Below, in pieces: positions 1-64,000 of a DNA stretch of 64,000 bases (within the stretch, counting starts at the first letter, position 1; the number at the start of each line of letters is the position of its first letter). The stretch comes from Arthrobacter sp. YN (lineage in GTDB: Bacteria > Actinomycetota > Actinomycetes > Actinomycetales > Micrococcaceae), in assembly GCF_002224285.1 (NCBI RefSeq), contig NZ_CP022436.1, forward strand, positions 1,612,001-1,676,000. Direction: 5' to 3'. The notes under the pieces are model-generated. The model saw only the letters and a list, made by a program, of their open reading frames with translations. It ran no database searches and was not told the origin of the DNA. Made by a program: the position numbers and the translations under genes.

Positions 1-882
1 GGCCGGCCACACTCCGGAGAAGTACTGCTTGATGGAGAGCCCGTGAATGCGCACCAGGATGGGGTAGAGGACGAAGAGCACCAAGGCCAGGCCGATGTAG
101 ATGGCCGCAGTGAACTTGCCCAAAGAACCGATAGTGTCCCAGCCGTAGATGGCCACAGCGTTACCGATCAGTCCTACTGTGCCCAGCGGAGCGAGGCGGA
201 TGATCCACCACAGGACCTTTTGGATGACGGCCAGCGCTGAAGCGTTGAACGTCAGGAAGGCCTCGGCCTGCTTGCCAACCTTGAGGGCAGCAACACCGAT
301 CGCGATCGCAATGACCAGGATCTGCAGCACGTTGAAGTTGACGGCAGTGCTGACGGTGGTGGCAGCGTTGGCGCTCTCGGTCACAGTGGAGCTGGCGCCG
401 AGTCCCAGGAAGTTCTTCGGGAAGAGGCCGATCAGGAAGGCCCACCAGTCACCGGTCTTGCCAGCGTACTTGGCTTCTTCTGTAATGCCGGTAGCTGCGC
501 CCGGCTGCAGGAGTACGCCCAGGCCGATGCCGATCAGAACCGATACCAGAGAGGTGATCGCGAACCAGAGCAGTGTGTTCCATGCCAATCGGGCGGCGTT
601 GGACACCTGGCGCAGGTTGGCGATGGAGCTCACCACAGCGGTGAAAATCAAAGGTACGACGGCGGTCTGCAGCAAGGAGACGTAGCTGGAGCCGATCGTC
701 TGGAGAGTAGCCCCCAGGGCATTGGGGGCGGTCTTGGTGCTGCCCGTGTACTTGGCGATGAGGCCAAGGATGAGGCCCACAATGAGGGCTGCGATGATCT
801 GGACGCCGAAGGAACCGGCCCACTTGGGGAGCCGGAAGCCGCTCTTGCCAGCTGCTGGGGAAGTGTTGGTTGAGGTGCTCAC
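1..882 (-). CDS. Dicarboxylate/amino acid:cation symporter (DAACS family), partial
   Basis: Integral membrane symporter that takes up C4-dicarboxylates or acidic amino acids with Na+ or H+. The minus-strand reading frame is open for 294 codons from a GTG at 882 to the window edge, so the C-terminal third or so is missing. After a short polar N-terminus the protein has successive hydrophobic segments (for example FGVQIIAALIVGLILGLIA) and the family-typical run LLQTAVVPLIFTAVVSSI followed by a Ser/Thr-rich re-entrant-type region (ASSTVTESANAATTVSTAVN). I chose the GTG because the upstream ATG at 913 is in another frame; no strong ribosome-binding site precedes it. The substrate cannot be decided, because the C-terminal substrate-binding hairpin lies outside the window. 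Confidence 0.85.
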   Translation of the reverse strand, partial: MSTSTNTSPAAGKSGFRLPKWAGSFGVQIIAALIVGLILGLIAKYTGSTKTAPNALGATLQTIGSSYVSLLQTAVVPLIFTAVVSSIANLRQVSNAARLAWNTLLWFAITSLVSVLIGIGLGVLLQPGAATGITEEAKYAGKTGDWWAFLIGLFPKNFLGLGASSTVTESANAATTVSTAVNFNVLQILVIAIAIGVAALKVGKQAEAFLTFNASALAVIQKVLWWIIRLAPLGTVGLIGNAVAIYGWDTIGSLGKFTAAIYIGLALVLFVLYPILVRIHGLSIKQYFSGVWPA

Positions 883-1224
883 CGGAACACGTTAGGTGCA
901 GTGTCAATAACATAGCGAACGGACGTTGAGAAATGTTACGTGCGCAAAAGTTATTCCCGCGGTTTTGTGACGTTGATCTCAGCCGAGGGCGTTCGGGCCG
1001 GATTGCAAGGCCGTGGATCCCGTCTTTGCGGTCATGGTCGCTAAAAAGGGACTCGCATGGCGGCGACTGTTGCAGCGGAGCGCGGAACGTCCGCTGGCGT
1101 TACCCCCGCGCGGTTTGTCTGTTTGTTGGATTTATTCGGTGGTGTTGGTAGTTTGTGGGTGTTTGGTTGCCTGGGCTGGTTTTGGTTTGGGTGTTGCGAT
1201 TGTTCTTATTGGGAGGAAAGTTCT
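883..1224. other. Intergenic region between the symporter gene and the WXG100 gene
   Basis: No convincing gene. It should hold the divergent promoters of the symporter (minus) and the toxin island (plus). From about 1110 the plus strand becomes markedly G+T-rich and C-poor, a bias that continues through the WXG100 gene and the following spacer. The WXG100 ribosome-binding site GGGAGGAAAG lies at 1211-1220. I could not assign promoter hexamers with confidence. Confidence 0.5.
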
Positions 1225-1506
1225 ATGTCGCGTGTGTTGTCTACTGAGCAAGCCAAGGCTGCTATCGGTCAGGTGCAGTCGATTATTACTGGTGGGTTTA
1301 CGGATCAGATTTCGGCGTTGGATGCCCAGGGTCGGTTGTTGTCGGATCCGAATGTGTGGGATGGGCCGTTGGCTGCTGAGTTCCGTGGTTCGACGTGGCC
1401 GGAGACGAAGGCTGCGTTGGATAAGGCCAAGGAGGAGCTGGAGCAGTTGCGGGGTCAGTTGCAGAAGATTTCGCAGGATATTTTCTCTGCCGGTGGCGGG
1501 GCCTGA
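1225..1506 (+). CDS. WXG100 (ESAT-6-like) family protein
   Basis: Small helical protein of 93 residues, the usual WXG100 size. It has two predicted helices around a central turn that reads NVWDGPLAAEF, so the motif is W-D-G as in many WXG100 proteins, and a charged second helix rich in Lys/Glu/Gln (about residues 58-86). The start is fixed by a strong GGGAGGAAAG site 5-14 bases upstream of the ATG. Such proteins are exported by, or act as partners for cargo of, type VII secretion systems. It sits 175 bases upstream of an Rhs toxin gene with a WXG-like N-terminus, so it is probably that toxin's export partner (inference). Its codons favour G/T in third position, unlike the C/G-ending codons of the core genes downstream. 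Confidence 0.8.
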   Translation: MSRVLSTEQAKAAIGQVQSIITGGFTDQISALDAQGRLLSDPNVWDGPLAAEFRGSTWPETKAALDKAKEELEQLRGQLQKISQDIFSAGGGA

Positions 1507-1681
1507 TTCTTTTTTTGCTGTGAGTGTGAGGGCCGGGTGATCGTGCCGCTTTAGTGCGGTGTGGTTGCCCGGCCGTTCCGCTGTGGTCTGGTGGTGCCGG
1601 TTCGTCCCGCGTGGTTGTGGTGCGGGTTTGTGTGGGTTGTTGGGTTTTGTTCGCGTTCTTGTTCTGTGGGGGGCTGTGGTT

Positions 1682-4600
1682 GTGACCGAGTTCGTTGAGA
1701 TGCCGTTGTTGCCGGATTCCGATGCTGGCCATGGTGGCCGGTTTGTGTATGGGGTTGCCGAGTCGGTGAAGGGTGCTTTTGAGTCCGCAGCGTCGCGGGT
1801 CCAGGAGCATTCGGGTTCGCGGACCCCGTTGGTGACCGGGGCGGGGGAGGATTTCCGGGGACATTTCTCGGAGGTGTTCGCGGCGAACGCGGCTACGGCG
1901 TCCCGGGACGCGGAGTCCCTGGCCGCGGCGTTACGGACGGTGGCCGGGTATGTGGGGACCATGATTTCCGAGGCGCGGGACGAGGATGACCGGCGCCGGG
2001 AGAACAACGAGTGGGTGCGGCGGCATAACAACCGGAACTGGCTTGAAGAGGGCTGGGACAACCTTTGGGGTGAGGAAGCGCGGCCGAATATGGAGCCGGG
2101 CAGTGCGCCGTCGTTCCCTTCGGAAGCCCCGGCGTCGGGGGCGCGGGAGGCCCCGGGCCCGGGTGGCGGGTACGGGGGCGGGACGTCCTCGGCCCGTCCG
2201 GAGTCGTTGCGGAGTTTCGCTGCTGGTTCGCGTGGCCTGGATGACGGGATCGCGTCGGTGCCGGGGTCCTTGGAGTCGGAGTTGTCTTCGTTCGCGGACC
2301 GGTGCGGGTGGGGCCGGATCGACGCTGCTGGTGTGGTGACCGCGTTCCGGGAGTATTTGCGGTTGAACGAGGCGGACGCGGCGTGGGCGGTGGTGGTCGC
2401 GGACGCGTTCGCTGCCGCCGGCAGCGAGGGCGCGGTCTCGACCCTCTCGGACGCGGCGGTGAACGAGGCACTGGCCGCGGCCGGGGTTTCGGCGAACCGG
2501 ACCGGGCTGGTCATTGACCCGCCCACCGCGGCCGGGGCGATGCCCTCGTCCGGGTATGCGAATGATCCGGTGAACACGGCCACGGGTAACTTCATTGAAC
2601 CCGAAACAGATCTCGGGTTCGCCGGGGCCAGCACTGACCTGGTTCTCACCCGGATGTATAACTCCCTCGGTTCCGGCCTGGACACTGTTGGGGTGTTTGG
2701 TCCGGGGTGGGCCTCGGTGCTGGATCAGCACCTGGTCCTGTCCGATGAGGGCTGCCGTTGGGTGCTGGCTGACGGCCGTGCGGTGGACTTCCCCCGCGAG
2801 GGTGCGGGTTGGGCCCGCGCGGTCGGCGAGAATTACTGGCTCGCCCGCCACCCGGTCACGGAACCGTTCCTGGCGGAACTGACCTCCGTCCCGGAGGGTG
2901 TCACTGAGGTGTTGGTCGTGACCGATAACCAGGGCGGCTGGTGGGCTTACACCACCGCCGGGGTCTGGCTCGGGACCGGGGCAGGACCCGGCCGGACCAT
3001 CTCCGCCCACCGCAGTGCTCCCTCAGGGACCGTATCCGATGCTGTGGCGTCCGATGTTATGGATCCCGCCGGCGTGGATGACCGCGAAGCCGCGGCTGCA
3101 CCCGATACGGAGAGTACGGTCGACGGCGGCGGGCCGGGTGTGGTGCACCGGTTGGTGCATGTCCGGGGCCGGTTCCTGGAGATCGACTATGCCGATGGTG
3201 TGGTCGCGGTGGTGCGGGGTTCGGATGGGCGCCGGGTCCAGTACGGGTACGACGCCGAGGGCCGCCTGGTCACCGTCGGCACGGAGACCGGCACCCGCAC
3301 GTATCGGTGGAACGAGCAGGGCCTGATCGCCTCGGTGGTTTCTGCTGCGGGTGTGGTGGAGGCCGAGAACACATATGACGAGGCCGGCCGGGTGGTTTTG
3401 CAGGTCACTCAGCATGGGCGGCGGACGAGGTTCGCGTATTTACCGGGCCGGGTCACGGTGGTCTCCGATGAGGACGGGTCCCGGTCCAACTCGTGGGTCG
3501 CCGATGCGAAGGGCCGTCTGGTGGGAGTGTTGGATGCGGAGGACCGGCGCCAGTCCATGGCTTATGACGCGCATTCGAATCTGGTGTCTTTGACTGAGCG
3601 TGACGGTGCGGTCACGGTCCACGGTTACGACGCCCGCGGACGGAAGATCCGCACCGTGACTCCGGAGGGCGCGGACCTGAGCTATGGGTGGGACGAACAG
3701 GACCGTATCACCACCTTGGTCACCGCCTCCGGTGCCGTCGTGGCCTATGAGTACGCCGATGACCTGTCCCGGGACCCGTCGGTGGTGGTGGACCCGTTGG
3801 GTGGCCGGACCGAGCTTCAGTGGCGGGACGGGCTCCTGACCCAGGTCACGGACCCGGTCGGGGTCACTATTGGTTTTGAGTACGACGGGTTCGGGGACCT
3901 GACCGGAACGTCCAACGCCGCAGGTGACACCGCGAGGATTGTGCGGGACCGGGCGGGTCGTCCGGTGACGGCGTTGAGCCCGTCGGGGGCCGAGACCCGG
4001 TTCAGTTACGACGCTGCCGGGGTGTTGGTGCGTCGGGTGGATCCGGACGGGGCGGTGTGGGCGTTCGAGCACGACACCGCGGGCCGGACCACCGTAATGG
4101 TTGCCCCGGATGGGGGCCGGACGGTGTTCGAGTACGCCCCCAACGGTGATTTGGCCCGCACCACGGACCCGATGGGCCGCAGTATCGAGCGGGTGGTTGA
4201 TGAGCTGGGTAACCTCACCGGCGCGGTGTTGCCGGACGGGGCGTCGTGGGGGTTCACCCATGACAACCTCTCCCGGCTGGTGGGTATCACGGACCCGGGC
4301 GGGCATGACTGGGTGCGGGAGTACGACACGGTCGGTGCCCTGACCGCCGTGGTGGATCCGACCGGTGTCCGGACCGGGGCGGTCACGGACCGGTCCAGCG
4401 GGACGGCGTCCCTGACGGACGCGTTCAGCACGAACACTTACAGTTTTGATGAGTACGGTCGCCCCACGAAAATCGAGGCCGTGGATGGGTCCGCGGAGCT
4501 GGTCAGCTATGACGCGGCGGGGAACCCTGTCGAGTTGGTTGATGGTGAGGGCGGGTTGACGGTCCTGGGCCGCGACGTTGCGGGGAAGATCACCTCGATC

Positions 4601-7372
4601 ACCTCACCGTCGGGGGCGGTGACCTGGTTCGAGTACGACCATTGCGGCCGGCCGTTCCGCAGTATTGACCCGGTCGGGGCGGTCACGGAACTGTCCTACG
4701 ACCCGGACCAGCGCCTCACGGCGAGGAGACTGCCCACCGGTGAGGTCGAAACCTTCGCCTACGACGCGTGTGGGCGGTTGACCGCGAAGCATACTCCGGG
4801 GGAGGGCACGGCCCGGTACGGGTACGACAAGGTCGGGCGGCTGAGCTTCGCCCAGGATTCCTGGTACGGGACCCGCCGCTTCGAATACAACCTCGCCGGG
4901 GAGTTAGTGTCCACGACGAACGGGGTGGGTGGCAGGACCCGGTTCGAGTACGACATCCGCGGCCGCCTCACCCGCATCACCGACCCTGTGGGTGGGGTGA
5001 CCACCCGCACCTACACGGCCACGGACCAGGTCGACACGGTCACGGACCCGCTCGGGAGGGTCACCACCGCCACCTACGACCCGGCGGGCCGGCAGCTCTC
5101 CCAAACGGACCCGGACGGGCACACCACCACCTGGGCCTACGACACCGCGGGCCGGGAAGCCTCCACCTCGGTGGACGGTGCCCTGATCGCCGCCATCACC
5201 CGCGACCTTGCCGGCCGTCGGGTGGTCATCACCGACCACACCGGTGGGGCGGGGTATGCGGTGGAGCACGAACTGTGCTTTGACCGGCGCGGACTCCTCA
5301 CCCGAAAGTCCAACGGGAACGGCAACGGGAACGGGACGCTGTCATGGGAGTACGACGGTGACGGGAACCGCATCGGGTTCACCGACCCCACCGGCACCAC
5401 CACCCGCTACACCCGCGACCCCGCAGGGAGGGTCACGGCCGTGTCGAACCCGTTGCTCGGGGACGCGGCCTTCACCCACGACCCCTCCGGGCGGATCACC
5501 TCCGCGACCGCCGGGAACTACACCCAGGAATGGGTATACCGGGGAGGGAGCCTGGTCGAGCACACCCGCACCCAGGTCGATAACCCGGGTGCTGCTGATG
5601 TGACGTTGATCGGTCGTGAGGACGGCGGGCGGATCACCGGACTGTCCCGGAACGGGGTCGTGACCCGGTACGGGTACGACACCGCCGGGCAACTGATCAC
5701 CGCCGCCACCACCACTGTGACTGACTCGGAGGCCTCGGGTTCGGTGGTGGGGTGGGAGTACGACGCCGGTGGGCGGCTGCTCCGCGAAACCACCCCCACC
5801 GGGGCACGAACTTTTGAGTACGACGCCGCGGGCCAGCTTCACGCTGTCACGGAACCTGACGGGTCCCGGACGGAGTATGTGTATGACGGGTTGGGCAGGC
5901 GGGTCCGGGTGATCGACCCGGACGGGTCCTGGACCGAATACGCCTGGGGCCCCACCGGCTACCTCACCGGCACCATCGAAAAGGATCGGGACGGGGCCGA
6001 ACGAAACCGGCACCGGCTCCACGTCGACGCGCTCGGTGAACTCGCCACCGTGGACGGGACACCGTTGTGGTGGGACACCGCCGCACCCGTGCCGACCCTC
6101 GCCGGTATAGAGACGACCCAGGTGTTGTCCCTGCCCGGCGGTGTCACCGGCATCGGGGAGGCGTGGACCGCGCCCGGGTGGCGTGCCGCCCGCCCGACCG
6201 ACCAGTACGACCCCTGGGCCGTCCTCGGAACCCCCACCACCCCGCACCCCACCCCCGGAACCACCACAACAATCGGTGCCGGGCTGGCCGGTGCCGGTGC
6301 CGGTGCCGGTGCTGGTGCGGGTTTGGGTGCCGGTGGTGTGTTGCCAGCCGGTATCACCCTGACCGCTGGTGGCGGGATCGACATCGCCGGACTCGAATGG
6401 CTCGGCAAACGCGCCTACGACCCGGCTACCCGGGGCTTCCTTTCCACCGACCCTCTCGCCCCTGTCCTGGGCGCGGGCTGGGACGGGAACCCCTACGCCT
6501 ACGCCGGGAACAACCCCCTCAACACTTCTGACCCCACCGGCCTGCGGCCCCTAACCGACGCTGACCTGAAAGCCTACGACGGCTCCTCCCGCGGCGCCAT
6601 CGCCGCCACCGGAGACTGGTGGAACGACAACTGGGAATACGTCGCTGCCGGGGCCGCCATCGCCGTGGGTGTGGGCCTGATGTTCACCGGTGTCGGGGGA
6701 CCCGTTGGTATGGCCTTGATCGGAGCGGCTTCCGGTGCCTTTATAGGTGGTGGGGTATCAATGGCGTCGCAGAAGAAAATTACGGGCCAGGTGAATTGGG
6801 GACAGGTGGGGGTCGATGCGCTTGTCGGGGGTGCAGCAGGCCTTGTCGGTGGGGGAACCGCCAGCCTCATGGCCAAGTCCGCCCCGTCCGTAGCTCGATG
6901 GGGAACAACCACAGCGCAGTCCGCTCTTCGATTTACTTTTAGCAGCACGGGACGAGCTGCTGCGGCGGCCGGGACCTCCGGGTCCACATCGAATGTCCTC
7001 AATTACCAGTTCAACAACCCTAGAGTCAAGGACTTCGCCGGTTATGCTGGGGCTGTTGTGACAGGGTTTGGGACCGGCTCAGTCTTTGGCGTTGCTGGAA
7101 GTAAACTCACAACGTTTGTGACTTCGCGCATAAATGTCGCTCCGGTATACCCTGCCGGTTGGAACCCTCGTCTGATCGCACCCAATGTCCAACGTTGGAC
7201 GTTGGGGTGGAGCGAGGCAACGAACCACATCATTGGAGGTGCCCAGGGTGCAGTAAACCAATGGGTCCGCCCCGGTGCGGACACTTCTCGTGCCGGGATA
7301 CTCTCGGCCGCAGCACAGGGCTTCTTTCTGGGTGCAAAGGGACCTGTGGCCGGTGTTCACCGCGCACCTTGA
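1682..7372 (+). CDS. Rhs/YD-repeat polymorphic toxin with WXG100-like N-terminus
   Basis: 1,896 residues. Residues 1-110 form a helical WXG100-like export domain (GEDFRGHFSEVF at the turn). A Gly/Pro-rich linker follows, then a DUF6531-type domain opening with NDPVNTATGNF near residue 293, then dozens of YD repeats (YDxxGRL, FEYDxxGR) that build the Rhs shell. The conserved core ends in YDPATRGFLSTDPL and DPTGLRPL near residues 1617-1624. The remaining ~270 residues are the variable tip: Gly-rich, with a hydrophobic stretch about 1655-1700 and no catalytic motif I recognise. The frame is open from 1559, but GTG 1682 is preceded by a GGGGGG stretch and gives a sensible WXG-like N-terminus. Probably a contact- or T7SS-delivered antibacterial toxin. 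The next gene is a candidate immunity gene. Confidence 0.88.
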   Translation: MTEFVEMPLLPDSDAGHGGRFVYGVAESVKGAFESAASRVQEHSGSRTPLVTGAGEDFRGHFSEVFAANAATASRDAESLAAALRTVAGYVGTMISEARDEDDRRRENNEWVRRHNNRNWLEEGWDNLWGEEARPNMEPGSAPSFPSEAPASGAREAPGPGGGYGGGTSSARPESLRSFAAGSRGLDDGIASVPGSLESELSSFADRCGWGRIDAAGVVTAFREYLRLNEADAAWAVVVADAFAAAGSEGAVSTLSDAAVNEALAAAGVSANRTGLVIDPPTAAGAMPSSGYANDPVNTATGNFIEPETDLGFAGASTDLVLTRMYNSLGSGLDTVGVFGPGWASVLDQHLVLSDEGCRWVLADGRAVDFPREGAGWARAVGENYWLARHPVTEPFLAELTSVPEGVTEVLVVTDNQGGWWAYTTAGVWLGTGAGPGRTISAHRSAPSGTVSDAVASDVMDPAGVDDREAAAAPDTESTVDGGGPGVVHRLVHVRGRFLEIDYADGVVAVVRGSDGRRVQYGYDAEGRLVTVGTETGTRTYRWNEQGLIASVVSAAGVVEAENTYDEAGRVVLQVTQHGRRTRFAYLPGRVTVVSDEDGSRSNSWVADAKGRLVGVLDAEDRRQSMAYDAHSNLVSLTERDGAVTVHGYDARGRKIRTVTPEGADLSYGWDEQDRITTLVTASGAVVAYEYADDLSRDPSVVVDPLGGRTELQWRDGLLTQVTDPVGVTIGFEYDGFGDLTGTSNAAGDTARIVRDRAGRPVTALSPSGAETRFSYDAAGVLVRRVDPDGAVWAFEHDTAGRTTVMVAPDGGRTVFEYAPNGDLARTTDPMGRSIERVVDELGNLTGAVLPDGASWGFTHDNLSRLVGITDPGGHDWVREYDTVGALTAVVDPTGVRTGAVTDRSSGTASLTDAFSTNTYSFDEYGRPTKIEAVDGSAELVSYDAAGNPVELVDGEGGLTVLGRDVAGKITSITSPSGAVTWFEYDHCGRPFRSIDPVGAVTELSYDPDQRLTARRLPTGEVETFAYDACGRLTAKHTPGEGTARYGYDKVGRLSFAQDSWYGTRRFEYNLAGELVSTTNGVGGRTRFEYDIRGRLTRITDPVGGVTTRTYTATDQVDTVTDPLGRVTTATYDPAGRQLSQTDPDGHTTTWAYDTAGREASTSVDGALIAAITRDLAGRRVVITDHTGGAGYAVEHELCFDRRGLLTRKSNGNGNGNGTLSWEYDGDGNRIGFTDPTGTTTRYTRDPAGRVTAVSNPLLGDAAFTHDPSGRITSATAGNYTQEWVYRGGSLVEHTRTQVDNPGAADVTLIGREDGGRITGLSRNGVVTRYGYDTAGQLITAATTTVTDSEASGSVVGWEYDAGGRLLRETTPTGARTFEYDAAGQLHAVTEPDGSRTEYVYDGLGRRVRVIDPDGSWTEYAWGPTGYLTGTIEKDRDGAERNRHRLHVDALGELATVDGTPLWWDTAAPVPTLAGIETTQVLSLPGGVTGIGEAWTAPGWRAARPTDQYDPWAVLGTPTTPHPTPGTTTTIGAGLAGAGAGAGAGAGLGAGGVLPAGITLTAGGGIDIAGLEWLGKRAYDPATRGFLSTDPLAPVLGAGWDGNPYAYAGNNPLNTSDPTGLRPLTDADLKAYDGSSRGAIAATGDWWNDNWEYVAAGAAIAVGVGLMFTGVGGPVGMALIGAASGAFIGGGVSMASQKKITGQVNWGQVGVDALVGGAAGLVGGGTASLMAKSAPSVARWGTTTAQSALRFTFSSTGRAAAAAGTSGSTSNVLNYQFNNPRVKDFAGYAGAVVTGFGTGSVFGVAGSKLTTFVTSRINVAPVYPAGWNPRLIAPNVQRWTLGWSEATNHIIGGAQGAVNQWVRPGADTSRAGILSAAAQGFFLGAKGPVAGVHRAP
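6275..6337 (+). repeat. GGTGCC hexamer repeat inside the Rhs gene
   Basis: Near-perfect tandem GGTGCC/GGTGCT/GGTGCG units encode an alternating Gly-Ala stretch (GAGAGAGAGLGAGG) just before the final core segment. The unit keeps frame, so copy-number change would only lengthen or shorten a flexible linker between the repeat shell and the tip. Confidence 0.8.
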
Positions 7373-7403
7373 CATCAATCCAATGGAGCCTAAAGAGAGA
7401 GAC

Positions 7404-7856
7404 ATGAACACATCACCTGGGCGGGACATCTCAAGACATCCGTCTGGAAAGTCGGCGAAGCAATTGCGGAAGGACCGGTGGGTTCTGTTTGTCCTTGGAT
7501 GTGCACTCCTGCTAATCCCCATAGCCATATTTGTTGTGCCGCCGGTTTCGGATGCGTATGACGAGACTCATAGGGTTGCGATCGAGTGCACGGTTACGGG
7601 TGCTGAAGGCGGGGTAGCGTCAGGGGGGAACCGTGGTGGTGCTTCCTGGTCTCGGGTTCAAATCAGTACCTCGGATTGCGGGACCCTGACTCTGACTAGG
7701 GATATCACCGAGTCGAACCGGGATGCCGTGGCCGCGGATTTGTCGGGTGGTGGACGATATTCGTTCCAGATCGGGGCGACAACGCAAGCAACGTGGAAGC
7801 TATATGAGGTCCTCGGCGTAACTCCTATGGTTTATTCATTTCAAAAAGTCGACTGA
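7404..7856 (+). CDS. Small single-pass membrane protein, candidate Rhs immunity protein
   Basis: Family not recognised. 150 residues: a basic cytoplasmic N-terminus (about 1-25), one strong transmembrane segment (WVLFVLGCALLLIPIAIF, about 26-48), then a ~100-residue extracytoplasmic domain with two cysteines (IECTV and SDCGT) that could pair. ATG 7404 is preceded by an AGAGAGAG stretch; an in-frame ATG at 7383 would add seven residues. It begins 31 bases after the Rhs stop codon, the usual place for a cognate immunity gene, and a membrane-anchored outer domain would suit blocking a toxin at the envelope. The immunity role is inferred from position only. Confidence 0.55.
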   Translation: MNTSPGRDISRHPSGKSAKQLRKDRWVLFVLGCALLLIPIAIFVVPPVSDAYDETHRVAIECTVTGAEGGVASGGNRGGASWSRVQISTSDCGTLTLTRDITESNRDAVAADLSGGGRYSFQIGATTQATWKLYEVLGVTPMVYSFQKVD

Positions 7857-7931
7857 ACTGATCGATTTCCCTCCGCCGAGTACCGGTTGGAGTGGTGAGC
7901 TGACTGCCCCAGTCCCTGGAGGGGACTCCTA

Positions 7932-9386
7932 TTGGCTTCAACGCCACTAAGGATGTGGAATGCGTCGGGAACTCTGACCGACCCGGCTGGTGGGGTGACC
8001 CCCCGGACGTATACGGCCATTGACCAGGTCGCTAGTGTGACGGACCCGCTCGGGAGGGTCACCACCGCGACGTATGACCCGGCAGGCCGCCAACTCTCCC
8101 AGACGGACCGAACGGGCGGACCACCACCTGGGCCTACGACGCTGCGGGCCGGGAAGCGTCCACCTCGGTGGACGGTGCCCTGATCGCCGCCATTGAACGT
8201 GACCTGGCGGGCCGGCGGGTGGTCATTACGGACCACACCGGCGGGGCGGGGTATGCGGTGGAGTACGAACTGTGCTTTGACCGCCGCGGCCTCCTCACCA
8301 GCCGCACCAAACGGGACCTGGAACGGGGCGTTGGGGTGGGAGTATGACGGTGACGGGAACCGGACCGGCTTCACCGACCCCACCGGCACCACCACCCGCT
8401 ATGCCCGCGACCCCGCGGGCCGGGTCGTGAAGGTTTCGAACCCGTTGCTGGGGGACGCGGCCTTCACCCACGACCCCTCCGGGCGGGTCACCACCGCCAC
8501 CGCAGGGAAATACTCACAGGAGTGGGTGTATCGGGGAGGGAACCTCAGCGAGCACACCCGCACCACCACCGCCGACAACAGCACCAACCCTGCGGGCACA
8601 GCTGATGTGACGTTGATCGGTCGTGAGGACGGCGGCCGGATTACCGGCCTGTCCAGGGGCGGGGTCGTGACCCGGTACGGGTACGACGCTGCCGGGCAAA
8701 TGGTCTCCGCCACCACCACCGACAGCCACAACGCGTCGGCGTCGGGTTCGGTGGTGGGGTGGGAGTTGGTTGTTGGAAGAGTGGTGGCGGGCCAGGCTGT
8801 GCGAAGTATGGCTTTAAATGTTGCGACTTCGACGTTGACTCGTGCCACAGGCAATGCCGCAGTCATTGCACGGAGGTTCGGTGCAAATTTGTTGAAGGAC
8901 ATGGTGGGTAGCGGGGCAGCAGGTGGTGTCACTGGAACCGCCGATTACGTCCGTGAACGCGTTCAGAAGGGAGGCCCCTGGACAGCCCAAGGACTGCTGG
9001 GTAGCGCAACTGGAGGTGCCTCCACGGGTGTCATCAGCGGGGCACTGAGTCCAGCAGCCGGCCACGTTACGGGCAAAGGCGCCCAGTTTCTCCTGAGTGC
9101 GAGCGTCAACACAGGCGCCGGGTTCGCGGGGGACATGCTCAAGAGTGGTGTGAATGGCGAAGCATTTGATCCGATCAAGTCTCTGGTTTCTTCTACTACG
9201 TCCGGAGTGTTCTCTACGGGTGTTTCTACTTCGCGGGGAAACTCATCGCAGGGTTACGCTGATCTCATTGGAACAAGCACCTCTTCGCCTATTGAGTATT
9301 TTACGAAGGCCAATATGACTACAGACTTAATTAATTCACTCATTGGGCTCGGAACGAATGGAATGATCGATGAAGCATGGAAATAA
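7932..9386 (+). pseudogene. Orphan Rhs core fragment fused to a second C-terminal tip
   Basis: From 7976 to about 8765 this closely matches 4978-5758 of the intact Rhs gene (same YD repeats, for example DPLGRVTTATYDPAGRQLSQTD and NPLLGDAAFTHDPSGR). It then jumps directly into a different ~205-residue tip (from LVVGRVVAGQAVR to GTNGMIDEAWK), skipping the end of the core. There is no export domain and no DPxGLxPL core end. The frame breaks twice: one G appears missing in GGCGGACC near 8118, giving a stop at 8181-8183, and one A appears extra in ACCAAACGG near 8312, restoring frame. The layout matches the orphan toxin cassettes beside rhs genes that act as a store of alternative tips. The tip is Gly/Ser/Thr-rich with no recognisable catalytic motif. 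Confidence 0.75.
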
Positions 9387-9388
9387 TG

Positions 9389-9769
9389 ATGACTAAAGAG
9401 ACTGCCGGGGGCCGCACCCTTCGTGAAAGAGCGATGCCCCAGTGGTATCAATGGCTGAGCGTGACAATTCCCGGTCTTATAGCGATTTTAACCTGCGTAA
9501 ATAGATTTGACGAGTTTGGCTTATCTGCTTGGCTAACAAACTTTATTGTCTTGTTTATATGTATTGCCGGAATGGGGTTTGTGACATATGTCAGTTCAAA
9601 TTTTGCATCAGTAAATACTTTGGTTGGCACAATTGTCCTAGGCGGTCTAGCCATAGCGGCTCTGTCCAACATACTTCCGGTCATTGCGACATCGTACGGA
9701 TCGCTATGGGCGGGCTGTGGTCTCGGCTTCATGATTGGGCTGACTCTAACTGCTGGTGAACAACGATAA
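9389..9769 (+). CDS. Small polytopic membrane protein, candidate immunity gene of the orphan tip
   Basis: 126 residues, mostly hydrophobic, with about four predicted transmembrane segments (WLSVTIPGLIAILTCV; FIVLFICIAGMGFVTYV; LVGTIVLGGLAIAALSNILPVIA; LWAGCGLGFMIGLTL). It starts at the stop codon of the orphan tip (TAA 9384-9386). In-frame ATGs exist at 9377, 9386 and 9389; I chose 9389 because the first twelve bases from there (ATGACTAAAGAG) are repeated exactly at 9831, another apparent start. The gene is clearly more AT-rich than its neighbours, as is common for recently acquired immunity genes. Function inferred from position. Confidence 0.5.
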   Translation: MTKETAGGRTLRERAMPQWYQWLSVTIPGLIAILTCVNRFDEFGLSAWLTNFIVLFICIAGMGFVTYVSSNFASVNTLVGTIVLGGLAIAALSNILPVIATSYGSLWAGCGLGFMIGLTLTAGEQR

Positions 9770-9830
9770 GTCTGGGCTTCGGTGTGATTGGCAATGAAAT
9801 CCAAGCAGCACAGCAAGCAGAGAAGCTGTC

Positions 9831-10179
9831 ATGACTAAAGAGCGGCGGAATTCTTGGGAGGGCTCCCTGATCTTCAGTGGGGTGGTGTTAAAGGCCACGC
9901 TCTCTGTGATGGTGTTCGTGCCGAATGACACAGTGTTTGCTGGAGGTCGGTTCGTTACTTGCCGTCTGGCTGTTGGTTCTTTGTTTCTTCGGTTTGGCTT
10001 ACCTCGGCAGTGGATGGGTTCCGTTGTTCTGGTTTTGTTCGTTGCGGTGTGGTTGGTCTTGGGTGTGTCTGGGTATGCCTGGTTTGGCGGGTTCCTTGCG
10101 GGAACGTTTGCAGGTTTGGATGGGGGCGTGCTGCTGGGAGCCGCACAAGGGGCCCGGTGGCTCCTTGGACGGTGGATAA
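9831..10179 (+). pseudogene. Probable degenerate membrane-protein (immunity-like) remnant
   Basis: An open frame begins ATGACTAAAGAG (MTKE, as at 9389) and runs to 10265, but hydrophobic, protein-like stretches switch between frames: 9925 onward reads LLAVWLLVLCFFGLAYLGSG in one frame, and 10018 onward reads VVLVLFVAVWLVLGVSG in another. The sequence is G+T-rich. I read this as a frameshifted small membrane protein rather than one intact gene. The 9831-10265 frame could still be real, but its last ~30 residues overlap the next module and look non-coding. Confidence 0.3.
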
Positions 10180-10723
10180 GCGTGGATTTGGTTCAGCGGC
10201 GGTATAGGGGCGGGGGTGGGCTACCTTGTCAGTGGGGGTCCTCACACGGTCGCAGGACTCCTTGACGCTACTGCGCGTGGAACCATAGTTGGAGCGGGCA
10301 CCGGCGGAATTGCTCACGGGGCTACCTCCAAAGCGGACGAACTTTTCCACGGCGTACAAACAACCAATCACGCGGGCCAGTCTTTGGGGTCCATGATCCC
10401 GCGACCCTCGGGAGCCAGCGATGTATTGAATGGAGTTCGTCTTCGTGCGCAACCGGCCGGAGAAGAGATAGCTGGCGGGCACGCATTTGGAAAGCACGTA
10501 TTGGATGAGGGCAGTTTCCGGGAATTACAAGTAGGGAGCAATTTGCTTCCAACATTGAGAATGTGATAATCAATGGCACTCCCCGTTATTTGCCAAATGG
10601 CAAGAGCTTCTACTGGCTTGACGATACGATAGTGATAAGAAACCCGAGGGCTGGCGATGCGGCACATCCTTCAAGCCTGATGGCGGATACCAATATTTTA
10701 TTTCGAGTTCTCGAGGTGGGTAA
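10180..10723 (+). pseudogene. Broken C-terminal toxin domain (GGHAF-KHV type) of a polymorphic toxin
   Basis: Three frames joined by two single-base shifts give a coherent toxin tip. First comes a Gly-rich pretoxin stretch (FSGGIGAGVGYLVSGG), then GEEIAGGHAFGKHVLDEGSF. After a shift near 10535 it reads SREQFASNIENVIINGTPR, then GKSFYWLDDTIVIRNP. After a second shift near 10652 (GCGGCAC, where GCGGGCAC would restore frame) it reads GTSFKPDGGYQYFIS and stops at TAA 10721-10723. The order GGHxFxKHV, YW, VIRNP, GTxFxPxxGYxYF is one I associate with nuclease-like C-terminal domains of polymorphic/CDI toxins; the exact family is not certain. There is no start or export domain, so it is an orphan module. 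Its stop overlaps the ATG of the next, also broken, immunity candidate (TAATG). Confidence 0.55.
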
Positions 10724-11206
10724 TGCGTTGGATTCTTGAAGAGCCAGGATATGAGGTCGAAGACCGTCGAGAGTAGGTGCTGCAGGAGTGCCCCCCGGGC
10801 CAATTCCTCATCGGAACATATCCTCAGACTATTGTTGCTCTCGCGAACTGTCTGAATGAAGCATCGGCAACTGCCGGGGACCGGGCCAGGTTTGCTGTCG
10901 AAAGGGATGCGCTTCGACGCGTTCAGGCGCAGGCAGGTCCGTTTTGGATGGAGAACCCACACGGATCTTTCAGTTCCGAAAAACCACTGATGTGGCGGTC
11001 AATGGAACTGCACGGAAAAAAGACTCATCGATCTCTTCGACTGCTATGGGGAAGACCGGTTTCCGGTAGCTGTCGACGACGGAGAAACTGATGTCTTACG
11101 AACGGCCATATCGGCAGTGTTGCGGACCATTGATAATGAGGAACTTGTCTCGCGCGTCGACGCTACGGAAACTCAGTTGAGGGAGCTCCTTCACCATATG
11201 AAATGA
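10723..11206 (+). pseudogene. Broken immunity gene paired with the GGHAF toxin module
   Basis: Starts at ATG 10723, overlapping the toxin stop, and reads MRWILEEPGYEVEDRRE before an in-frame TAG at 10774-10776. The frame resumes at once (VLQECPPGQFLIGTYPQ...), then shifts at the run of six A near 11013-11018 into KRLIDLFDCYGEDRFPVAVDDGE and ends at TGA 11204-11206. The joined product is a ~160-residue soluble acidic protein with a Cys/Leu-rich helical second half, plausible as a cytoplasmic immunity protein for a nuclease. Because the lesion includes a nonsense codon as well as a frameshift, this looks truly inactive. The family is not recognised. Confidence 0.5.
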
Positions 11207-11263
11207 ACCGTAGAGTCTGTTCGAGAATTCAGATGTGCTTGACGGCCGCTCGGAGGAAAACCA

Positions 11264-11599
11264 TTGACGCAGAATCTTGCATTGCCAGGTCTCTATGACC
11301 GCATGATCGAGCGAGGCATGGTGGATCTGGAACCTTGGGAACTTCTACGAGGAGCCCAGCAGGCGCAGCGAATGAAACACACAGACGAGGTTTTCCCTGG
11401 CTGGAACCTGATTCCTTTTGCCTGCAGGTCCGATAACGATGATGTGGCCTGCTGGACCGGAAAGAACGTCGTGGTCGTCGATGACTACGACGTGATGCGG
11501 GACGCAACTGGGGCGGCCATACGCTACCAGGCAGCGGAATACCACTCGATGGATGAGTGGCTGATTGCGGCAGTACGGGATTTCATGGAGTTTGACTGA
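11264..11599 (+). CDS. SMI1/KNR4 (SUKH)-like immunity protein
   Basis: 111 residues, soluble. The C-terminal half has the shape of SUKH-superfamily immunity proteins: FPGWNLIPFACRSDNDDVACW (an aromatic-rich strand followed by an acidic, residue-fetching turn), KNVVVVDDY, and a terminal YHSMDEWLIAAVRDFMEFD helix. The start codon is TTG 11264, supported by GGAGGAAAA nine bases upstream; no ATG fits. SUKH proteins neutralise many nuclease toxins of polymorphic systems, and this is the last gene of the toxin island, so it may be a free-standing immunity gene protecting against relatives' toxins. The family call is by motif only. Confidence 0.65.
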   Translation: MTQNLALPGLYDRMIERGMVDLEPWELLRGAQQAQRMKHTDEVFPGWNLIPFACRSDNDDVACWTGKNVVVVDDYDVMRDATGAAIRYQAAEYHSMDEWLIAAVRDFMEFD

Positions 11600-11618
11600 A
11601 CCAGCGTCGCGGCACACC

Positions 11619-11649
11619 GAGTGCCCCCAGCCTCTGGCCGGAGGCACTC
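11619..11649. terminator. Hairpin between convergent genes
   Basis: GAGTGCCCCC and GGAGGCACTC form a ten-base-pair stem with one mismatch around an 11-base loop. It lies in the 58-base gap between the converging SUKH gene and the DUF885 gene, so it could terminate both. There is no clear U-tract. Confidence 0.5.
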
Positions 11650-11657
11650 GAGCCGAG

Positions 11658-13340
11658 TCAGCCCAGCAACGCCCGGCGCAGCACGTCCAAACCGACCGAG
11701 CCGACGTTGAGCGCCTTGCTGTGGAAGGACTTGAGATCGAAGCCTTCACGGGACTCCAGCTCGGCACGGATCTGCTCCCACAGACGCTGCCCCACCTTGT
11801 AGGACGGAGCTTGTCCCGGCCAGCCCAGGTAGCGGGTGAATTCGAACTGAAGCTGGCCTTCACTGATGTCGAGGTTGGCTTTGAGGAAGTCGAAGCCCTT
11901 CTCCGGCGTCCAGGTGCCGGTACCCCAACGTTCGGGGACGGGCAGTTCCAGGTGCACACCGATGTCGAACACTACGCGGGCTGCCCGCATCCGTTGGCCA
12001 TCCAGCATGCCCATGTGGTCGCCCGGGTCCTTGAGGTATCCGAGTTCCAGCATGAGTTGCTCGGCGTAGAGCGCCCAGCCTTCGCCGTGCCCGGAGACCC
12101 AGCAGACGTTGCGACGCCAGTTATTGAGAAGTTCGCGCCGGTACGTAGCGGTGGCAACCTGGAGGTGGTGGCCGGGCACCCCTTCATGGAAAACGGTGGT
12201 GGTTTCGGACCACGTGGTGAAAGTGTCCTCGCCTGCTGGAACTGACCACCACATACGTCCGGGCCGGGAGAAGTCGTCGGAAGGGCCGGTGTAGTAGATG
12301 CCGCCCTCGTCGGTGGGGGCGATCATGCACTCGAGGGTTTTCATGACGTCCGGGATGTCGAAGTGGACATCGGCCAGCTCGGAGACAGCGCGGTCGGAGA
12401 GTTCCTGCATCCAGGCTTTCAAGGCGTCGGTGCCCTTGATCTGGCGGGCAGGGTCGCTATTGAGGATGGCCTTGGCTTCTTCAATGGAGGCGCCGGGCTT
12501 GATCTGCGCCGCGACCTTCTCCTGCTCGCCGATGAGCCGCTCAAGTTCCTGGACGCCCCAAGCGTAGGTCTCTTCCAGATCTACTTCGGCGCCAACGAAT
12601 GAACGCGAGGCCAGCGCGTAGCGTTCGCGCCCGACTGCGTCCTTCTCCGGCGCCAGGGGCAGGAGTTCGTCCCGAAGGAATCCACCCAAGGCGCTGTACG
12701 CAGAACGCGCGGCCGCAGTCCCGGCGTCGAGCCTTGACTGAACCTCGGCGGGCAGCGGCGAGCCATCAATAGCAGCGTTGGTGGCCATTTTGGCGAAGAA
12801 GCCGTCCTCTGAGGCGTAGCGGCCCGTCTGCTCGATCACGATTCGGACCTGGCGGGCAGCAGCTACTTTTCCGTCGGCAGCAGCCGAGCGAAGGGAAGCG
12901 ATGTACCCCTCAACAGCCCCGGGAACATTAGCTGCACGGCCAGCAATGTGCTCCCACTGTTCCACCGTGTCCGTGGGCATGAGGTCGAAAATCGCACGAA
13001 TGTCCTGGGCGGGGGAGGCGATGTTGTTCAGGTCGGCGAGGTCCCAGCCCGACTCGTGGATCTCCAGTTCCAGGCCGAGCCGCTCGCGCATGGCGTCCAG
13101 GGTGACGGCATCCACATCATCGGACGGCTCAAGGCCTGCCAAGGCATCCAAGGCCAACTTTGTGGCTTCCGCATGAGCCTCGGCACCGGCAGGGGAGTAG
13201 TCCTGGTATTCGGTTTCGTGTCCGGGCAAGCCCAGTGTGGTGGCGAAGCCGGGATTGAGTTCGATCAACTTTTCTGTGTACGCGTCAGCGACGGCATCGA
13301 TGGCGGACTTCGGGCGTACAGGAGTGTTTGCAGTAGTCAC
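11658..13340 (-). CDS. DUF885 family putative metallopeptidase
   Basis: 560-residue cytoplasmic protein of the DUF885 family, the usual full length. The family hallmark is FHEGVPGHHLQ at about residues 384-394, a zinc-binding HExxxGHH-type motif, followed about 25 residues on by GHGEGWALYAE, which should supply the third ligand. Members are thought to be zinc carboxypeptidase-like enzymes (oligopeptidase M3/M32-like fold), though few have been tested. No signal peptide. GTG at 13340 gives MTTANTPVRPKS, the first in-frame start of the coding stretch. It stands alone between the toxin island and the carboxylase genes, transcribed toward the toxin island. Confidence 0.85.
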   Translation of the reverse strand: MTTANTPVRPKSAIDAVADAYTEKLIELNPGFATTLGLPGHETEYQDYSPAGAEAHAEATKLALDALAGLEPSDDVDAVTLDAMRERLGLELEIHESGWDLADLNNIASPAQDIRAIFDLMPTDTVEQWEHIAGRAANVPGAVEGYIASLRSAAADGKVAAARQVRIVIEQTGRYASEDGFFAKMATNAAIDGSPLPAEVQSRLDAGTAAARSAYSALGGFLRDELLPLAPEKDAVGRERYALASRSFVGAEVDLEETYAWGVQELERLIGEQEKVAAQIKPGASIEEAKAILNSDPARQIKGTDALKAWMQELSDRAVSELADVHFDIPDVMKTLECMIAPTDEGGIYYTGPSDDFSRPGRMWWSVPAGEDTFTTWSETTTVFHEGVPGHHLQVATATYRRELLNNWRRNVCWVSGHGEGWALYAEQLMLELGYLKDPGDHMGMLDGQRMRAARVVFDIGVHLELPVPERWGTGTWTPEKGFDFLKANLDISEGQLQFEFTRYLGWPGQAPSYKVGQRLWEQIRAELESREGFDLKSFHSKALNVGSVGLDVLRRALLG

Positions 13341-13406
13341 CCACAGAGCCTAGCCGCGACACCGCTTACGTGAAAGGGTTGTTGAATTTTTCTACGTGAG
13401 CGAAAA

Positions 13407-13664
13407 CTAGCCGCGGCTTCGCTTCCACGCGCCAGGACCGGGGGTGGGGTCCAGCCGCAACTGCTGACGACGCACCCAATGCCGGACGTTCGGCTTCGAT
13501 GCGGCAGCTTCCTGCGTTGTCCCGAGTGAAACCACGACGGCGGCAATCGCCGCGAGCTCTTCGGCCGTCGGTTCGCCCTTGACCACCGAAAACAGCGGCG
13601 CAGCGGCTGCTTCAGCGGGTACCTGATCAGGCGCGGAATCAGCCCGGTGCTTCGGCGTGCTCAC
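13407..13664 (-). CDS. Acyl-CoA carboxylase epsilon subunit
   Basis: 85 residues. Short, disordered-looking N-terminus, then [21 protein letters not shown], the typical conserved strand-helix of actinobacterial acyl-CoA/propionyl-CoA carboxylase epsilon subunits, ending in a basic, Trp-containing tail. The epsilon subunit stabilises the complex between the biotinylated alpha and the carboxyltransferase beta subunits. Its GTG start (13664) overlaps the TGA of the beta-subunit gene by four bases (GTGA), so the two are translationally coupled. Confidence 0.85.
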
Positions 13665-15243
13665 AGCGGGATGTTTCCGTGCTTCTTGGTGGGCAGGCTC
13701 GCGCGCTTGTCGCGGAGGGCCCGGAGGCCGCGGATGATCTGGAGGCGCGTGTCGGACGGAGCGATGACTGCGTCCACGTAGCCCAGTTGGGCCGCCTGGT
13801 AGGGGTTGAGGAGTTCTTCCTCGTAGCCCTGGATGATCTCGGCCCGCTTGGCCTCGACATCACCGCCGGCTTCGGCAACAGCAGCAAGATCGCGACGGTA
13901 CAGGATATTCACGGCACCCTGGGCGCCCATGACGCCGATCTGGGCGGTGGGCCAGGCGAGGTTCAGGTCTGCGCCGAGCTTCTTGGAGCCCATCACGATG
14001 TACGCGCCACCGTAGGCCTTGCGGGTGATCACGGTGAGCTTGGGGACCGTTGCTTCGGCGTAGGCGTACAGGAGCTTCGCGCCACGGCGGATGATGCCTT
14101 GGAACTCCTGGTCCTTGCCGGGCAGGAAGCCGGGGACGTCCACCAGAGTGATGATGGGGATGTTGAACGCATCGCAGTGGCGGACAAAGCGGGCAGCCTT
14201 TTCCGAGGCGGAGATGTCCAGGGTTCCGGCAAACTGCATGGGCTGGTTGGCCACGATGCCCACGGTGTGTCCCTCAACGCGGCCGTAGCCGATCATCACG
14301 TTGGGGCGTACAAGGACTGCATTTCAAGGAAGTGCGCGTCGTCCACGATCTGCTCAATGACCTTGCGCATGTCGTACGGCTGGTTGGCGGAATCGGGAAT
14401 CAGCGCGTCCAGTGCGAGGTCGTCGTCGTTGAGTTCCAGTTCCTGGTCGTGCTCCACGACGGGGGCTTCGGACAGGTTGTTGGAGGGGAGGAAGTCCAGG
14501 AGTTCGCGGACGAATTCGATCGCGTCTGCTTCGTCCGAGGCAAGGTAGGTGGAGGTTCCGGTGGTGGCATTGTGCTGGCGGGCGCCACCGAGGGTTTCCA
14601 TGTCCACGTCTTCGCCGGTGACAGTTTTGATGACGTCCGGGCCGGTGATGAACATGTGCGAGGTCTTGTCCACCATGACCACATAGTCGGTCAGGGCGGG
14701 GGAGTAGGCTGCGCCGCCGGCGCACGGGCCCATGATGAGGGAGATCTGCGGGACCACGCCGGAAGCGTGGACGTTGTTGCGGAAGATGTCAGCGAACATG
14801 GCCAGGGAAGCTACGCCTTCCTGGATACGCGCGCCGCCGCCGTCGTTGATTCCGACAACCGGGCAACCGTTGCCGAGGGCGAATTCCTGGACTTTGACGA
14901 TCTTCTCGCCGTTGACCTGGCTCAGGGAGCCGCCGTAGACGCTGAAGTCCTGGCTGTAGATCGCGATGAGGCGGCCATCAACGGTGCCGTATCCGGAGAC
15001 CACGCCGTCGCCGAGGGGCTTCTTCTTCTCCATGCCGAAGGCAGTGGAGCGGTGGACTGCCAAGGCGTCGAACTCGACGAACGAGCCCGGATCAACCAAG
15101 AGGTCAATGCGTTCGCGGGCCGTGTTCTTGCCCCGTGCGTGCTGCTTCTCAATCGCTTCCGGGCCGGAAGGTTGCTCTGCACGGGCCTGGCGGTCGCGGA
15201 AGTCGGCAATCTTTCCCGCTGTCGTTGTCAGATCGTGGCTCAT
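13661..15243 (-). CDS. Acyl-CoA (propionyl-CoA) carboxylase beta subunit, split by a one-base frameshift
   Basis: Carboxyltransferase that moves the carboxyl group from biotin to propionyl- or acetyl-CoA, for methylmalonyl/malonyl-CoA supply. The N-terminal part (ATG 15243, RBS GGAGA) runs to a TGA just after LYAPT near 14296; the C-terminal part continues in another frame as [20 protein letters not shown]. Adding one C to the run of four at 14303-14306 gives [12 protein letters not shown] and a continuous ~528-residue protein, the normal family length. Conserved CoA and carboxybiotin segments are intact on both sides ([43 protein letters not shown]). Probably a functional gene with a base-calling error; a true frameshift would kill it. 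birA lies nearby, fitting a biotin-dependent enzyme. Confidence 0.88.
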
Positions 15244-15413
15244 CAAGTGTCTCCGGCTCTGTAGCTGATTTTCGCTGGCGCAGTTCGGTGTTGGTCCCGA
15301 AGCTTAAGTAGCTTCCGTACAAAGAACAGGCCCCGCAGGCCAGTCTAGTGACGCCTTTGCCGCGAACCGCTGTAGAAACCCTACAATTTTCCGCGTCCAA
15401 GCCAAAGCCATCG

Positions 15414-15437
15414 CTATGTTACCCGCTAGTAACATAG
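15414..15437. promoter_or_regulatory. Perfect 9-bp inverted repeat, candidate operator
   Basis: CTATGTTAC, six bases (CCGCTA), then GTAACATAG: perfect dyad symmetry between the divergent carboxylase and SDR genes, 18 bases before the SDR start. Size and symmetry suit a dimeric repressor such as a TetR- or GntR-type regulator and its position would block the SDR promoter. No regulator gene is adjacent, so the binding protein is unknown. Confidence 0.55.
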
Positions 15438-15455
15438 TTGCGTTAGAGTGTCCCC

Positions 15456-16334
15456 ATGACTTCAAGCAACGACGCTTCCCGCGCACTTGCGCCGGCGCAA
15501 ACTCCCTACGTGGCCACCGGTTCGCTCAAGGGCCGGACCATCCTCATGTCCGGCGGCAGCCGGGGCATCGGCTTGGCCATAGCCACCCGCGCAGCCCGCG
15601 ACGGCGCCAACATTGTGCTCATGGCCAAGACCGGTGATCCCCATCCCAAACTCGAGGGAACGGTCTTTACAGCCGCTGAACAACTGGTCGCCGCAGGCGG
15701 CCAGGCGCTGCCCCTGGTCGGGGACGTCCGCAATGATGACGACGTCGCCGCAGCAGTAGCCGCCGCCGTCGAGCGTTTCGGAGGGATCGACGTCGTGGTT
15801 AACAACGCCTCGGCGATCGACCTGTCCCGCACCGATGCCGTGGACATGAAGCGCTACGACCTCATGCAGGACATCAACGTCCGTGGAACGTTCCTGCTCT
15901 CCAAGCTGGCGCTGCCGGCGCTCAGGGAATCCAGCCACGCCCACATCCTTACCCTGTCTCCGCCGCTGAACCTGGACCCCAAGTGGGCCGGCATGCATCT
16001 GGCCTACACCATGGCCAAGTATGGGATGAGCCTCACCACCCTGGGGCTGGCCGAAGAACTCAAGAACGACGACGTATCGGTCAACTCGCTTTGGCCATGC
16101 ACGCTCATCGACACTGCCGCGATCCGGAACATGCCCGGCGGGCAGCAAATCGTCCAGGCCGCACGCGGTCCAGAAATCATGGCCGACGCCGCGCATGCCG
16201 TCCTGACGGGTGCGGGGGCAACGGGCAAGTTCTTCACCGATGAAGAGGTCCTGCGCGCGGCTGGTGTGTCGGACTTTTCGCCGTACAGCCTGGGCGCGCC
16301 CGAAGACCGCCTGGTTCCGGACATTTTTCTCTAG
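15456..16334 (+). CDS. Short-chain dehydrogenase/reductase (HSDL2-like)
   Basis: 292-residue NAD(P)-dependent oxidoreductase of the classical SDR type. The cofactor-binding motif SGGSRGIGLA lies near residues 32-41, VVNNAS near 116, and the catalytic YTMAK (Tyr-x-x-x-Lys) near 182-186. Upstream of the tyrosine the usual catalytic serine region reads HILTLSPPLNL, with Ser before PPLN as in HSDL2-like hydroxysteroid dehydrogenase relatives. An N-terminal extension of about 25 residues precedes the Rossmann fold. It starts 18 bases after a perfect inverted repeat that is a candidate operator, and it is divergent from the carboxylase genes, so both could be co-regulated. Substrate unknown; fatty- or branched-acyl metabolism is a guess from the neighbour. 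Confidence 0.85.
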   Translation: MTSSNDASRALAPAQTPYVATGSLKGRTILMSGGSRGIGLAIATRAARDGANIVLMAKTGDPHPKLEGTVFTAAEQLVAAGGQALPLVGDVRNDDDVAAAVAAAVERFGGIDVVVNNASAIDLSRTDAVDMKRYDLMQDINVRGTFLLSKLALPALRESSHAHILTLSPPLNLDPKWAGMHLAYTMAKYGMSLTTLGLAEELKNDDVSVNSLWPCTLIDTAAIRNMPGGQQIVQAARGPEIMADAAHAVLTGAGATGKFFTDEEVLRAAGVSDFSPYSLGAPEDRLVPDIFL

Positions 16335-16402
16335 GCGGATTCCCAGCCGCTTTTCTGGACCGTGGGCCATACCGGACCGCCGCAACTGGATAGGATTCAG
16401 CT

Positions 16403-17326
16403 ATGGATGCCGAACAGCCAGACAGCAGCGAACCCCACGTCCCAGCCGCCGGTCCCGAGCGGCCGGCCCTGGACCGTGAATCGTTGCTGCAGCCGGACTT
16501 CTTGTCGGCCACTGGCATTTCGCAGTTGACCGTCGTCCAGTCCACTGGGTCCACCAACCAGGACTTGGTACGGGCGGTCACTGTTGAGCCCAAAAAGTGG
16601 GCTGACCTTTCCGTTCTGACCGCCGAACACCAGACGGCGGCGCGTGGACGGCTGGACCGGCACTGGGAATCGCCTGAGCGTTCAGCGGTGTCGGTGTCCA
16701 TGGTGCTCCGTCCTGTTACGGCAGAGGGCATGCCGGTCCCAACGCAGAGTTATTCGTGGCTGTCCCTTCTTGCTGCGGTCGCCCTGCGCGAGGCTTTGCA
16801 GGAAACAGCCGGGGTAACAGCCGATATCAAGTGGCCCAACGACGTCCTGGTCAACGGCCGCAAGATCGCAGGCATCCTCGCGCAGATGACGGCCTTGGGC
16901 GATGGCTCGGTTCCCGCCGTCATCCTCGGCGTGGGCCTCAACGTCACGCTGGCCGAGGAAGAGCTGCCGGTCACGACAGCGACGTCACTGGCCTTGGAAG
17001 GGGCCACGACGACGGACCGCACCGCGCTGCTGAAGAGCTACCTTTCGCGCTTCGCCCGGCTCTACCGCAGTTTCTGCAATTCCGAGGGGGACCCGGCCGC
17101 AGGATTGGCGGGAGGACCTTCCCTGCACAAGCGGGTTGAGTCCGCCATGGTCACTTTGGGCCGCGAAGTGCGGGCGCACCTGCCTGGCGATCACGAACTG
17201 GTAGGACATGCCTCGCGGTTGGACGAGCACGGCTCGTTGCTGGTGGTGGACCATGGGGGCAGGGAACACGTGGTGACAGCTGGTGATGTGGTGCACCTGC
17301 GTGCCACAGAAAGCGGTTATGCGTAA
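16403..17326 (+). CDS. birA: Biotin-[acetyl-CoA-carboxylase] ligase
   Basis: 307-residue biotin protein ligase that activates biotin as biotinyl-AMP and attaches it to the carrier lysine of carboxylase alpha subunits. Key motifs: STGSTNQDLV (substrate entry), TAEHQTAARGRLDRHW (biotinyl-AMP loop, a variant of GRGRxGRxW), KWPNDVLVNGRKIAGILAQ (biotin-binding lysine) and a C-terminal SH3-like domain. There is no N-terminal DNA-binding domain, so it is the monofunctional class that does not repress biotin genes. The last codons overlap the next gene's start (ATGCGTAA). The nearby acyl-CoA carboxylase beta and epsilon genes make the functional link clear. Confidence 0.9.
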   Translation: MDAEQPDSSEPHVPAAGPERPALDRESLLQPDFLSATGISQLTVVQSTGSTNQDLVRAVTVEPKKWADLSVLTAEHQTAARGRLDRHWESPERSAVSVSMVLRPVTAEGMPVPTQSYSWLSLLAAVALREALQETAGVTADIKWPNDVLVNGRKIAGILAQMTALGDGSVPAVILGVGLNVTLAEEELPVTTATSLALEGATTTDRTALLKSYLSRFARLYRSFCNSEGDPAAGLAGGPSLHKRVESAMVTLGREVRAHLPGDHELVGHASRLDEHGSLLVVDHGGREHVVTAGDVVHLRATESGYA

Positions 17327-17912
17327 AGAGTTGCTTCCGGGGGAGCAGGTCATCACCATCACGCGCCAACAGGCCCGATCCCTCTTCTTCCCGGTGCTGG
17401 CATTCCTCATTGCTCCGGCCCTGACGGGTTATGCCTGCGCTTGGATTGTCAAAGGAAATGCCCAGCGAGTGGCGCCGTTCATTACAGTGGAATGGACACC
17501 ATGGCTGGTTGGCCTGTGTTTGGTACTCGCAGCATGGTTGTTGCTGGCTTACAGCCTGCGCCGCGTCATGCGCTGGAACTCCGTCCGCTACATCCTGACG
17601 AGCAGACGGATACTTGCCAAATACGGAATGTTTCGACGCCGGGATTGGCAGATATCGCTCATGGCGGTCCGCAACGTGGGAGTCCATCAGAGCATGCTCC
17701 AACGGACATTGCACTCCGGGAATATATCCTTGGATACCGGGTACTCCGGAACGGCCATCCTGGCGGATGTTCCGGACGTCGCGAAGTTCCGGGGATTCAT
17801 TCTTGACGCGATGGACGAACTCCCGCAAGGTGAGGTTTTTGAGGGCCAAGTATTGACGGACTATGACCAGTTGCCATGGGAGCTGAGAGAAGGTGGAAGA
17901 GATGAGCGTTGA
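17319..17912 (+). CDS. PH domain-containing membrane protein
   Basis: 197 residues. A short N-terminal segment (MRKELLPGEQVITITRQQAR) leads into two hydrophobic helices (FFPVLAFLIAPALTGYACAWI about 19-40; WLVGLCLVLAAWLLLAYSL about 59-78). A bacterial PH-like domain follows (YILTSRRILAKYGMFRRRDWQISLMAVRNV ... GNISLDTG), the layout of YdbT/YdbS-type proteins. Function is not established for this family; membrane-envelope roles are suspected. It overlaps birA by eight bases and the adenylate cyclase start by eleven, so the three are probably one transcript. Confidence 0.78.
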   Translation: MRKELLPGEQVITITRQQARSLFFPVLAFLIAPALTGYACAWIVKGNAQRVAPFITVEWTPWLVGLCLVLAAWLLLAYSLRRVMRWNSVRYILTSRRILAKYGMFRRRDWQISLMAVRNVGVHQSMLQRTLHSGNISLDTGYSGTAILADVPDVAKFRGFILDAMDELPQGEVFEGQVLTDYDQLPWELREGGRDER

Positions 17913-19080
17913 GGATCAGCAGTCCGGCGAGGACTTGGACCAGGAGTTCGACGCCGTCCCCGAACCTTCCGTGGATGAGGACACCGACGCGGGGCCTGCT
18001 CCGGTTGCGGTGCAAAGCGGTCCGCCCACGGGCGTCATGTCTGCCGAGCGCCTGGCCATCAAAGCACTGGAATCAAAGCTGCTGGGTGGCGAACGTAAGC
18101 TTCGTCGTCGTGAAGTTGCCGCAGGGGCAGGCGTATCCATTCTGTCCGCCCGCAAAATCTGGCGTGCCCTGGGATTCCCGAACTTCGGCGACGAAGACGT
18201 CGCTTTTACGGAACGGGACCAGGCGGCGCTGTCCACCATCCTGGACCTTGTCCGGGCCGGCGTCCTGACCGAGGAAGCGGCCATCTCTGTCACCCGGTCC
18301 ATCGGGCAGATGACGGACCGCATGGTGGTTTGGCAGATCGAAGCCTTGGTGGAAGACATGGTGTCTGAGCAGGGGATTCCGGATGCTGTGGCCCGTAAGC
18401 AACTGGTAGGTCAGTTGCCCGGCCTGGTGGACTCGCTCGAAGAGATCCTGGTCTACTCCTATCGCCGTCAACTCAACGCAGGTGTGCAACGCTTGGCGGT
18501 TCGCGCCGAAGCCGGGCTGCAGGCCAGTGAAGAAGGCCGCGAGGGCGACGAAGACGATTCGCCGTTGCCCTTGGCACGGGCCGTGGGTTTCGCCGACCTC
18601 GTCTCCTACACCAGCCTTTCGCGTCGGATGAACGAAAAGACGCTCGCCCAGTTGGTGCAGCGCTTTGAGAACAAGTGTGCCGAAATCATCTCCGTGGGCG
18701 GCGGCCGACTTGTCAAAACCGTGGGCGACGAAGTTCTGTACATCGCTGAAACCCCTGCGGCCGGGGCCGAGATTTCCCTGGCGTTGGCGCAGGCCTTCAC
18801 CGAGGACGAAATTCTGCCGCAGTGCCGCGTATCCATGGTCTGGGGCCGCATCCTGTCCAGACTGGGCGATATCTACGGTCCCACCGTGAACCTCGCCGCA
18901 CGGCTCACCACGCTGGCGCAGCCCGGGACGGTGCTCGTAGACGCCATGACGGCCGCTGCCCTTGGACAGGACGACCGCTTCGTCCTGGTTCCCCAGAAAT
19001 CGGAGAACGTCCGTGGCTTCGGCGAAATCCATCCCGTGATGCTGGCCCGTGGCCGCGGCAAGGGACTGGTGCTGGACTAG
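17902..19080 (+). CDS. Class III adenylate cyclase with N-terminal regulatory domain
   Basis: 392 residues. Makes cAMP from ATP. The C-terminal catalytic domain begins near residue 225 and shows metal-binding aspartates D232 (in VGFADLVSY) and D276 (in VGDEVLY), then the NLAARL transition-state motif after GDIYGPTV. A helical N-terminal domain (about 50-190: LRRREVAAGAGVSILSARKIWRALGF, then FTERDQAALSTILDLV) resembles the pH-sensing autoregulatory domain of the mycobacterial cyclase Rv1264. I chose ATG 17902 over GTG 17893 because GGTGGAAGAG sits just upstream. It is soluble, with no membrane segment. Its start overlaps the end of the PH-domain gene. Confidence 0.85.
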   Translation: MSVEDQQSGEDLDQEFDAVPEPSVDEDTDAGPAPVAVQSGPPTGVMSAERLAIKALESKLLGGERKLRRREVAAGAGVSILSARKIWRALGFPNFGDEDVAFTERDQAALSTILDLVRAGVLTEEAAISVTRSIGQMTDRMVVWQIEALVEDMVSEQGIPDAVARKQLVGQLPGLVDSLEEILVYSYRRQLNAGVQRLAVRAEAGLQASEEGREGDEDDSPLPLARAVGFADLVSYTSLSRRMNEKTLAQLVQRFENKCAEIISVGGGRLVKTVGDEVLYIAETPAAGAEISLALAQAFTEDEILPQCRVSMVWGRILSRLGDIYGPTVNLAARLTTLAQPGTVLVDAMTAAALGQDDRFVLVPQKSENVRGFGEIHPVMLARGRGKGLVLD

Positions 19081-19110
19081 GGCCCTGCTGGCAGCCCGCC
19101 TTCCGATGCG

Positions 19111-19213
19111 CACGCTCTCTCACTTCCCTTGGACTTGAGCCGAACGCTCGCTCACTTTCTTCAGGAAAGTGAGCGAGCGTTCGGCTTTAAGGGCTGTTAG
19201 GTGAGAGAGCGTG
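19111..19213. repeat. Nested inverted repeat (large palindromic element) after the adenylate cyclase gene
   Basis: An inner hairpin with perfect 22-bp arms (19138-19159 and 19165-19186) and a 5-base loop sits inside a second perfect pair of 13-base arms, CACGCTCTCTCAC (19111-19123) and GTGAGAGAGCGTG (19201-19213). Inner and outer arms share the consensus ACGCTC(G/T)CTCACTT, so the element holds four related copies in palindromic order. It could act as a transcription terminator for the cyclase operon, but the nested design is more like a dispersed palindromic repeat. Confidence 0.8.
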
Positions 19214-19228
19214 GTGAATGCGATTCAC
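19214..19228. promoter_or_regulatory. Inverted repeat GTGAAT-GCG-ATTCAC, candidate operator
   Basis: Perfect six-base arms around a three-base centre, immediately after the nested palindrome and about 120 bases before the first giant FN3 gene. The size fits a repressor or activator dimer site. A weak possible -10 (TAGGCT, 19262-19267) follows at a distance that would allow regulation of the FN3-kinase-ATPase cluster. Confidence 0.4.
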
Positions 19229-19346
19229 GTCACGACTTAGCTAATCGATGGAGTAACCCGGTAGGCTTTGCGTTGATTGTGTCGTGTTTCGCCGTGGGGG
19301 TCGGCGCCGGCTGCTTTGTGCTGCCTGAACTGTGGGGGAATGTGGG

Positions 19347-22300
19347 ATGGCTCTGTCTGATGGGTCCGGAAAACGTCGTGCCAATAACCGCCGGCGTAAG
19401 GTCATCGCAGCCACTGCCTTCACTGCGGCAGCGGCCGTCCTGGTAACAGGTGCCATCCTCTATCCGGGGTTCAAGACCACCGAGGTGGAACTGAACGACG
19501 GCGGCGTCTGGGTGGTCAGTAAGACCAAGAATGCGGCCGGTCGCCTGAATTACCCCTCCAAATCGCTGGATGGGGCAGTGACTCCGGCCAGCACCAACTT
19601 CGATATCCTTCAGCAGGCCGGCGACATCTTCATCGATGACGCAGATGGCGGGACCATCAACCCTGTCAGCGCCGCCAACATGCGCCTGGGCGGCGACCAA
19701 AAACTTCCAGGCTCCGCAGAGGTCAGCTTCGGCAACAAAGTACTGGCTGTCACTGACCCGTCCCAGGGCAAGGTCTGGGCTGTTTCTCCCACCTCCATTG
19801 GCGGTTTCAGCGACGAGTCGGAACCCTTGTTCGAGCAGTCGCCCGGCGTTGTCTCGGTGGTGGGCGTTGACGACACCATCCACACACTGGACCCGAAAAC
19901 CGGGACACTGACGGCAACAAAGGTGGACGCCGAGGGTAAGTCCGTAGACTCACAGGCCAGGAAGGACGAGGCCTTAAAGGCCGACGGCGAGGTCCAGTTG
20001 ACAACCGTCGGCGACAAAGCAGTGGTGCTTAACGCAGCCACCGGCGACATCGTGCTGCCCGGGGGCAACAAAGTACACCTGGAGGACGCCAGGGAAGCCA
20101 AATTGCAGCAGAGCGGCCCGGCCGCCGATTTTATCGCCATCGCCACCCCGAAGGCACTGCTCCTGCAACCCCTGGACGGCGGGACCGCCAAGACGGTCCA
20201 AGCGGACGGCCAGGGCATTCCGGCTGCCCCAGTCCATCTAGGGTCCTGCACGTACGCAGCGTGGTCCGGTGCCAACAAATACGTCCGGGAATGCACCAAC
20301 GAGGCAGATAACAAGCGGTCCGACGTTCCCAAGGCGAGTGCGTCGCCGTCGTACGTTTTCCGGGTCAACCGTGATCTTGTGGTGCTGAACGACGTCAACT
20401 CAGGCAACGTCTGGATGGTCAACCAGAACATGCAGTTGGTCAACAACTGGGACGACGTCATCCCGCCCCAGCAGACCTCGGACGACGCCGACAAGGACTC
20501 CGCGGACGAAGTCCAGCAGACAGTCCTTCCGGACCGCAGCAAACCCAACACCGTGCCGGTGGCTAAACCCGATGCCTTCGGAGTCAGGGCCGGAAAGACC
20601 ACTGTCCTGCCCGTGCTGGACAACGACGCCGATGCCGACGGCGACGTCCTCACGGTCAGCACCAGCGAGCCACTGAAGTCCGGCGCCTTGTCCGCCGTCT
20701 ACGGTGGCACCGGCTTCCAGATCGCAGTCCCCGCCGGAACCACGGGCTCCGAAACGTTCAAGTACTCGGTGGACGACGGCCGTGGCGGTACAGGCGGCGC
20801 GGACGTCGACCTGCGGGTTGTGCCCGCGGAGGAAAACAACGCCCCCCAGCCCAAACCCAACCGGAACAATGCCTTGGTGGTCCAGTCCGGGAAGATCGCC
20901 AGCCAGTTTGTCCTCACCGATTGGCTGGACCCCGACGGCGATGACATCTTTGCCGTCGCCGTCTCCAGCAGCGATCCAGCGGACCAGGTCCGGATCAGGC
21001 CGGACGGCTTGCTCACCTTCCAGGACGCAGGGGCTGGCCCGGGCCGTAAAACCCTGACCGTCAGTGTCTCGGACGGGTCCCTGACGACCCAAGGGCAGAT
21101 CAGCGTTGACGTCCGTGCTCCCGGTGCGCTGCCGCCCATCGCGAATGCGGATCACGTGGTTGCGGTGGGGGGCCAGGACACGGTGATCGCGCCGCTCAAG
21201 AATGACACCGACCCCCAGGGCGGGACGCTAAGACTTGCGCAGGCACAGCCGGACGCGCAGTCGACCGCCGTGGTGGGTCCGGACCAGCAGACGTTTACTT
21301 TCAACTCGACGTCGGTAGGTCCCCACTATGTGACGTACATGGTGACCAACGGACCGGCGAGTGCCCAGCAACTGGTGCGGGTGGACGTCGTGTCCGGAAA
21401 CAGCGACGGCGCACCGGTGGCGGTCCGCGATATTGCCCTCCTGCCCAGTGGCGGCAGCACCGTGGTTGACGTGTTGGGCAACGACTCAGACCCCAGTGGG
21501 GGCGTCCTGGTGGTCCAGTCGGTCACGGCGGCCGACGGGCTCCCGGTATCGGTCGCGGTCCTTGACCACTCGGTCATCAAGATCACCGACGTCCGGGCCC
21601 AGGGGCAGCTCTCGTTGAAATACACCATCTCCAACGGCAAAGCGTCGGCCACAGGGGACATTTCCGTCCAGGTTGTGCCGGCGCCGACCAAACTTCAGGC
21701 GCCGCAGGCCAAGCCGGACGAGGTATCCGTGCGTGCCGGCGACATAGTGACCATCCCGGTCCTGGACAACGACACGGACCCCAACGGCGGAGAGCTCACA
21801 CTGGACCCCGTCCTGGCACAGCAGCCCGACGAGGCCGCGGGCAGGATCTTTGTTGCGGGGAACACCCTCCGGTATATCGCTGGCGAGGAACCCACCACCG
21901 TTTATGCCATCTACAAGGTCAGCAATGCCTCCGGCCAAACTGACTCGCAGCAAGTCACCATCCGCATCCGCGCCCGCGATGACGCCACCAACACCAGGCC
22001 CGAGCCACGGAATCTGACAGCCCGCGTGGTTGCGGGGATGACGGTAAGAATCCCTGTTCCCCTGGACGGTATCGATGCCGATGGCGACTCGGTGCAGCTG
22101 ATGGGCATCGATAAGGCTCCCGAACTGGGGACAGCCATCCTGCGGGATGGGTACCTCGAGTTCACCGCCGGAGGCACGTCTGCAGGCACTGACACGTTCA
22201 GCTACCGCGTACGGGACCGTATCGGTGCGGAGAACACCGGCACGGTGATCGTGGGCATTGCGCCTGCGGAAGCCGATAACCAGAAGCCCATTGCGGTGGA

Positions 22301-25300
22301 CGACGTCATTGATGTCCGGCCCGGCCGACGGGTGGCGGTGAACGCACTGAAAAACGACTCGGACCCCGACGGCGACCCCATCGCTTTGGTGTCGGCGTTC
22401 GAGGCCAAACCGGAACTGCAGGTGGAGGCTGCCGCAGGAAAGGTGGTCCTCACGGCGCCGGGTGCGGCCGGCACGGACAGCATCAGCTACCGGATTCAGG
22501 ACGATAAGAAGGCTGAAGCGGCCGCAGTCATCCGTGTCCAGACAAGCCCGACCGCGCCGCTCCATGCCCCCGTGGCAGTGGACGACCGGATCACGCTGGC
22601 CGAGACCCTGGGTAAAACTGCGGTTGACGTTCCGGTGGTGAAAAACGATTCCGATCCCGACGGCGTGGCGGAGGACCTCACCATTTCCCTGCCGGACGGG
22701 AACCCGAATGCGCGCGTCGGAACTGCCGGCAGCGTGGTGGTGACGCTGCTGCCCCAGGACCAGTTGATTCCCTACACCGTCACCGACATCGATGGGCAGT
22801 CAGCTACCGCGGTCATGTGGATTCCGGGCCAGGGCCTCCAGTACCCCACGCTTTCCACCACTGAGATCGTGGAGGTCACCGCGGGGGAGGAAGTTACTCT
22901 GGCCCTTCAGGATCACGTCAAGGTCCGGGACGGCCGTCAACCCCGCATTACGGTGGCGGACAAGATCCGTGTCCTGGGCGGTGACTCCACCAACGTTATT
23001 GCTGGTGATGGTACTGCGTTGAGGTATGCGGCCCAGCCTGAGTACGTGGGGCCCGGGTCCATCACCTTCGAAGTGACTGACGGTAGTGGTCCGGACGATG
23101 CCGAGGGCTTGAAGTCCACTCTGACCATCCAGACCAAGGTGCTCCCGAACCCCAACGCCAATCACGCCCCCACCTTCAGCGGAGCTGCGATTGAAGCGCC
23201 AAAGGGGGAGACTACCGAACTGGACCTGGCCAACCTTGCCGCAGATGTTGATGAGCAGGACCAAGGCAAGCTCACGTTCAGCGTGGACGGTGACCTGCCC
23301 GGCGGATTCGACGCGCGGGTGGAGGGTACGGTCCTGAAAATCACCCCCGGGGGTTCAATCAACCCCGGCGCCCGTGGGACCGTGCCGCTCAAGGTGACCG
23401 ATGGCCGCTCGGAGCCTGCGAAGGCAGCCGTCACCGTTTCCGTAGTCTCATCGAACCGACCCAAACCGGCAGCGAACGATGATGTCCTCGACAAGGCCAA
23501 CGCCGGCAAGTCCGAAACCATCAATGTGCTGGGCAACGACTTCAACCCCTTCAGCGAACCCTTGACGGTGCTTTCGGCCGTGGTGGAGACCGGATCCGCA
23601 TCAGGCGAGCCTGCCATAGGAGGCGATTCCATCACGGTGACGCCCGCCGACGGCTTCAAGGGGGTCCTGGTGGTCAGGTACACCATCAAGGACAAGACCG
23701 ATGATCCCAGCCGGCAAGCCGTGGGCCGTGTCCGCATCACGGTGCGGGACAAGCCCGATGCTCCTTCGGCGCCGGTTGCCACGGACGTCCGCAGCAAAAC
23801 GGCCGTCCTCAAGTGGGCGCCGCCGTCGGACAATGGCGCAGCCATTACCAAGTACACGGTGACAGCGGCCGGGTTCCAGCAGGAGTGCCCCACGACGACA
23901 TGTACGTTGACTGGACTGACCAACAACGTCAAGTACGTCTTCACCGTGGTTGCCACCAATGAGGTAGGCGAATCCCAGCCCTCCGTGCCCTCCAATGAGA
24001 TCACTCCGGATGAGAAGCCATCGCCCCCGGACGTCCCCACGGTCAAGGCCGGCGACAAGGACCTGGCGATCACCTGGACCCCTGCCAAAACCGAGGGTTC
24101 ACCGGTGAAGCACTACAACCTGGAGATCTCTCCGCCGCCCGCCAACGGCATTGCCGTCAAGAACGATGTCAGCGGCCTCAGCTACACCTGGCCGGGCCTG
24201 ACCAACGGTGTGAAGTACAAGGTCCGTGCACAGGCTGTCAATGACCTCGGCCCCTCAGACTGGGGGCTGTATTCTGCCGAGGACCACCCTGCCGGTATCC
24301 CTGCAACACCGGCGCCGCCGAGTACCACTGTGGTGTCTGCAGTTGGTGCGCAAAACCAGCTCCGCGTGGACTGGGCTGAGCCGGGCATCAATGGTGACCC
24401 CATCAAGAGCTATTACGTCACCATGAGCGGCGGCAGCGGAACCACCCAGACTCAGACCATTCCGGGGAACGTCCGAACAGCCACCTTCAAGGTTTCCACT
24501 AACGAATCGGCGTACACATTTACTGTCCAGGCCGAGAACAAGGCAGGCAAGAGCCTGGTCAGCGCCGCGTCACCGCCGCGCAGGGCCACTGGAAAACTGG
24601 GTACCGTTCAAAACGTCAGCGCGACGCCGGCCAACACCGGTGCCGCCGGTGGTCAGCTCACCATCAACTTCACCGCGCTCGGCGATACCCAACGCAACGG
24701 TTCCAAGGCCAACGAAGTCAGCTACACCTACTCCGCAGGCGGACGCTCCGGCGCTATCCAGCCCGGGCAGACCATTGGAGGCTTCGCCAACGGCCAGGCC
24801 ACCAACGTGACAGTGACGGCACATTCAACCGTGGCGCCCAGTTCCGATGCCAGCAAAGCTGCCAATGCCACGCCCTTTGGTGCGCCGGGGACGCCGTCGG
24901 CGTCGGGATCCAATGGTGCCGTGAACCAAAAATCGGTGACCTTCAATTGGTCGTCACCGTCGGCATCCACCAATGACGTCAAGACGACGAAGATCCGCAT
25001 CGACAACGGCGGCTGGGAGACTGTGGGCGCCTCTGGCAGCCGGACCATCAACACTGCCGGATGGGAAGAGACGCACAGCATCGCCGTGCAGACCTTCAAC
25101 TCCCTGGGAACCGGCGGTCCTGTGGCAAGTGCCAGCGCCCAGTCCGGACGCGAAGGTCAATGGACAACCACCATGAACCCGGGAGCGGTTGTGCGGTCGT
25201 GCAGCTATGCCCTGGGCAGCGCGAGTTACAGGGAATCGGACAGAACCTGCGACGGGAAGGGTGGCAACCAGCCACCTTGGTTCTACTCGGCTGATCAAGG

Positions 25301-25463
25301 CCCGCTGGTTGTGCGTTGTTACATTGACCAGTCGGATCATGTCGTTGGCATGTTCCGCTGGTGGAGGATCGAATCAGGCTCCTACCGCAACGTGGGGCGC
25401 TACATCATCGCAGGTCACACTAACCTTCCAGACCCCGCAGGCATCGGAGCGCCCCCGTGCTGA
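19347..25463 (+). CDS. Giant membrane-anchored Ig/cadherin-like and FN3 repeat protein, first copy
   Basis: 2,038 residues. A basic cytoplasmic N-terminus (KRRANNRRRK) and one transmembrane helix (about 19-39) anchor a very long extracytoplasmic part. It begins with a region of propeller-like repeats (about 45-370). About eleven Ig/cadherin-like domains follow, most with a VLDNDxDPDGDxL-type acidic, probably Ca2+-binding loop. Three clear FN3 domains start near residue 1465 (TDVRSKTAVLKWAPPSDNG onward; conserved TWxP, GLTNxVKYxF), then two looser FN3-like modules and a Cys-containing tail. ATG 19347 has GGGGGAA eight bases upstream; the frame is open from 19332. Role likely cell-wall adhesion or a scaffold. 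It opens the cluster of MoxR, DUF58, transglutaminase-like and kinase genes, as in the bifidobacterial PFNA cluster. Confidence 0.82.
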   Translation: MALSDGSGKRRANNRRRKVIAATAFTAAAAVLVTGAILYPGFKTTEVELNDGGVWVVSKTKNAAGRLNYPSKSLDGAVTPASTNFDILQQAGDIFIDDADGGTINPVSAANMRLGGDQKLPGSAEVSFGNKVLAVTDPSQGKVWAVSPTSIGGFSDESEPLFEQSPGVVSVVGVDDTIHTLDPKTGTLTATKVDAEGKSVDSQARKDEALKADGEVQLTTVGDKAVVLNAATGDIVLPGGNKVHLEDAREAKLQQSGPAADFIAIATPKALLLQPLDGGTAKTVQADGQGIPAAPVHLGSCTYAAWSGANKYVRECTNEADNKRSDVPKASASPSYVFRVNRDLVVLNDVNSGNVWMVNQNMQLVNNWDDVIPPQQTSDDADKDSADEVQQTVLPDRSKPNTVPVAKPDAFGVRAGKTTVLPVLDNDADADGDVLTVSTSEPLKSGALSAVYGGTGFQIAVPAGTTGSETFKYSVDDGRGGTGGADVDLRVVPAEENNAPQPKPNRNNALVVQSGKIASQFVLTDWLDPDGDDIFAVAVSSSDPADQVRIRPDGLLTFQDAGAGPGRKTLTVSVSDGSLTTQGQISVDVRAPGALPPIANADHVVAVGGQDTVIAPLKNDTDPQGGTLRLAQAQPDAQSTAVVGPDQQTFTFNSTSVGPHYVTYMVTNGPASAQQLVRVDVVSGNSDGAPVAVRDIALLPSGGSTVVDVLGNDSDPSGGVLVVQSVTAADGLPVSVAVLDHSVIKITDVRAQGQLSLKYTISNGKASATGDISVQVVPAPTKLQAPQAKPDEVSVRAGDIVTIPVLDNDTDPNGGELTLDPVLAQQPDEAAGRIFVAGNTLRYIAGEEPTTVYAIYKVSNASGQTDSQQVTIRIRARDDATNTRPEPRNLTARVVAGMTVRIPVPLDGIDADGDSVQLMGIDKAPELGTAILRDGYLEFTAGGTSAGTDTFSYRVRDRIGAENTGTVIVGIAPAEADNQKPIAVDDVIDVRPGRRVAVNALKNDSDPDGDPIALVSAFEAKPELQVEAAAGKVVLTAPGAAGTDSISYRIQDDKKAEAAAVIRVQTSPTAPLHAPVAVDDRITLAETLGKTAVDVPVVKNDSDPDGVAEDLTISLPDGNPNARVGTAGSVVVTLLPQDQLIPYTVTDIDGQSATAVMWIPGQGLQYPTLSTTEIVEVTAGEEVTLALQDHVKVRDGRQPRITVADKIRVLGGDSTNVIAGDGTALRYAAQPEYVGPGSITFEVTDGSGPDDAEGLKSTLTIQTKVLPNPNANHAPTFSGAAIEAPKGETTELDLANLAADVDEQDQGKLTFSVDGDLPGGFDARVEGTVLKITPGGSINPGARGTVPLKVTDGRSEPAKAAVTVSVVSSNRPKPAANDDVLDKANAGKSETINVLGNDFNPFSEPLTVLSAVVETGSASGEPAIGGDSITVTPADGFKGVLVVRYTIKDKTDDPSRQAVGRVRITVRDKPDAPSAPVATDVRSKTAVLKWAPPSDNGAAITKYTVTAAGFQQECPTTTCTLTGLTNNVKYVFTVVATNEVGESQPSVPSNEITPDEKPSPPDVPTVKAGDKDLAITWTPAKTEGSPVKHYNLEISPPPANGIAVKNDVSGLSYTWPGLTNGVKYKVRAQAVNDLGPSDWGLYSAEDHPAGIPATPAPPSTTVVSAVGAQNQLRVDWAEPGINGDPIKSYYVTMSGGSGTTQTQTIPGNVRTATFKVSTNESAYTFTVQAENKAGKSLVSAASPPRRATGKLGTVQNVSATPANTGAAGGQLTINFTALGDTQRNGSKANEVSYTYSAGGRSGAIQPGQTIGGFANGQATNVTVTAHSTVAPSSDASKAANATPFGAPGTPSASGSNGAVNQKSVTFNWSSPSASTNDVKTTKIRIDNGGWETVGASGSRTINTAGWEETHSIAVQTFNSLGTGGPVASASAQSGREGQWTTTMNPGAVVRSCSYALGSASYRESDRTCDGKGGNQPPWFYSADQGPLVVRCYIDQSDHVVGMFRWWRIESGSYRNVGRYIIAGHTNLPDPAGIGAPPC

Positions 25464-25607
25464 CCGTTACAAAGGTTGGGCACGGGGCACTTCTCCCCAT
25501 CGCGCGCCCAGTGCTTAAGGCCGTAGTCTGTCAAAGCCAATGGATAGCCCGGTCTCGGGTGTCCTCGATTGGCCGTGGGGTGCGTGGGATAGTCTTAGGG
25601 ACTGAAA

Positions 25608-25638
25608 ATTCCGCCGCCGTATGGGGGTACTGCGGAAT
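25608..25638. promoter_or_regulatory. Leader hairpin upstream of the second FN3 gene
   Basis: ATTCCGC (25608-25614) and GCGGAAT (25632-25638) form a perfect seven-base inverted repeat in the 250-base gap between the two giant genes. A possible -10 (TAGTCT, 25590-25595) lies just upstream, so the hairpin would be in the 5' leader. It suggests the second gene can be transcribed on its own. Confidence 0.35.
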
Positions 25639-25713
25639 GCACGGCTGCCGGCATGTGTCGGTTGGCCCGGAAGTCGCTGGGGGGCGGCTGAACATCAAAG
25701 GAATTTTGGGGCT

Positions 25714-28700
25714 GTGAGAAATTTCTTCGGCAAGCTGGGGCTGACAAGGCGTCAAAACAAGAAGTTCATAGCGGGAACTGCTGCCACCGCGGCGGGCGCG
25801 TTGTTGATCACCGGGGCTGTACTTTACCCGGGCTTCAAGACCACTGAGGTGGACTTGAACGACGGCGGCGTGTGGGTTGTGAGCAAAACCAAGAACGCCG
25901 TGGGGCGGTTGAACTACCCGTCGCGCGTTCTTGATGGGGCCGTGACTCCGGCAACCACTACTTTCGACGTTCTGCAGCACGACGGCAATGTTTTTGTCGA
26001 CGACGAATCCGGTTCCACCATCAACCAGGTCTCTGCCGCGAACCTGAAGCTCGGCGGCGACAAGCAACTGCCGTCGTCGTCCCAAGTCAGTTATGGGTCC
26101 ACCGTCCTTTCGGTGACCGATCCCGCCCGTGGCAAGGTGTGGGCGCTGTCCCCCTCCACGGTCAACGGCTTCGATGAAGAAGGTACCGAGCCTGTCCTGA
26201 CTGGGGACCAAGGCATGGTCTCCGCAGTAGGCGCCGATAACCGCATCTACACAGCGGATCCGGGCAAGGGCGAGATCACCGTTACCACTGTGGACGCCAA
26301 TGGCGAGCGGACAGACTCCCAGGTCTCCAAGGTGGATGATCTCAAAGGGGCCGGCGACCTTCAGATCGCCGTCGTCGGGGACAAGCCTGTAGTCCTCGAT
26401 GCCGGCTCCGGAAACCTGTTCCTCCCAGGCGGCCGCAAACTCCAGCTGCAGGACGCCCGTGAAGCCAAGCTGCAGCAAAGTGGCGAGGACAGCAGCTTTG
26501 TTGCCATCGCCACCCGCAAAGCCCTCCTGAAGCAGCCCTTGGACGGATCCACCGCTGCAACACTCAATGCCGACGGCGAAGGCGTCCCCGCAGCACCCGT
26601 GCAGGTGAGCAAGTGCGTTCACGCTGCCTGGTCCGGGGCCAACAAGTATGTCCGCGACTGCGAGAACGATGCCGATGACAAGAAGAATGACGTCCCCAAG
26701 GCCAGTGCCTCGCCCAGTTATGTCTTCCGCGTCAACCGCGACCTCGTAGTCCTCAACGACGTGAACTCGGGAAGCGTGTGGCTGGTCAACCAGAACATGC
26801 AGCTCGTCAACAACTGGGACGATGTTGTCCCGCCCAAGAACCAGTCCGATGACCAGGACCAGGAGTCCGCGGACAACAACACCATCAACGTCCTCCCGGA
26901 CCGCACCAAGCCCAACCGTGCGCCTGAAACCAAACCGGACGAGTTCGGTGTCCGGCCGGGCCGGACCTCCATCCTCAGCATCCTGGACAGTGACTCAGAC
27001 CCCGACGGCGATGTCCTCACCGCTGCGGTAGGTGCCAACGGGCCCAAATCCGGGGCGCTGGAGAACATCTACGGTGGCTCAGCGTTCCAGATCAAGGTCC
27101 CCGCTGACGCCAAGCCGGGAACGGAAACCTTCGACTACAACGCCTCGGACGGACGCGGTTTGTCCGCCGGTGGACAGGTCACGCTGCGCGTCGTGGCTCC
27201 GGAGGAAAACAAGCCTCCCTTCTTCAAACGCGGCGAGCCCACCACCATGCTGGTGGAGCAGGGCAAGTCCGTCAGCCAGAACATCCTGACCGACTGGATG
27301 GATCCCGACGGCGACGACCTCGTCCTCCTGGACGCCAAGACGGACAACGACCAGGACCAGGTCAAGGTCCGTCGCGACGGCCTGCTCACGTACCAGGACT
27401 CTGGTGCAGCACCGGGCAAGAAAAACGTCACCATCACGGTGTGGGACGGCCGTGCCACCACGACGGGCCGGATCGTTGTCAACGTTCAGCCCCCGGGCGC
27501 CTTGGCGCCGGTGGTCAACGCCGACCACGTCACGGCCGTGGTTGGCCAGGACCTGGTCATTGCGCCCCTCAAGAACGACGTCGATCCCAATGGCGGTGCC
27601 CTGCGGGTAGCGCACGTCGAGGCTGCCGGACCGGCAGAGCTGGGTCCAGTGACCGACGGCGGTACGTTCACCTTCCGGAGCACCACACCGGGCCCGATCT
27701 ACTTGACGTACATCGCCAGCAACGGGCCCCAAAGCAGCCAAGGCCTCATCCGGGTTGACGTGGAATCCGGCAAGGACGCTGGAGCGCCCGTTGCGGTTCA
27801 CGACGTCGCACTGCTCCCTGTGGGCGGCAGCGTGCTGGTGGATCCATTGGCCAACGACTCCGATCCTTCCGGCGGCGTGCTGGTCCTCCAGTCCGTCACC
27901 GTCCCCGACGGCTCGTCCGCTTCGGTCAGCGTGATCGACCACAGCGTCCTGCGCGTTACCGACGTGCTCGGCGCGAAAGAGCCGTTCGTGTTCAGCTACA
28001 CCATGTCCAACGGCCGCGGCTCGGCCACAGGCACCGTTGGCGTCGTCCCGGTGCCGGCCCCCGCCGTCGTCGAGGCCCCCCAGCCGAAACCCGACGAAGT
28101 CAACGTCCGCGTCAACGACGTCGTGACCATTCCGGTCCTGGACAACGACACACACCCGCAGGGTGAAGAACTGTCCGTCGATCCTGTCTTGGCGCAGAGC
28201 ATCCCTGAAGAAGACGGCAAAGCGTTCATTTCCGAAAAGACCCTGCGCTTCATCGCAGGCCCCACTCCCAAGACCGTGCGTGCCATCTACAACGCGGTGG
28301 ACCCGCAGGGACAGAAGAGCGCCGCGGCCGTGACCATCCACATCCTGCCGCTGGAAGGTGCGCAGAACTCCCGTCCGCAGCCGCAGAACCTGACCGCGCG
28401 CGTGGTGGCCGGTGGCAGCGTCCGGATCCCGGTGCCGCTGGACGGCATCGACCCCGACGGCGACTCGGTCCAGTTGACCGGCATCGACAGCACGCCCACC
28501 ATGGGAACCGCGACGGCGGGCAGCAGCTTCATCGATTTCGTCGCCGCTGGTGATGGCGCGGGAACCGACACGTTCCGCTACAAGGTGATTGACCGCCAAG
28601 GTGCGGTCAACACCGGAACGGTGACTGTCGGCGTCGCGCCTCGCGGTGAAGACAACCAGAAGCCTGCCCCGGTGGACGACGAAGTGCAGGTCCGTCCTGG

Positions 28701-31700
28701 GCGTCAGATCGCCGTGGATGCCACCGCCAACGACACCGATCCCGACGGCGACATCATCCGCATCCTGACGGACAGCATCGAAGCCGACGCTGGCCTCGAA
28801 GCCCAGGTCAGCAAGACCAGCGGCCGCGTTCTCGTCACTGCTCCGGCCGCCGAGGGTACGGTCAACGTCCGTTACTCCGTGGCTGACGACAGGGACGCCG
28901 TGGGCCAGGCCAGCATCAGGGTGAACGTCAAGAACGACATTCCGCTGCAAGCTCCCATCGCCCGCGATGACCGCGTCACGTCAGCCCAGACGCTGGGCAA
29001 GACAGCCGTGGACGTTCCGGTCCTCAAGAACGACGAGGATCCGGACGGCGTGGGGGAGAACCTCAAGGTCACCACTGGCTTGGAGACGGCCCGTCCGGGT
29101 TCTGAAGGCAACGTGGTGGTGGACCTCACCGAGCAGCCGCAGCTGGTGCCTTACACCGTTGAGGATGTAGACGGCCAGAAATCTACAGCCATCATCTGGG
29201 TTCCGGGCATCGGCCAGCAGGTTCCGACGCTCGCCAAGGATGAAGTGGTGGAACTGGTTTCAGGCCAGTCCGTCACTGTGAACCTGGCCGAATGGGTCAA
29301 GGTGCGCGAAGGAAAGTCGCCGCGGCTCACCCAGGCGGACCGCATCAAACTCATCGGTGCCGACGGCAGCGACCCCGTAGCGGGCAATGGAACGGCCCTG
29401 AAGTACACGGCCGGCGCTGAATACGTTGGTCCCGGCTCCATCAGCTTCGAAGTCACTGACGGAAGCGGTCCCGACGATCCCAACGGCTTGAAGTCGACCC
29501 TGAGCATCCGCACCAAGGTGCTGCCGGATCCGAACAAGAACAACCCGCCGGTGCTGCTGGGCAGCGACGTGGACGTACCCAAGGGTGACTCGGCAAGCCT
29601 GGACCTGGAGAAGCTCGCGTCCGATCCCGATTCCGACGACGTTCAGAACATGAAGTACGAGTTGGCCGGTGCAGCACCGGGTGGATTCAAGGTGAGCATC
29701 GACGGCAAGACCCTGAAGGTCTCCGCCGAAGACTCGGTGCAGATCGGCCAGGGCGGCACGGTCCAGGTGAAAGCCAAGGACCCACGGGGTCTCGAAGCGA
29801 TCGCGACGTACAAACTGTCATTGACGGCTTCCAACCGACCCAAACCGGTGGCCAACGACGACCTTGAACCGGATGCGGAATCGGGGAAGTCCGTGACGGT
29901 CAATGCGTTGGCGAACGACTCCAACCCGTTCCCGGATACGCCGCTGAAGATCATCTCTGCGGTCACTGAGACGGGCGAAGGCACGGCGGAGGTCAGCGGC
30001 GGAAACGTGACCGTCACGCCGTCGTCGGGCTTCACCGGGACCATGGTTGTTGCCTACGTAGTGGGCGACAAGACGGGTGAAACTTCCCGTTATGCCACGG
30101 CCCGCATCCGACTCACAGTCAAGGACAAGCCGGCCGCGCCCACCACGCCTCTGGCTCAAAGCGTGGGCGACCAGACAGCGTTGCTGACATGGAACGCGCC
30201 GGCTGATCGTGGCTCACCGATCACCAAGTACACGGTGTACGGGGAGAACGGCTTTAAGCAGGACTGCCCCGCGAATACGTGTACGTTGACCGGGCTGACC
30301 AACAACGTGAAGTACCACTTTGCCGTCACCGCTACCAATGCGATCAATGAATCCGAGCGTTCTCCGGTATCTGCCGAGGTCCGTCCGGATGTCAAGCCTG
30401 ATACCCCGGTTGCTCCCACACTGAAGTTTGGTGACAAGCAACTGTCCGTTGCCTGGGTTCCCCCGGCGAGCAAGGGCTCGCCCATCAAGTCCTACGACCT
30501 TGAGATCTCGCCGGCTCCGGCCGGCCAGAACCCGCAGATTCAAAACCTCACCGGCAACAGCCACGTCTGGAGCGGGCTAACGAACGGCGTGGCCTACAAG
30601 GTCCGCGTCCTGGCCCGGAACGACGCCAAGGAACCGTCCGAGTGGAGCCCCTACTCTGCGGCGGAAACTCCCGCTGGTGTGCCGGCGACGCCTGCTGCGC
30701 CTTCAGTGTCCGGCGCTGGGTCTGTTGGCGACCAAAGCCAACTCCAGGTCAGCTGGGCTGCGCCGAACAACAACGGCGACGCAGTGTCCGCTTATACGTT
30801 GACCACGTACCGGGGCGGGGCCGTCGTGGCCACCCAGTCGGTCGGGGCGACCTCGCAAAACGTCACGGTTGCCAACAGTGAAGCTGACTACACCTTTACT
30901 GTCTCGGCAACGAACAAGGCCGGCGTCAGCGGTGTCAGCCAGCAGTCAGCGGCTATCCGCGCGGCAGGAAAGCCAGGCATCGTAGCTGCGCCCACGGCAG
31001 CACTGCTGGAAACCAACGCGGCCGGTGGCAAGATCCGCGTGGCCTTCAACCCACTGTCACAGAAGGAACGCAACGGGGCCAACGCCAACGAGATCAGCTA
31101 CCGGTATGCCCTGACGTCCGGCGCCAGCAGCGGAGCGATCCCCGCCGGCGGTGGCGTTATCGCGGCACCGAACGGCCAGGACACGGCTGTGGTGGTGTGG
31201 GCAGTATCCTCACGAAACCCCACACCTGGCGACAGGAGTGCCGCATCAAACACCGTGAACCCCTATGGGCTTGCGGCGGCGCCGACTGTTACCGGCAGCA
31301 AGAGCAGCGGCGTCGGCGACAAGACGGTGTCCTGGACATGGAACCAGCCCAGCGGGAACGGCAGGCCGGTCACCGGCTACCAGTACAGCTTTGAAGGCGG
31401 CGGCTGGACAGACACAACGCAGAGAAGTTTCTCTACGACCGTGGGCTTCAGCGAAACAAAAACGTTGAGAGTCCGCGCCATCAGCGGTGGCCAGGCCGGC
31501 AACATCGGAAGCGACACGTCCCGGAGCGGATCTGCGCCACCGCCGCCGGACCCGCCGGCATCAGAGATACAGGTGGAAGCCAGCACTGTCCGGACCTGCC
31601 CGGGTAAGCCCGGGCAAACGGACAGCTACACGCCCGGCAGTCCCGCGAAATGTGGTGTGGGCTGGGTAGAACGCTCCTGGGGCAAGATCACCATCAACTG

Positions 31701-31821
31701 CACCAAGGACATCTACAACAACGGCACGCCGTGGTACCGGCTCCAGGGTTCCCCGAAGGACGGCTGGTTCGTGAAGTCCACGACAGTGGACCTCTACGGG
31801 CCCCGCCCCGGCGGCTGCTAA
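25714..31821 (+). CDS. Giant membrane-anchored Ig/cadherin-like and FN3 repeat protein, second copy
   Basis: 2,035 residues, a tandem paralogue of the preceding protein with the same order: short basic N-terminus, transmembrane helix (about 22-42), identical signature LYPGFKTTEV-LNDGGVWVVSKTKNA, propeller-like region, about eleven Ig/cadherin-like domains and FN3 domains from about residue 1470. The tails differ: this copy ends in a Cys-rich stretch with GWVERSWGKITINC and PWYRLQGSPKDGWFVKS, reminiscent of an SH3-like wall-binding fold, where the first copy has no such motif. Start GTG 25714 with AAAGGAA about ten bases upstream; an open frame from 25621 has no better start. The next gene (MoxR) begins 54 bases later, probably in the same transcript. 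Confidence 0.82.
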   Translation: MRNFFGKLGLTRRQNKKFIAGTAATAAGALLITGAVLYPGFKTTEVDLNDGGVWVVSKTKNAVGRLNYPSRVLDGAVTPATTTFDVLQHDGNVFVDDESGSTINQVSAANLKLGGDKQLPSSSQVSYGSTVLSVTDPARGKVWALSPSTVNGFDEEGTEPVLTGDQGMVSAVGADNRIYTADPGKGEITVTTVDANGERTDSQVSKVDDLKGAGDLQIAVVGDKPVVLDAGSGNLFLPGGRKLQLQDAREAKLQQSGEDSSFVAIATRKALLKQPLDGSTAATLNADGEGVPAAPVQVSKCVHAAWSGANKYVRDCENDADDKKNDVPKASASPSYVFRVNRDLVVLNDVNSGSVWLVNQNMQLVNNWDDVVPPKNQSDDQDQESADNNTINVLPDRTKPNRAPETKPDEFGVRPGRTSILSILDSDSDPDGDVLTAAVGANGPKSGALENIYGGSAFQIKVPADAKPGTETFDYNASDGRGLSAGGQVTLRVVAPEENKPPFFKRGEPTTMLVEQGKSVSQNILTDWMDPDGDDLVLLDAKTDNDQDQVKVRRDGLLTYQDSGAAPGKKNVTITVWDGRATTTGRIVVNVQPPGALAPVVNADHVTAVVGQDLVIAPLKNDVDPNGGALRVAHVEAAGPAELGPVTDGGTFTFRSTTPGPIYLTYIASNGPQSSQGLIRVDVESGKDAGAPVAVHDVALLPVGGSVLVDPLANDSDPSGGVLVLQSVTVPDGSSASVSVIDHSVLRVTDVLGAKEPFVFSYTMSNGRGSATGTVGVVPVPAPAVVEAPQPKPDEVNVRVNDVVTIPVLDNDTHPQGEELSVDPVLAQSIPEEDGKAFISEKTLRFIAGPTPKTVRAIYNAVDPQGQKSAAAVTIHILPLEGAQNSRPQPQNLTARVVAGGSVRIPVPLDGIDPDGDSVQLTGIDSTPTMGTATAGSSFIDFVAAGDGAGTDTFRYKVIDRQGAVNTGTVTVGVAPRGEDNQKPAPVDDEVQVRPGRQIAVDATANDTDPDGDIIRILTDSIEADAGLEAQVSKTSGRVLVTAPAAEGTVNVRYSVADDRDAVGQASIRVNVKNDIPLQAPIARDDRVTSAQTLGKTAVDVPVLKNDEDPDGVGENLKVTTGLETARPGSEGNVVVDLTEQPQLVPYTVEDVDGQKSTAIIWVPGIGQQVPTLAKDEVVELVSGQSVTVNLAEWVKVREGKSPRLTQADRIKLIGADGSDPVAGNGTALKYTAGAEYVGPGSISFEVTDGSGPDDPNGLKSTLSIRTKVLPDPNKNNPPVLLGSDVDVPKGDSASLDLEKLASDPDSDDVQNMKYELAGAAPGGFKVSIDGKTLKVSAEDSVQIGQGGTVQVKAKDPRGLEAIATYKLSLTASNRPKPVANDDLEPDAESGKSVTVNALANDSNPFPDTPLKIISAVTETGEGTAEVSGGNVTVTPSSGFTGTMVVAYVVGDKTGETSRYATARIRLTVKDKPAAPTTPLAQSVGDQTALLTWNAPADRGSPITKYTVYGENGFKQDCPANTCTLTGLTNNVKYHFAVTATNAINESERSPVSAEVRPDVKPDTPVAPTLKFGDKQLSVAWVPPASKGSPIKSYDLEISPAPAGQNPQIQNLTGNSHVWSGLTNGVAYKVRVLARNDAKEPSEWSPYSAAETPAGVPATPAAPSVSGAGSVGDQSQLQVSWAAPNNNGDAVSAYTLTTYRGGAVVATQSVGATSQNVTVANSEADYTFTVSATNKAGVSGVSQQSAAIRAAGKPGIVAAPTAALLETNAAGGKIRVAFNPLSQKERNGANANEISYRYALTSGASSGAIPAGGGVIAAPNGQDTAVVVWAVSSRNPTPGDRSAASNTVNPYGLAAAPTVTGSKSSGVGDKTVSWTWNQPSGNGRPVTGYQYSFEGGGWTDTTQRSFSTTVGFSETKTLRVRAISGGQAGNIGSDTSRSGSAPPPPDPPASEIQVEASTVRTCPGKPGQTDSYTPGSPAKCGVGWVERSWGKITINCTKDIYNNGTPWYRLQGSPKDGWFVKSTTVDLYGPRPGGC

Positions 31822-31875
31822 TCCCATGGCAACAACGTCAAACCCCCACCGATACATAAGGAACAGGATCAACCG

Positions 31876-32847
31876 ATGACCATGACAAACGAGCAGGCCG
31901 CCTGGTTTGCAGAAACTTTCGAGAAGCTCGTGGCCAATGTGGGCAAGGCGGTGCTCGGCAAGGAGCACGTCATCCGGCTGACCTTCACGGCGATGCTGGC
32001 CGAGGGCCATATCCTGTTTGAAGACGCACCGGGCACCGGCAAGACCTCGTTGGCCCGCGCCCTGGCTGCAACAGTCCAGGGTTCGCACAACCGTATCCAG
32101 TTCACGCCTGACCTCCTGCCGTCCGACGTGACGGGCGTGACCATCTACGACCAGAAGACCCAGAAGTTCGAATTCCACAAGGGTCCGGTGTTCAACAACA
32201 TCGTCCTGGCTGATGAAATCAACCGTGCCTCGCCGAAGACCCAGTCTGCGCTGCTGGAAGTCATGGAAGAATCCCGAGTGACCGTGGATGGAACCACCTA
32301 TGAGGCAGGCCGGCCGTTTATGGTGCTGGCAACCCAGAACCCGATCGAGCAGGCAGGAACGTACCGCCTGCCGGAAGCACAGCTGGACCGATTCCTGATC
32401 AAGACGTCCATCGGCTATCCGGACCACGCTTCCACGGTGCGGTTGTTGGGCGGGGCCAACCTGAAGGACCGGTCCAAGGAGCTCACCGCGCTCATCACCA
32501 CCCAAGCCGTGGCCGATATGGCAGACCTCGCGGCCACCACCCACGTGGACACGGCTGTGCTGGAATACATCTCCCGCCTGTGCGAGGAGACCCGCAACGC
32601 CTCCGAGACCCGCCTTGGTGTTTCCGTCCGTGGTGCACTTGCCATGGTTCGTGCCGCCAAGGTGTGGGCCGCGGGCCAGGGCCGCAACTTCGTTCTTCCG
32701 GATGACATCAAGGAACTGGCACCCGTGGTGTGGACCCACCGTTTGGTCATGGATCCTGAGGCGGAATTCTCCGGTGCAACGCCTGACGTTGTCCTCACCC
32801 GCGTTCTGGCCGACGTCGCCGCCCCGCAGCAACGCGCCACCGCTTAG
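31876..32847 (+). CDS. MoxR-family AAA+ ATPase
   Basis: 323 residues. Walker A EDAPGTGKTS at residues 49-58, Walker B NIVLADEINRA at 108-118, sensor I region ATQNPIEQAGTYRLPEAQLDRF near 155-175. MoxR ATPases act as chaperones for assembling or activating partner complexes and are almost always followed by a DUF58 gene, as here. ATG 31876 is used, with a weak AAGGAAC upstream; ATG 31882 is a close alternative. Confidence 0.92.
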   Translation: MTMTNEQAAWFAETFEKLVANVGKAVLGKEHVIRLTFTAMLAEGHILFEDAPGTGKTSLARALAATVQGSHNRIQFTPDLLPSDVTGVTIYDQKTQKFEFHKGPVFNNIVLADEINRASPKTQSALLEVMEESRVTVDGTTYEAGRPFMVLATQNPIEQAGTYRLPEAQLDRFLIKTSIGYPDHASTVRLLGGANLKDRSKELTALITTQAVADMADLAATTHVDTAVLEYISRLCEETRNASETRLGVSVRGALAMVRAAKVWAAGQGRNFVLPDDIKELAPVVWTHRLVMDPEAEFSGATPDVVLTRVLADVAAPQQRATA

Positions 32848-32921
32848 TCCGCGGCACCGCACGAGCCGGTTCGGCTCATCGCACCCCCACCTGCACCCCA
32901 GCTCAAACAAAGGCCTCCCAC

Positions 32922-34325
32922 ATGTCCTCCAGCACACCCCTGACCAGGGCTGCTGATTCGTTCAAGCGCGCAACGACCGCCGTGAGCGGCAAGATTCGCG
33001 GCGCCCGTACATCCCGCAACGAACCAGGCAACCGCCCTGGACGTACCGGGAAACCAGGCAAGCCCAGTTCCCTGCACCCGGCCGCCGTATGGGCCGAAGC
33101 CGCGGGAACAGCCGGCGAGTTCCTCTCACCTGCTTGGCGCAACGTCCGGGCAGTGTGGCTGAAGTTCGTGTGGCCGGTCCTCGCCGTGGTGAGCCTGCTG
33201 GGCTGGGTGGTCCTTGCTGCTGCAATCGGGCTTTGGTGGGCAGGACAGGCCTGGGGCTGGCAGGAAGCGAAGTCCGCGGCGATGGTGGCTTTCCTGCTGT
33301 TTGTCCTGGCCATTGCGTTCATTGTGGGCCGCTCGGCGTACGGCGTGGTCCTGGACCTCGCCCGCACGCGGGTAGCAGTGGGCGACGACGCTGTAGGCAG
33401 CATTGCCGTGTCCAACGTCTCCACCAGGCCGTTGTTGCCCGCAGCACTGGAGCTTCCGGTGGGCTCCAACACCGCCGTCTTCCACCTGCCGCGCATGAAG
33501 CCGGCGCAGGTGCACGAGGACCTGTTCACCATCCCCACGGCCCGGCGCGCCGTGATCGTGGTTGGTCCGGTTCGCTCAGTCCGCGCCGACCCCCTCCACC
33601 TTCTCCGCCGCCGCGTGATGTGGACCGAACCTGTGGACCTCTTTGTCCATCCCCGCACGGTGTCCTTGGGCAGCTCGGCCGCGGGCTTCATCCGCGACCT
33701 TGAAGGCATGCCCACCACGGAGCTGTCCAGCGCCGATGTCTCTTTCCATGCCCTGCGGGACTATGTCCCCGGTGACGATCGGCGCCACATCCATTGGAAG
33801 ACCACAGCGCGGACCAACAAGCTCATGGTCCGCCAGTTCGAAGAAACCCGCCGTGCACACCTCGCCATTGCACTGTCCATCAACACTGACGAATACGACT
33901 CCGAACCGGAGTTTGAGCTGGCCATCTCCGTGGCAGCATCCATCGGACGCCAGGCCATCAGCGAACAACGCGATCTCGACGTCCTGACCCAAAAGGGACC
34001 GCTCCGCTGCGAAACCGGCCGCAACTTGCTCGATGACGCTACCCGGATTGTCGGGGCACCCATGCGGAAGACCGCCGTCGACCTCGCCCGGAACCTCTCC
34101 GACGCTGTCCCGAACGCCTCCGTGGTGTTTTTCGTCGTGGGCCGTCACGTCACTGCAACCCAGCTCCGAACTTGTGCCGCATCGGTGCCCCCGGGGGTCC
34201 GCAGCTTGGCGGTGCGTGTCCAACCAGGCGCGGCACCGACGAGGGCCAACATCGCCGACCTGACGGTCCTCACTGTCGGCGACCTGGACGATCTGGCCAT
34301 TGTTCTTCGAAAGGCGGCAGCATGA
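32922..34325 (+). CDS. DUF58 domain-containing membrane protein
   Basis: 467 residues. A ~80-residue basic, disordered N-terminus, two transmembrane helices (about 82-109 and 117-145), an Ig-like spacer, then the DUF58 core near residues 275-300 with the family signature LRDYVPGDDRRHIHWKTTAR. The domain resembles von Willebrand A folds and works with MoxR ATPases. The stop codon overlaps the ATG of the transglutaminase-like gene (ATGA), indicating coupled translation. Confidence 0.9.
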   Translation: MSSSTPLTRAADSFKRATTAVSGKIRGARTSRNEPGNRPGRTGKPGKPSSLHPAAVWAEAAGTAGEFLSPAWRNVRAVWLKFVWPVLAVVSLLGWVVLAAAIGLWWAGQAWGWQEAKSAAMVAFLLFVLAIAFIVGRSAYGVVLDLARTRVAVGDDAVGSIAVSNVSTRPLLPAALELPVGSNTAVFHLPRMKPAQVHEDLFTIPTARRAVIVVGPVRSVRADPLHLLRRRVMWTEPVDLFVHPRTVSLGSSAAGFIRDLEGMPTTELSSADVSFHALRDYVPGDDRRHIHWKTTARTNKLMVRQFEETRRAHLAIALSINTDEYDSEPEFELAISVAASIGRQAISEQRDLDVLTQKGPLRCETGRNLLDDATRIVGAPMRKTAVDLARNLSDAVPNASVVFFVVGRHVTATQLRTCAASVPPGVRSLAVRVQPGAAPTRANIADLTVLTVGDLDDLAIVLRKAAA

Positions 34326-36817
34326 GCACCGCACCGAATCTCCGCGTGCGTCCCCGCGCCGGCAAAGGATCCAGGTCAACAGGCCGCGCCAAGCGCGCCG
34401 GTGGAGGGTCGATCTTTGCCGACGGTCGCCCGCTGTGGCACTTCGCCGTGGACTGCGGCGCCCTCGTAGTGTTGCTGTTCCTGGGAGTCCTCGGATTCAG
34501 CCTGAGTTTCGGGGGAGACCCCCGCTATCTGATCGCCGGCCTCGGCGGTGTGCTGCTTGGACTGGGCATCGCGGTCCTGAACGCCCATCTTCGCCTGGGC
34601 CTGTTGATTACTGCCGCCGTGACCTTCGGCGTCTACATGCTGTTTGGCTCCGCCCTGGCCGTCCCTGATTCAGCGGTCTTCGGCGTCCTCCCCAGCCTCG
34701 ATTCGTTGCGGACACTTCTGCTGGGTGTGGTGTTTGCCTGGAAGGACATGCTGACGGTCGGCGTTCCGGTGGGCACGGCCAACGGCATGCTCATTGTGCC
34801 GTTCCTCAGTTCGCTGCTGACCGCCTTGGCCGCTGGCCTGCTGACCTGGCGGCTGAAGAGCCCGTACTGGCCTTTGCTGCCTGTGTTGGTGTTGTTCGTA
34901 ACGGGTATCGCCTTCAGCACCAGCGCCGGCTTCCTCAATGTGGAGCGCGGCGTTTCCCTGACCATTGTCTCAATCGTGTGGGCGACGTTCCGCCGCGATG
35001 TCCTTCGGCAGCGGAGCACCAAGACTGTCTCGGCCAACAGGCCGGATTCCGACGCCGGTGCAGCGCGCCGCGGCCAGCTCCGCCGGTTGGGGACTGCTGC
35101 AGCCGTGATCGCCGTCGCCGTCGGCGTCACCGCCATCGCGTCGCCGATTGTCACCGCCAGCGACGACCGGAAGGTGCTGCGTAACACGATCGTCCCGCCG
35201 TTCGATCCCCGCGACTACATCACTCCGTTGGCGAGCTTCCGGAACTTCGTCAAGGACGAGAAGGACAGCACACTGTTCACGGTGAAGGGCCTGCCCAAGG
35301 ACGCTCGTGTGCGCCTGGCCGCGCTGGATGCCTTCAACGGCCTGAACTACACCATGGATCCCAACAGCTCCGGCAACTTCAGCAAAGTGGGAGACGCCCG
35401 TTCGCTCAATACGCTGGCTGAGACCGGCAGCCCGGTGAAGGGCACCAACTACACGTTGGACATCACTGTTGAGGACTACCAGGGCTATTTCGTTCCCGGC
35501 GGACGGCACACCACTGGCATGAGATTCGCGGACACGTCCGGTGCGGCGTCGGGTCTATACTTCAACGCCGGCACGGACACCGCAGTCACCACCAAGGGCC
35601 TGTCCAAAGGCGAGAACTACACGGTCCAGGTCTCCGACCCCGGCACCCTGGAGCACGGCCAGCTGACGCAGTACGACTTCGCGAAGCTGACGCTGCCGGA
35701 GGCACAGGAGGTGCCGCCGATCATTGCCTCGCAGGCCAATGAACTGTCCGCCGATGCGCCGACAGCCATTGACCGTGTGCGGCAGATCGAAGCGCATTTC
35801 CAGAAGAGCGGTGCGTTCAGCAACGGCCTGGTGACGGAGGGACAGCTTCCCAGCCTCCCCGGCCACAGCGCCGCACGTGTACGCAACATGCTCTCCGCCA
35901 AGCAGATGCTGGGCGACGACGAACAATACGCCGTCTCCATGTCGCTCATGCTCCGGCATCTTGGCATCCCGTCACGTGTGGTGATGGGCTTCTACCCGGA
36001 TCCCAAGAGCCCCGAAAACGGTGCGGGCGACATCAAGATCACGGGCAAGGACGTCCACGCCTGGGTTGAGGTGGCCTTTGACCGCGTCGGTTGGGTTGCG
36101 TTCGATCCCACCCCGCCCAAGGACAACGTGCCCATCCCGCCGGACCCGGAGAACAAGTCCAAGCCCAAGCCGCAGGTGCTGCAGCCGCCGCCCCCGCCGC
36201 AGGAACCTGCGGACCTGCCGCCGGACTCCACGCCGGATGCCCTGGACGCTGACGAGAAGAAAAACAACCCCTGGCTCTTCTGGGGTCCGCTGTTGGCAGC
36301 CATCGGTGTTGCGTTGATCCCCTTGGGGATACTCGCCCTGCCGCTGCTGCTCATCCTTCTGTTGAAAGCACGACGCCGGAAGGCACGTTTCCGTGACGGC
36401 CATCCTGCCCAGCGGGTCGGCGGTGGGTGGAACGAAGTGATCAGCCTTGCCACCGACATGGGCGCCTCGATCGACACCAAGTCAACGCGGCGTGAATCGG
36501 CCACCGTCATCTCGGAGGCGTTCCCGAACGCCGGCGGCACCACCACGATGCTGGCCCACCGCGCCGATGCCGCAGTCTTTGGCGCCGGCCAACCGAGCGA
36601 GGACGAGGTCAAGCACTATTGGGAGATCGTCGATTCGTCCTTGACCGACATCACGGGAAGCGTCGGTTTCTGGAAGCGGCAACAGGCCAGGTTCTCGCCG
36701 CGGTCCTTGCTGTCCGATGGGCGGGCTGCCCTCCGGCGCCGGGATCAGGCAACCGCCGATCCCTCGACGCGCCGTCGCTTCACCTTGCCATTCAAGAAGG
36801 ACACCACGAATGAATAA
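34322..36817 (+). CDS. TgpA-like transglutaminase-domain membrane protein lacking the catalytic Cys
   Basis: 831 residues. The N-terminal half has a run of transmembrane helices (about 40-290). The extracytoplasmic part carries a transglutaminase-like core, then a Pro-rich linker, one more transmembrane helix (WLFWGPLLAAIGVALIPLGILAL, near 655) and a cytoplasmic tail. In the core the family motif G-x-C-E-Q-F/Y-A reads GDDEQYA, so position 533 is Asp instead of the nucleophilic Cys. The catalytic His (H579, in DVHAWVEV) and Asp (D595, in WVAFDPTP) are kept. The protein is therefore probably not an active transglutaminase or protease and may bind peptides or crosslinked wall. It overlaps DUF58 upstream and the zinc-ribbon gene downstream. 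Confidence 0.88.
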   Translation: MSTAPNLRVRPRAGKGSRSTGRAKRAGGGSIFADGRPLWHFAVDCGALVVLLFLGVLGFSLSFGGDPRYLIAGLGGVLLGLGIAVLNAHLRLGLLITAAVTFGVYMLFGSALAVPDSAVFGVLPSLDSLRTLLLGVVFAWKDMLTVGVPVGTANGMLIVPFLSSLLTALAAGLLTWRLKSPYWPLLPVLVLFVTGIAFSTSAGFLNVERGVSLTIVSIVWATFRRDVLRQRSTKTVSANRPDSDAGAARRGQLRRLGTAAAVIAVAVGVTAIASPIVTASDDRKVLRNTIVPPFDPRDYITPLASFRNFVKDEKDSTLFTVKGLPKDARVRLAALDAFNGLNYTMDPNSSGNFSKVGDARSLNTLAETGSPVKGTNYTLDITVEDYQGYFVPGGRHTTGMRFADTSGAASGLYFNAGTDTAVTTKGLSKGENYTVQVSDPGTLEHGQLTQYDFAKLTLPEAQEVPPIIASQANELSADAPTAIDRVRQIEAHFQKSGAFSNGLVTEGQLPSLPGHSAARVRNMLSAKQMLGDDEQYAVSMSLMLRHLGIPSRVVMGFYPDPKSPENGAGDIKITGKDVHAWVEVAFDRVGWVAFDPTPPKDNVPIPPDPENKSKPKPQVLQPPPPPQEPADLPPDSTPDALDADEKKNNPWLFWGPLLAAIGVALIPLGILALPLLLILLLKARRRKARFRDGHPAQRVGGGWNEVISLATDMGASIDTKSTRRESATVISEAFPNAGGTTTMLAHRADAAVFGAGQPSEDEVKHYWEIVDSSLTDITGSVGFWKRQQARFSPRSLLSDGRAALRRRDQATADPSTRRRFTLPFKKDTTNE

Positions 36818-37094
36818 TGAGGCCGAACTTTGCCCGGCCTGCAGGCATGCGGTCCTTCCCGGGGCCACGTTCTGCACGCAGTGCGGATCCCCGTTGAGCA
36901 ACCGTGGAGCCCGCAAGGAAGGGAACATCAACCACGCCCAAAGGGCGGCTTTGGAGTTCGCAACCCGGCACGGCCTGCCCGATCCCGGTAGTATCTCGGT
37001 AGTGTCGGCACCGGCGTCGCCGACGCACCCGGCGCCTCCGGGAACCACCACGGCGCCGGACCGTATCACTGGGCCAGGGGAGGGACCACCATGA
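36810..37094 (+). CDS. Zinc-ribbon protein
   Basis: 94 residues. The N-terminal 30 residues contain a four-cysteine zinc ribbon, CPAC...CTQCG; the rest is a hydrophilic Pro/Thr-rich tail with no known domain. The start ATG 36810 lies inside the end of the previous gene (8-base overlap) and the stop overlaps the next ATG (ATGA 37091-37094). It is probably a small adaptor in the FHA/kinase cluster; its role is unknown. Confidence 0.75.
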   Translation: MNNEAELCPACRHAVLPGATFCTQCGSPLSNRGARKEGNINHAQRAALEFATRHGLPDPGSISVVSAPASPTHPAPPGTTTAPDRITGPGEGPP

Positions 37095-38395
37095 CCACCA
37101 AGCTCCACTTGGTGCCCGCATCCGCAGGCAAGAGGCTTGGCGCTGCTGTGCTGGACTGGCTTGGCCCCATTGCCGTCCTGGCCACCACCTTCGCCATCGG
37201 CATCGCAGGCATCACGCAAACCCGCAAAAACGGCTTCATTGTCTATGACACGGGGCTGTTGGTCCTCCTGGGCAGCATCGGCCTGGGTGTGACGGTGGTC
37301 TACATTTTTGTGCTGCTTGCACTCGAAGCCAAGTCCGGCAACACCATCGGCAACCAGCTCATGGGAATCCGCAGCTCCGATGCCGAGGGCTACGCCCCCG
37401 GTGCCGGTGCCGTTTTTGTGCGGGGCATCATCACCGGCGGCGTACTGCTCCTCGGCGGAATCACCTCGGTGGTTCTTTCTGCCCTTGGCCTGATTACCCT
37501 GGTGCTGTGGATCGGGCTTCCACTGATGCTCCTGGGTGTTGTGTGGGCCGTCCTCGTGGTGGTCTCCAATGCCTGGGACAAGGACGGCAAGCTGCGCGGC
37601 TGGCAGGACAAGGCCGCGAAGTCTTTGGTGTTCGACGTCAACGCAGGACGCAACCCCGTGACCACGGGTGGGATCCAAGGCCCCTACAGTTTCGCGCCGA
37701 TGGATCTCCCGCCTGTGCAACCGGTGGCTTCTCCGGTCCCCACCGGTGCAACGACTGGTGCCAAGGCATCCAGTGTCACTCCGGCTGCTGCCGCTTCCTC
37801 GGCGGCCACTCCGGCCGGTTTCGGGCAGTCGGCGCTTGCGCCGGTGACTCCCGTGGTGCCCGCAGCCCAGCAGCCCTCACATGACCCCAACCAGTGGCGT
37901 CCGCCGTCGGCACCACGGCCAACGACGGCTGCACCACAGCTGGCTCCCGTGACGCCGCAGCCGCAGGTCATTCAGCAACCGTCCGCGCCGGTTACCGGCT
38001 TTGCCGGCCACCCCGACGACGACGTGGAGCGCACCCAGATGCGCCCGGGCACTGCGCGGGCACAAGCGGTCCTGCGGATCCGGATTGATGACGGCCAGGA
38101 CGTCCAACTGGGCGGCTCGGTCCTGCTGGGGAGGAACCCGGCTGCGCAGCCAGGGGAAGCGGTAGAGCAACTTTTGCCGGTTGCCGATCCCGGCCGGTCC
38201 ATCTCCAAAACCCACCTGCATCTGAGGGTGGATGGCGATGGTGTCTGGGTCACCGACCGAAACTCCACCAACGGCAGCGCCCTCACCACGCCCGACGGTC
38301 TCCAGACGCGGCTCCATCCGGGCCAGGCAGTCTTGGTCCGTCCCGGTTCCACCGTTCACTTTGGGGACCGTTCCTTCCACCTAGGACAAGCATGA
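37091..38395 (+). CDS. RDD family membrane protein with C-terminal FHA domain
   Basis: 434 residues. The N-terminal RDD domain (about 1-180) has the Arg and Asp positions in the first helix (GKRLGAAVLDWLG) and several transmembrane helices, with a conserved WQDKAAKSLV end. A Pro/Ala/Thr-rich linker of ~150 residues follows, then an FHA domain (about 345-434: LLGRNPAAQ, RSISKTHLHL, DRNSTNGS), which binds phosphothreonine. The FHA domain, phosphatase and kinase in one operon make this a likely phospho-dependent partner. Overlaps the neighbours by ATGA on both sides. Confidence 0.88.
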   Translation: MTTKLHLVPASAGKRLGAAVLDWLGPIAVLATTFAIGIAGITQTRKNGFIVYDTGLLVLLGSIGLGVTVVYIFVLLALEAKSGNTIGNQLMGIRSSDAEGYAPGAGAVFVRGIITGGVLLLGGITSVVLSALGLITLVLWIGLPLMLLGVVWAVLVVVSNAWDKDGKLRGWQDKAAKSLVFDVNAGRNPVTTGGIQGPYSFAPMDLPPVQPVASPVPTGATTGAKASSVTPAAAASSAATPAGFGQSALAPVTPVVPAAQQPSHDPNQWRPPSAPRPTTAAPQLAPVTPQPQVIQQPSAPVTGFAGHPDDDVERTQMRPGTARAQAVLRIRIDDGQDVQLGGSVLLGRNPAAQPGEAVEQLLPVADPGRSISKTHLHLRVDGDGVWVTDRNSTNGSALTTPDGLQTRLHPGQAVLVRPGSTVHFGDRSFHLGQA

Positions 38396-39318
38396 ATTCA
38401 CAGCCGGCCACCCCTGCCAATGCCGAAGCCGGCGCTCCTTCAGGCGGGTCTTCCTTTGGCCTGAGTTACGGGTACGGGACGGACCGCGGACTGCGCCGTG
38501 AACTGAACGAGGATTCGTTCATCGCTGCAGACCCCGTCTTTGCGGTAGCAGACGGCATGGGCGGACACGAGGCCGGTGAAATTGCCAGCGGCATGTGTGT
38601 CCGGGCCCTGGGCAGTGCCCCCGAACTTGCTGCTGGCGTGCGGACCGCATCTGCAGCGGATTTGCAGGCCTGCCTGTTGAGGGCCGACGCAGCCATCCGC
38701 AACGCCACGGGTGCCCGCGCCGGAACCACGCTGTCCGGCGTGGTGGTGGTGGAACAGATGGGCCTGCCCTATTGGCTGGTGATGAACATCGGAGATTCCA
38801 GGACGTACCGCCTCAGCCAAGGGGAGTTCACGCAGGTGAGCGTGGACCACTCCGAGGTGCAGGAACTGGTGGATTCCGGGGATATCACCGCGGAGCAGGC
38901 AACGGTTCATCCCCGCCGCCACGTAGTGACCCGTGCCTTGGGCACCGGTGATGAGACCGAGGCCGATTTCTGGTTGCTTCCCGTCCAGGAAGGTGACCGG
39001 ATCATGGTCTGCTCCGACGGCCTCAATGGTGAATTGGGCGATGACCACATGTTCCGCATCCTCAGCACCGTCGCCCATCCGCAGGATGCCGTGGACGCGC
39101 TGATTCAGGCCGCCCTGCGAAGCGGTGGCCGGGACAACGTCACCGTGATCGTGGTGGACGCCAAGAACGTCTTGAACGACGCCGGCATCGCCACCACTGC
39201 GCCCCGCCCTGAGGTTGACTCCGAGGTTGAAGAGGACACCCTTCCGAGGGCCTGGGTGAATGGCGCGGACGAGGTATCCGCGGCTGACCAGGAGGAAGGC
39301 GTCGATGGCAAGCAGTAA
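38392..39318 (+). CDS. PP2C-type Ser/Thr protein phosphatase
   Basis: 308 residues, soluble. PPM/PP2C metal-binding and signature motifs: NEDSF (39-43), VADGMGGHEAGE (52-63), GDSRTYR, CSDGLNGELGD and GGRDNVTVIVVD. It removes phosphate from Ser/Thr, opposing the kinase encoded three kilobases downstream, and would reset binding of the FHA proteins beside it. There is no transmembrane helix, unlike the usual PstP. Coupled to the upstream gene through an ATGA overlap. Confidence 0.93.
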   Translation: MNSQPATPANAEAGAPSGGSSFGLSYGYGTDRGLRRELNEDSFIAADPVFAVADGMGGHEAGEIASGMCVRALGSAPELAAGVRTASAADLQACLLRADAAIRNATGARAGTTLSGVVVVEQMGLPYWLVMNIGDSRTYRLSQGEFTQVSVDHSEVQELVDSGDITAEQATVHPRRHVVTRALGTGDETEADFWLLPVQEGDRIMVCSDGLNGELGDDHMFRILSTVAHPQDAVDALIQAALRSGGRDNVTVIVVDAKNVLNDAGIATTAPRPEVDSEVEEDTLPRAWVNGADEVSAADQEEGVDGKQ

Positions 39319-41431
39319 CCTTTCGCTGACCCGCTACCAGCACGGCGACTGGTTCGGTGTTGTGCGGAACGGGACAGTGGTTCTCCTGGGCCCGGATACA
39401 CCGCACGCGCTGATCGACACGGTCTGGGAGTTGCTGGCATCCGCTCCCGAGGCCCACGAGGTCCTTCACGAGGTGACGGATGCCTTTGGTGTTTCGCTGA
39501 GCCGCATCCCTCCGTTCGGGATCATCGACGCCAAGGACGCGCTCCGGGTATTCCTCCGTGGTGATCTCGAATTGCTGGTCCAGTCGGAATCGGGCGCCGA
39601 ACAGCTCACCGGCCGTGACGTGACCACCTGGACAGAGCGCAGGCTCGCGGGCGCAACTTCCTACAGCCTCCGGATTGGGGGCGGTTCCGCCTCCGGCATG
39701 CCGTTGAACAGCCTGCCCCTGACGGAGGGCGTGGTGCTGTTGTCAGTACTCGAAGCTGCCCCCGTCCAACCCGGCCAACCCATCCAACCCGGCCAACCCG
39801 GCCAACCCATCCAACCCGGCCGCGATGTGGGGCCCGCGATCCATGCAGCAGCCGTTCCTCTGGAGGAGCCGGCCAACGACAGAAAAAACCGGCATGCCGT
39901 CACGGACAAGGTGTCCGACGAAACCATGATCGGCTACACGGAGGCAGACCTTGGCCTGACCATCGCCCCGGGCCACCTGGGGCTGGGGACGGAATCAGCT
40001 CCCGGCGATGAACCTGCCAGTGAACCTGTGGCTGTTGGACGCGCCGGAGAACCTGCTTCCAGACAAGAGCCATCGGCCAGCGAAACCGATACTGGTGAAA
40101 CCTCCGTTGGTGAAACCTCTACTGAGGAACCCGCCGCCGCGCCTTCCGCTGACGGTCCCACCGCCGAGCCCGCCGTCGGCCTGTCCTCGGAGGATGGAGC
40201 TGCTTCACTGGCACTTGCTTCGGCGGGGGAGACCGGTCAAGAACCAGTAGCTCAGGATTCAGTCCCGGAAAATTCAAGCGTGCAGAATCCGACCGTGACC
40301 GACGTCCTCGAAGAGTCCGGTGAACCCCTCCACACCAGCACCACTGATCCCTTGGTCCCCACGTTGGAAAACACGACCAACTACGATCACCTGTGGGATA
40401 AGACGGTGATGCGCACCATCGAAGATGCTGCCGTTCGGGTGGATGACGACTCCGACGACCACGATGCCCCAGTGTCCAAGACGCCGGCCGCTCTGGTGGC
40501 CCCTGCGCCCATGCCTGCAGCACCAGCTGCAGAACCGCAGGATCCGCTATCCTCAGTCCCGGCACCACCGGCCCCAGTATCGGCAGGGCAGCGTTCGGCA
40601 GGGCAACGTTCGGCAGGGCAACCTGCGGCTGTGCAACTCCCTTCCGACCAGGGAACGGGTCTGATTGATTCCGTACCCTGGATGCGGACCAGCCCTGCCG
40701 CACCGGATGCAGGCAGTGCCGCACCCGCGCCTTCGAGCATGCCCGCTGTTCCGCTCATCGGGTCAGCGCCGTCGCCAGGCCCGGCCCCGTCACAGCCCAG
40801 TGCGGACCCTGCCCCGCAGCTTCCGGGCGGCTGGCCACCTGCACCGCCCGCAGGCGTCGTCGACGAAGATTCAGACCATGACGGCCAGACCATCATGAAG
40901 AGCAGCCTTGCTGCGGGGAACGACGACGCGGCCAAACCGGCGTCGGAAGCCCCGGAAGCTGCGGTTGCCAATGGGCCAAGCGTGTTGGCACGGGTGTGCT
41001 CCCAGGGGCACGCGAATCCACCCACGTATCCGCAGTGCTCTGTCTGCGGCACGGCACTGTCCGGCGATGCCGAGCAGGTCCAACGTCCGCGTCTTGGCCG
41101 CATGCGCCTTTCCACGGGCGAGCTGATCGATCTTGACCAGTCGCTGATCATTGGACGGCAACCTTCCGTTTCCCGTGTCCAAGGCGGCACCATGCCAAGG
41201 TTGGTGCAAGTGGAGAGTCCCGGAGGGGACATCTCCCGCTCCCACGTCGAGGTCAGGCTGGAGGGTTGGCACGTCATGTTGTGCGACCTGAAGGCGACCA
41301 ACGGAACAGTGTTGATCAGGGAAGGCCAGGCCCCCCGCCGCCTTGCCCAAAACGAAATGGCCATTCTGCTGGACGGCGATATCGCCGAGTTGGGTGACGA
41401 CATTTCATTGCGTTTCGAGGAGATTCTTTGA
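39305..41431 (+). CDS. FHA domain protein with N-terminal conserved region, zinc finger and repeat-rich linker
   Basis: 708 residues. The N-terminal ~150 residues form a conserved globular region (GDWFGVVRNGTVVLLGPDTP). A very long acidic, Pro/Ala/Glu-rich linker has short tandem repeats (QPGQPIQPGQPGQPIQPG near 39766-39823; SAGQR near 40582-40620). Near residue 560 is a zinc-ribbon-like C-H-C-C cluster (VCSQGH...QCSVCG), then a C-terminal FHA domain (IIGRQPSV, DISRSHVEVRL, KATNGTVLI). ATG 39305 follows GGAGGAAGG and overlaps the PP2C gene by 14 bases. Probable substrate or reader of the neighbouring kinase. Confidence 0.85.
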   Translation: MASSNLSLTRYQHGDWFGVVRNGTVVLLGPDTPHALIDTVWELLASAPEAHEVLHEVTDAFGVSLSRIPPFGIIDAKDALRVFLRGDLELLVQSESGAEQLTGRDVTTWTERRLAGATSYSLRIGGGSASGMPLNSLPLTEGVVLLSVLEAAPVQPGQPIQPGQPGQPIQPGRDVGPAIHAAAVPLEEPANDRKNRHAVTDKVSDETMIGYTEADLGLTIAPGHLGLGTESAPGDEPASEPVAVGRAGEPASRQEPSASETDTGETSVGETSTEEPAAAPSADGPTAEPAVGLSSEDGAASLALASAGETGQEPVAQDSVPENSSVQNPTVTDVLEESGEPLHTSTTDPLVPTLENTTNYDHLWDKTVMRTIEDAAVRVDDDSDDHDAPVSKTPAALVAPAPMPAAPAAEPQDPLSSVPAPPAPVSAGQRSAGQRSAGQPAAVQLPSDQGTGLIDSVPWMRTSPAAPDAGSAAPAPSSMPAVPLIGSAPSPGPAPSQPSADPAPQLPGGWPPAPPAGVVDEDSDHDGQTIMKSSLAAGNDDAAKPASEAPEAAVANGPSVLARVCSQGHANPPTYPQCSVCGTALSGDAEQVQRPRLGRMRLSTGELIDLDQSLIIGRQPSVSRVQGGTMPRLVQVESPGGDISRSHVEVRLEGWHVMLCDLKATNGTVLIREGQAPRRLAQNEMAILLDGDIAELGDDISLRFEEIL

Positions 41432-43131
41432 GTTCCAAGAGGCCCCCCGCGCCGCCTCCACCCATTCCGGGATTCCAATACGTCAGCCTGTTGGGCTCTG
41501 GTGGATTCTCGGATGTTTACCTGTATGAGCAAGACCGGCCCCGTCGTAAAGTGGCCGTCAAAGTGCTGCTGTCAGACCTGAAGACCGAGGGCGCACGCCG
41601 ACGCTTCGAGTCCGAGGCGAACCTGATGGCCCAGTTGTCGTCGCACCCGTACATCGTGACGATCTTCGAAGCCGAGATTACGGAGAGCGGCCACTCCTAC
41701 CTCGCCATGGAGTACTGCTCCCGGCCAAGCCTTGATGTCCGGTACCGCCGTCAGCGCTTCAGCGTGGACGAGGTCCTGGCCGTCGGCATCCAGGTGGCGT
41801 CCGCCGTCGAGACCGCCCACCGGGCCGGCATTGTCCACCGGGACATCAAACCGGCCAACATCCTGGTCACCGACTACAACCGTCCCGCACTGACGGACTT
41901 TGGTATCTCCGGCACCATCGGCGCCGACACCGAGGACGACGCCGGCATGTCCATTCCGTGGTCGCCGCCCGAGCAGTTCAGGGGTGGCGCGGTGGACGGG
42001 GTTCCCGTTGACATCTGGGCGTTGGGCGCCACCCTCTACACCCTCCTGGCAGGCCGTTCGCCCTTCGTCCTGCCCGGGCAGGACAACTCGCAGCGCGAGC
42101 TGATCTCGCGCATCACCAACTCGCCCCTTCCCAGGCTTGGCCGGGCGGATGTTCCGGAGTCCCTGGAACTCGTCCTGGCCACGGCCATGGCGAAGTCGCC
42201 GGGGTCCCGCTACTCGTCAGCGCATGCTTTTGCCCTGGCGCTTCAGCGGATCCAGACAGAGCTGAACCTGTCCCAGACACCGTTCGAGGTGCTTGAAGAA
42301 CCCGGGCACGGCGACGACCAACATCCGGACGACAACTTCGAGGAAACCCGGGTCCGGAGCATTGCTTCGATCGATCCGGACGCTTCCGGGACAGCCACCA
42401 CGGGATCGGCGCCCACGTTCCCCGCCCGGACCTTCCCGTCCACGGTTCCCGGCGCCACCCAAGCTCCTGCACACCTTTCCCCGCCGCAAACGCAACCGGG
42501 CGCCGCCCAGCAAGCCCCACCGCAATTCCACGCCCCCGTCCGGGACCAGAGCGTGGTGGAGGGGCCCGACGTCGCTGAATCCACGGTCCTGCGAGGCTGG
42601 CAAGCTTCGCCGGCTGCGCCGGATGTTGACGCAACCGTCAGCCGCTCTGCTGCCTCGGCAGAGGCACCGACAACGGAGGACGATGTCCCGGCAGCCGACC
42701 ACAGCAAGCGCAACCTATGGCTCGCCGCCACCGGCGCAGCAGTGCTGGTGGTCGCCGTCGTGGTTGGCATGGTCCTGGGTTCGTCGGCACAACCGAAAGT
42801 GGCCCCGACGGAAACTGCGAGCAAGGCCCCGGCCGATCCCTTGGACAGTGGCAGCGTCCCTGACGTCGAGGCACTGGCCGCGGCACGGGATACCAAGGAT
42901 CCGAACATCATCGTTTTTTCCTGGAAGAACCCGCAGCCTAAAGAGGGCGATACCTACAAGTGGCGCACCAAATCGGCTAAGGCTGACGGCGCCTATGAGA
43001 CAACGCCGACGGAGAAGGCCTTCGTTTCAGGCTTTGGCGAACCGCCCATTTGCGTGCAGGTCATCATTGTCCGGTCGGACGGCAGCGCGTCGCCTGAGGG
43101 GCCGGGCTCCATCGCTTGCCTGGACGGGTAG
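41428..43131 (+). CDS. Transmembrane Ser/Thr protein kinase
   Basis: 567 residues. Complete Hanks-type kinase domain: glycine loop GSGGFSDV (23-30), VAVK with K45, catalytic loop HRDIKPANIL (137-146; D139, K141, N144), DFGIS (157-161). The APE region reads SPPEQF. A Pro-rich juxtamembrane stretch (about 290-425) leads to one transmembrane helix (430-451) and a ~115-residue external domain, not PASTA. The start is TTG 41428 with GAGGAG upstream, overlapping the previous stop (TTGA). Likely the controlling kinase of the cluster. Confidence 0.93.
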   Translation: MSSKRPPAPPPPIPGFQYVSLLGSGGFSDVYLYEQDRPRRKVAVKVLLSDLKTEGARRRFESEANLMAQLSSHPYIVTIFEAEITESGHSYLAMEYCSRPSLDVRYRRQRFSVDEVLAVGIQVASAVETAHRAGIVHRDIKPANILVTDYNRPALTDFGISGTIGADTEDDAGMSIPWSPPEQFRGGAVDGVPVDIWALGATLYTLLAGRSPFVLPGQDNSQRELISRITNSPLPRLGRADVPESLELVLATAMAKSPGSRYSSAHAFALALQRIQTELNLSQTPFEVLEEPGHGDDQHPDDNFEETRVRSIASIDPDASGTATTGSAPTFPARTFPSTVPGATQAPAHLSPPQTQPGAAQQAPPQFHAPVRDQSVVEGPDVAESTVLRGWQASPAAPDVDATVSRSAASAEAPTTEDDVPAADHSKRNLWLAATGAAVLVVAVVVGMVLGSSAQPKVAPTETASKAPADPLDSGSVPDVEALAAARDTKDPNIIVFSWKNPQPKEGDTYKWRTKSAKADGAYETTPTEKAFVSGFGEPPICVQVIIVRSDGSASPEGPGSIACLDG

Positions 43132-43176
43132 CCGCCTGATGACACTTACTTACCGCCGACTGAGGAGGCACAGATC

Positions 43177-43880
43177 ATGGGGGATCTAGCAATAGATTTC
43201 TGTGGGGAATGGTACGAACCATCCGACGAAGACGTCTTTGACATTGGTCGCGAAGGTGACCTGGAGGTCGACGACAACCCGTATCTGCACCGACGCTTCC
43301 TGCAGATCGCCCGTTACGACGGCATGTGGTGGCTCAGCAACGTGGGCAGCATGTTGTCTGCCACCATCGCGGATGGTTCGGGCGGCATGCAGGCCTGGCT
43401 TGCGCCGGGTGCGAGGATCCCGTTGGTCTTCAGCCACACCAACGTGATCTTCACGGCCGGGCCCACGACGTATGAATTCGCCGTCCACTTGAAGACGCCG
43501 TCGTTCCGGCACGAGGCCCGCGAAGAGGACCAAGCGGGGATACCACCATTGGCCCCGTGGTCTTCACGGACTCACAGAAGGCCCTGATCGTCGCCTTGGC
43601 TGAACCCATGCTGCGACGCGAAGGCACTGGCTTCAGCGCCATTCCGTCCTCAGCGGAAGCTGCGAAGCGGCTGGGTTGGGCCCTGACACGGTTCAACCGG
43701 AAGCTCGACAACGTGTGCGACAAACTGGACCGCGTTGGAGTGGTTGGTTTGCGCGGTGGTGCAGGGAAACTCGCCACCAACCGCCGCGCCCGCCTGGTGG
43801 AGCACGCAGTGACCTCGCATCTGGTGACCCCGTCCGACCTGCACCTCCTTGAAAAAATGACTGGAGTCGACGAAGGATGA
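43177..43880 (+). CDS. FHA-like plus HTH-like protein, split by a one-base frameshift
   Basis: Two frames join into one ~234-residue soluble protein. The first (ATG 43177, RBS GAGGAGG-like) reads an FHA-type fold with DIGREGDLEVDDNPYLHRRFLQI and DGMWWLSNVGS. The second reads IGPVVFTDSQKALIVALAEPMLRR and then a helix-turn-helix-like section (AAKRLGWALTRFNRKLDNVCDKL). Adding one G to the four-G run at 43536-43539 gives QAGDTTIGPVVFTDSQ with no break. As split frames, the first would end in a low-quality tail (WSSRTHRRP) and the second would have no ribosome-binding site. The final TGA overlaps the ATPase start. Probably a base-calling error. Confidence 0.72.
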
Positions 43881-46800
43881 AGTTTCGCCTGACCTTGCGG
43901 CGCGATCCTGCGGAAGCCAAGGACCTCGCCGTGACGGTGGATGGTCGCGCCACCGTTGCTGACATTGCCACGGAACTCTGGGCCGCCGACCCCGTACGCA
44001 AGGGGACCGAACCGCCGTCGAACCTGTCCATCAGCGTTGACGAAGCGTTTGTTGGCGGTGGCCTGTCCGGACACGTCCTGCGGCCCACGGACAACCTGTT
44101 GGAGTCCGGGTTGCGGCCCGGTTCCAAGGTCTCGCTCGCGCAGGTCAGCGAACAGTTTGCCTCGAACGGCCACGCCAACGGCACCAACAGGGGACCGGCA
44201 GCGGCGACGTTGCGCGTCATGTCAGGGCCCGACGTCGGACGCGAATTTTCGCTGCCTTTCGGCACCAGCTACATCGGCCGGGACAGGGACGCCGACATCA
44301 GGCTCTCCGACCCGCTGACGTCCAAGCGACATGCCCGCGTCACGGTGGGCGAGACCGTGGAGATCGTGGATACGAACTCTGCCAACGGGCTGCTCATGGA
44401 CGGGTTGCCCGTCACGCGGGCAACGCTGCAATCCTCGGACACGGTCACTTTGGGCGATACCACTGTGGGAGTGGTGGCGTTGTCCCGGAACCACAGTGGC
44501 GGCCCGTCGTCGCCGTTGGTGGACTTCAACCGGTCACCGCGGGTCCTGCCGAGGTTCGAATCGCCCAAACGAGTGCCGCCGGCGGGTCCCAAGCGCCCCG
44601 AGCACCAGCCGTTCCCCTACATCATGCTGGTGGCGCCGCTGCTGATGGGCGGCGTGCTCTTCGCCGTCACCCAGAACCTGCTCTCCGTGCTTTTCATGGC
44701 CATGATGCCGCTGTTCATCGTGGGGCACTACGTGGACCACAAGATGCAGAGCAAGCGCCAGGCCAAGGAAGGCCACAAGCAGTTCAAGGCCGCCATGCTG
44801 GCATTCCGTGAGGACATCGACCGGCAGCAGAACATCGAGCGCGCCGTCAGGCTCCAGGAAGCGCCCTCCGTCAGCGATACCGTGGATGCGATCTACAAAC
44901 TTGGCCCCTTGCTGTGGACCAACCGTCCCGAACACCAGCACTTCCTGGGAGTCCGTTTCGGGCTGGGCTCCGCGCCGTCGCGCATCCCCTTCGACGAGCC
45001 AAGCGCCAACGAAACCGAACCGCAGTACATGCGGGAAATCCAGGAGTGCCTTCAGCAGGTCCGGGTGATCGAGGGCGTGCCCATTGTTTCCCAACTGCGG
45101 ACCTCCGGATCGTTCGGCGTGGCGGGGGACCGCGGCGTGGTGGACGATGTTGCCCGCGGGATGGTGCTCCAACTGGTCGGTCTCCACTCGCCGGCAGAAG
45201 TGGTCCTGACGTCGCTGACCTCGGCACGTTCCCGTGAGCGCTGGGACTGGCTGCAGTGGCTTCCGCACGTCGGTTCCGGCCACAGCCCGCTGTCCGGTGA
45301 CCACCTCGCCGCAGGCCCTGGTGCTGGTGCTGCCCTGTTGTCCCGCTTGGAAAGCCTCGTGGAAGAGCGCGAGTCCATGGCCAAGGAACCGGGTCCGCAG
45401 CATCGCCCCGGGCTCAAGAACGAGCACGAAGAAATCCCAGCCCCCGTTGTGCCCGCAGTTCTGGTGATCGTTGAAGACGATGCTCCCGTGGACCGCGGAC
45501 GCCTCACGCGCCTGGTGGAGCGCGGCCCTGACCACGGCGTGCACATCATGTGGGTAGCGGCCAACGTACAATCCCTCCCCGCAGCGTGCCGCGACTTCCT
45601 TTCCGTCGACGGCGATCACGGCACCACCACAGGCCAGGTCCGCCTAGGCCGCCACACCTATCCGGTGAGCTGCGAAAGCCTCGATGCGGACCTCGCCACG
45701 CAACTGGCCCGCATGATGTCGCCGCTGGTGGACGTCGGAAACCCGCTCGACGACGACTCCGACCTCCCGCGCGCCGTTTCCTACGCCACGTTGATCGGCA
45801 AGGAGTTGATGGACAACCCGCAGGCTGTGGCCGAGCGGTGGCAGGAAAACAACTCGGTCCACGCCTCGTCTGTGCCCAACCGTAAGGACAGCGGCAGCCT
45901 CCGGGCTTTGGTTGGTTCCAAGGGCGTGGAACCGTTCTACCTCGACCTGAAGAACGAGGGACCCCACGCGCTGGTGGGCGGAACCACCGGTGCCGGCAAG
46001 TCCGAATTCCTCCAATCCTGGGTGATGGGCATGGCCGCGGCCTACAGCCCGGACCGTGTCAGCTTCCTGTTCGTGGACTACAAGGGCGGCGCAGCATTCG
46101 CGGATTGCCTCCACCTGCCCCACACCGTGGGACTGGTGACGGACTTGTCCCCGCACTTGGTCCGCCGTGCACTGACCTCCCTGCGCGCCGAACTGCACTA
46201 TCGGGAACGGCTCCTGAACCGAAAGAAGGCCAAGGACCTGCTGGCGTTGCAACGCGAAGCCGATCCAGAGGCCCCGCCGTATCTGATCATCATCGTGGAC
46301 GAATTTGCGGCGCTGGCTACGGAAGTTCCCGAGTTCGTTGACGGCGTGGTGGACGTTGCTGCCCGTGGCCGTTCGCTGGGTCTGCACCTGATCCTTGCCA
46401 CCCAACGGCCTGCCGGCGTCATCAAGGACAACCTGCGTGCCAACACCAACCTCCGTGTCGCTTTGCGCATGGCTGATGAAGTGGATGCGGTGGACATTCT
46501 TGGTGTTCCCACCGCCGCCTATTTCGATCCCTCCATCCCGGGCCGTGGCGCCGCGAAGACCGGCCCCGGGCGGATCCAGGGTTTCCAGACCGGATATGCC
46601 GGTGGCTGGACTACCGAGAAACCGCAGCGTCCGCGGATCGACATCGTGGAGATGGCCTTCGGCTCCGGGCCCACCTGGGAGCCGCCGTTGGTGGCCCAGG
46701 TGGAGGAAGAACCCGCGGGGCCGAATGACATCGCCCGGATGACGGAAAACATCATCCGTGCCGCGGACGTCCTCTCGATCGAGCCTCCCCGCAAGCCGTG

Positions 46801-48331
46801 GCTCAACGAACTGGCCACCACGTACGACTTCTCCAAGCTCCCGAATCCGCGGACGGATGAGCGGCTCCTGTTGGGCGTCGCGGACGATCCCGCCCACCAG
46901 GACCAGCCCACCGTGTTCTACGAACCGGACAAGGACGGCAACATGGCCGTCTACGGCACGGGTGGATCCGGAAAGTCGGCAGCGTTGCGCAGTATCGCCA
47001 TCGCCGCGGCCGTCACACCCCGCGGTGGCCCTGTACATATTTATGGCATCGACTGCGGTTCCTCCGGCCTGAAGATGCTGGACGGACTCCCGCACGTGGG
47101 TGAAATCATCAATGGCGACGACGTTGAACGCGTTGGCCGCCTGCTGCGCTGGCTCAAGGAAGTAGCCGACGACCGCGCTGCACGGTTCGCCGAAGTCAGG
47201 GCCTCCACGATCGTGGAGTACCGGCAGTTGGCCAACCGGCCGGACGAGAAGCGCCTCTTCATCCTGGTCGATGGCATGTCCTCCTTCCGGGAAGGATACG
47301 AGTACAGCAAGCTGTCCGCGCTGTGGGACATCTTCCTGACACTGGCCACCGACGGACGTCCCCTGGGCATCCACCTGGTAGTCAGCGGTGACCGCACCAA
47401 CTCTGTTCCGGCGTCGCTCCTTGCTTCCATCCAGAAACGGCTGGTCCTGCGCCTCAGCTCCGAAGACGACTACATGACCCTGGACGTTCCCAAGGACGTC
47501 CTCAACGCCGCCTCTCCTCCCGGGCGTGGGTTGCTGGACGGACTCGAAGTCCAGCTCGCCGTGCTGGGTGGCAACTCGAACCTGGCACTGCAAGCGCGCG
47601 AAGTGGCCAAGCTCAGCCAGGCCATGGTCCGTCAAGGACTCGAGCAGGCACCGCAAATCCAGCGCCTCCCGGAGTTGGTGGACCTGGACATCCTGCCCAC
47701 CGGTGCTCCGGACAACCCCGTTATTGGTGTCGACGACGAGACACTGGGTTCGGCGGCCATCGCCGCCAAGGGCTCGCTCCTCCTCGCGGGCCCTCCGGGT
47801 GCCGGACGGACGGTGGCGCTGGTGACCCTGGCGTACGCCATGCGCCGCTCCAACCCGCGCACAGACCTGATCTACATTGGCTCGCGCCGGTCCGCCGTGG
47901 CGTCGCTGAACATCTGGAGCCGTTCGCTGGTGGGCCCGGACGAGGTTTCCGATGTCGTGGATGACCTGATCGACAAAGCCTCGGACAACCCGGGCAGCAT
48001 GGCCATTTTCATCGAGGGCCTGACCGAGTTCACGGACACACTGGCCGAATCGGGGGTCGGCCGCCTGGTCACAGCGGCCATCAAGGCCGATCAATGGGTG
48101 GTGGGCGAGTCTGAAACCTCCACCTGGTCCCAGGCCTGGTCCTTGGCGCAGCCGTTCAAGTCCGGGCGCCGTGGGCTGTTGCTCAACCCGGGAGACGTGG
48201 AAGGCGACAGCCTCCTCAACACCTCCTTGGGCAGGATCAGCACCGACTTCATTCCCGGCCGTGGATACATTGTTGGACGTGGCAAGGTACGCAAACTGCA
48301 GATCGCCATGCCCCCGGAGAACCGAAGCTAG
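43877..48331 (+). CDS. EssC/EccC-like FtsK/SpoIIIE secretion ATPase with ubiquitin-like and FHA domains
   Basis: 1,484 residues. Residues 1-80 form a ubiquitin-like (EsaB/YukD-type) fold, 115-195 an FHA domain (YIGRDRDADIRL, SKRHARV, DTNSANGLL), then two transmembrane helices (about 245-288) and three FtsK-type ATPase modules. Module 1 is complete (Walker A GGTTGAGKSE near 700, Walker B LIIIVDEFAAL near 803). Module 2 has GTGGSGKSAAL near 1026 and a weak Walker B (FILVDGMSS). Module 3 is degenerate, with Arg in place of the Walker Lys (GPPGAGRTVAL near 1303). This is the motor of type VII secretion. FHA at the N-terminus is typical of Firmicutes EssC and unusual for actinobacterial EccC. No EccB/D/E, EssA/B or mycosin gene is seen in the window. 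Confidence 0.9.
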   Translation: MKFRLTLRRDPAEAKDLAVTVDGRATVADIATELWAADPVRKGTEPPSNLSISVDEAFVGGGLSGHVLRPTDNLLESGLRPGSKVSLAQVSEQFASNGHANGTNRGPAAATLRVMSGPDVGREFSLPFGTSYIGRDRDADIRLSDPLTSKRHARVTVGETVEIVDTNSANGLLMDGLPVTRATLQSSDTVTLGDTTVGVVALSRNHSGGPSSPLVDFNRSPRVLPRFESPKRVPPAGPKRPEHQPFPYIMLVAPLLMGGVLFAVTQNLLSVLFMAMMPLFIVGHYVDHKMQSKRQAKEGHKQFKAAMLAFREDIDRQQNIERAVRLQEAPSVSDTVDAIYKLGPLLWTNRPEHQHFLGVRFGLGSAPSRIPFDEPSANETEPQYMREIQECLQQVRVIEGVPIVSQLRTSGSFGVAGDRGVVDDVARGMVLQLVGLHSPAEVVLTSLTSARSRERWDWLQWLPHVGSGHSPLSGDHLAAGPGAGAALLSRLESLVEERESMAKEPGPQHRPGLKNEHEEIPAPVVPAVLVIVEDDAPVDRGRLTRLVERGPDHGVHIMWVAANVQSLPAACRDFLSVDGDHGTTTGQVRLGRHTYPVSCESLDADLATQLARMMSPLVDVGNPLDDDSDLPRAVSYATLIGKELMDNPQAVAERWQENNSVHASSVPNRKDSGSLRALVGSKGVEPFYLDLKNEGPHALVGGTTGAGKSEFLQSWVMGMAAAYSPDRVSFLFVDYKGGAAFADCLHLPHTVGLVTDLSPHLVRRALTSLRAELHYRERLLNRKKAKDLLALQREADPEAPPYLIIIVDEFAALATEVPEFVDGVVDVAARGRSLGLHLILATQRPAGVIKDNLRANTNLRVALRMADEVDAVDILGVPTAAYFDPSIPGRGAAKTGPGRIQGFQTGYAGGWTTEKPQRPRIDIVEMAFGSGPTWEPPLVAQVEEEPAGPNDIARMTENIIRAADVLSIEPPRKPWLNELATTYDFSKLPNPRTDERLLLGVADDPAHQDQPTVFYEPDKDGNMAVYGTGGSGKSAALRSIAIAAAVTPRGGPVHIYGIDCGSSGLKMLDGLPHVGEIINGDDVERVGRLLRWLKEVADDRAARFAEVRASTIVEYRQLANRPDEKRLFILVDGMSSFREGYEYSKLSALWDIFLTLATDGRPLGIHLVVSGDRTNSVPASLLASIQKRLVLRLSSEDDYMTLDVPKDVLNAASPPGRGLLDGLEVQLAVLGGNSNLALQAREVAKLSQAMVRQGLEQAPQIQRLPELVDLDILPTGAPDNPVIGVDDETLGSAAIAAKGSLLLAGPPGAGRTVALVTLAYAMRRSNPRTDLIYIGSRRSAVASLNIWSRSLVGPDEVSDVVDDLIDKASDNPGSMAIFIEGLTEFTDTLAESGVGRLVTAAIKADQWVVGESETSTWSQAWSLAQPFKSGRRGLLLNPGDVEGDSLLNTSLGRISTDFIPGRGYIVGRGKVRKLQIAMPPENRS

Positions 48332-48428
48332 GATTTGCCGCAGCGCGGGCGATGTAAGAGGATTTCACAAAACACCCGAACTTCTTGAAAACCGGCGGCG
48401 CCCCAACGCCCCGGCTGAGGTTACTTTC

Positions 48429-49037
48429 ATGCGACACTCCGTTGTCCCTGCCGTTCTTCTAACCGCTGGCCTGATGTTGGCGCCCGCTGCCGCCGTCCAC
48501 GCTGCTCCGTGCGACGGGAAGCTCTCCTGCGCCCCCACCGAGGGAGCCGACGACCCGTCGCCGACTCAGCCCGCGCTGGCTCCTGAAGCGGACAAGAAAC
48601 CCACGTCCAAGCCGGAACCGACCCGTATCCGCGAGACACAGAAAGCTCCGGCACCTGCACCGGCCGCTCCCGCACCGCCTGTCCAGGCGCCGCGTCCCGT
48701 CGTCACGCAGTTCGTTACCGTGGCACCCCGGGTGACCAGTCCGGCGTCGGGCCCGTCCGAACCCACGCCCACCCCCGAGGCGACCGTGGCGTCAGCAACG
48801 CCGTCGGTCTCTCCCTCCGCGACTCCCAGCTCAGCCGGCCCCAGCCCGTCCAAGTCGTCCAACTGGAACACCCCCGTGGACAAGGGCAAGGAGACGCAGG
48901 CCGCCGCCATGGCCAGTACGTCCATCTCCGGCCCCAACATGCTGGGCCTCTTCGGTATCCTGGGTGCCGTTCTCCTGGTGGGCCTGGGCGGCCTGGCGTT
49001 CGCGCTGTGGAGCAAGAACCGGCTCTCTTCGCACTAG
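48429..49037 (+). CDS. Secreted Pro/Ala/Thr-rich type I membrane protein
   Basis: 202 residues. N-terminal signal peptide (VVPAVLLTAGLMLAPAAAVHA, cut after AHA/VHA), two cysteines soon after it (APCDGKLSCAP), a long Pro/Ser/Thr/Ala-rich spacer and a C-terminal transmembrane helix (LGLFGILGAVLLVGLGGLAFALW) with a short basic tail (SKNRLSSH). There is no LPxTG motif, so it is held by the helix and not by sortase. It lies 97 bases after the secretion ATPase gene and could be an accessory envelope component of that machine. The family is not recognised. Confidence 0.7.
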   Translation: MRHSVVPAVLLTAGLMLAPAAAVHAAPCDGKLSCAPTEGADDPSPTQPALAPEADKKPTSKPEPTRIRETQKAPAPAPAAPAPPVQAPRPVVTQFVTVAPRVTSPASGPSEPTPTPEATVASATPSVSPSATPSSAGPSPSKSSNWNTPVDKGKETQAAAMASTSISGPNMLGLFGILGAVLLVGLGGLAFALWSKNRLSSH

Positions 49038-52195
<3,158 letters not shown>

Positions 52196-52205
52196 TCCTT
52201 AACCC

Positions 52206-53414
52206 GTGATCAAAACCCTCGCCATCGCCAACTACCGGTCCATCCGGGATCTCGCCATGAAGTTGCATGGCCTGGACATCGTGACCGGTGCCAACGGCAG
52301 CGGAAAGTCCTCGCTGTACCGGGCGCTTCGGCTGTTGGCAGAGTGCGCCGGGGGCGACTCCGGCAACGTGGTGGGTTCACTTGCCCGCGACGGCGGTTTG
52401 GCCTCCACGCTGTGGGCAGGCCCGGAGTCCATCAGCAAGGCCATGCGCAGTGGTGACATGCCTGTCCAGGGGACGGTACGGCGTGAGTCCGTAAGCCTGA
52501 AGCTGGGTTACTCCGGGGACGACTTTGGATACCTGGTGGACCTGGGGATGCCAACGCCTGGCGGTGCCGGATTCGACCAGGAAACCGGCAGGCCCCGGCC
52601 CTCCGCCTTCAGCTTGGACCCCGAAATAAAACGGGAGCAGATCTTCTCCGGCCCTGTAGCGCGGCCAGGCTCACTGTTGGTGGACCGGAAGGGAAGCCTG
52701 GCCAAGCTGCGTGGACCGGGCAGCGAGTGGACAGAGTTATCCAGGAGGTTGGACACCTTCCAGAGCATGCTGACGGAGGTTTCGGACCAGGACAGGGCAC
52801 CGGAGGTCCTGCGGGTTCGTGACTCGGTCCGTTCATGGCGGTTCTACGACCACTTCCGAACGGACGCCGACGCGCCCGCACGTCAGGCGCAGCTCGGCAC
52901 CCGCACACCCGTGCTTCATCACAGTGGCAAGGATCTCGCGGCTGCTCTGCAAACACTGCGCGAGGTGGGCTTCGAGCGGCAGTTGGATGCCGCCGTCGGC
53001 CGTGCCTTTCCCGGAAGCCGCTTGGAGATTGCCGTCAACGACGGCCGGTTCAGTGTGGAGCTGAGTCAGCCGGGCATGCTGCGGCCCATGAAGGCTGCCG
53101 AGCTTTCGGACGGAACCCTGCGGTTCCTCTTGCTGACTGCAGCATTGCTGACCCCGCGTCCCCCCGAGCTCATGGTCCTCAACGAACCCGAGACCAGCCT
53201 CCACGTTGACCTGATGCCGGCACTGGCCGGACTGATTGTCCAGGCCAGTGCCAACAGCCAGATGATCGTGGTGACACATTCCGAGGCCCTGCTCAGTTCC
53301 CTCCGCGAGAGCGGTGCCGCCCATGAGCATGAGCTTTACAAGGACCTTGGCGAGACCAGGATCAAGGGCCTGGGCTCGCTGGACAGTCCGTTGTGGACCT
53401 GGCCCAAGCGCTGA
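52206..53414 (+). CDS. AAA family ATPase (RecF/OLD-like)
   Basis: 402 residues. Walker A GANGSGKSSL near 29-38, and a C-terminal Walker B/D-loop LNEPETSLHVDLMPAL with VVTHSEALLSSL, as in ABC-type SMC/RecF/OLD ATPases; no TOPRIM nuclease domain. Start GTG 52206, ten bases after the previous stop. Related proteins (AAA_21 type) occur alone in many bacteria with unclear roles in DNA repair or defence. No partner nuclease gene is adjacent. Confidence 0.82.
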   Translation: MIKTLAIANYRSIRDLAMKLHGLDIVTGANGSGKSSLYRALRLLAECAGGDSGNVVGSLARDGGLASTLWAGPESISKAMRSGDMPVQGTVRRESVSLKLGYSGDDFGYLVDLGMPTPGGAGFDQETGRPRPSAFSLDPEIKREQIFSGPVARPGSLLVDRKGSLAKLRGPGSEWTELSRRLDTFQSMLTEVSDQDRAPEVLRVRDSVRSWRFYDHFRTDADAPARQAQLGTRTPVLHHSGKDLAAALQTLREVGFERQLDAAVGRAFPGSRLEIAVNDGRFSVELSQPGMLRPMKAAELSDGTLRFLLLTAALLTPRPPELMVLNEPETSLHVDLMPALAGLIVQASANSQMIVVTHSEALLSSLRESGAAHEHELYKDLGETRIKGLGSLDSPLWTWPKR

Positions 53415-53451
53415 ACGGGGTCATCGCCGGACGTCATGCGTTGGACCAGGC

Positions 53452-54819
53452 TCAGAACGCCGATCCGATGGACGTGAGCTGCTGCGCGGAGGCGCCTGCA
53501 TAACGGTTCTCCGGCCGGGCCAGTCCGTAGTGTCCACGCAACGTGGAGGCCGTGTACTCCGTGCGGAACAGGCCTCGTTGCTGCAGGATCGGCACCACCT
53601 GGTCCACAAAGATCTCCAAGCCGGAGGGGAGGACCGGTGGCATGATGTTGAAGCCGTCCGCGGCGCCGGCAAAGAACCAGTCCTGGATGGCGTCGGCAAC
53701 CTGTTCAGGTGTTCCGGAGAAGGTGCGGTGCCCGCGTCCTCCACCCAGCCGGCCGATCAGCTGGCGAACGGTGAGCTGCTCCCGGCGGGCCAGCTCCACG
53801 ATCAGCGTGTAGCGGCTCTTGGCACCCTCAATGTCGTCCTCGGAGGGCAGGTCGGCAGGAAGTTGGCGGTCCAGGGGGAGGTCCTCAGGCTTCAGGCGCA
53901 ACGTCTTGGCCAGCTGCTCCCGGGCGTATTCGGGCTTGATGAGTTCGTCCAGTTCACGCTCGAGCTTCAGGGCTTCGGCTTCAGTGGAACCGATGACGGG
54001 GACGATCCCCGGCAGGATCTTGATGCCTTCCGGGTCGCGGCCCACAGCTGCGGTGCGTGACTTCAGGTCCGAGTAGAAGGCTTGCGCGTCGGCCAGGGTC
54101 TGGTGGGCGGTGAAGACGGCTTCGGCATACTGGGCCGCCAGCTTCTTGCCGTTTTCGGAAGAGCCGGCTTGCACGATCAGCGGGTGCCCCTGCGGTGAAC
54201 GGGGAACATTGAGCGGCCCACGGACGCGGAAGTGTTTGCCCTCATGCTCGATGACCCGGATCTTGTTGTCATCGCCCCAGACGCCCTCGGCTTTGTCCGC
54301 GAGGATGGCGTCGTCTTCCCAGCTGTCCCAGAGTTTCTGTGCCACCTCAATGAACTCGGCGGCCCGCTCGTACCGGACGGCATGGGCCGGCTGGTCATCC
54401 ACGCCGAAGTTGCGCGCGGCGTCCGGTCCCGCCGTCGTGACGACGTTCCAGCCTGCACGTCCTCCACTGACCCAGTCCACCGAGGCGAAACGGCGCGCAA
54501 GGTTGAAGGGGTCGTTGTAGGTGGTGGAGGCGGTGGCGATCAGGCCGATCCTTTGCGTGGCCGCAGCGATGGCCGTCAGCAGCACGGTTGGTTCCAGCTT
54601 GCCCGCAGGACGGCGGCCCACCTCGCCAAAGAGGACGGGGGAGTCAGCGAAGAAAATGGAATCGAGCTTTCCACGTTCGGCTGTGCGGGCCAGGTGCTGG
54701 TAGTGCTCCACCTTGGTAGAGGCAAGGGGGTCGCTTTCGGGCAGGCGCCATGATGCTTCGTGGTGCCCTGTGCTCATCAGGAACGCGTTGAGGTGCAATT
54801 GGCGGTCTGGCGGGGTCAT
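53452..54819 (-). CDS. LLM-class flavin-dependent monooxygenase (NtaA/SnaA/DszA type)
   Basis: 455 residues. FMN-dependent oxidase of the nitrilotriacetate/dibenzothiophene-sulfone monooxygenase group. The N-terminus LHLNAFLMSTGHHEASWR is diagnostic, followed by FFADSP, TASTTYNDPFNLARRFASVDWVSGGRAGWNVVT and IVQAGSSENGKKLAA. ATG 54819 follows a strong site (GAGGAG, six bases upstream). The same frame is open for another 82 codons upstream, treated separately. Converges with the AAA ATPase gene, 37 bases apart. It needs a flavin reductase, not found nearby. Confidence 0.88.
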   Translation of the reverse strand: MTPPDRQLHLNAFLMSTGHHEASWRLPESDPLASTKVEHYQHLARTAERGKLDSIFFADSPVLFGEVGRRPAGKLEPTVLLTAIAAATQRIGLIATASTTYNDPFNLARRFASVDWVSGGRAGWNVVTTAGPDAARNFGVDDQPAHAVRYERAAEFIEVAQKLWDSWEDDAILADKAEGVWGDDNKIRVIEHEGKHFRVRGPLNVPRSPQGHPLIVQAGSSENGKKLAAQYAEAVFTAHQTLADAQAFYSDLKSRTAAVGRDPEGIKILPGIVPVIGSTEAEALKLERELDELIKPEYAREQLAKTLRLKPEDLPLDRQLPADLPSEDDIEGAKSRYTLIVELARREQLTVRQLIGRLGGGRGHRTFSGTPEQVADAIQDWFFAGAADGFNIMPPVLPSGLEIFVDQVVPILQQRGLFRTEYTASTLRGHYGLARPENRYAGASAQQLTSIGSAF

Positions 54820-55117
54820 GGTTTCTCCTCGGGTCAGGACGGTTTGGGGGCCGGTGTGTGGCAACTCAAGCACGGGTCCAAAGCCCTCCGCCAGCGTTTC
54901 GACATGTCCCCGCAACAGCACGAAACCGGGGTTCACGGCACGCAACGCGGCTCCATCCGACGCCACGGGAGGCAACACAGAACCCGGCCCGCTTGCTCCG
55001 CAGGCGAACAGCGCGAGGCAACCATCCGGCGTCGTGCGTTCCAACGTGACTGATAGTTCCATCACGGAAAGGCCCCTTTGGCGCCGTTGGCCCCTGGAAC
55101 CCGACTACCATTGGTAG
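54820..55117. other. Gap between the LLM monooxygenase and GNAT genes, with in-frame open extension
   Basis: The minus-strand frame of the monooxygenase stays open to 55065 (ATG near 55062), reading ELSVTLERTTPDGCLALFA onward, which looks protein-like. The better ribosome-binding site at 54819 argues that the extension is leader or a relic rather than part of the enzyme. Otherwise this gap should contain the two divergent promoters. No clear operator was seen. Confidence 0.4.
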
Positions 55118-55630
55118 GTGCTTTCGCCGATTACCGTCCGTCCCGCCCTGCCCGAAGACTACGACGCCGTTGCCCGCATTACGCAGGAGTCCTACGTCAC
55201 CGCGGGGTACTACGGCGACGCCGATCACCCGTACCTGCAGAAGCTCCAGGATGTGGCAGGCCGTGCAGAGCACGCAGAGATCCTGGTGGCAGAGCGCAAC
55301 GGGGAAGTCATCGGTTCCGTGACGGCTGCTCCTGCCGGCGGCGGTTTCTCGGACATCGGCCTGGAAGATGAACTGGAACTGCGTACCCTCGTGGTGGATC
55401 CGGCTGTCCAGCGCTCCGGTGCCGGCCGCGCCCTGGTGCAGGCCGTCGTCGATCACGCCAAGGCCATGGACGGTATCAAGGCCGTTTCACTGACGACCGG
55501 CGCGACGTGGGAAAGCGCCAACGCCCTCTACACACGGACTGGCTTCGACCGCGCACCGCACCGCGACTGGTTCGTCCCGGGCACCGACATAAAGTTGTTC
55601 GTTTACCGGCTGGACCTTCCGCAGTCATAA
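55118..55630 (+). CDS. GNAT family N-acetyltransferase
   Basis: 170 residues. Acetyl-CoA-dependent acyltransferase with the GNAT core: LRTLVVDPAVQRSGAGRALVQAVVDHA (motif A; the Q-x-x-G-x-G/A pyrophosphate loop reads QRSGAG) and a C-terminal GATWESANALYTRTGF. Start GTG 55118. Substrate unknown; 57 bases before the RidA gene, so possibly co-transcribed. Confidence 0.85.
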   Translation: MLSPITVRPALPEDYDAVARITQESYVTAGYYGDADHPYLQKLQDVAGRAEHAEILVAERNGEVIGSVTAAPAGGGFSDIGLEDELELRTLVVDPAVQRSGAGRALVQAVVDHAKAMDGIKAVSLTTGATWESANALYTRTGFDRAPHRDWFVPGTDIKLFVYRLDLPQS

Positions 55631-55687
55631 AGTTTCCTTCGTAAACGCCGGTCACCGGACCGTGCGAAAGCGACAGGAAGGCGCGGC

Positions 55688-56068
55688 ATGCGCAAGACAT
55701 TCGGCACGGGCTCGGTCTGGGAACAGACCCTTGGATACTCCCGCGCAGTCCAGGTGGACAACACCCTCTTCATTTCAGCCACGGCTGCCTCCGGCCCTGA
55801 GGGGATTGTGGGAAATGACTTCTACTCCCAGACCAAGTACATCCTGGAGAAGCTCGGTGCTGTCCTGGAAGACGCCGGTTTCTCCTACGAGGACGTTGTG
55901 CAGTCCAAGCTGTACCTGACGGACATCAGCAAGTGGGAGGACGCCGGCCGCGCACACGGCGAGGTCTTCGGTGAGATCCGCCCGACGCTGGCCCTGGTAC
56001 ACGTGCTGCCGTTCCTCGATCCCGAAATGCTCGTGGAGATTGAGCTCGTGGCGCAGAAGTCCGCGTAA
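55688..56068 (+). CDS. RidA (YjgF/YER057c/UK114) family protein
   Basis: 126 residues, normal length. Family features: FGTGSVWEQTLGYSRAVQVDNTLFIS at the N-terminus, SKLYLTDISKWEDAG and RPTLALVHV near residue 100. The conserved catalytic Arg is present in the RPT motif (GEIRPTLALV). Typical members hydrolyse reactive enamine/imine intermediates. RBS AGGAAGG seven bases upstream. Confidence 0.87.
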   Translation: MRKTFGTGSVWEQTLGYSRAVQVDNTLFISATAASGPEGIVGNDFYSQTKYILEKLGAVLEDAGFSYEDVVQSKLYLTDISKWEDAGRAHGEVFGEIRPTLALVHVLPFLDPEMLVEIELVAQKSA

Positions 56069-56092
56069 TCAGCCAGCTGTCACCTACTTGGC

Positions 56093-56752
56093 TCAGGCCG
56101 GGACGCCGTAGCGGTGTTCCGGCCGGCCCGTGGTTCCGTAGCGCAGCTGGATTTCGACGGCGCCATCGTCCGCGAGCGAGGACAGGTACCGTTGCGCTGT
56201 TGCCCGGGAAACGCCAACCCGTTCCGCCACCTCGGCCGCTGAATACTGCTCGCCGGGAAGCAACGATTCCAGGACGGCCGCCTCGGTTGCCGAGCGGGGT
56301 TTCGCGGCAGGGGTGACGTCACCGGGAATCAGGGAGCGCTTGGCGCGTTCAATGGTGGTCTGGTCCACGGCGGTCTGCTGGCCCAAGATCCTGCGGTACC
56401 TGGCGTAGGACCGGAGTTGCTGGGACAGGGACTCGGCGGTGAACGGCTTGAGCATGTACCCCAGCGCGCCGCGTCGCAAGGCAACCTTGATGGATTGCGC
56501 GTCCGAGGCCGCTGTGAGCATCACGGCGTCGACGTCCAATTGGCCCAAGAGGTCCAGGCCGGAGCCATCCGGCAGATATACGTCCAGCAGCACCAGGTCC
56601 GGGCGGAGGCTGTGGATCGCCTGCAGCGCTTGGGACACGGATCCCGCCGGCGCCAAGGCCATGAACCCGGCCACGGAATCCACATAGGCAGCATGGAGCC
56701 TTGCCACGTGGAAATCGTCGTCCACGATCAAAACCCTCAAATCCTCAGCCAC
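56093..56752 (-). CDS. Citrate/dicarboxylate-type response regulator (CitB/DcuR family)
   Basis: 219 residues. Receiver domain with acidic pocket VDDDFHV (D9-D11), phospho-acceptor in PDLVLLDVYLPDGSG (D about 56) and switch Lys in LKPF; a linker and a C-terminal winged/HTH part (VAERVGVSRATAQRYLSSLADDGAVEIQ). Start GTG overlaps the end of the sensor kinase gene (8 bases). It would activate citMHS, which lies divergently on the other side of the kinase gene. Confidence 0.92.
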   Translation of the reverse strand: MAEDLRVLIVDDDFHVARLHAAYVDSVAGFMALAPAGSVSQALQAIHSLRPDLVLLDVYLPDGSGLDLLGQLDVDAVMLTAASDAQSIKVALRRGALGYMLKPFTAESLSQQLRSYARYRRILGQQTAVDQTTIERAKRSLIPGDVTPAAKPRSATEAAVLESLLPGEQYSAAEVAERVGVSRATAQRYLSSLADDGAVEIQLRYGTTGRPEHRYGVPA

Positions 56753-58444
56753 TGCTGTCCTTCCTCACCATCGAGTCGGCCCCCGTGCCCGCATGCTCTG
56801 CGGAATCCATGACGCCGGGGATGGTTGCCATGAACACCGCCCCCGGACCGCCGTGGCTGCCGGGTTCCAGAACCCGGACGTCGCCGCCGCGTCTTCGGGC
56901 GAGCTGCCGGACCAGCGCCAGCCCCAAACCTTGTCCAGCCCCCGAGCGTACCGGTTGTTCCGACGTCGTAAATCCTTCTGCGAAGAGCTCTTCGGGTTCG
57001 AGGCTCCCCAAACCGTCGCCCGAGTCTCCCACCACAATATGCAAGGTCCCCCGGTTGTGGTGGCCTCGTCCAGCAGTTCAATATCCACCCAGCGGTCCGC
57101 TGCGGAGCCGGCGACGGCGGCGCTCACCGCGTTGTCGATCAGGTTGCCGAGCACCGTGGTCACGTCCTGCGGATCGGCCACGTGCCCACGGACCAGCGTT
57201 TCGGGCCCGACGCGGAGGGCCACGCCGCGTTCCGAAGCCTCCACGCCCTTGGCGCCAACGAACGCCTGCAAGTACGCATCCTGCAGGAGTTCAGCCTGCT
57301 CCACCGGGAACTTCAACGGTCCCGTTGCGGAGATCCGGGCCAAGTATTCCTTAGCCGATTCGTACTGGCCGATGCTCATGAAACCCGCGATCGTGTGGAG
57401 CTGGTTGGCGAACTCGTGGCGCTGGGCGCGGAGGGCCGTGGACATGGTTCCCACGGCGTCGAGTTGGCGGGTGAGTTGCTGGAGTTCCGTACGGTCGCGC
57501 AGCATAACCACCCAGCCAAGGTCTTCCTTGCGATGCCAGGCCTTGCGCGCACTCACCACCAGAACGCGCCCGCCGGCAACAATTTCCACGGCCTCCGCGT
57601 CACGTGCTGCGGGCTGCGTGAGCTGCTTGAGTTGCCCGGGAACGGCGGCGGACGCCCAGTCCTGCCCGGTGGCATCGGGCATGTCCAGAAGCCTGGCGGC
57701 TGCGGCGTTGAACACGGAGATGCGCCCGTCCGCCGCGATACCGATCACGCCGTCGTCCACGCCTTGGAGTACCGCCACCTGGTCGTGAACGAGGGTGCTG
57801 ATTTCCTCGGGCTCTAGCCCGAGGGTGAGCCGCTGCAGCCTGCGGCGGAGCAAGAACGACGCCAGGACGCCGGCAAGCAATGCTCCGCCCGCGGTGAGGG
57901 CAATGGGTACGATGTCGCGGGCCAGGCTGTTGCTGAGAGACTCCACGGAGTAGCCGACGCTGACTTCGCCCACGATTGCTCCGGACGTGTCCGGCGAGTA
58001 CACCGGCACCTTGGCACCGGCCGATGGTCCCAACGTTCCGGTGTTGCGGGTAGTGATTTCCTCACCACCCAATGCCACCGAGGGGTCCGTGCTGACGCGT
58101 TCACCCAGCCGTGCGGTCTCCGGGTGGGCCAGCCTGAGGCCGGTTTCGTCCGTGATGACCACGAACAAGGCGCCGGTGCGGGCCCGTACCGCCTCGGCAG
58201 CTTCTTGCAGGGGACCGACGGCGAGTACTTCCGGGGGAGGCGTTCCTTCTTCTTTGCTGATGACTTGCACGCCGGACCTGACACTGGGATCCGCGGCGAC
58301 CGTCCTGGCAAGGGTGAGCGCTTGGTTCTCGGCTTCGGTGCCGATCCGTTCGTACACCAGCCAGGCATGGACCGTTCCGCTGAGCAGGACCACCAGCAGG
58401 ACAACCCCCAGCTGGAGGAGAAGGGTCTGGGTGGAAAACCGCAT
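56745..58444 (-). CDS. Citrate/dicarboxylate-type sensor histidine kinase (CitA/DcuS family), split by a one-base frameshift
   Basis: About 565 residues. Transmembrane helix near the start (LLLQLGVVLLVVLLSGTVHAW), an external sensor domain with the DcuS/CitA profile (about 35-170), a second helix, a PAS domain, an H-box with QRHEFANQLHTIAGFM, and an N-box GNLIDNAVSAA. The G-boxes continue in another frame (HIVVGDSGDGLG ... GQGLGLALVRQLA, from 57044). One extra G in the five-base run at 57048-57052 joins them as TTTGGTLHIVVGDSG; otherwise the protein lacks its ATP lid. Start ATG 58444; a TTG at 58468 is in frame. Senses a di/tricarboxylate for the adjacent regulator and transporter. Confidence 0.85.
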
Positions 58445-58600
58445 GATCCATTGAATCACTGAGCACAATGCGCAAAACGTTCGTAACGAGCAGTATTCCC
58501 AACAATTCCTGGAAACCCCTCGCCGTGACCGGCGCCACCATATCGTCTGTAGTGCGCATCACACCGACGTGGCGCCATTCACAGTAGTAAGGAGCCGGCC

Positions 58601-60097
58601 GTGCTGGTTTTGCTTGGATTCGCAATGATTGCGGTATTCATGGTCCTGATCATGACCAAAAAATTGACGCCAGTACTGGCGCTGATCATCGTCCCTACCG
58701 TCTTCGGCCTTTTCGCCGGGGCGGGCCTCGGCATCGGCGACATGGTGATGGACTCGATGAAGTCCATGACATCCACGGCCGCGCTCCTCATGTTCGCCAT
58801 CATCTACTTCGGCCTGATGATCGACGTCGGCCTGTTCGACCCCCTGGTGAAGTTCATCCTGCGCAAGCTGGGCAACGACCCCGCCAAGGTTGTCCTCGGC
58901 ACCGCGATCCTCGCCGCAGCAGTCTCCCTGGACGGCGACGGCTCCACCACCTTCATCCTCACCACTGCAGCCATGCTCCCGGTGTACCTGCGACTCAAGA
59001 TGAGCCCCGTGGTCCTCACCTGCGTCGCGGGCCTCGCCAACGGCACCATGAACATCCTCCCGTGGGGCGGACCCACCGCCCGCGCTGCGACAGCCCTGAA
59101 CCTTGATGTCAACGACGTCTTCGTCCCCATGGTCCCGTCCCTCATCGTTGGCCTCATCGTTGTCCTGGTCTTCTCTTGGCTGCTCGGTCTGCAGGAACGC
59201 AACCGCCTCCGCACCACTGCCCCCGAAATTTGGGGCGACGTCGCCGATCCTTCTGAAGCGTTCGACGGCGGCACGGGCCGCGGCGGTGCTGTCGCCGCAG
59301 GTTCGGGCCCGGGTTCAGGCTTCGGCGCCGGCAGCTTCGGCCGCAACGGTTCAACCGCAGGCAAGCCGGGAACCGGCGGAGGTGCCGGCGTCGCGATTCT
59401 CGAAGACCCTGCCACGCTGGTGGACGATCACGACACCGCCATGGCGGACACCGCGCTGGACCCCAACCGCTCCACCTTGCGTCCCAAGCTGTTCTGGTTC
59501 AACCTGGGCCTGACCGTCGCCGTCATGGTGGTCCTGGTGGCCAACATCGTTCCACTGCCGTTCGTTTTCATGGTGGGATCCGCAATCGCCCTGCTGGTCA
59601 ACTTCCCCAAGGTCAAGGACCAAGGCGCCCAGCTGATTGCCCACGCACCGTCCATCGTCGCCGTCGTCAGCATGGTCATGGCCGCCGCAGTCCTCACAGG
59701 CGTCCTCAACGGCACCGGCATGGTCAAGGCGATGTCCGAGTGGCTGGTCCAGATCATCCCCGCGGACATGGGTCCGTTCATGGCGATCATCACCGGTCTG
59801 CTCAGCATCCCCATGACCTTCTTCATGAGCAATGACGCCTTCTACTTCGGTGTCCTTCCGGTCCTCTCCGAAACCGCCGCGCACTATGGCGTGGATGCAG
59901 TGGATATGGCCCGCGCCTCCATCACCGGGCAGCCCTTCCACCTGCAGAGCCCCTTGGTTCCCGCGATCCTCCTGTTGGTGTCCCTCGCCAAGGTAGACCT
60001 GGGCGACCACCACAAGAAGGTCCTCTGGCGCACGGCAGTTGTCTCAGTGGTCATGCTGGCAGTCGGAGTCCTGACCGGAGCAATCGGCATCGGCTAA
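58601..60097 (+). CDS. CitMHS family metal-citrate:H+ symporter
   Basis: 498 residues, about a dozen transmembrane helices. Family sequences include SLDGDGSTTFILTTAAMLPVY, GLANGTMNILPWGGPTARAATAL and FFMSNDAFYFGVLPVL. CitMHS proteins take up citrate complexed with Mg2+ or Ca2+. A cytoplasmic Gly/Ala-rich loop (about 215-275, FDGGTGRGGAVAAG onward) makes it longer than usual. Start GTG 58601 with AAGGAG nine bases upstream. Divergent from the CitA/CitB-like genes, so citrate sensing probably induces it. Confidence 0.92.
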   Translation: MLVLLGFAMIAVFMVLIMTKKLTPVLALIIVPTVFGLFAGAGLGIGDMVMDSMKSMTSTAALLMFAIIYFGLMIDVGLFDPLVKFILRKLGNDPAKVVLGTAILAAAVSLDGDGSTTFILTTAAMLPVYLRLKMSPVVLTCVAGLANGTMNILPWGGPTARAATALNLDVNDVFVPMVPSLIVGLIVVLVFSWLLGLQERNRLRTTAPEIWGDVADPSEAFDGGTGRGGAVAAGSGPGSGFGAGSFGRNGSTAGKPGTGGGAGVAILEDPATLVDDHDTAMADTALDPNRSTLRPKLFWFNLGLTVAVMVVLVANIVPLPFVFMVGSAIALLVNFPKVKDQGAQLIAHAPSIVAVVSMVMAAAVLTGVLNGTGMVKAMSEWLVQIIPADMGPFMAIITGLLSIPMTFFMSNDAFYFGVLPVLSETAAHYGVDAVDMARASITGQPFHLQSPLVPAILLLVSLAKVDLGDHHKKVLWRTAVVSVVMLAVGVLTGAIGIG

Positions 60098-60160
60098 CCT
60101 GCCGCGCAGCACCCCAACCCGGGTGCGCCGAAACGCAATCCGGTCCAAGCATCCTCCCGG

Positions 60161-60182
60161 GGGCGGCCTGAAATGGCCGCCC
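60161..60182 (+). terminator. Hairpin after citMHS
   Basis: GGGCGGCC, loop TGAAAT, GGCCGCCC: a perfect eight-base GC stem 64 bases after the transporter stop, followed by TTCGG. No U-tract, but position and stability suit a terminator. Confidence 0.6.
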
Positions 60183-60188
60183 TTCGGT

Positions 60189-60267
60189 GCAAAAGGACCC
60201 AGACATCCTCCGCGTGCTGCTCCTTCGTCGCTTTGACGCACGCTTCCGGATGCCTGGGTCCTTTTGC
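60189..60267. repeat. Long inverted repeat with 20-base arms
   Basis: GCAAAAGGACCCAGACATCC (60189-60208) pairs with GGATGCCTGGGTCCTTTTGC (60248-60267), one mismatch in 20. Inside, GCGTGC and GCACGC pair again. It follows the terminator hairpin and may back it up or be a dispersed palindromic element. Confidence 0.75.
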
Positions 60268-60647
60268 GAGAGGGCACCCGCTTCAGTCCGCACAATAAAG
60301 GAAGCCCCGCCCCGCCCATCAAGCCCACCCAGCCCACGGCCCCACCCAACGGGGAAGCAAAGTCCGACATGGTCCGCCCGAGGGTCTTTTTGGTTGGGGG
60401 ATCCCGGAGCAGCGTGGGCACCGATCGCAAGGTGAGATGGGCAGGGAGGCGGCGCCCGGAGACATCCTGCCGGTCGCGTCTAAGCTGGGCCCACGCCGTC
60501 CGGGTTCCCTGGCCGAGCTTGCGAGGTTAGGGAGACGGTGGGGCGGAACGAGCGAGCGACCAAAGGATCGTGTCCGAGCGGCCGCCGAAGGCGACAACAC
60601 TCACCGAGCGGGCCGCAGCCCGCGTACGGCGGCGCACCCAAGACAAG
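60268..60647. other. Intergenic region between citMHS and gatC
   Basis: About 380 bases beyond the long inverted repeat and before the gatC promoter. No start/stop pair here gives a protein-like frame with a ribosome-binding site on either strand. I see nothing assignable. Confidence 0.5.
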
Positions 60648-60653
60648 TAGACT
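60648..60653 (+). promoter_or_regulatory. Possible -10 element (TAGACT) of gatCAB
   Basis: TAGACT fits the actinobacterial -10 (TAnnnT) and lies 38 bases before the gatC start, within a short AT-richer window. A -35 could not be recognised with confidence. Confidence 0.35.
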
Positions 60654-60690
60654 GGTTCGGAAAACCATTTGAACTTTGCAGGGGAGATCC

Positions 60691-60987
60691 ATGGCTGCGA
60701 TCAACCGTGACGACGTCGCGCATCTTGCGCGTCTGGCTCACATTGAAATGAGTGCCGAAGAACTGGACAGGATGGCTGTTGAGCTTGCTGTCATTGTGGA
60801 TTCGGTGAAGAGCGTGAGCGAAGCTGCGGGGGATGATGTCCCGGCGACGTCGCACCCGATTCCGTTGACCAATGTGTTCCGCGAGGACGTTGTGGGCCAC
60901 ACGTTCACGGCTGAGCAGGCGTTGTCCGGCGCTCCGGATGCTTACGAGAACCGTTTCAAGGTCCCGGCAATCCTGGATGAGGGCTAA
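60691..60987 (+). CDS. gatC: Aspartyl/glutamyl-tRNA amidotransferase subunit C
   Basis: 98 residues. Small linker subunit of the GatCAB amidotransferase, wrapping GatA and GatB. Typical start [22 protein letters not shown] and end [18 protein letters not shown] 60691 has GGGGAG upstream. Gene order gatC-gatA-gatB with four bases to gatA. Confidence 0.95.
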
Positions 60988-60991
60988 TCAC

Positions 60992-62554
60992 ATGACTGAA
61001 CTGAAGAACGAACTCATCCACCATTCCGCAGCCGATCTCGCTGGGAAGCTTGCCGCCCGTGAGGTGACCGCCGTCGAGGTGACGCAGGCGCACCTTGACC
61101 GGATCGCCCTTGTTGATGGCGGAGCCGACGGTATCCACGCATTTTTGCACGTCAACACCGAAGAGGCTTTGGCCGTTGCAGCCGAGGTTGACGCTGCCCG
61201 CGCTGCCGGTGGTTCCGCAGCTGAGGACCTGCACGCCCTCGCTGGCGTGCCGATCGCTGTGAAGGACCTCATCGTCACGATCGGCCAGCCCACGACGGCT
61301 GGTTCGAAGATCCTTGAGGGCTGGCACAGCCCGTATGACGCCACCGTAGTGAAGAAGCTGCGCGCGGCTAAGATGCCCATCCTGGGCAAGACCAACCTGG
61401 ATGAATTCGCCATGGGTTCCTCCACGGAGCACTCGGCGTACGGCCCTACCCGCAACCCGTGGGACCTGGACCGCATTCCCGGCGGTTCGGGCGGTGGCTC
61501 CGCTGCCGCCGTCGCCGCTTTCGAAGCGCCGCTGGCGCTCGGTACCGATACCGGTGGCTCGATCCGCCAGCCGGGTGCCGTCACCGGAACGGTTGGCGTG
61601 AAGCCGACGTACGGTGCTGTTTCCCGTTACGGTGCCATTGCCATGGCGTCGTCGCTGGACCAGATCGGCCCGGTTTCCCGTACGGTCCTGGACTCGGCGC
61701 TGCTGCAGGAAGTCATCGGCGGCCACGATCCCTTTGATTCCACGTCGCTGACCGATCCGTTCAACGATCTTGTTGCTGCCGCCCGGGTGGGCAACGTTGC
61801 CGGCATGAAGATCGGCATCGTGAAGGAACTTCACGGCGAGGGCTACCAGGCCGGCGTCGAGAACCGTTTCAACGAGTCGCTTCAGCTGCTGAAGGATGCC
61901 GGCGCCGAAATCGTTGAGGTTTCCTGCCCCAACCTGAAGTATGCCTTGGGTGCCTACTACCTGATCATGCCGTCCGAGGTGTCCAGCAACCTGGCTAAGT
62001 TCGACGGCGTGCGCTTCGGCATGCGCGTCCTGCCCAAGGACGGTCCCATGACCATCGAGCGCGTCATGGGTGCGACCCGTGCCGCAGGCTTCGGCGAAGA
62101 AGTGAAGCGCCGCATCATCCTCGGTACCTACGCCTTGAGCGCCGGCTACTACGACGCCTACTATGGCTCAGCTCAGAAGGTCCGCACGCTGATCCAGCGT
62201 GACTTCGACGCAGCTTTTGCGAAGGCCGACGTCCTGATCTCGCCCACGGCGCCCACCACGGCGTTCAAGCTGGGGGAGAAGCTGGATGATCCTCTGGCGA
62301 TGTACCTGAACGACGTCGCCACCATCCCCGCCAACCTCGCTGGCATCCCGGGCTTGTCACTGCCGGGTGGCCTGGCTGACGAAGACGGCCTGCCTGTTGG
62401 CATCCAGTTGCTGGCTCCTGCCCGCCAGGATGCCCGCCTGTACCGCGTGGGTGCGGTCCTCGAATCCATGCTCGAAGAGAAGTGGGGCGGTCCGATGCTT
62501 GCGCAGGCGCCTGCTCTCGGTGCAGTATCCAACACCGCCGGAGGTTCCAACTAA
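60992..62554 (+). CDS. gatA: Aspartyl/glutamyl-tRNA amidotransferase subunit A
   Basis: 520 residues. Amidase that releases ammonia from glutamine to convert Glu-tRNA(Gln) and Asp-tRNA(Asn) to the amidated forms. Amidase-signature triad K91 (in AVKDLIV), cis-Ser S166 and nucleophile S190 ([11 protein letters not shown]), 24 residues apart as in the family. ATG 60992 follows GATGAGG; the frame is open further upstream without a better start. Its stop overlaps the gatB ATG (TAATG). Confidence 0.96.
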
Positions 62555-64000
62555 TGTCCGTCGACGCAACCCTGAGCTTCGAAGAGGCCATGGAGAAGTA
62601 CGATCCCGTCCTGGGGTTCGAGGTCCACGTGGAACTCAACACCAAGACCAAGATGTTCTCCTCCGCGCCGAACGTCTTCGGTGACGAGCCGAACACCAAC
62701 GTCAACGAGGTTGACCTGGGCATGCCCGGCGTCCTGCCGGTAGTGAACAAGACGGCTGTGGAGTCCTCCATCAAGATCGGCCTTGCCCTGAACTGCAAGA
62801 TTGCCGAGTCTTGCCGCTTTGCCCGGAAGAACTACTTCTACCCGGACACCCCCAAGAACTTCCAGACCTCGCAGTACGACGAACCGATCGCCTACGACGG
62901 TTACCTCGACATCGAGCTCGAGGACGGCACGGTCTTCCGCGTGGAAATCGAACGCGCCCACATGGAGGAAGACGCTGGCAAGCTGACCCACATGGGTGGC
63001 GCTGCAGGGCGCATCCAGGGTGCCGACTACTCGCTGGTGGACTACAACCGTTCCGGTGTGCCGCTGGTGGAAATCGTCACCAAGCCGATCGAGGGCGCCG
63101 GCAGCCGTGCGCCGGAGCTGGCCAAGGCGTACGTCGCTGCTGTTCGCGAGATCGTGAAGAACCTTGGTGTTTCCGATGCCAAGATGGAGCGCGGCAACGT
63201 CCGCTGCGACGCCAACGTTTCCCTGCGCCCGCACGGCCGGGAACGCTTCGGTATCCGTTCGGAAACCAAGAACGTGAACTCGCTGCGCGCCGTCGAACAT
63301 GCCGTCCGCTACGAGATCCAGCGCCACGCTGCCGTTCTGGACTCTGGCGAGCCGGTCATCCAGGAGACGCGCCACTGGCATGAGGACACGCGTTCGACGA
63401 CGTCCGGCCGGCCCAAGTCCGACGCCGACGATTACCGCTACTTCCCGGAGCCGGACCTGGTTCCGGTTGTCGCCTCCCGAGAGTGGGTGGAGGAACTCCG
63501 CGCCACCCTTCCCGAGCCGCCGGCCGAGCGTCGCAAGCGCCTCAAGGAAGCCTGGGGCTACTCGGATCTGGAATTCCGCGATGTGGTGAACGCCGGTGTC
63601 ATGGACTCTATTGAGGAAACCATCGCAGCCGGTGCATCCGCAGATGTTGCCCGCAAGTGGTGGATGGGCGAGATCGTCGGCCGCGCCAAGGTGGCCGACG
63701 TCGATCCTTCCGAGCTCGGTGTCACGCCGCAGGTCATCGTGGAGCTGAACAAGCTGGTAGAAGACGGCAAGATCAACAACAAGATGGCCACCCAGGTCCT
63801 TGACGGCGTCCTCGCCGGCGAAGGAACCCCGGCGGAGATCGTGGAGAAGCGCGGCCTTGCCGTGGTGTCCGACGACGGTCCCCTCCTGGAAGCCATCGAC
63901 GCAGCACTGGCAGCACAGCCGGATGTCGCGGAGAAGATCCGAGGCGGCAAGGTCCAGGCCATCGGCGCGATTGTTGGCGGCGTGATGAAGGCCACCCGCG
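62554..64000 (+). CDS. gatB: Aspartyl/glutamyl-tRNA amidotransferase subunit B, partial
   Basis: Binds tRNA and performs the kinase/transamidation step. 482 codons are present and the window ends before the stop. Family motifs: [66 protein letters not shown] and the tail-domain [13 protein letters not shown] at the window edge. ATG 62554 is coupled to gatA. About 20 C-terminal residues are missing. Confidence 0.96.

Follow-up and report, generated by a model that had tools for sequence, protein, structure and literature searches.

The cluster described here joins the gene set of the bifidobacterial PFNA operon to the motor of a type VII secretion system (T7SS) in one packed row. It lies in a 64,000-nt stretch of Arthrobacter sp. 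YN DNA (NZ_CP022436.1, positions 1,612,001 to 1,676,000), hereafter the window, whose source genome is G000 in our sample. Judged from sequence, the reading that we lean towards is a kinase-switched T7SS variant, in which the forkhead-associated (FHA) domain of the motor would dock on phosphothreonines of the kinase, WXG100 proteins would be exported, and two giant surface proteins would span the wall.

A packed row of PFNA genes and a T7SS motor

The cluster occupies positions 19332–49037 of the window (Table 1). As given in a preliminary description, the named genes are all present and run in one direction, densely packed on the + strand with neighbouring genes spaced by −154 to +157 bp, and their Pfam domains agree. 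The real start of the transglutaminase-like gene probably lies further inside its open reading frame (ORF) than 34172. No sigma-70-like promoter is matched between 31700 and 49300, a weak test because shuffled sequences give just 1.5 matches.

Table 1. Genes and motor domains of the cluster, in window positions
Feature	Position	Strand	[DE]xTxxR	Evidence
Giant Ig/FN3 surface protein A, 2043 aa	19332–25463	+		Pfam (Big_9 x9, fn3 x3), hydropathy
Giant Ig/FN3 surface protein B, 2066 aa as read	25621–31821	+		Pfam
MoxR AAA+ ATPase	31876–32847	+		Pfam (AAA_3)
DUF58 membrane protein	32922–34325	+		Pfam (DUF58), hydropathy
Transglutaminase-like polytopic protein	34172–36817	+		Pfam (Transglut_core), hydropathy
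Zinc-ribbon protein	36717–37094	+		Pfam (Zn_Ribbon_1)
RDD membrane protein with C-terminal FHA	37091–38395	+	T315	Pfam, motif scan
PP2C phosphatase	38392–39318	+		Pfam (PP2C_2)
FHA protein with long low-complexity linker	39260–41431	+	T382	Pfam (FHA), motif scan
Transmembrane Ser/Thr kinase	41428–43131	+	T307, T386, T403	Pfam, motif scan, hydropathy
SML (our name), 136-aa FHA-like protein	43177–43587	+		Alignment, neighbourhoods
107-aa conserved small protein	43557–43880	+		Identity to 16 relatives
T7SS motor: ubiquitin-like, FHA, two TM, three FtsK-type ATPase units	43877–48331	+		Pfam, NCBIfam, PDB matches
Predicted ubiquitin-like (YukD-type) domain, motor residues 1–91	43877–44149	+		
Motor FHA domain, residues 108–201	44198–44479	+		Pfam, alignment
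Pro-rich protein, signal-like N-end, C-terminal TM; accessory	48429–49037	+		

The two giants are twins with 54% identity, each with nine Big_9 and three fn3 stretches by Pfam. Both were previously labelled FN3 proteins; fn3 is present in the two, but it lies towards the C-terminal end and the proteins are mostly bacterial Ig/cadherin-like. Hydropathy places a single membrane anchor at the N terminus of each (residues 24–42 in giant A) and detects no C-terminal transmembrane segment in either. The anchor speaks against the suggestion that the giants are secreted substrates, a role for which WXG100 genes are the likelier candidates.

SML and its 107-aa neighbour accompany the PFNA genes even where the motor is missing. 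SML has no Pfam match, but FHA-like residues G24 R25, H38 R39 and N55 are invariant in an alignment of 16. The 107-aa protein is among the best conserved of the set (59–91% identity to 16 relatives), and neither Pfam nor NCBIfam yields a match for the helix-turn-helix once proposed for it. The Pro-rich membrane protein, formerly counted as a cluster member, is accessory rather than core: 29 of the 80 named loci show a similar protein, and in the sister genome G085 the interval between motor and ligA is just 46 bp, leaving no space for such a gene.

Motor domains and a threonine motif in the kinase

The motor is of the EssC type, as the preliminary description had it. Its best curated match is the NCBIfam EssC model TIGR03928, whose cut-off of 778 bits it does not reach with 531 bits; TIGR03924 likewise matches below its cut-off (342 bits), and the solved structures that match it include YukB and EccC5. 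ATPase unit 1 retains Walker A and B and unit 2 Walker A, while unit 3 has an altered Walker A.

Residues 1–91, overlooked before, are predicted to form a YukD-type ubiquitin-like domain that precedes the FHA domain. Because the best 50 Foldseek matches to a two-domain model are all FHA, a separate fold was made of the first domain. The N terminus of the window motor has no Pfam match of its own; window-type N termini give a positive profile-profile comparison with those of 18 out of 28 other-type motors, chosen for an apparently correct start. A leave-out ubiquitin-like model finds no match in the T7SSd-like motor of G082 or in the second motor of the window genome; just 10 of 30 valid test rows outscore the best of 620 shuffles with this model (L215, present in the training rows, is excluded).

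In the FHA domain of the motor, the phosphothreonine-reading residues G134, R135, S149, H152 and N170 are invariant in 23 of 23 rows, which is consistent with the earlier proposal that the FHA domains act as phospho-readers. The motor of G116, which stands apart from PFNA genes, has, as read by eye, the ubiquitin-like domain but no FHA, a single case that is no more than suggestive.

The kinase has intact HRD and DFG motifs, a single transmembrane segment at 432–450 and ∼115 outer residues. A point not made before is that the motif [DE]xTxxR occurs in its linker at tenfold the level of shuffled sequence: in 51 kinases from the fetched loci, a few of which may lie outside PFNA, 63 copies occur in 34 linkers, against 6.1 (sd 2.6, 200 shuffles). 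The serine version is not enriched (2 versus 5.4), nor does any other residue in place of threonine differ much (73 versus 68.7). Because the linker proteins are related, the independent motif events are fewer than these counts. The linkers of the RDD-FHA protein show 12 copies against 3.0, with the other-residue control likewise raised (85 versus 54.1), and those of the FHA protein 13 against 8.0, weaker than in the kinase. The transglutaminase has 28 against 23.6, and DUF58, the motor and the giants show no excess over shuffles. FHA domains recognise phosphothreonine, not phosphoserine. Since the motif is threonine-only and belongs to the kinase of an operon rich in FHA domains, it is a good candidate ligand for these FHA domains.

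Linkage and WXG100 genes across genomes

A window-type motor is present in 41 of the 149 sampled genomes of the order, as defined by at least 41% identity, mostly over the whole length; the next tier of long matches lies at 26–37%. Contig ends truncate the matches in G140 and G030, and those in G130 and G116 begin at residues 108 and 205. G125 was left out, its match being fragmented (66% over residues 676–903 and 41% over 877–1327, in separate frames). In the loci scored with a family model, window-type motors reach at least 1262 and others at most 959.

PFNA genes accompany 28 of the 41 motors. Ten stand apart (G067, G083, G054, G130, G105, G047, G119, G069, G031 and G116), most of them in one clade that keeps an RDD-FHA gene beside the motor. 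The remaining three (G139, G132 and G097) lie on contigs that end too early for a full judgement; a kinase and an FHA gene adjoin the motor in G097, and G132 has two FHA matches. Linkage was called from tblastn maps, or, for G085, G024, G146, G104, G046 and G076, from FN3 coordinates within 13–25 kb of the motor, with contig and strand shared; in G118, G126, G039, G062 and G140 it runs through PFNA genes other than FN3. A motor separate from the FN3/MoxR genes in most relatives, which would have gone against the preliminary description, is not what these counts show.

The N-terminal domain of the giant is found in 73 of 149 genomes: 36 of the 41 with a motor and 37 of the 108 without (Fisher p 2.9e-9, uncorrected for kinship). 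The motor thus leans on PFNA more than PFNA leans on the motor. PFNA must have a function apart from the motor: FN3, DUF58, transglutaminase and kinase genes are all present in each of ten giant-bearing genomes without a motor that were mapped.

Two arrangements are common. The first is that of the window, with the kinase directly before the motor; among the named loci, of which the best 80 were compared, 78 keep its order of kinase, SML, 107-aa protein and motor, and two are truncated by contig ends. Named GTDB relatives among these best 80 belong to Paenarthrobacter, Arthrobacter, Pseudarthrobacter, Sinomonas, Psychromicrobium, Cellulosimicrobium and Agreia. The second runs kinase-SML-107aa-FN3-MoxR-DUF58-TGM-motor (TGM being the transglutaminase gene) in G137, G023 and, from another class, G352; it is visible from SML onward in G066, and G007 has FN3-MoxR-DUF58-TGM-motor. 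A rapid maximum-likelihood analysis of 70 motors, with SH-aLRT support only and no inferred root, places the linked G007 as the earliest branch among the window-type rows of the order, and the scored states need four changes. Outside the order, G352 alone is linked among three window-type motors; the stretch taken from G279 has no PFNA gene, and that from G242 only FHA and PP2C genes on the opposite strand.

Motors of other kinds also occur near PFNA genes. A 1051-aa EccC/EssC-like protein follows FN3-MoxR-TGM-FHA in G021, in G038 the PFNA genes end ∼2.9 kb from a T7SS of another type, in G099 genuine EccC and EccD, each above its cut-off, lie ∼1.5 kb from PFNA, and MoxR-DUF58-TGM is found near a motor of 31–32% identity in G364 and G315. 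When 20 loci with other-type motors were mapped, PFNA genes turned up in G038, and the rest gave at most isolated weak matches to FHA.

In 31 of 38 examinable genomes (G140, G030 and G139 being not examinable), the 4 kb downstream of the window-type motor contain a WXG100-like gene or a longer ORF that begins with such a domain; among the 70 named loci with enough downstream sequence, 21 have one within 6 kb. Single genes of this kind score 21.5–26.8 bits, under the Pfam cut-off of 27.3. G116 carries one just upstream of its motor, and none is found within 4 kb downstream in G067, G137, G005, G085, G024 (0.9 kb unseen) or the window. The genus of the window has no WXG100 gene at the motor, and the orthologue of the window genome is located elsewhere, at G000:C1:4970055, where it scores 91.9 bits by a model built without it and is 66% identical to the motor-adjacent protein of Arthrobacter oryzae L126. 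This orthologue was missed by the preliminary description. Presence anywhere in the genome was rejected as evidence: PF06013 matches 137 of 149 genomes, motor or not, so that mere presence is uninformative and position informative.

The window genome also holds a second, divergent T7SS-like locus (L080), with a kinase, a motor split over two ORFs, two proteins whose N termini are signal-like, and an adjoining WXG-like/Rhs pair. An Rhs/WXG pair upstream of the cluster, at 1114–6249 of the window, was considered as a substrate of the present motor and rejected. It is 99.1% identical to the copy beside the second T7SS and lies within a ∼10.7-kb stretch absent from G085; on these grounds the window Rhs is probably better assigned to the second T7SS and so not part of this system.

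Known systems, rival explanations and a model

The row has the general T7SS features that can be judged from its genes, namely an EccC/EssC-type motor and, in most relatives, a WXG100 gene beside it. T7SSb consists of EssC/YukB, EssB/YukC, EsaB/YukD, EssA and EsaA, with two FHA domains on EssC and a separate YukD. The window motor shares the N-terminal cytoplasmic domains including FHA, the two transmembrane segments and the three ATPase units, but carries one predicted ubiquitin-like and one FHA domain instead of two FHA. In the window genome there is no match to PF08817 (separate YukD/EsaB, at E 0.01) or PF10140 (EssB/YukC), each with a positive B. subtilis control. T7SSa/ESX is built from EccB, EccC, EccD, EccE and mycosin, with a YukD-like domain fused to EccD. 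Both have an EccC-like motor and carry a YukD-like domain as part of a larger membrane protein, which in the window is, by prediction, the motor. No TIGR03920 (EccD) match occurs in the window genome, while G099 exceeds the cut-off in the same search. The earlier statement that EccB/D/E and EssA/B are missing therefore holds for EccD and EssB/YukC; the EccB search gave no match in any genome searched, that of the window included, and so does not speak for the absence of EccB. By these comparisons the system lacks tested features of T7SSa (EccD), of T7SSb (YukC, separate YukD and, by prediction, twin FHA) and of T7SSd (the TsdI form and WXG100 at the locus). A variant distinct from T7SSa and T7SSb is our best reading, and it is probably distinct from T7SSd as well.

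The bifidobacterial PFNA operon has been studied as a host-cytokine receptor. In passages of two papers (PMC8430577, PMC6803598) it comprises pkb2, fn3, aaa-atp, duf58, tgm, prpC, hyp and fha; every core gene has a homologue in the window, and the FN3-MoxR-DUF58-TGM order is identical. By these passages, the window differs in placing the kinase late, after FHA, not first, and in adding SML, the 107-aa protein and the T7SS motor; the two papers do not mention 'FtsK', 'type VII' or 'secretion'. Gene-by-gene homology bears out the likeness drawn earlier: tblastn of window proteins recovers the set in small genomes of family f4, taken as bifidobacteria, and in one of these, G020, gives 45% for the Ser/Thr kinase, 31% for FN3, 55% for MoxR, 33% for DUF58, 27% for TGM, 33% for PP2C and 32% for FHA. 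The kinase-first order is found in f4, f13 and other families.

T7SSd, made up of TsdA, C, D, H and I in Olsenella and Bifidobacterium (Garrett, Higginson and Palmer, 2024; PMC11217815), invites the explanation that the window system is this described type plus extra genes. The outline is shared: an FHA-bearing EssC-type motor with phosphothreonine-reading residues, a Ser/Thr kinase, a giant Ig-like protein, WXG100 and an actinomycete host. The transmembrane kinase TsdD has a counterpart with HRD, DFG and one transmembrane segment, and for the single-pass TsdH only the variable Pro-rich protein is comparable in kind. However, TsdI has a signal peptide, Ig-like domains and a C-terminal transmembrane segment, whereas the Ig-like window giants have an N-terminal anchor and no such segment; TsdA is encoded at its locus, whereas WXG100 is absent beside the window motor and present in most relatives; and T7SSd is reported without a ubiquitin-like protein, whereas one is predicted on the window motor. 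The window row adds MoxR, DUF58, transglutaminase, PP2C, RDD-FHA, SML and the 107-aa protein, and the words 'fibronectin', 'MoxR' and 'Micrococc' do not appear in the text of the T7SSd paper. The window motor also falls outside the clade of the G082 motor (29–31% identity), whose T7SSd status is inferred, and G082 carries its PFNA operon separately from a second locus, which contains the motor, WXG100-like genes and the terminal part of a membrane-anchored protein. Identity with T7SSd is thus quite improbable.

A stronger contender, though still an unlikely one, is that two independent neighbours lie side by side: a PFNA surface and signalling operon and an ordinary T7SS motor, with at most shared transcription and no physical coupling. 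This would fit the giants of 37 out of 108 motorless genomes, the 10 of 41 motors that stand apart, the company that SML and the 107-aa protein keep with PFNA where the motor is absent, and the presence of PFNA genes, beyond weak FHA matches, in G038 alone of the 20 loci of other-type motors. It sits poorly with a linkage that is seen again under different gene orders and beside other kinds of motor (G021, G038, G099, G364 and G315), and with the absence of FHA from the stand-alone G116 motor. That the motor exports or assembles the giants themselves seems very unlikely: the giant accompanies the motor in 36 of 41 genomes, but its N-terminal hydrophobic anchor is typical of Sec insertion, giants occur in 37 genomes without the motor, and the genes directly beside the motor are usually WXG100-like.

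In the kinase-switched variant that we favour, the kinase would sense the wall through its ∼115 outer residues and phosphorylate the [DE]xTxxR threonines in its own juxtamembrane linker and in the RDD-FHA and FHA proteins. The motor FHA would then dock on these phosphorylated threonines, so that the pore assembles or opens where the kinase senses wall, and PP2C would reset the switch. WXG100 proteins would leave through the motor pore. The Ig/FN3 giants, built or cross-linked with the help of MoxR, DUF58 and transglutaminase, may span the wall and guide them, in place of the EsaA/TsdI-type or Ecc-type envelope components, which were not found in this system. Of the phospho-controlled envelope machine put forward in the preliminary description, the PFNA homology, the EssC-type motor and the intact FHA readers survive in this model; the giants as substrates and the Pro-rich protein as a part do not. 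More tentatively, and with less than even confidence, the system may form a separate actinomycete T7SS subtype, with the essential YukD/EsaB component built into the motor, PFNA as its envelope part and the [DE]xTxxR-FHA pair as its switch, bifidobacterial PFNA being an envelope part that lost or never had the motor.

A literature search, thin on subscription journals, found no paper that joins 'PFNA' with 'type VII secretion', nor any on this operon. New here are the predicted ubiquitin-like domain borne by the motor together with FHA, the threonine-only motif of the kinase linker, and the near-identity of the upstream Rhs/WXG pair to the one beside the second T7SS, by which it is probably not part of this system. 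On the reading that we favour, PFNA, a much-discussed probiotic operon, would be tied to protein secretion, the ubiquitin-like domain of the motor may offer an answer to the puzzle of the absent ubiquitin-like part in T7SSd, and phospho-switching would be made concrete, with named threonines and a named reader domain in soil bacteria that are harmless.

Type VII secretion-like loci outside the window

The window-type motors that lie apart from PFNA genes include that of G116 (L050), in which the ubiquitin-like domain is present and no FHA domain can be seen; a WXG100 gene lies immediately upstream of it, and there are no PFNA genes nearby. A common cassette is found in six other stand-alone clusters (L041, L043-L047), comprising an RDD-FHA gene, the motor, two WXG100-like genes, one of which lacks the W, a ∼400-aa protein headed by a WXG domain and a protein of ∼210 aa. 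G099, a family relative without a window-type motor, carries a true EccC/EccD system, including small genes of WXG-like size, ∼1.5 kb from its PFNA operon.

The window's own genome contains another, divergent T7SS-like locus, in which a kinase is followed by a motor split over two ORFs, 447-aa and 953-aa proteins and then one copy of the WXG-like/Rhs pair described below.

Locations of the features described
Feature	Genome	Position	Locus
WXG-like/Rhs pair, window copy	G000	window 1114-6249	
WXG-like/Rhs pair, other copy	G000	C1:874945-880076	L235
Stretch missing from G085	G000	window, about 941-11640	
107-aa protein	G000	window 43557-43880	
Divergent T7SS-like locus	G000	C1:858000-876000	L080
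EccC/EccD system	G099	C11:33000-46000	L226

The duplicated WXG-like/Rhs pair

The two copies of the WXG-like/Rhs pair in this genome share 99.1% identity. The window copy is harbored by a stretch of ∼10.7 kb that is missing from the sister genome G085.

Surface proteins and a conserved small protein

The copy number of the giant Ig/FN3 proteins differs: the window has two, as do G085 and G041, and many genera have one; G005 has a single additional copy at a separate place in the genome (L072). The bifidobacteria-like PFNA operon of G020 (L233) is adjoined by genes for a second kinase, for a small membrane protein and for a surface protein of 2971 aa, which appears to have a C-terminal TM.

Few members of the set are as well conserved as the 107-aa protein (59-91% identity to 16 relatives), which has no family match and adjoins the FHA-like 136-aa protein at every locus where both were mapped.
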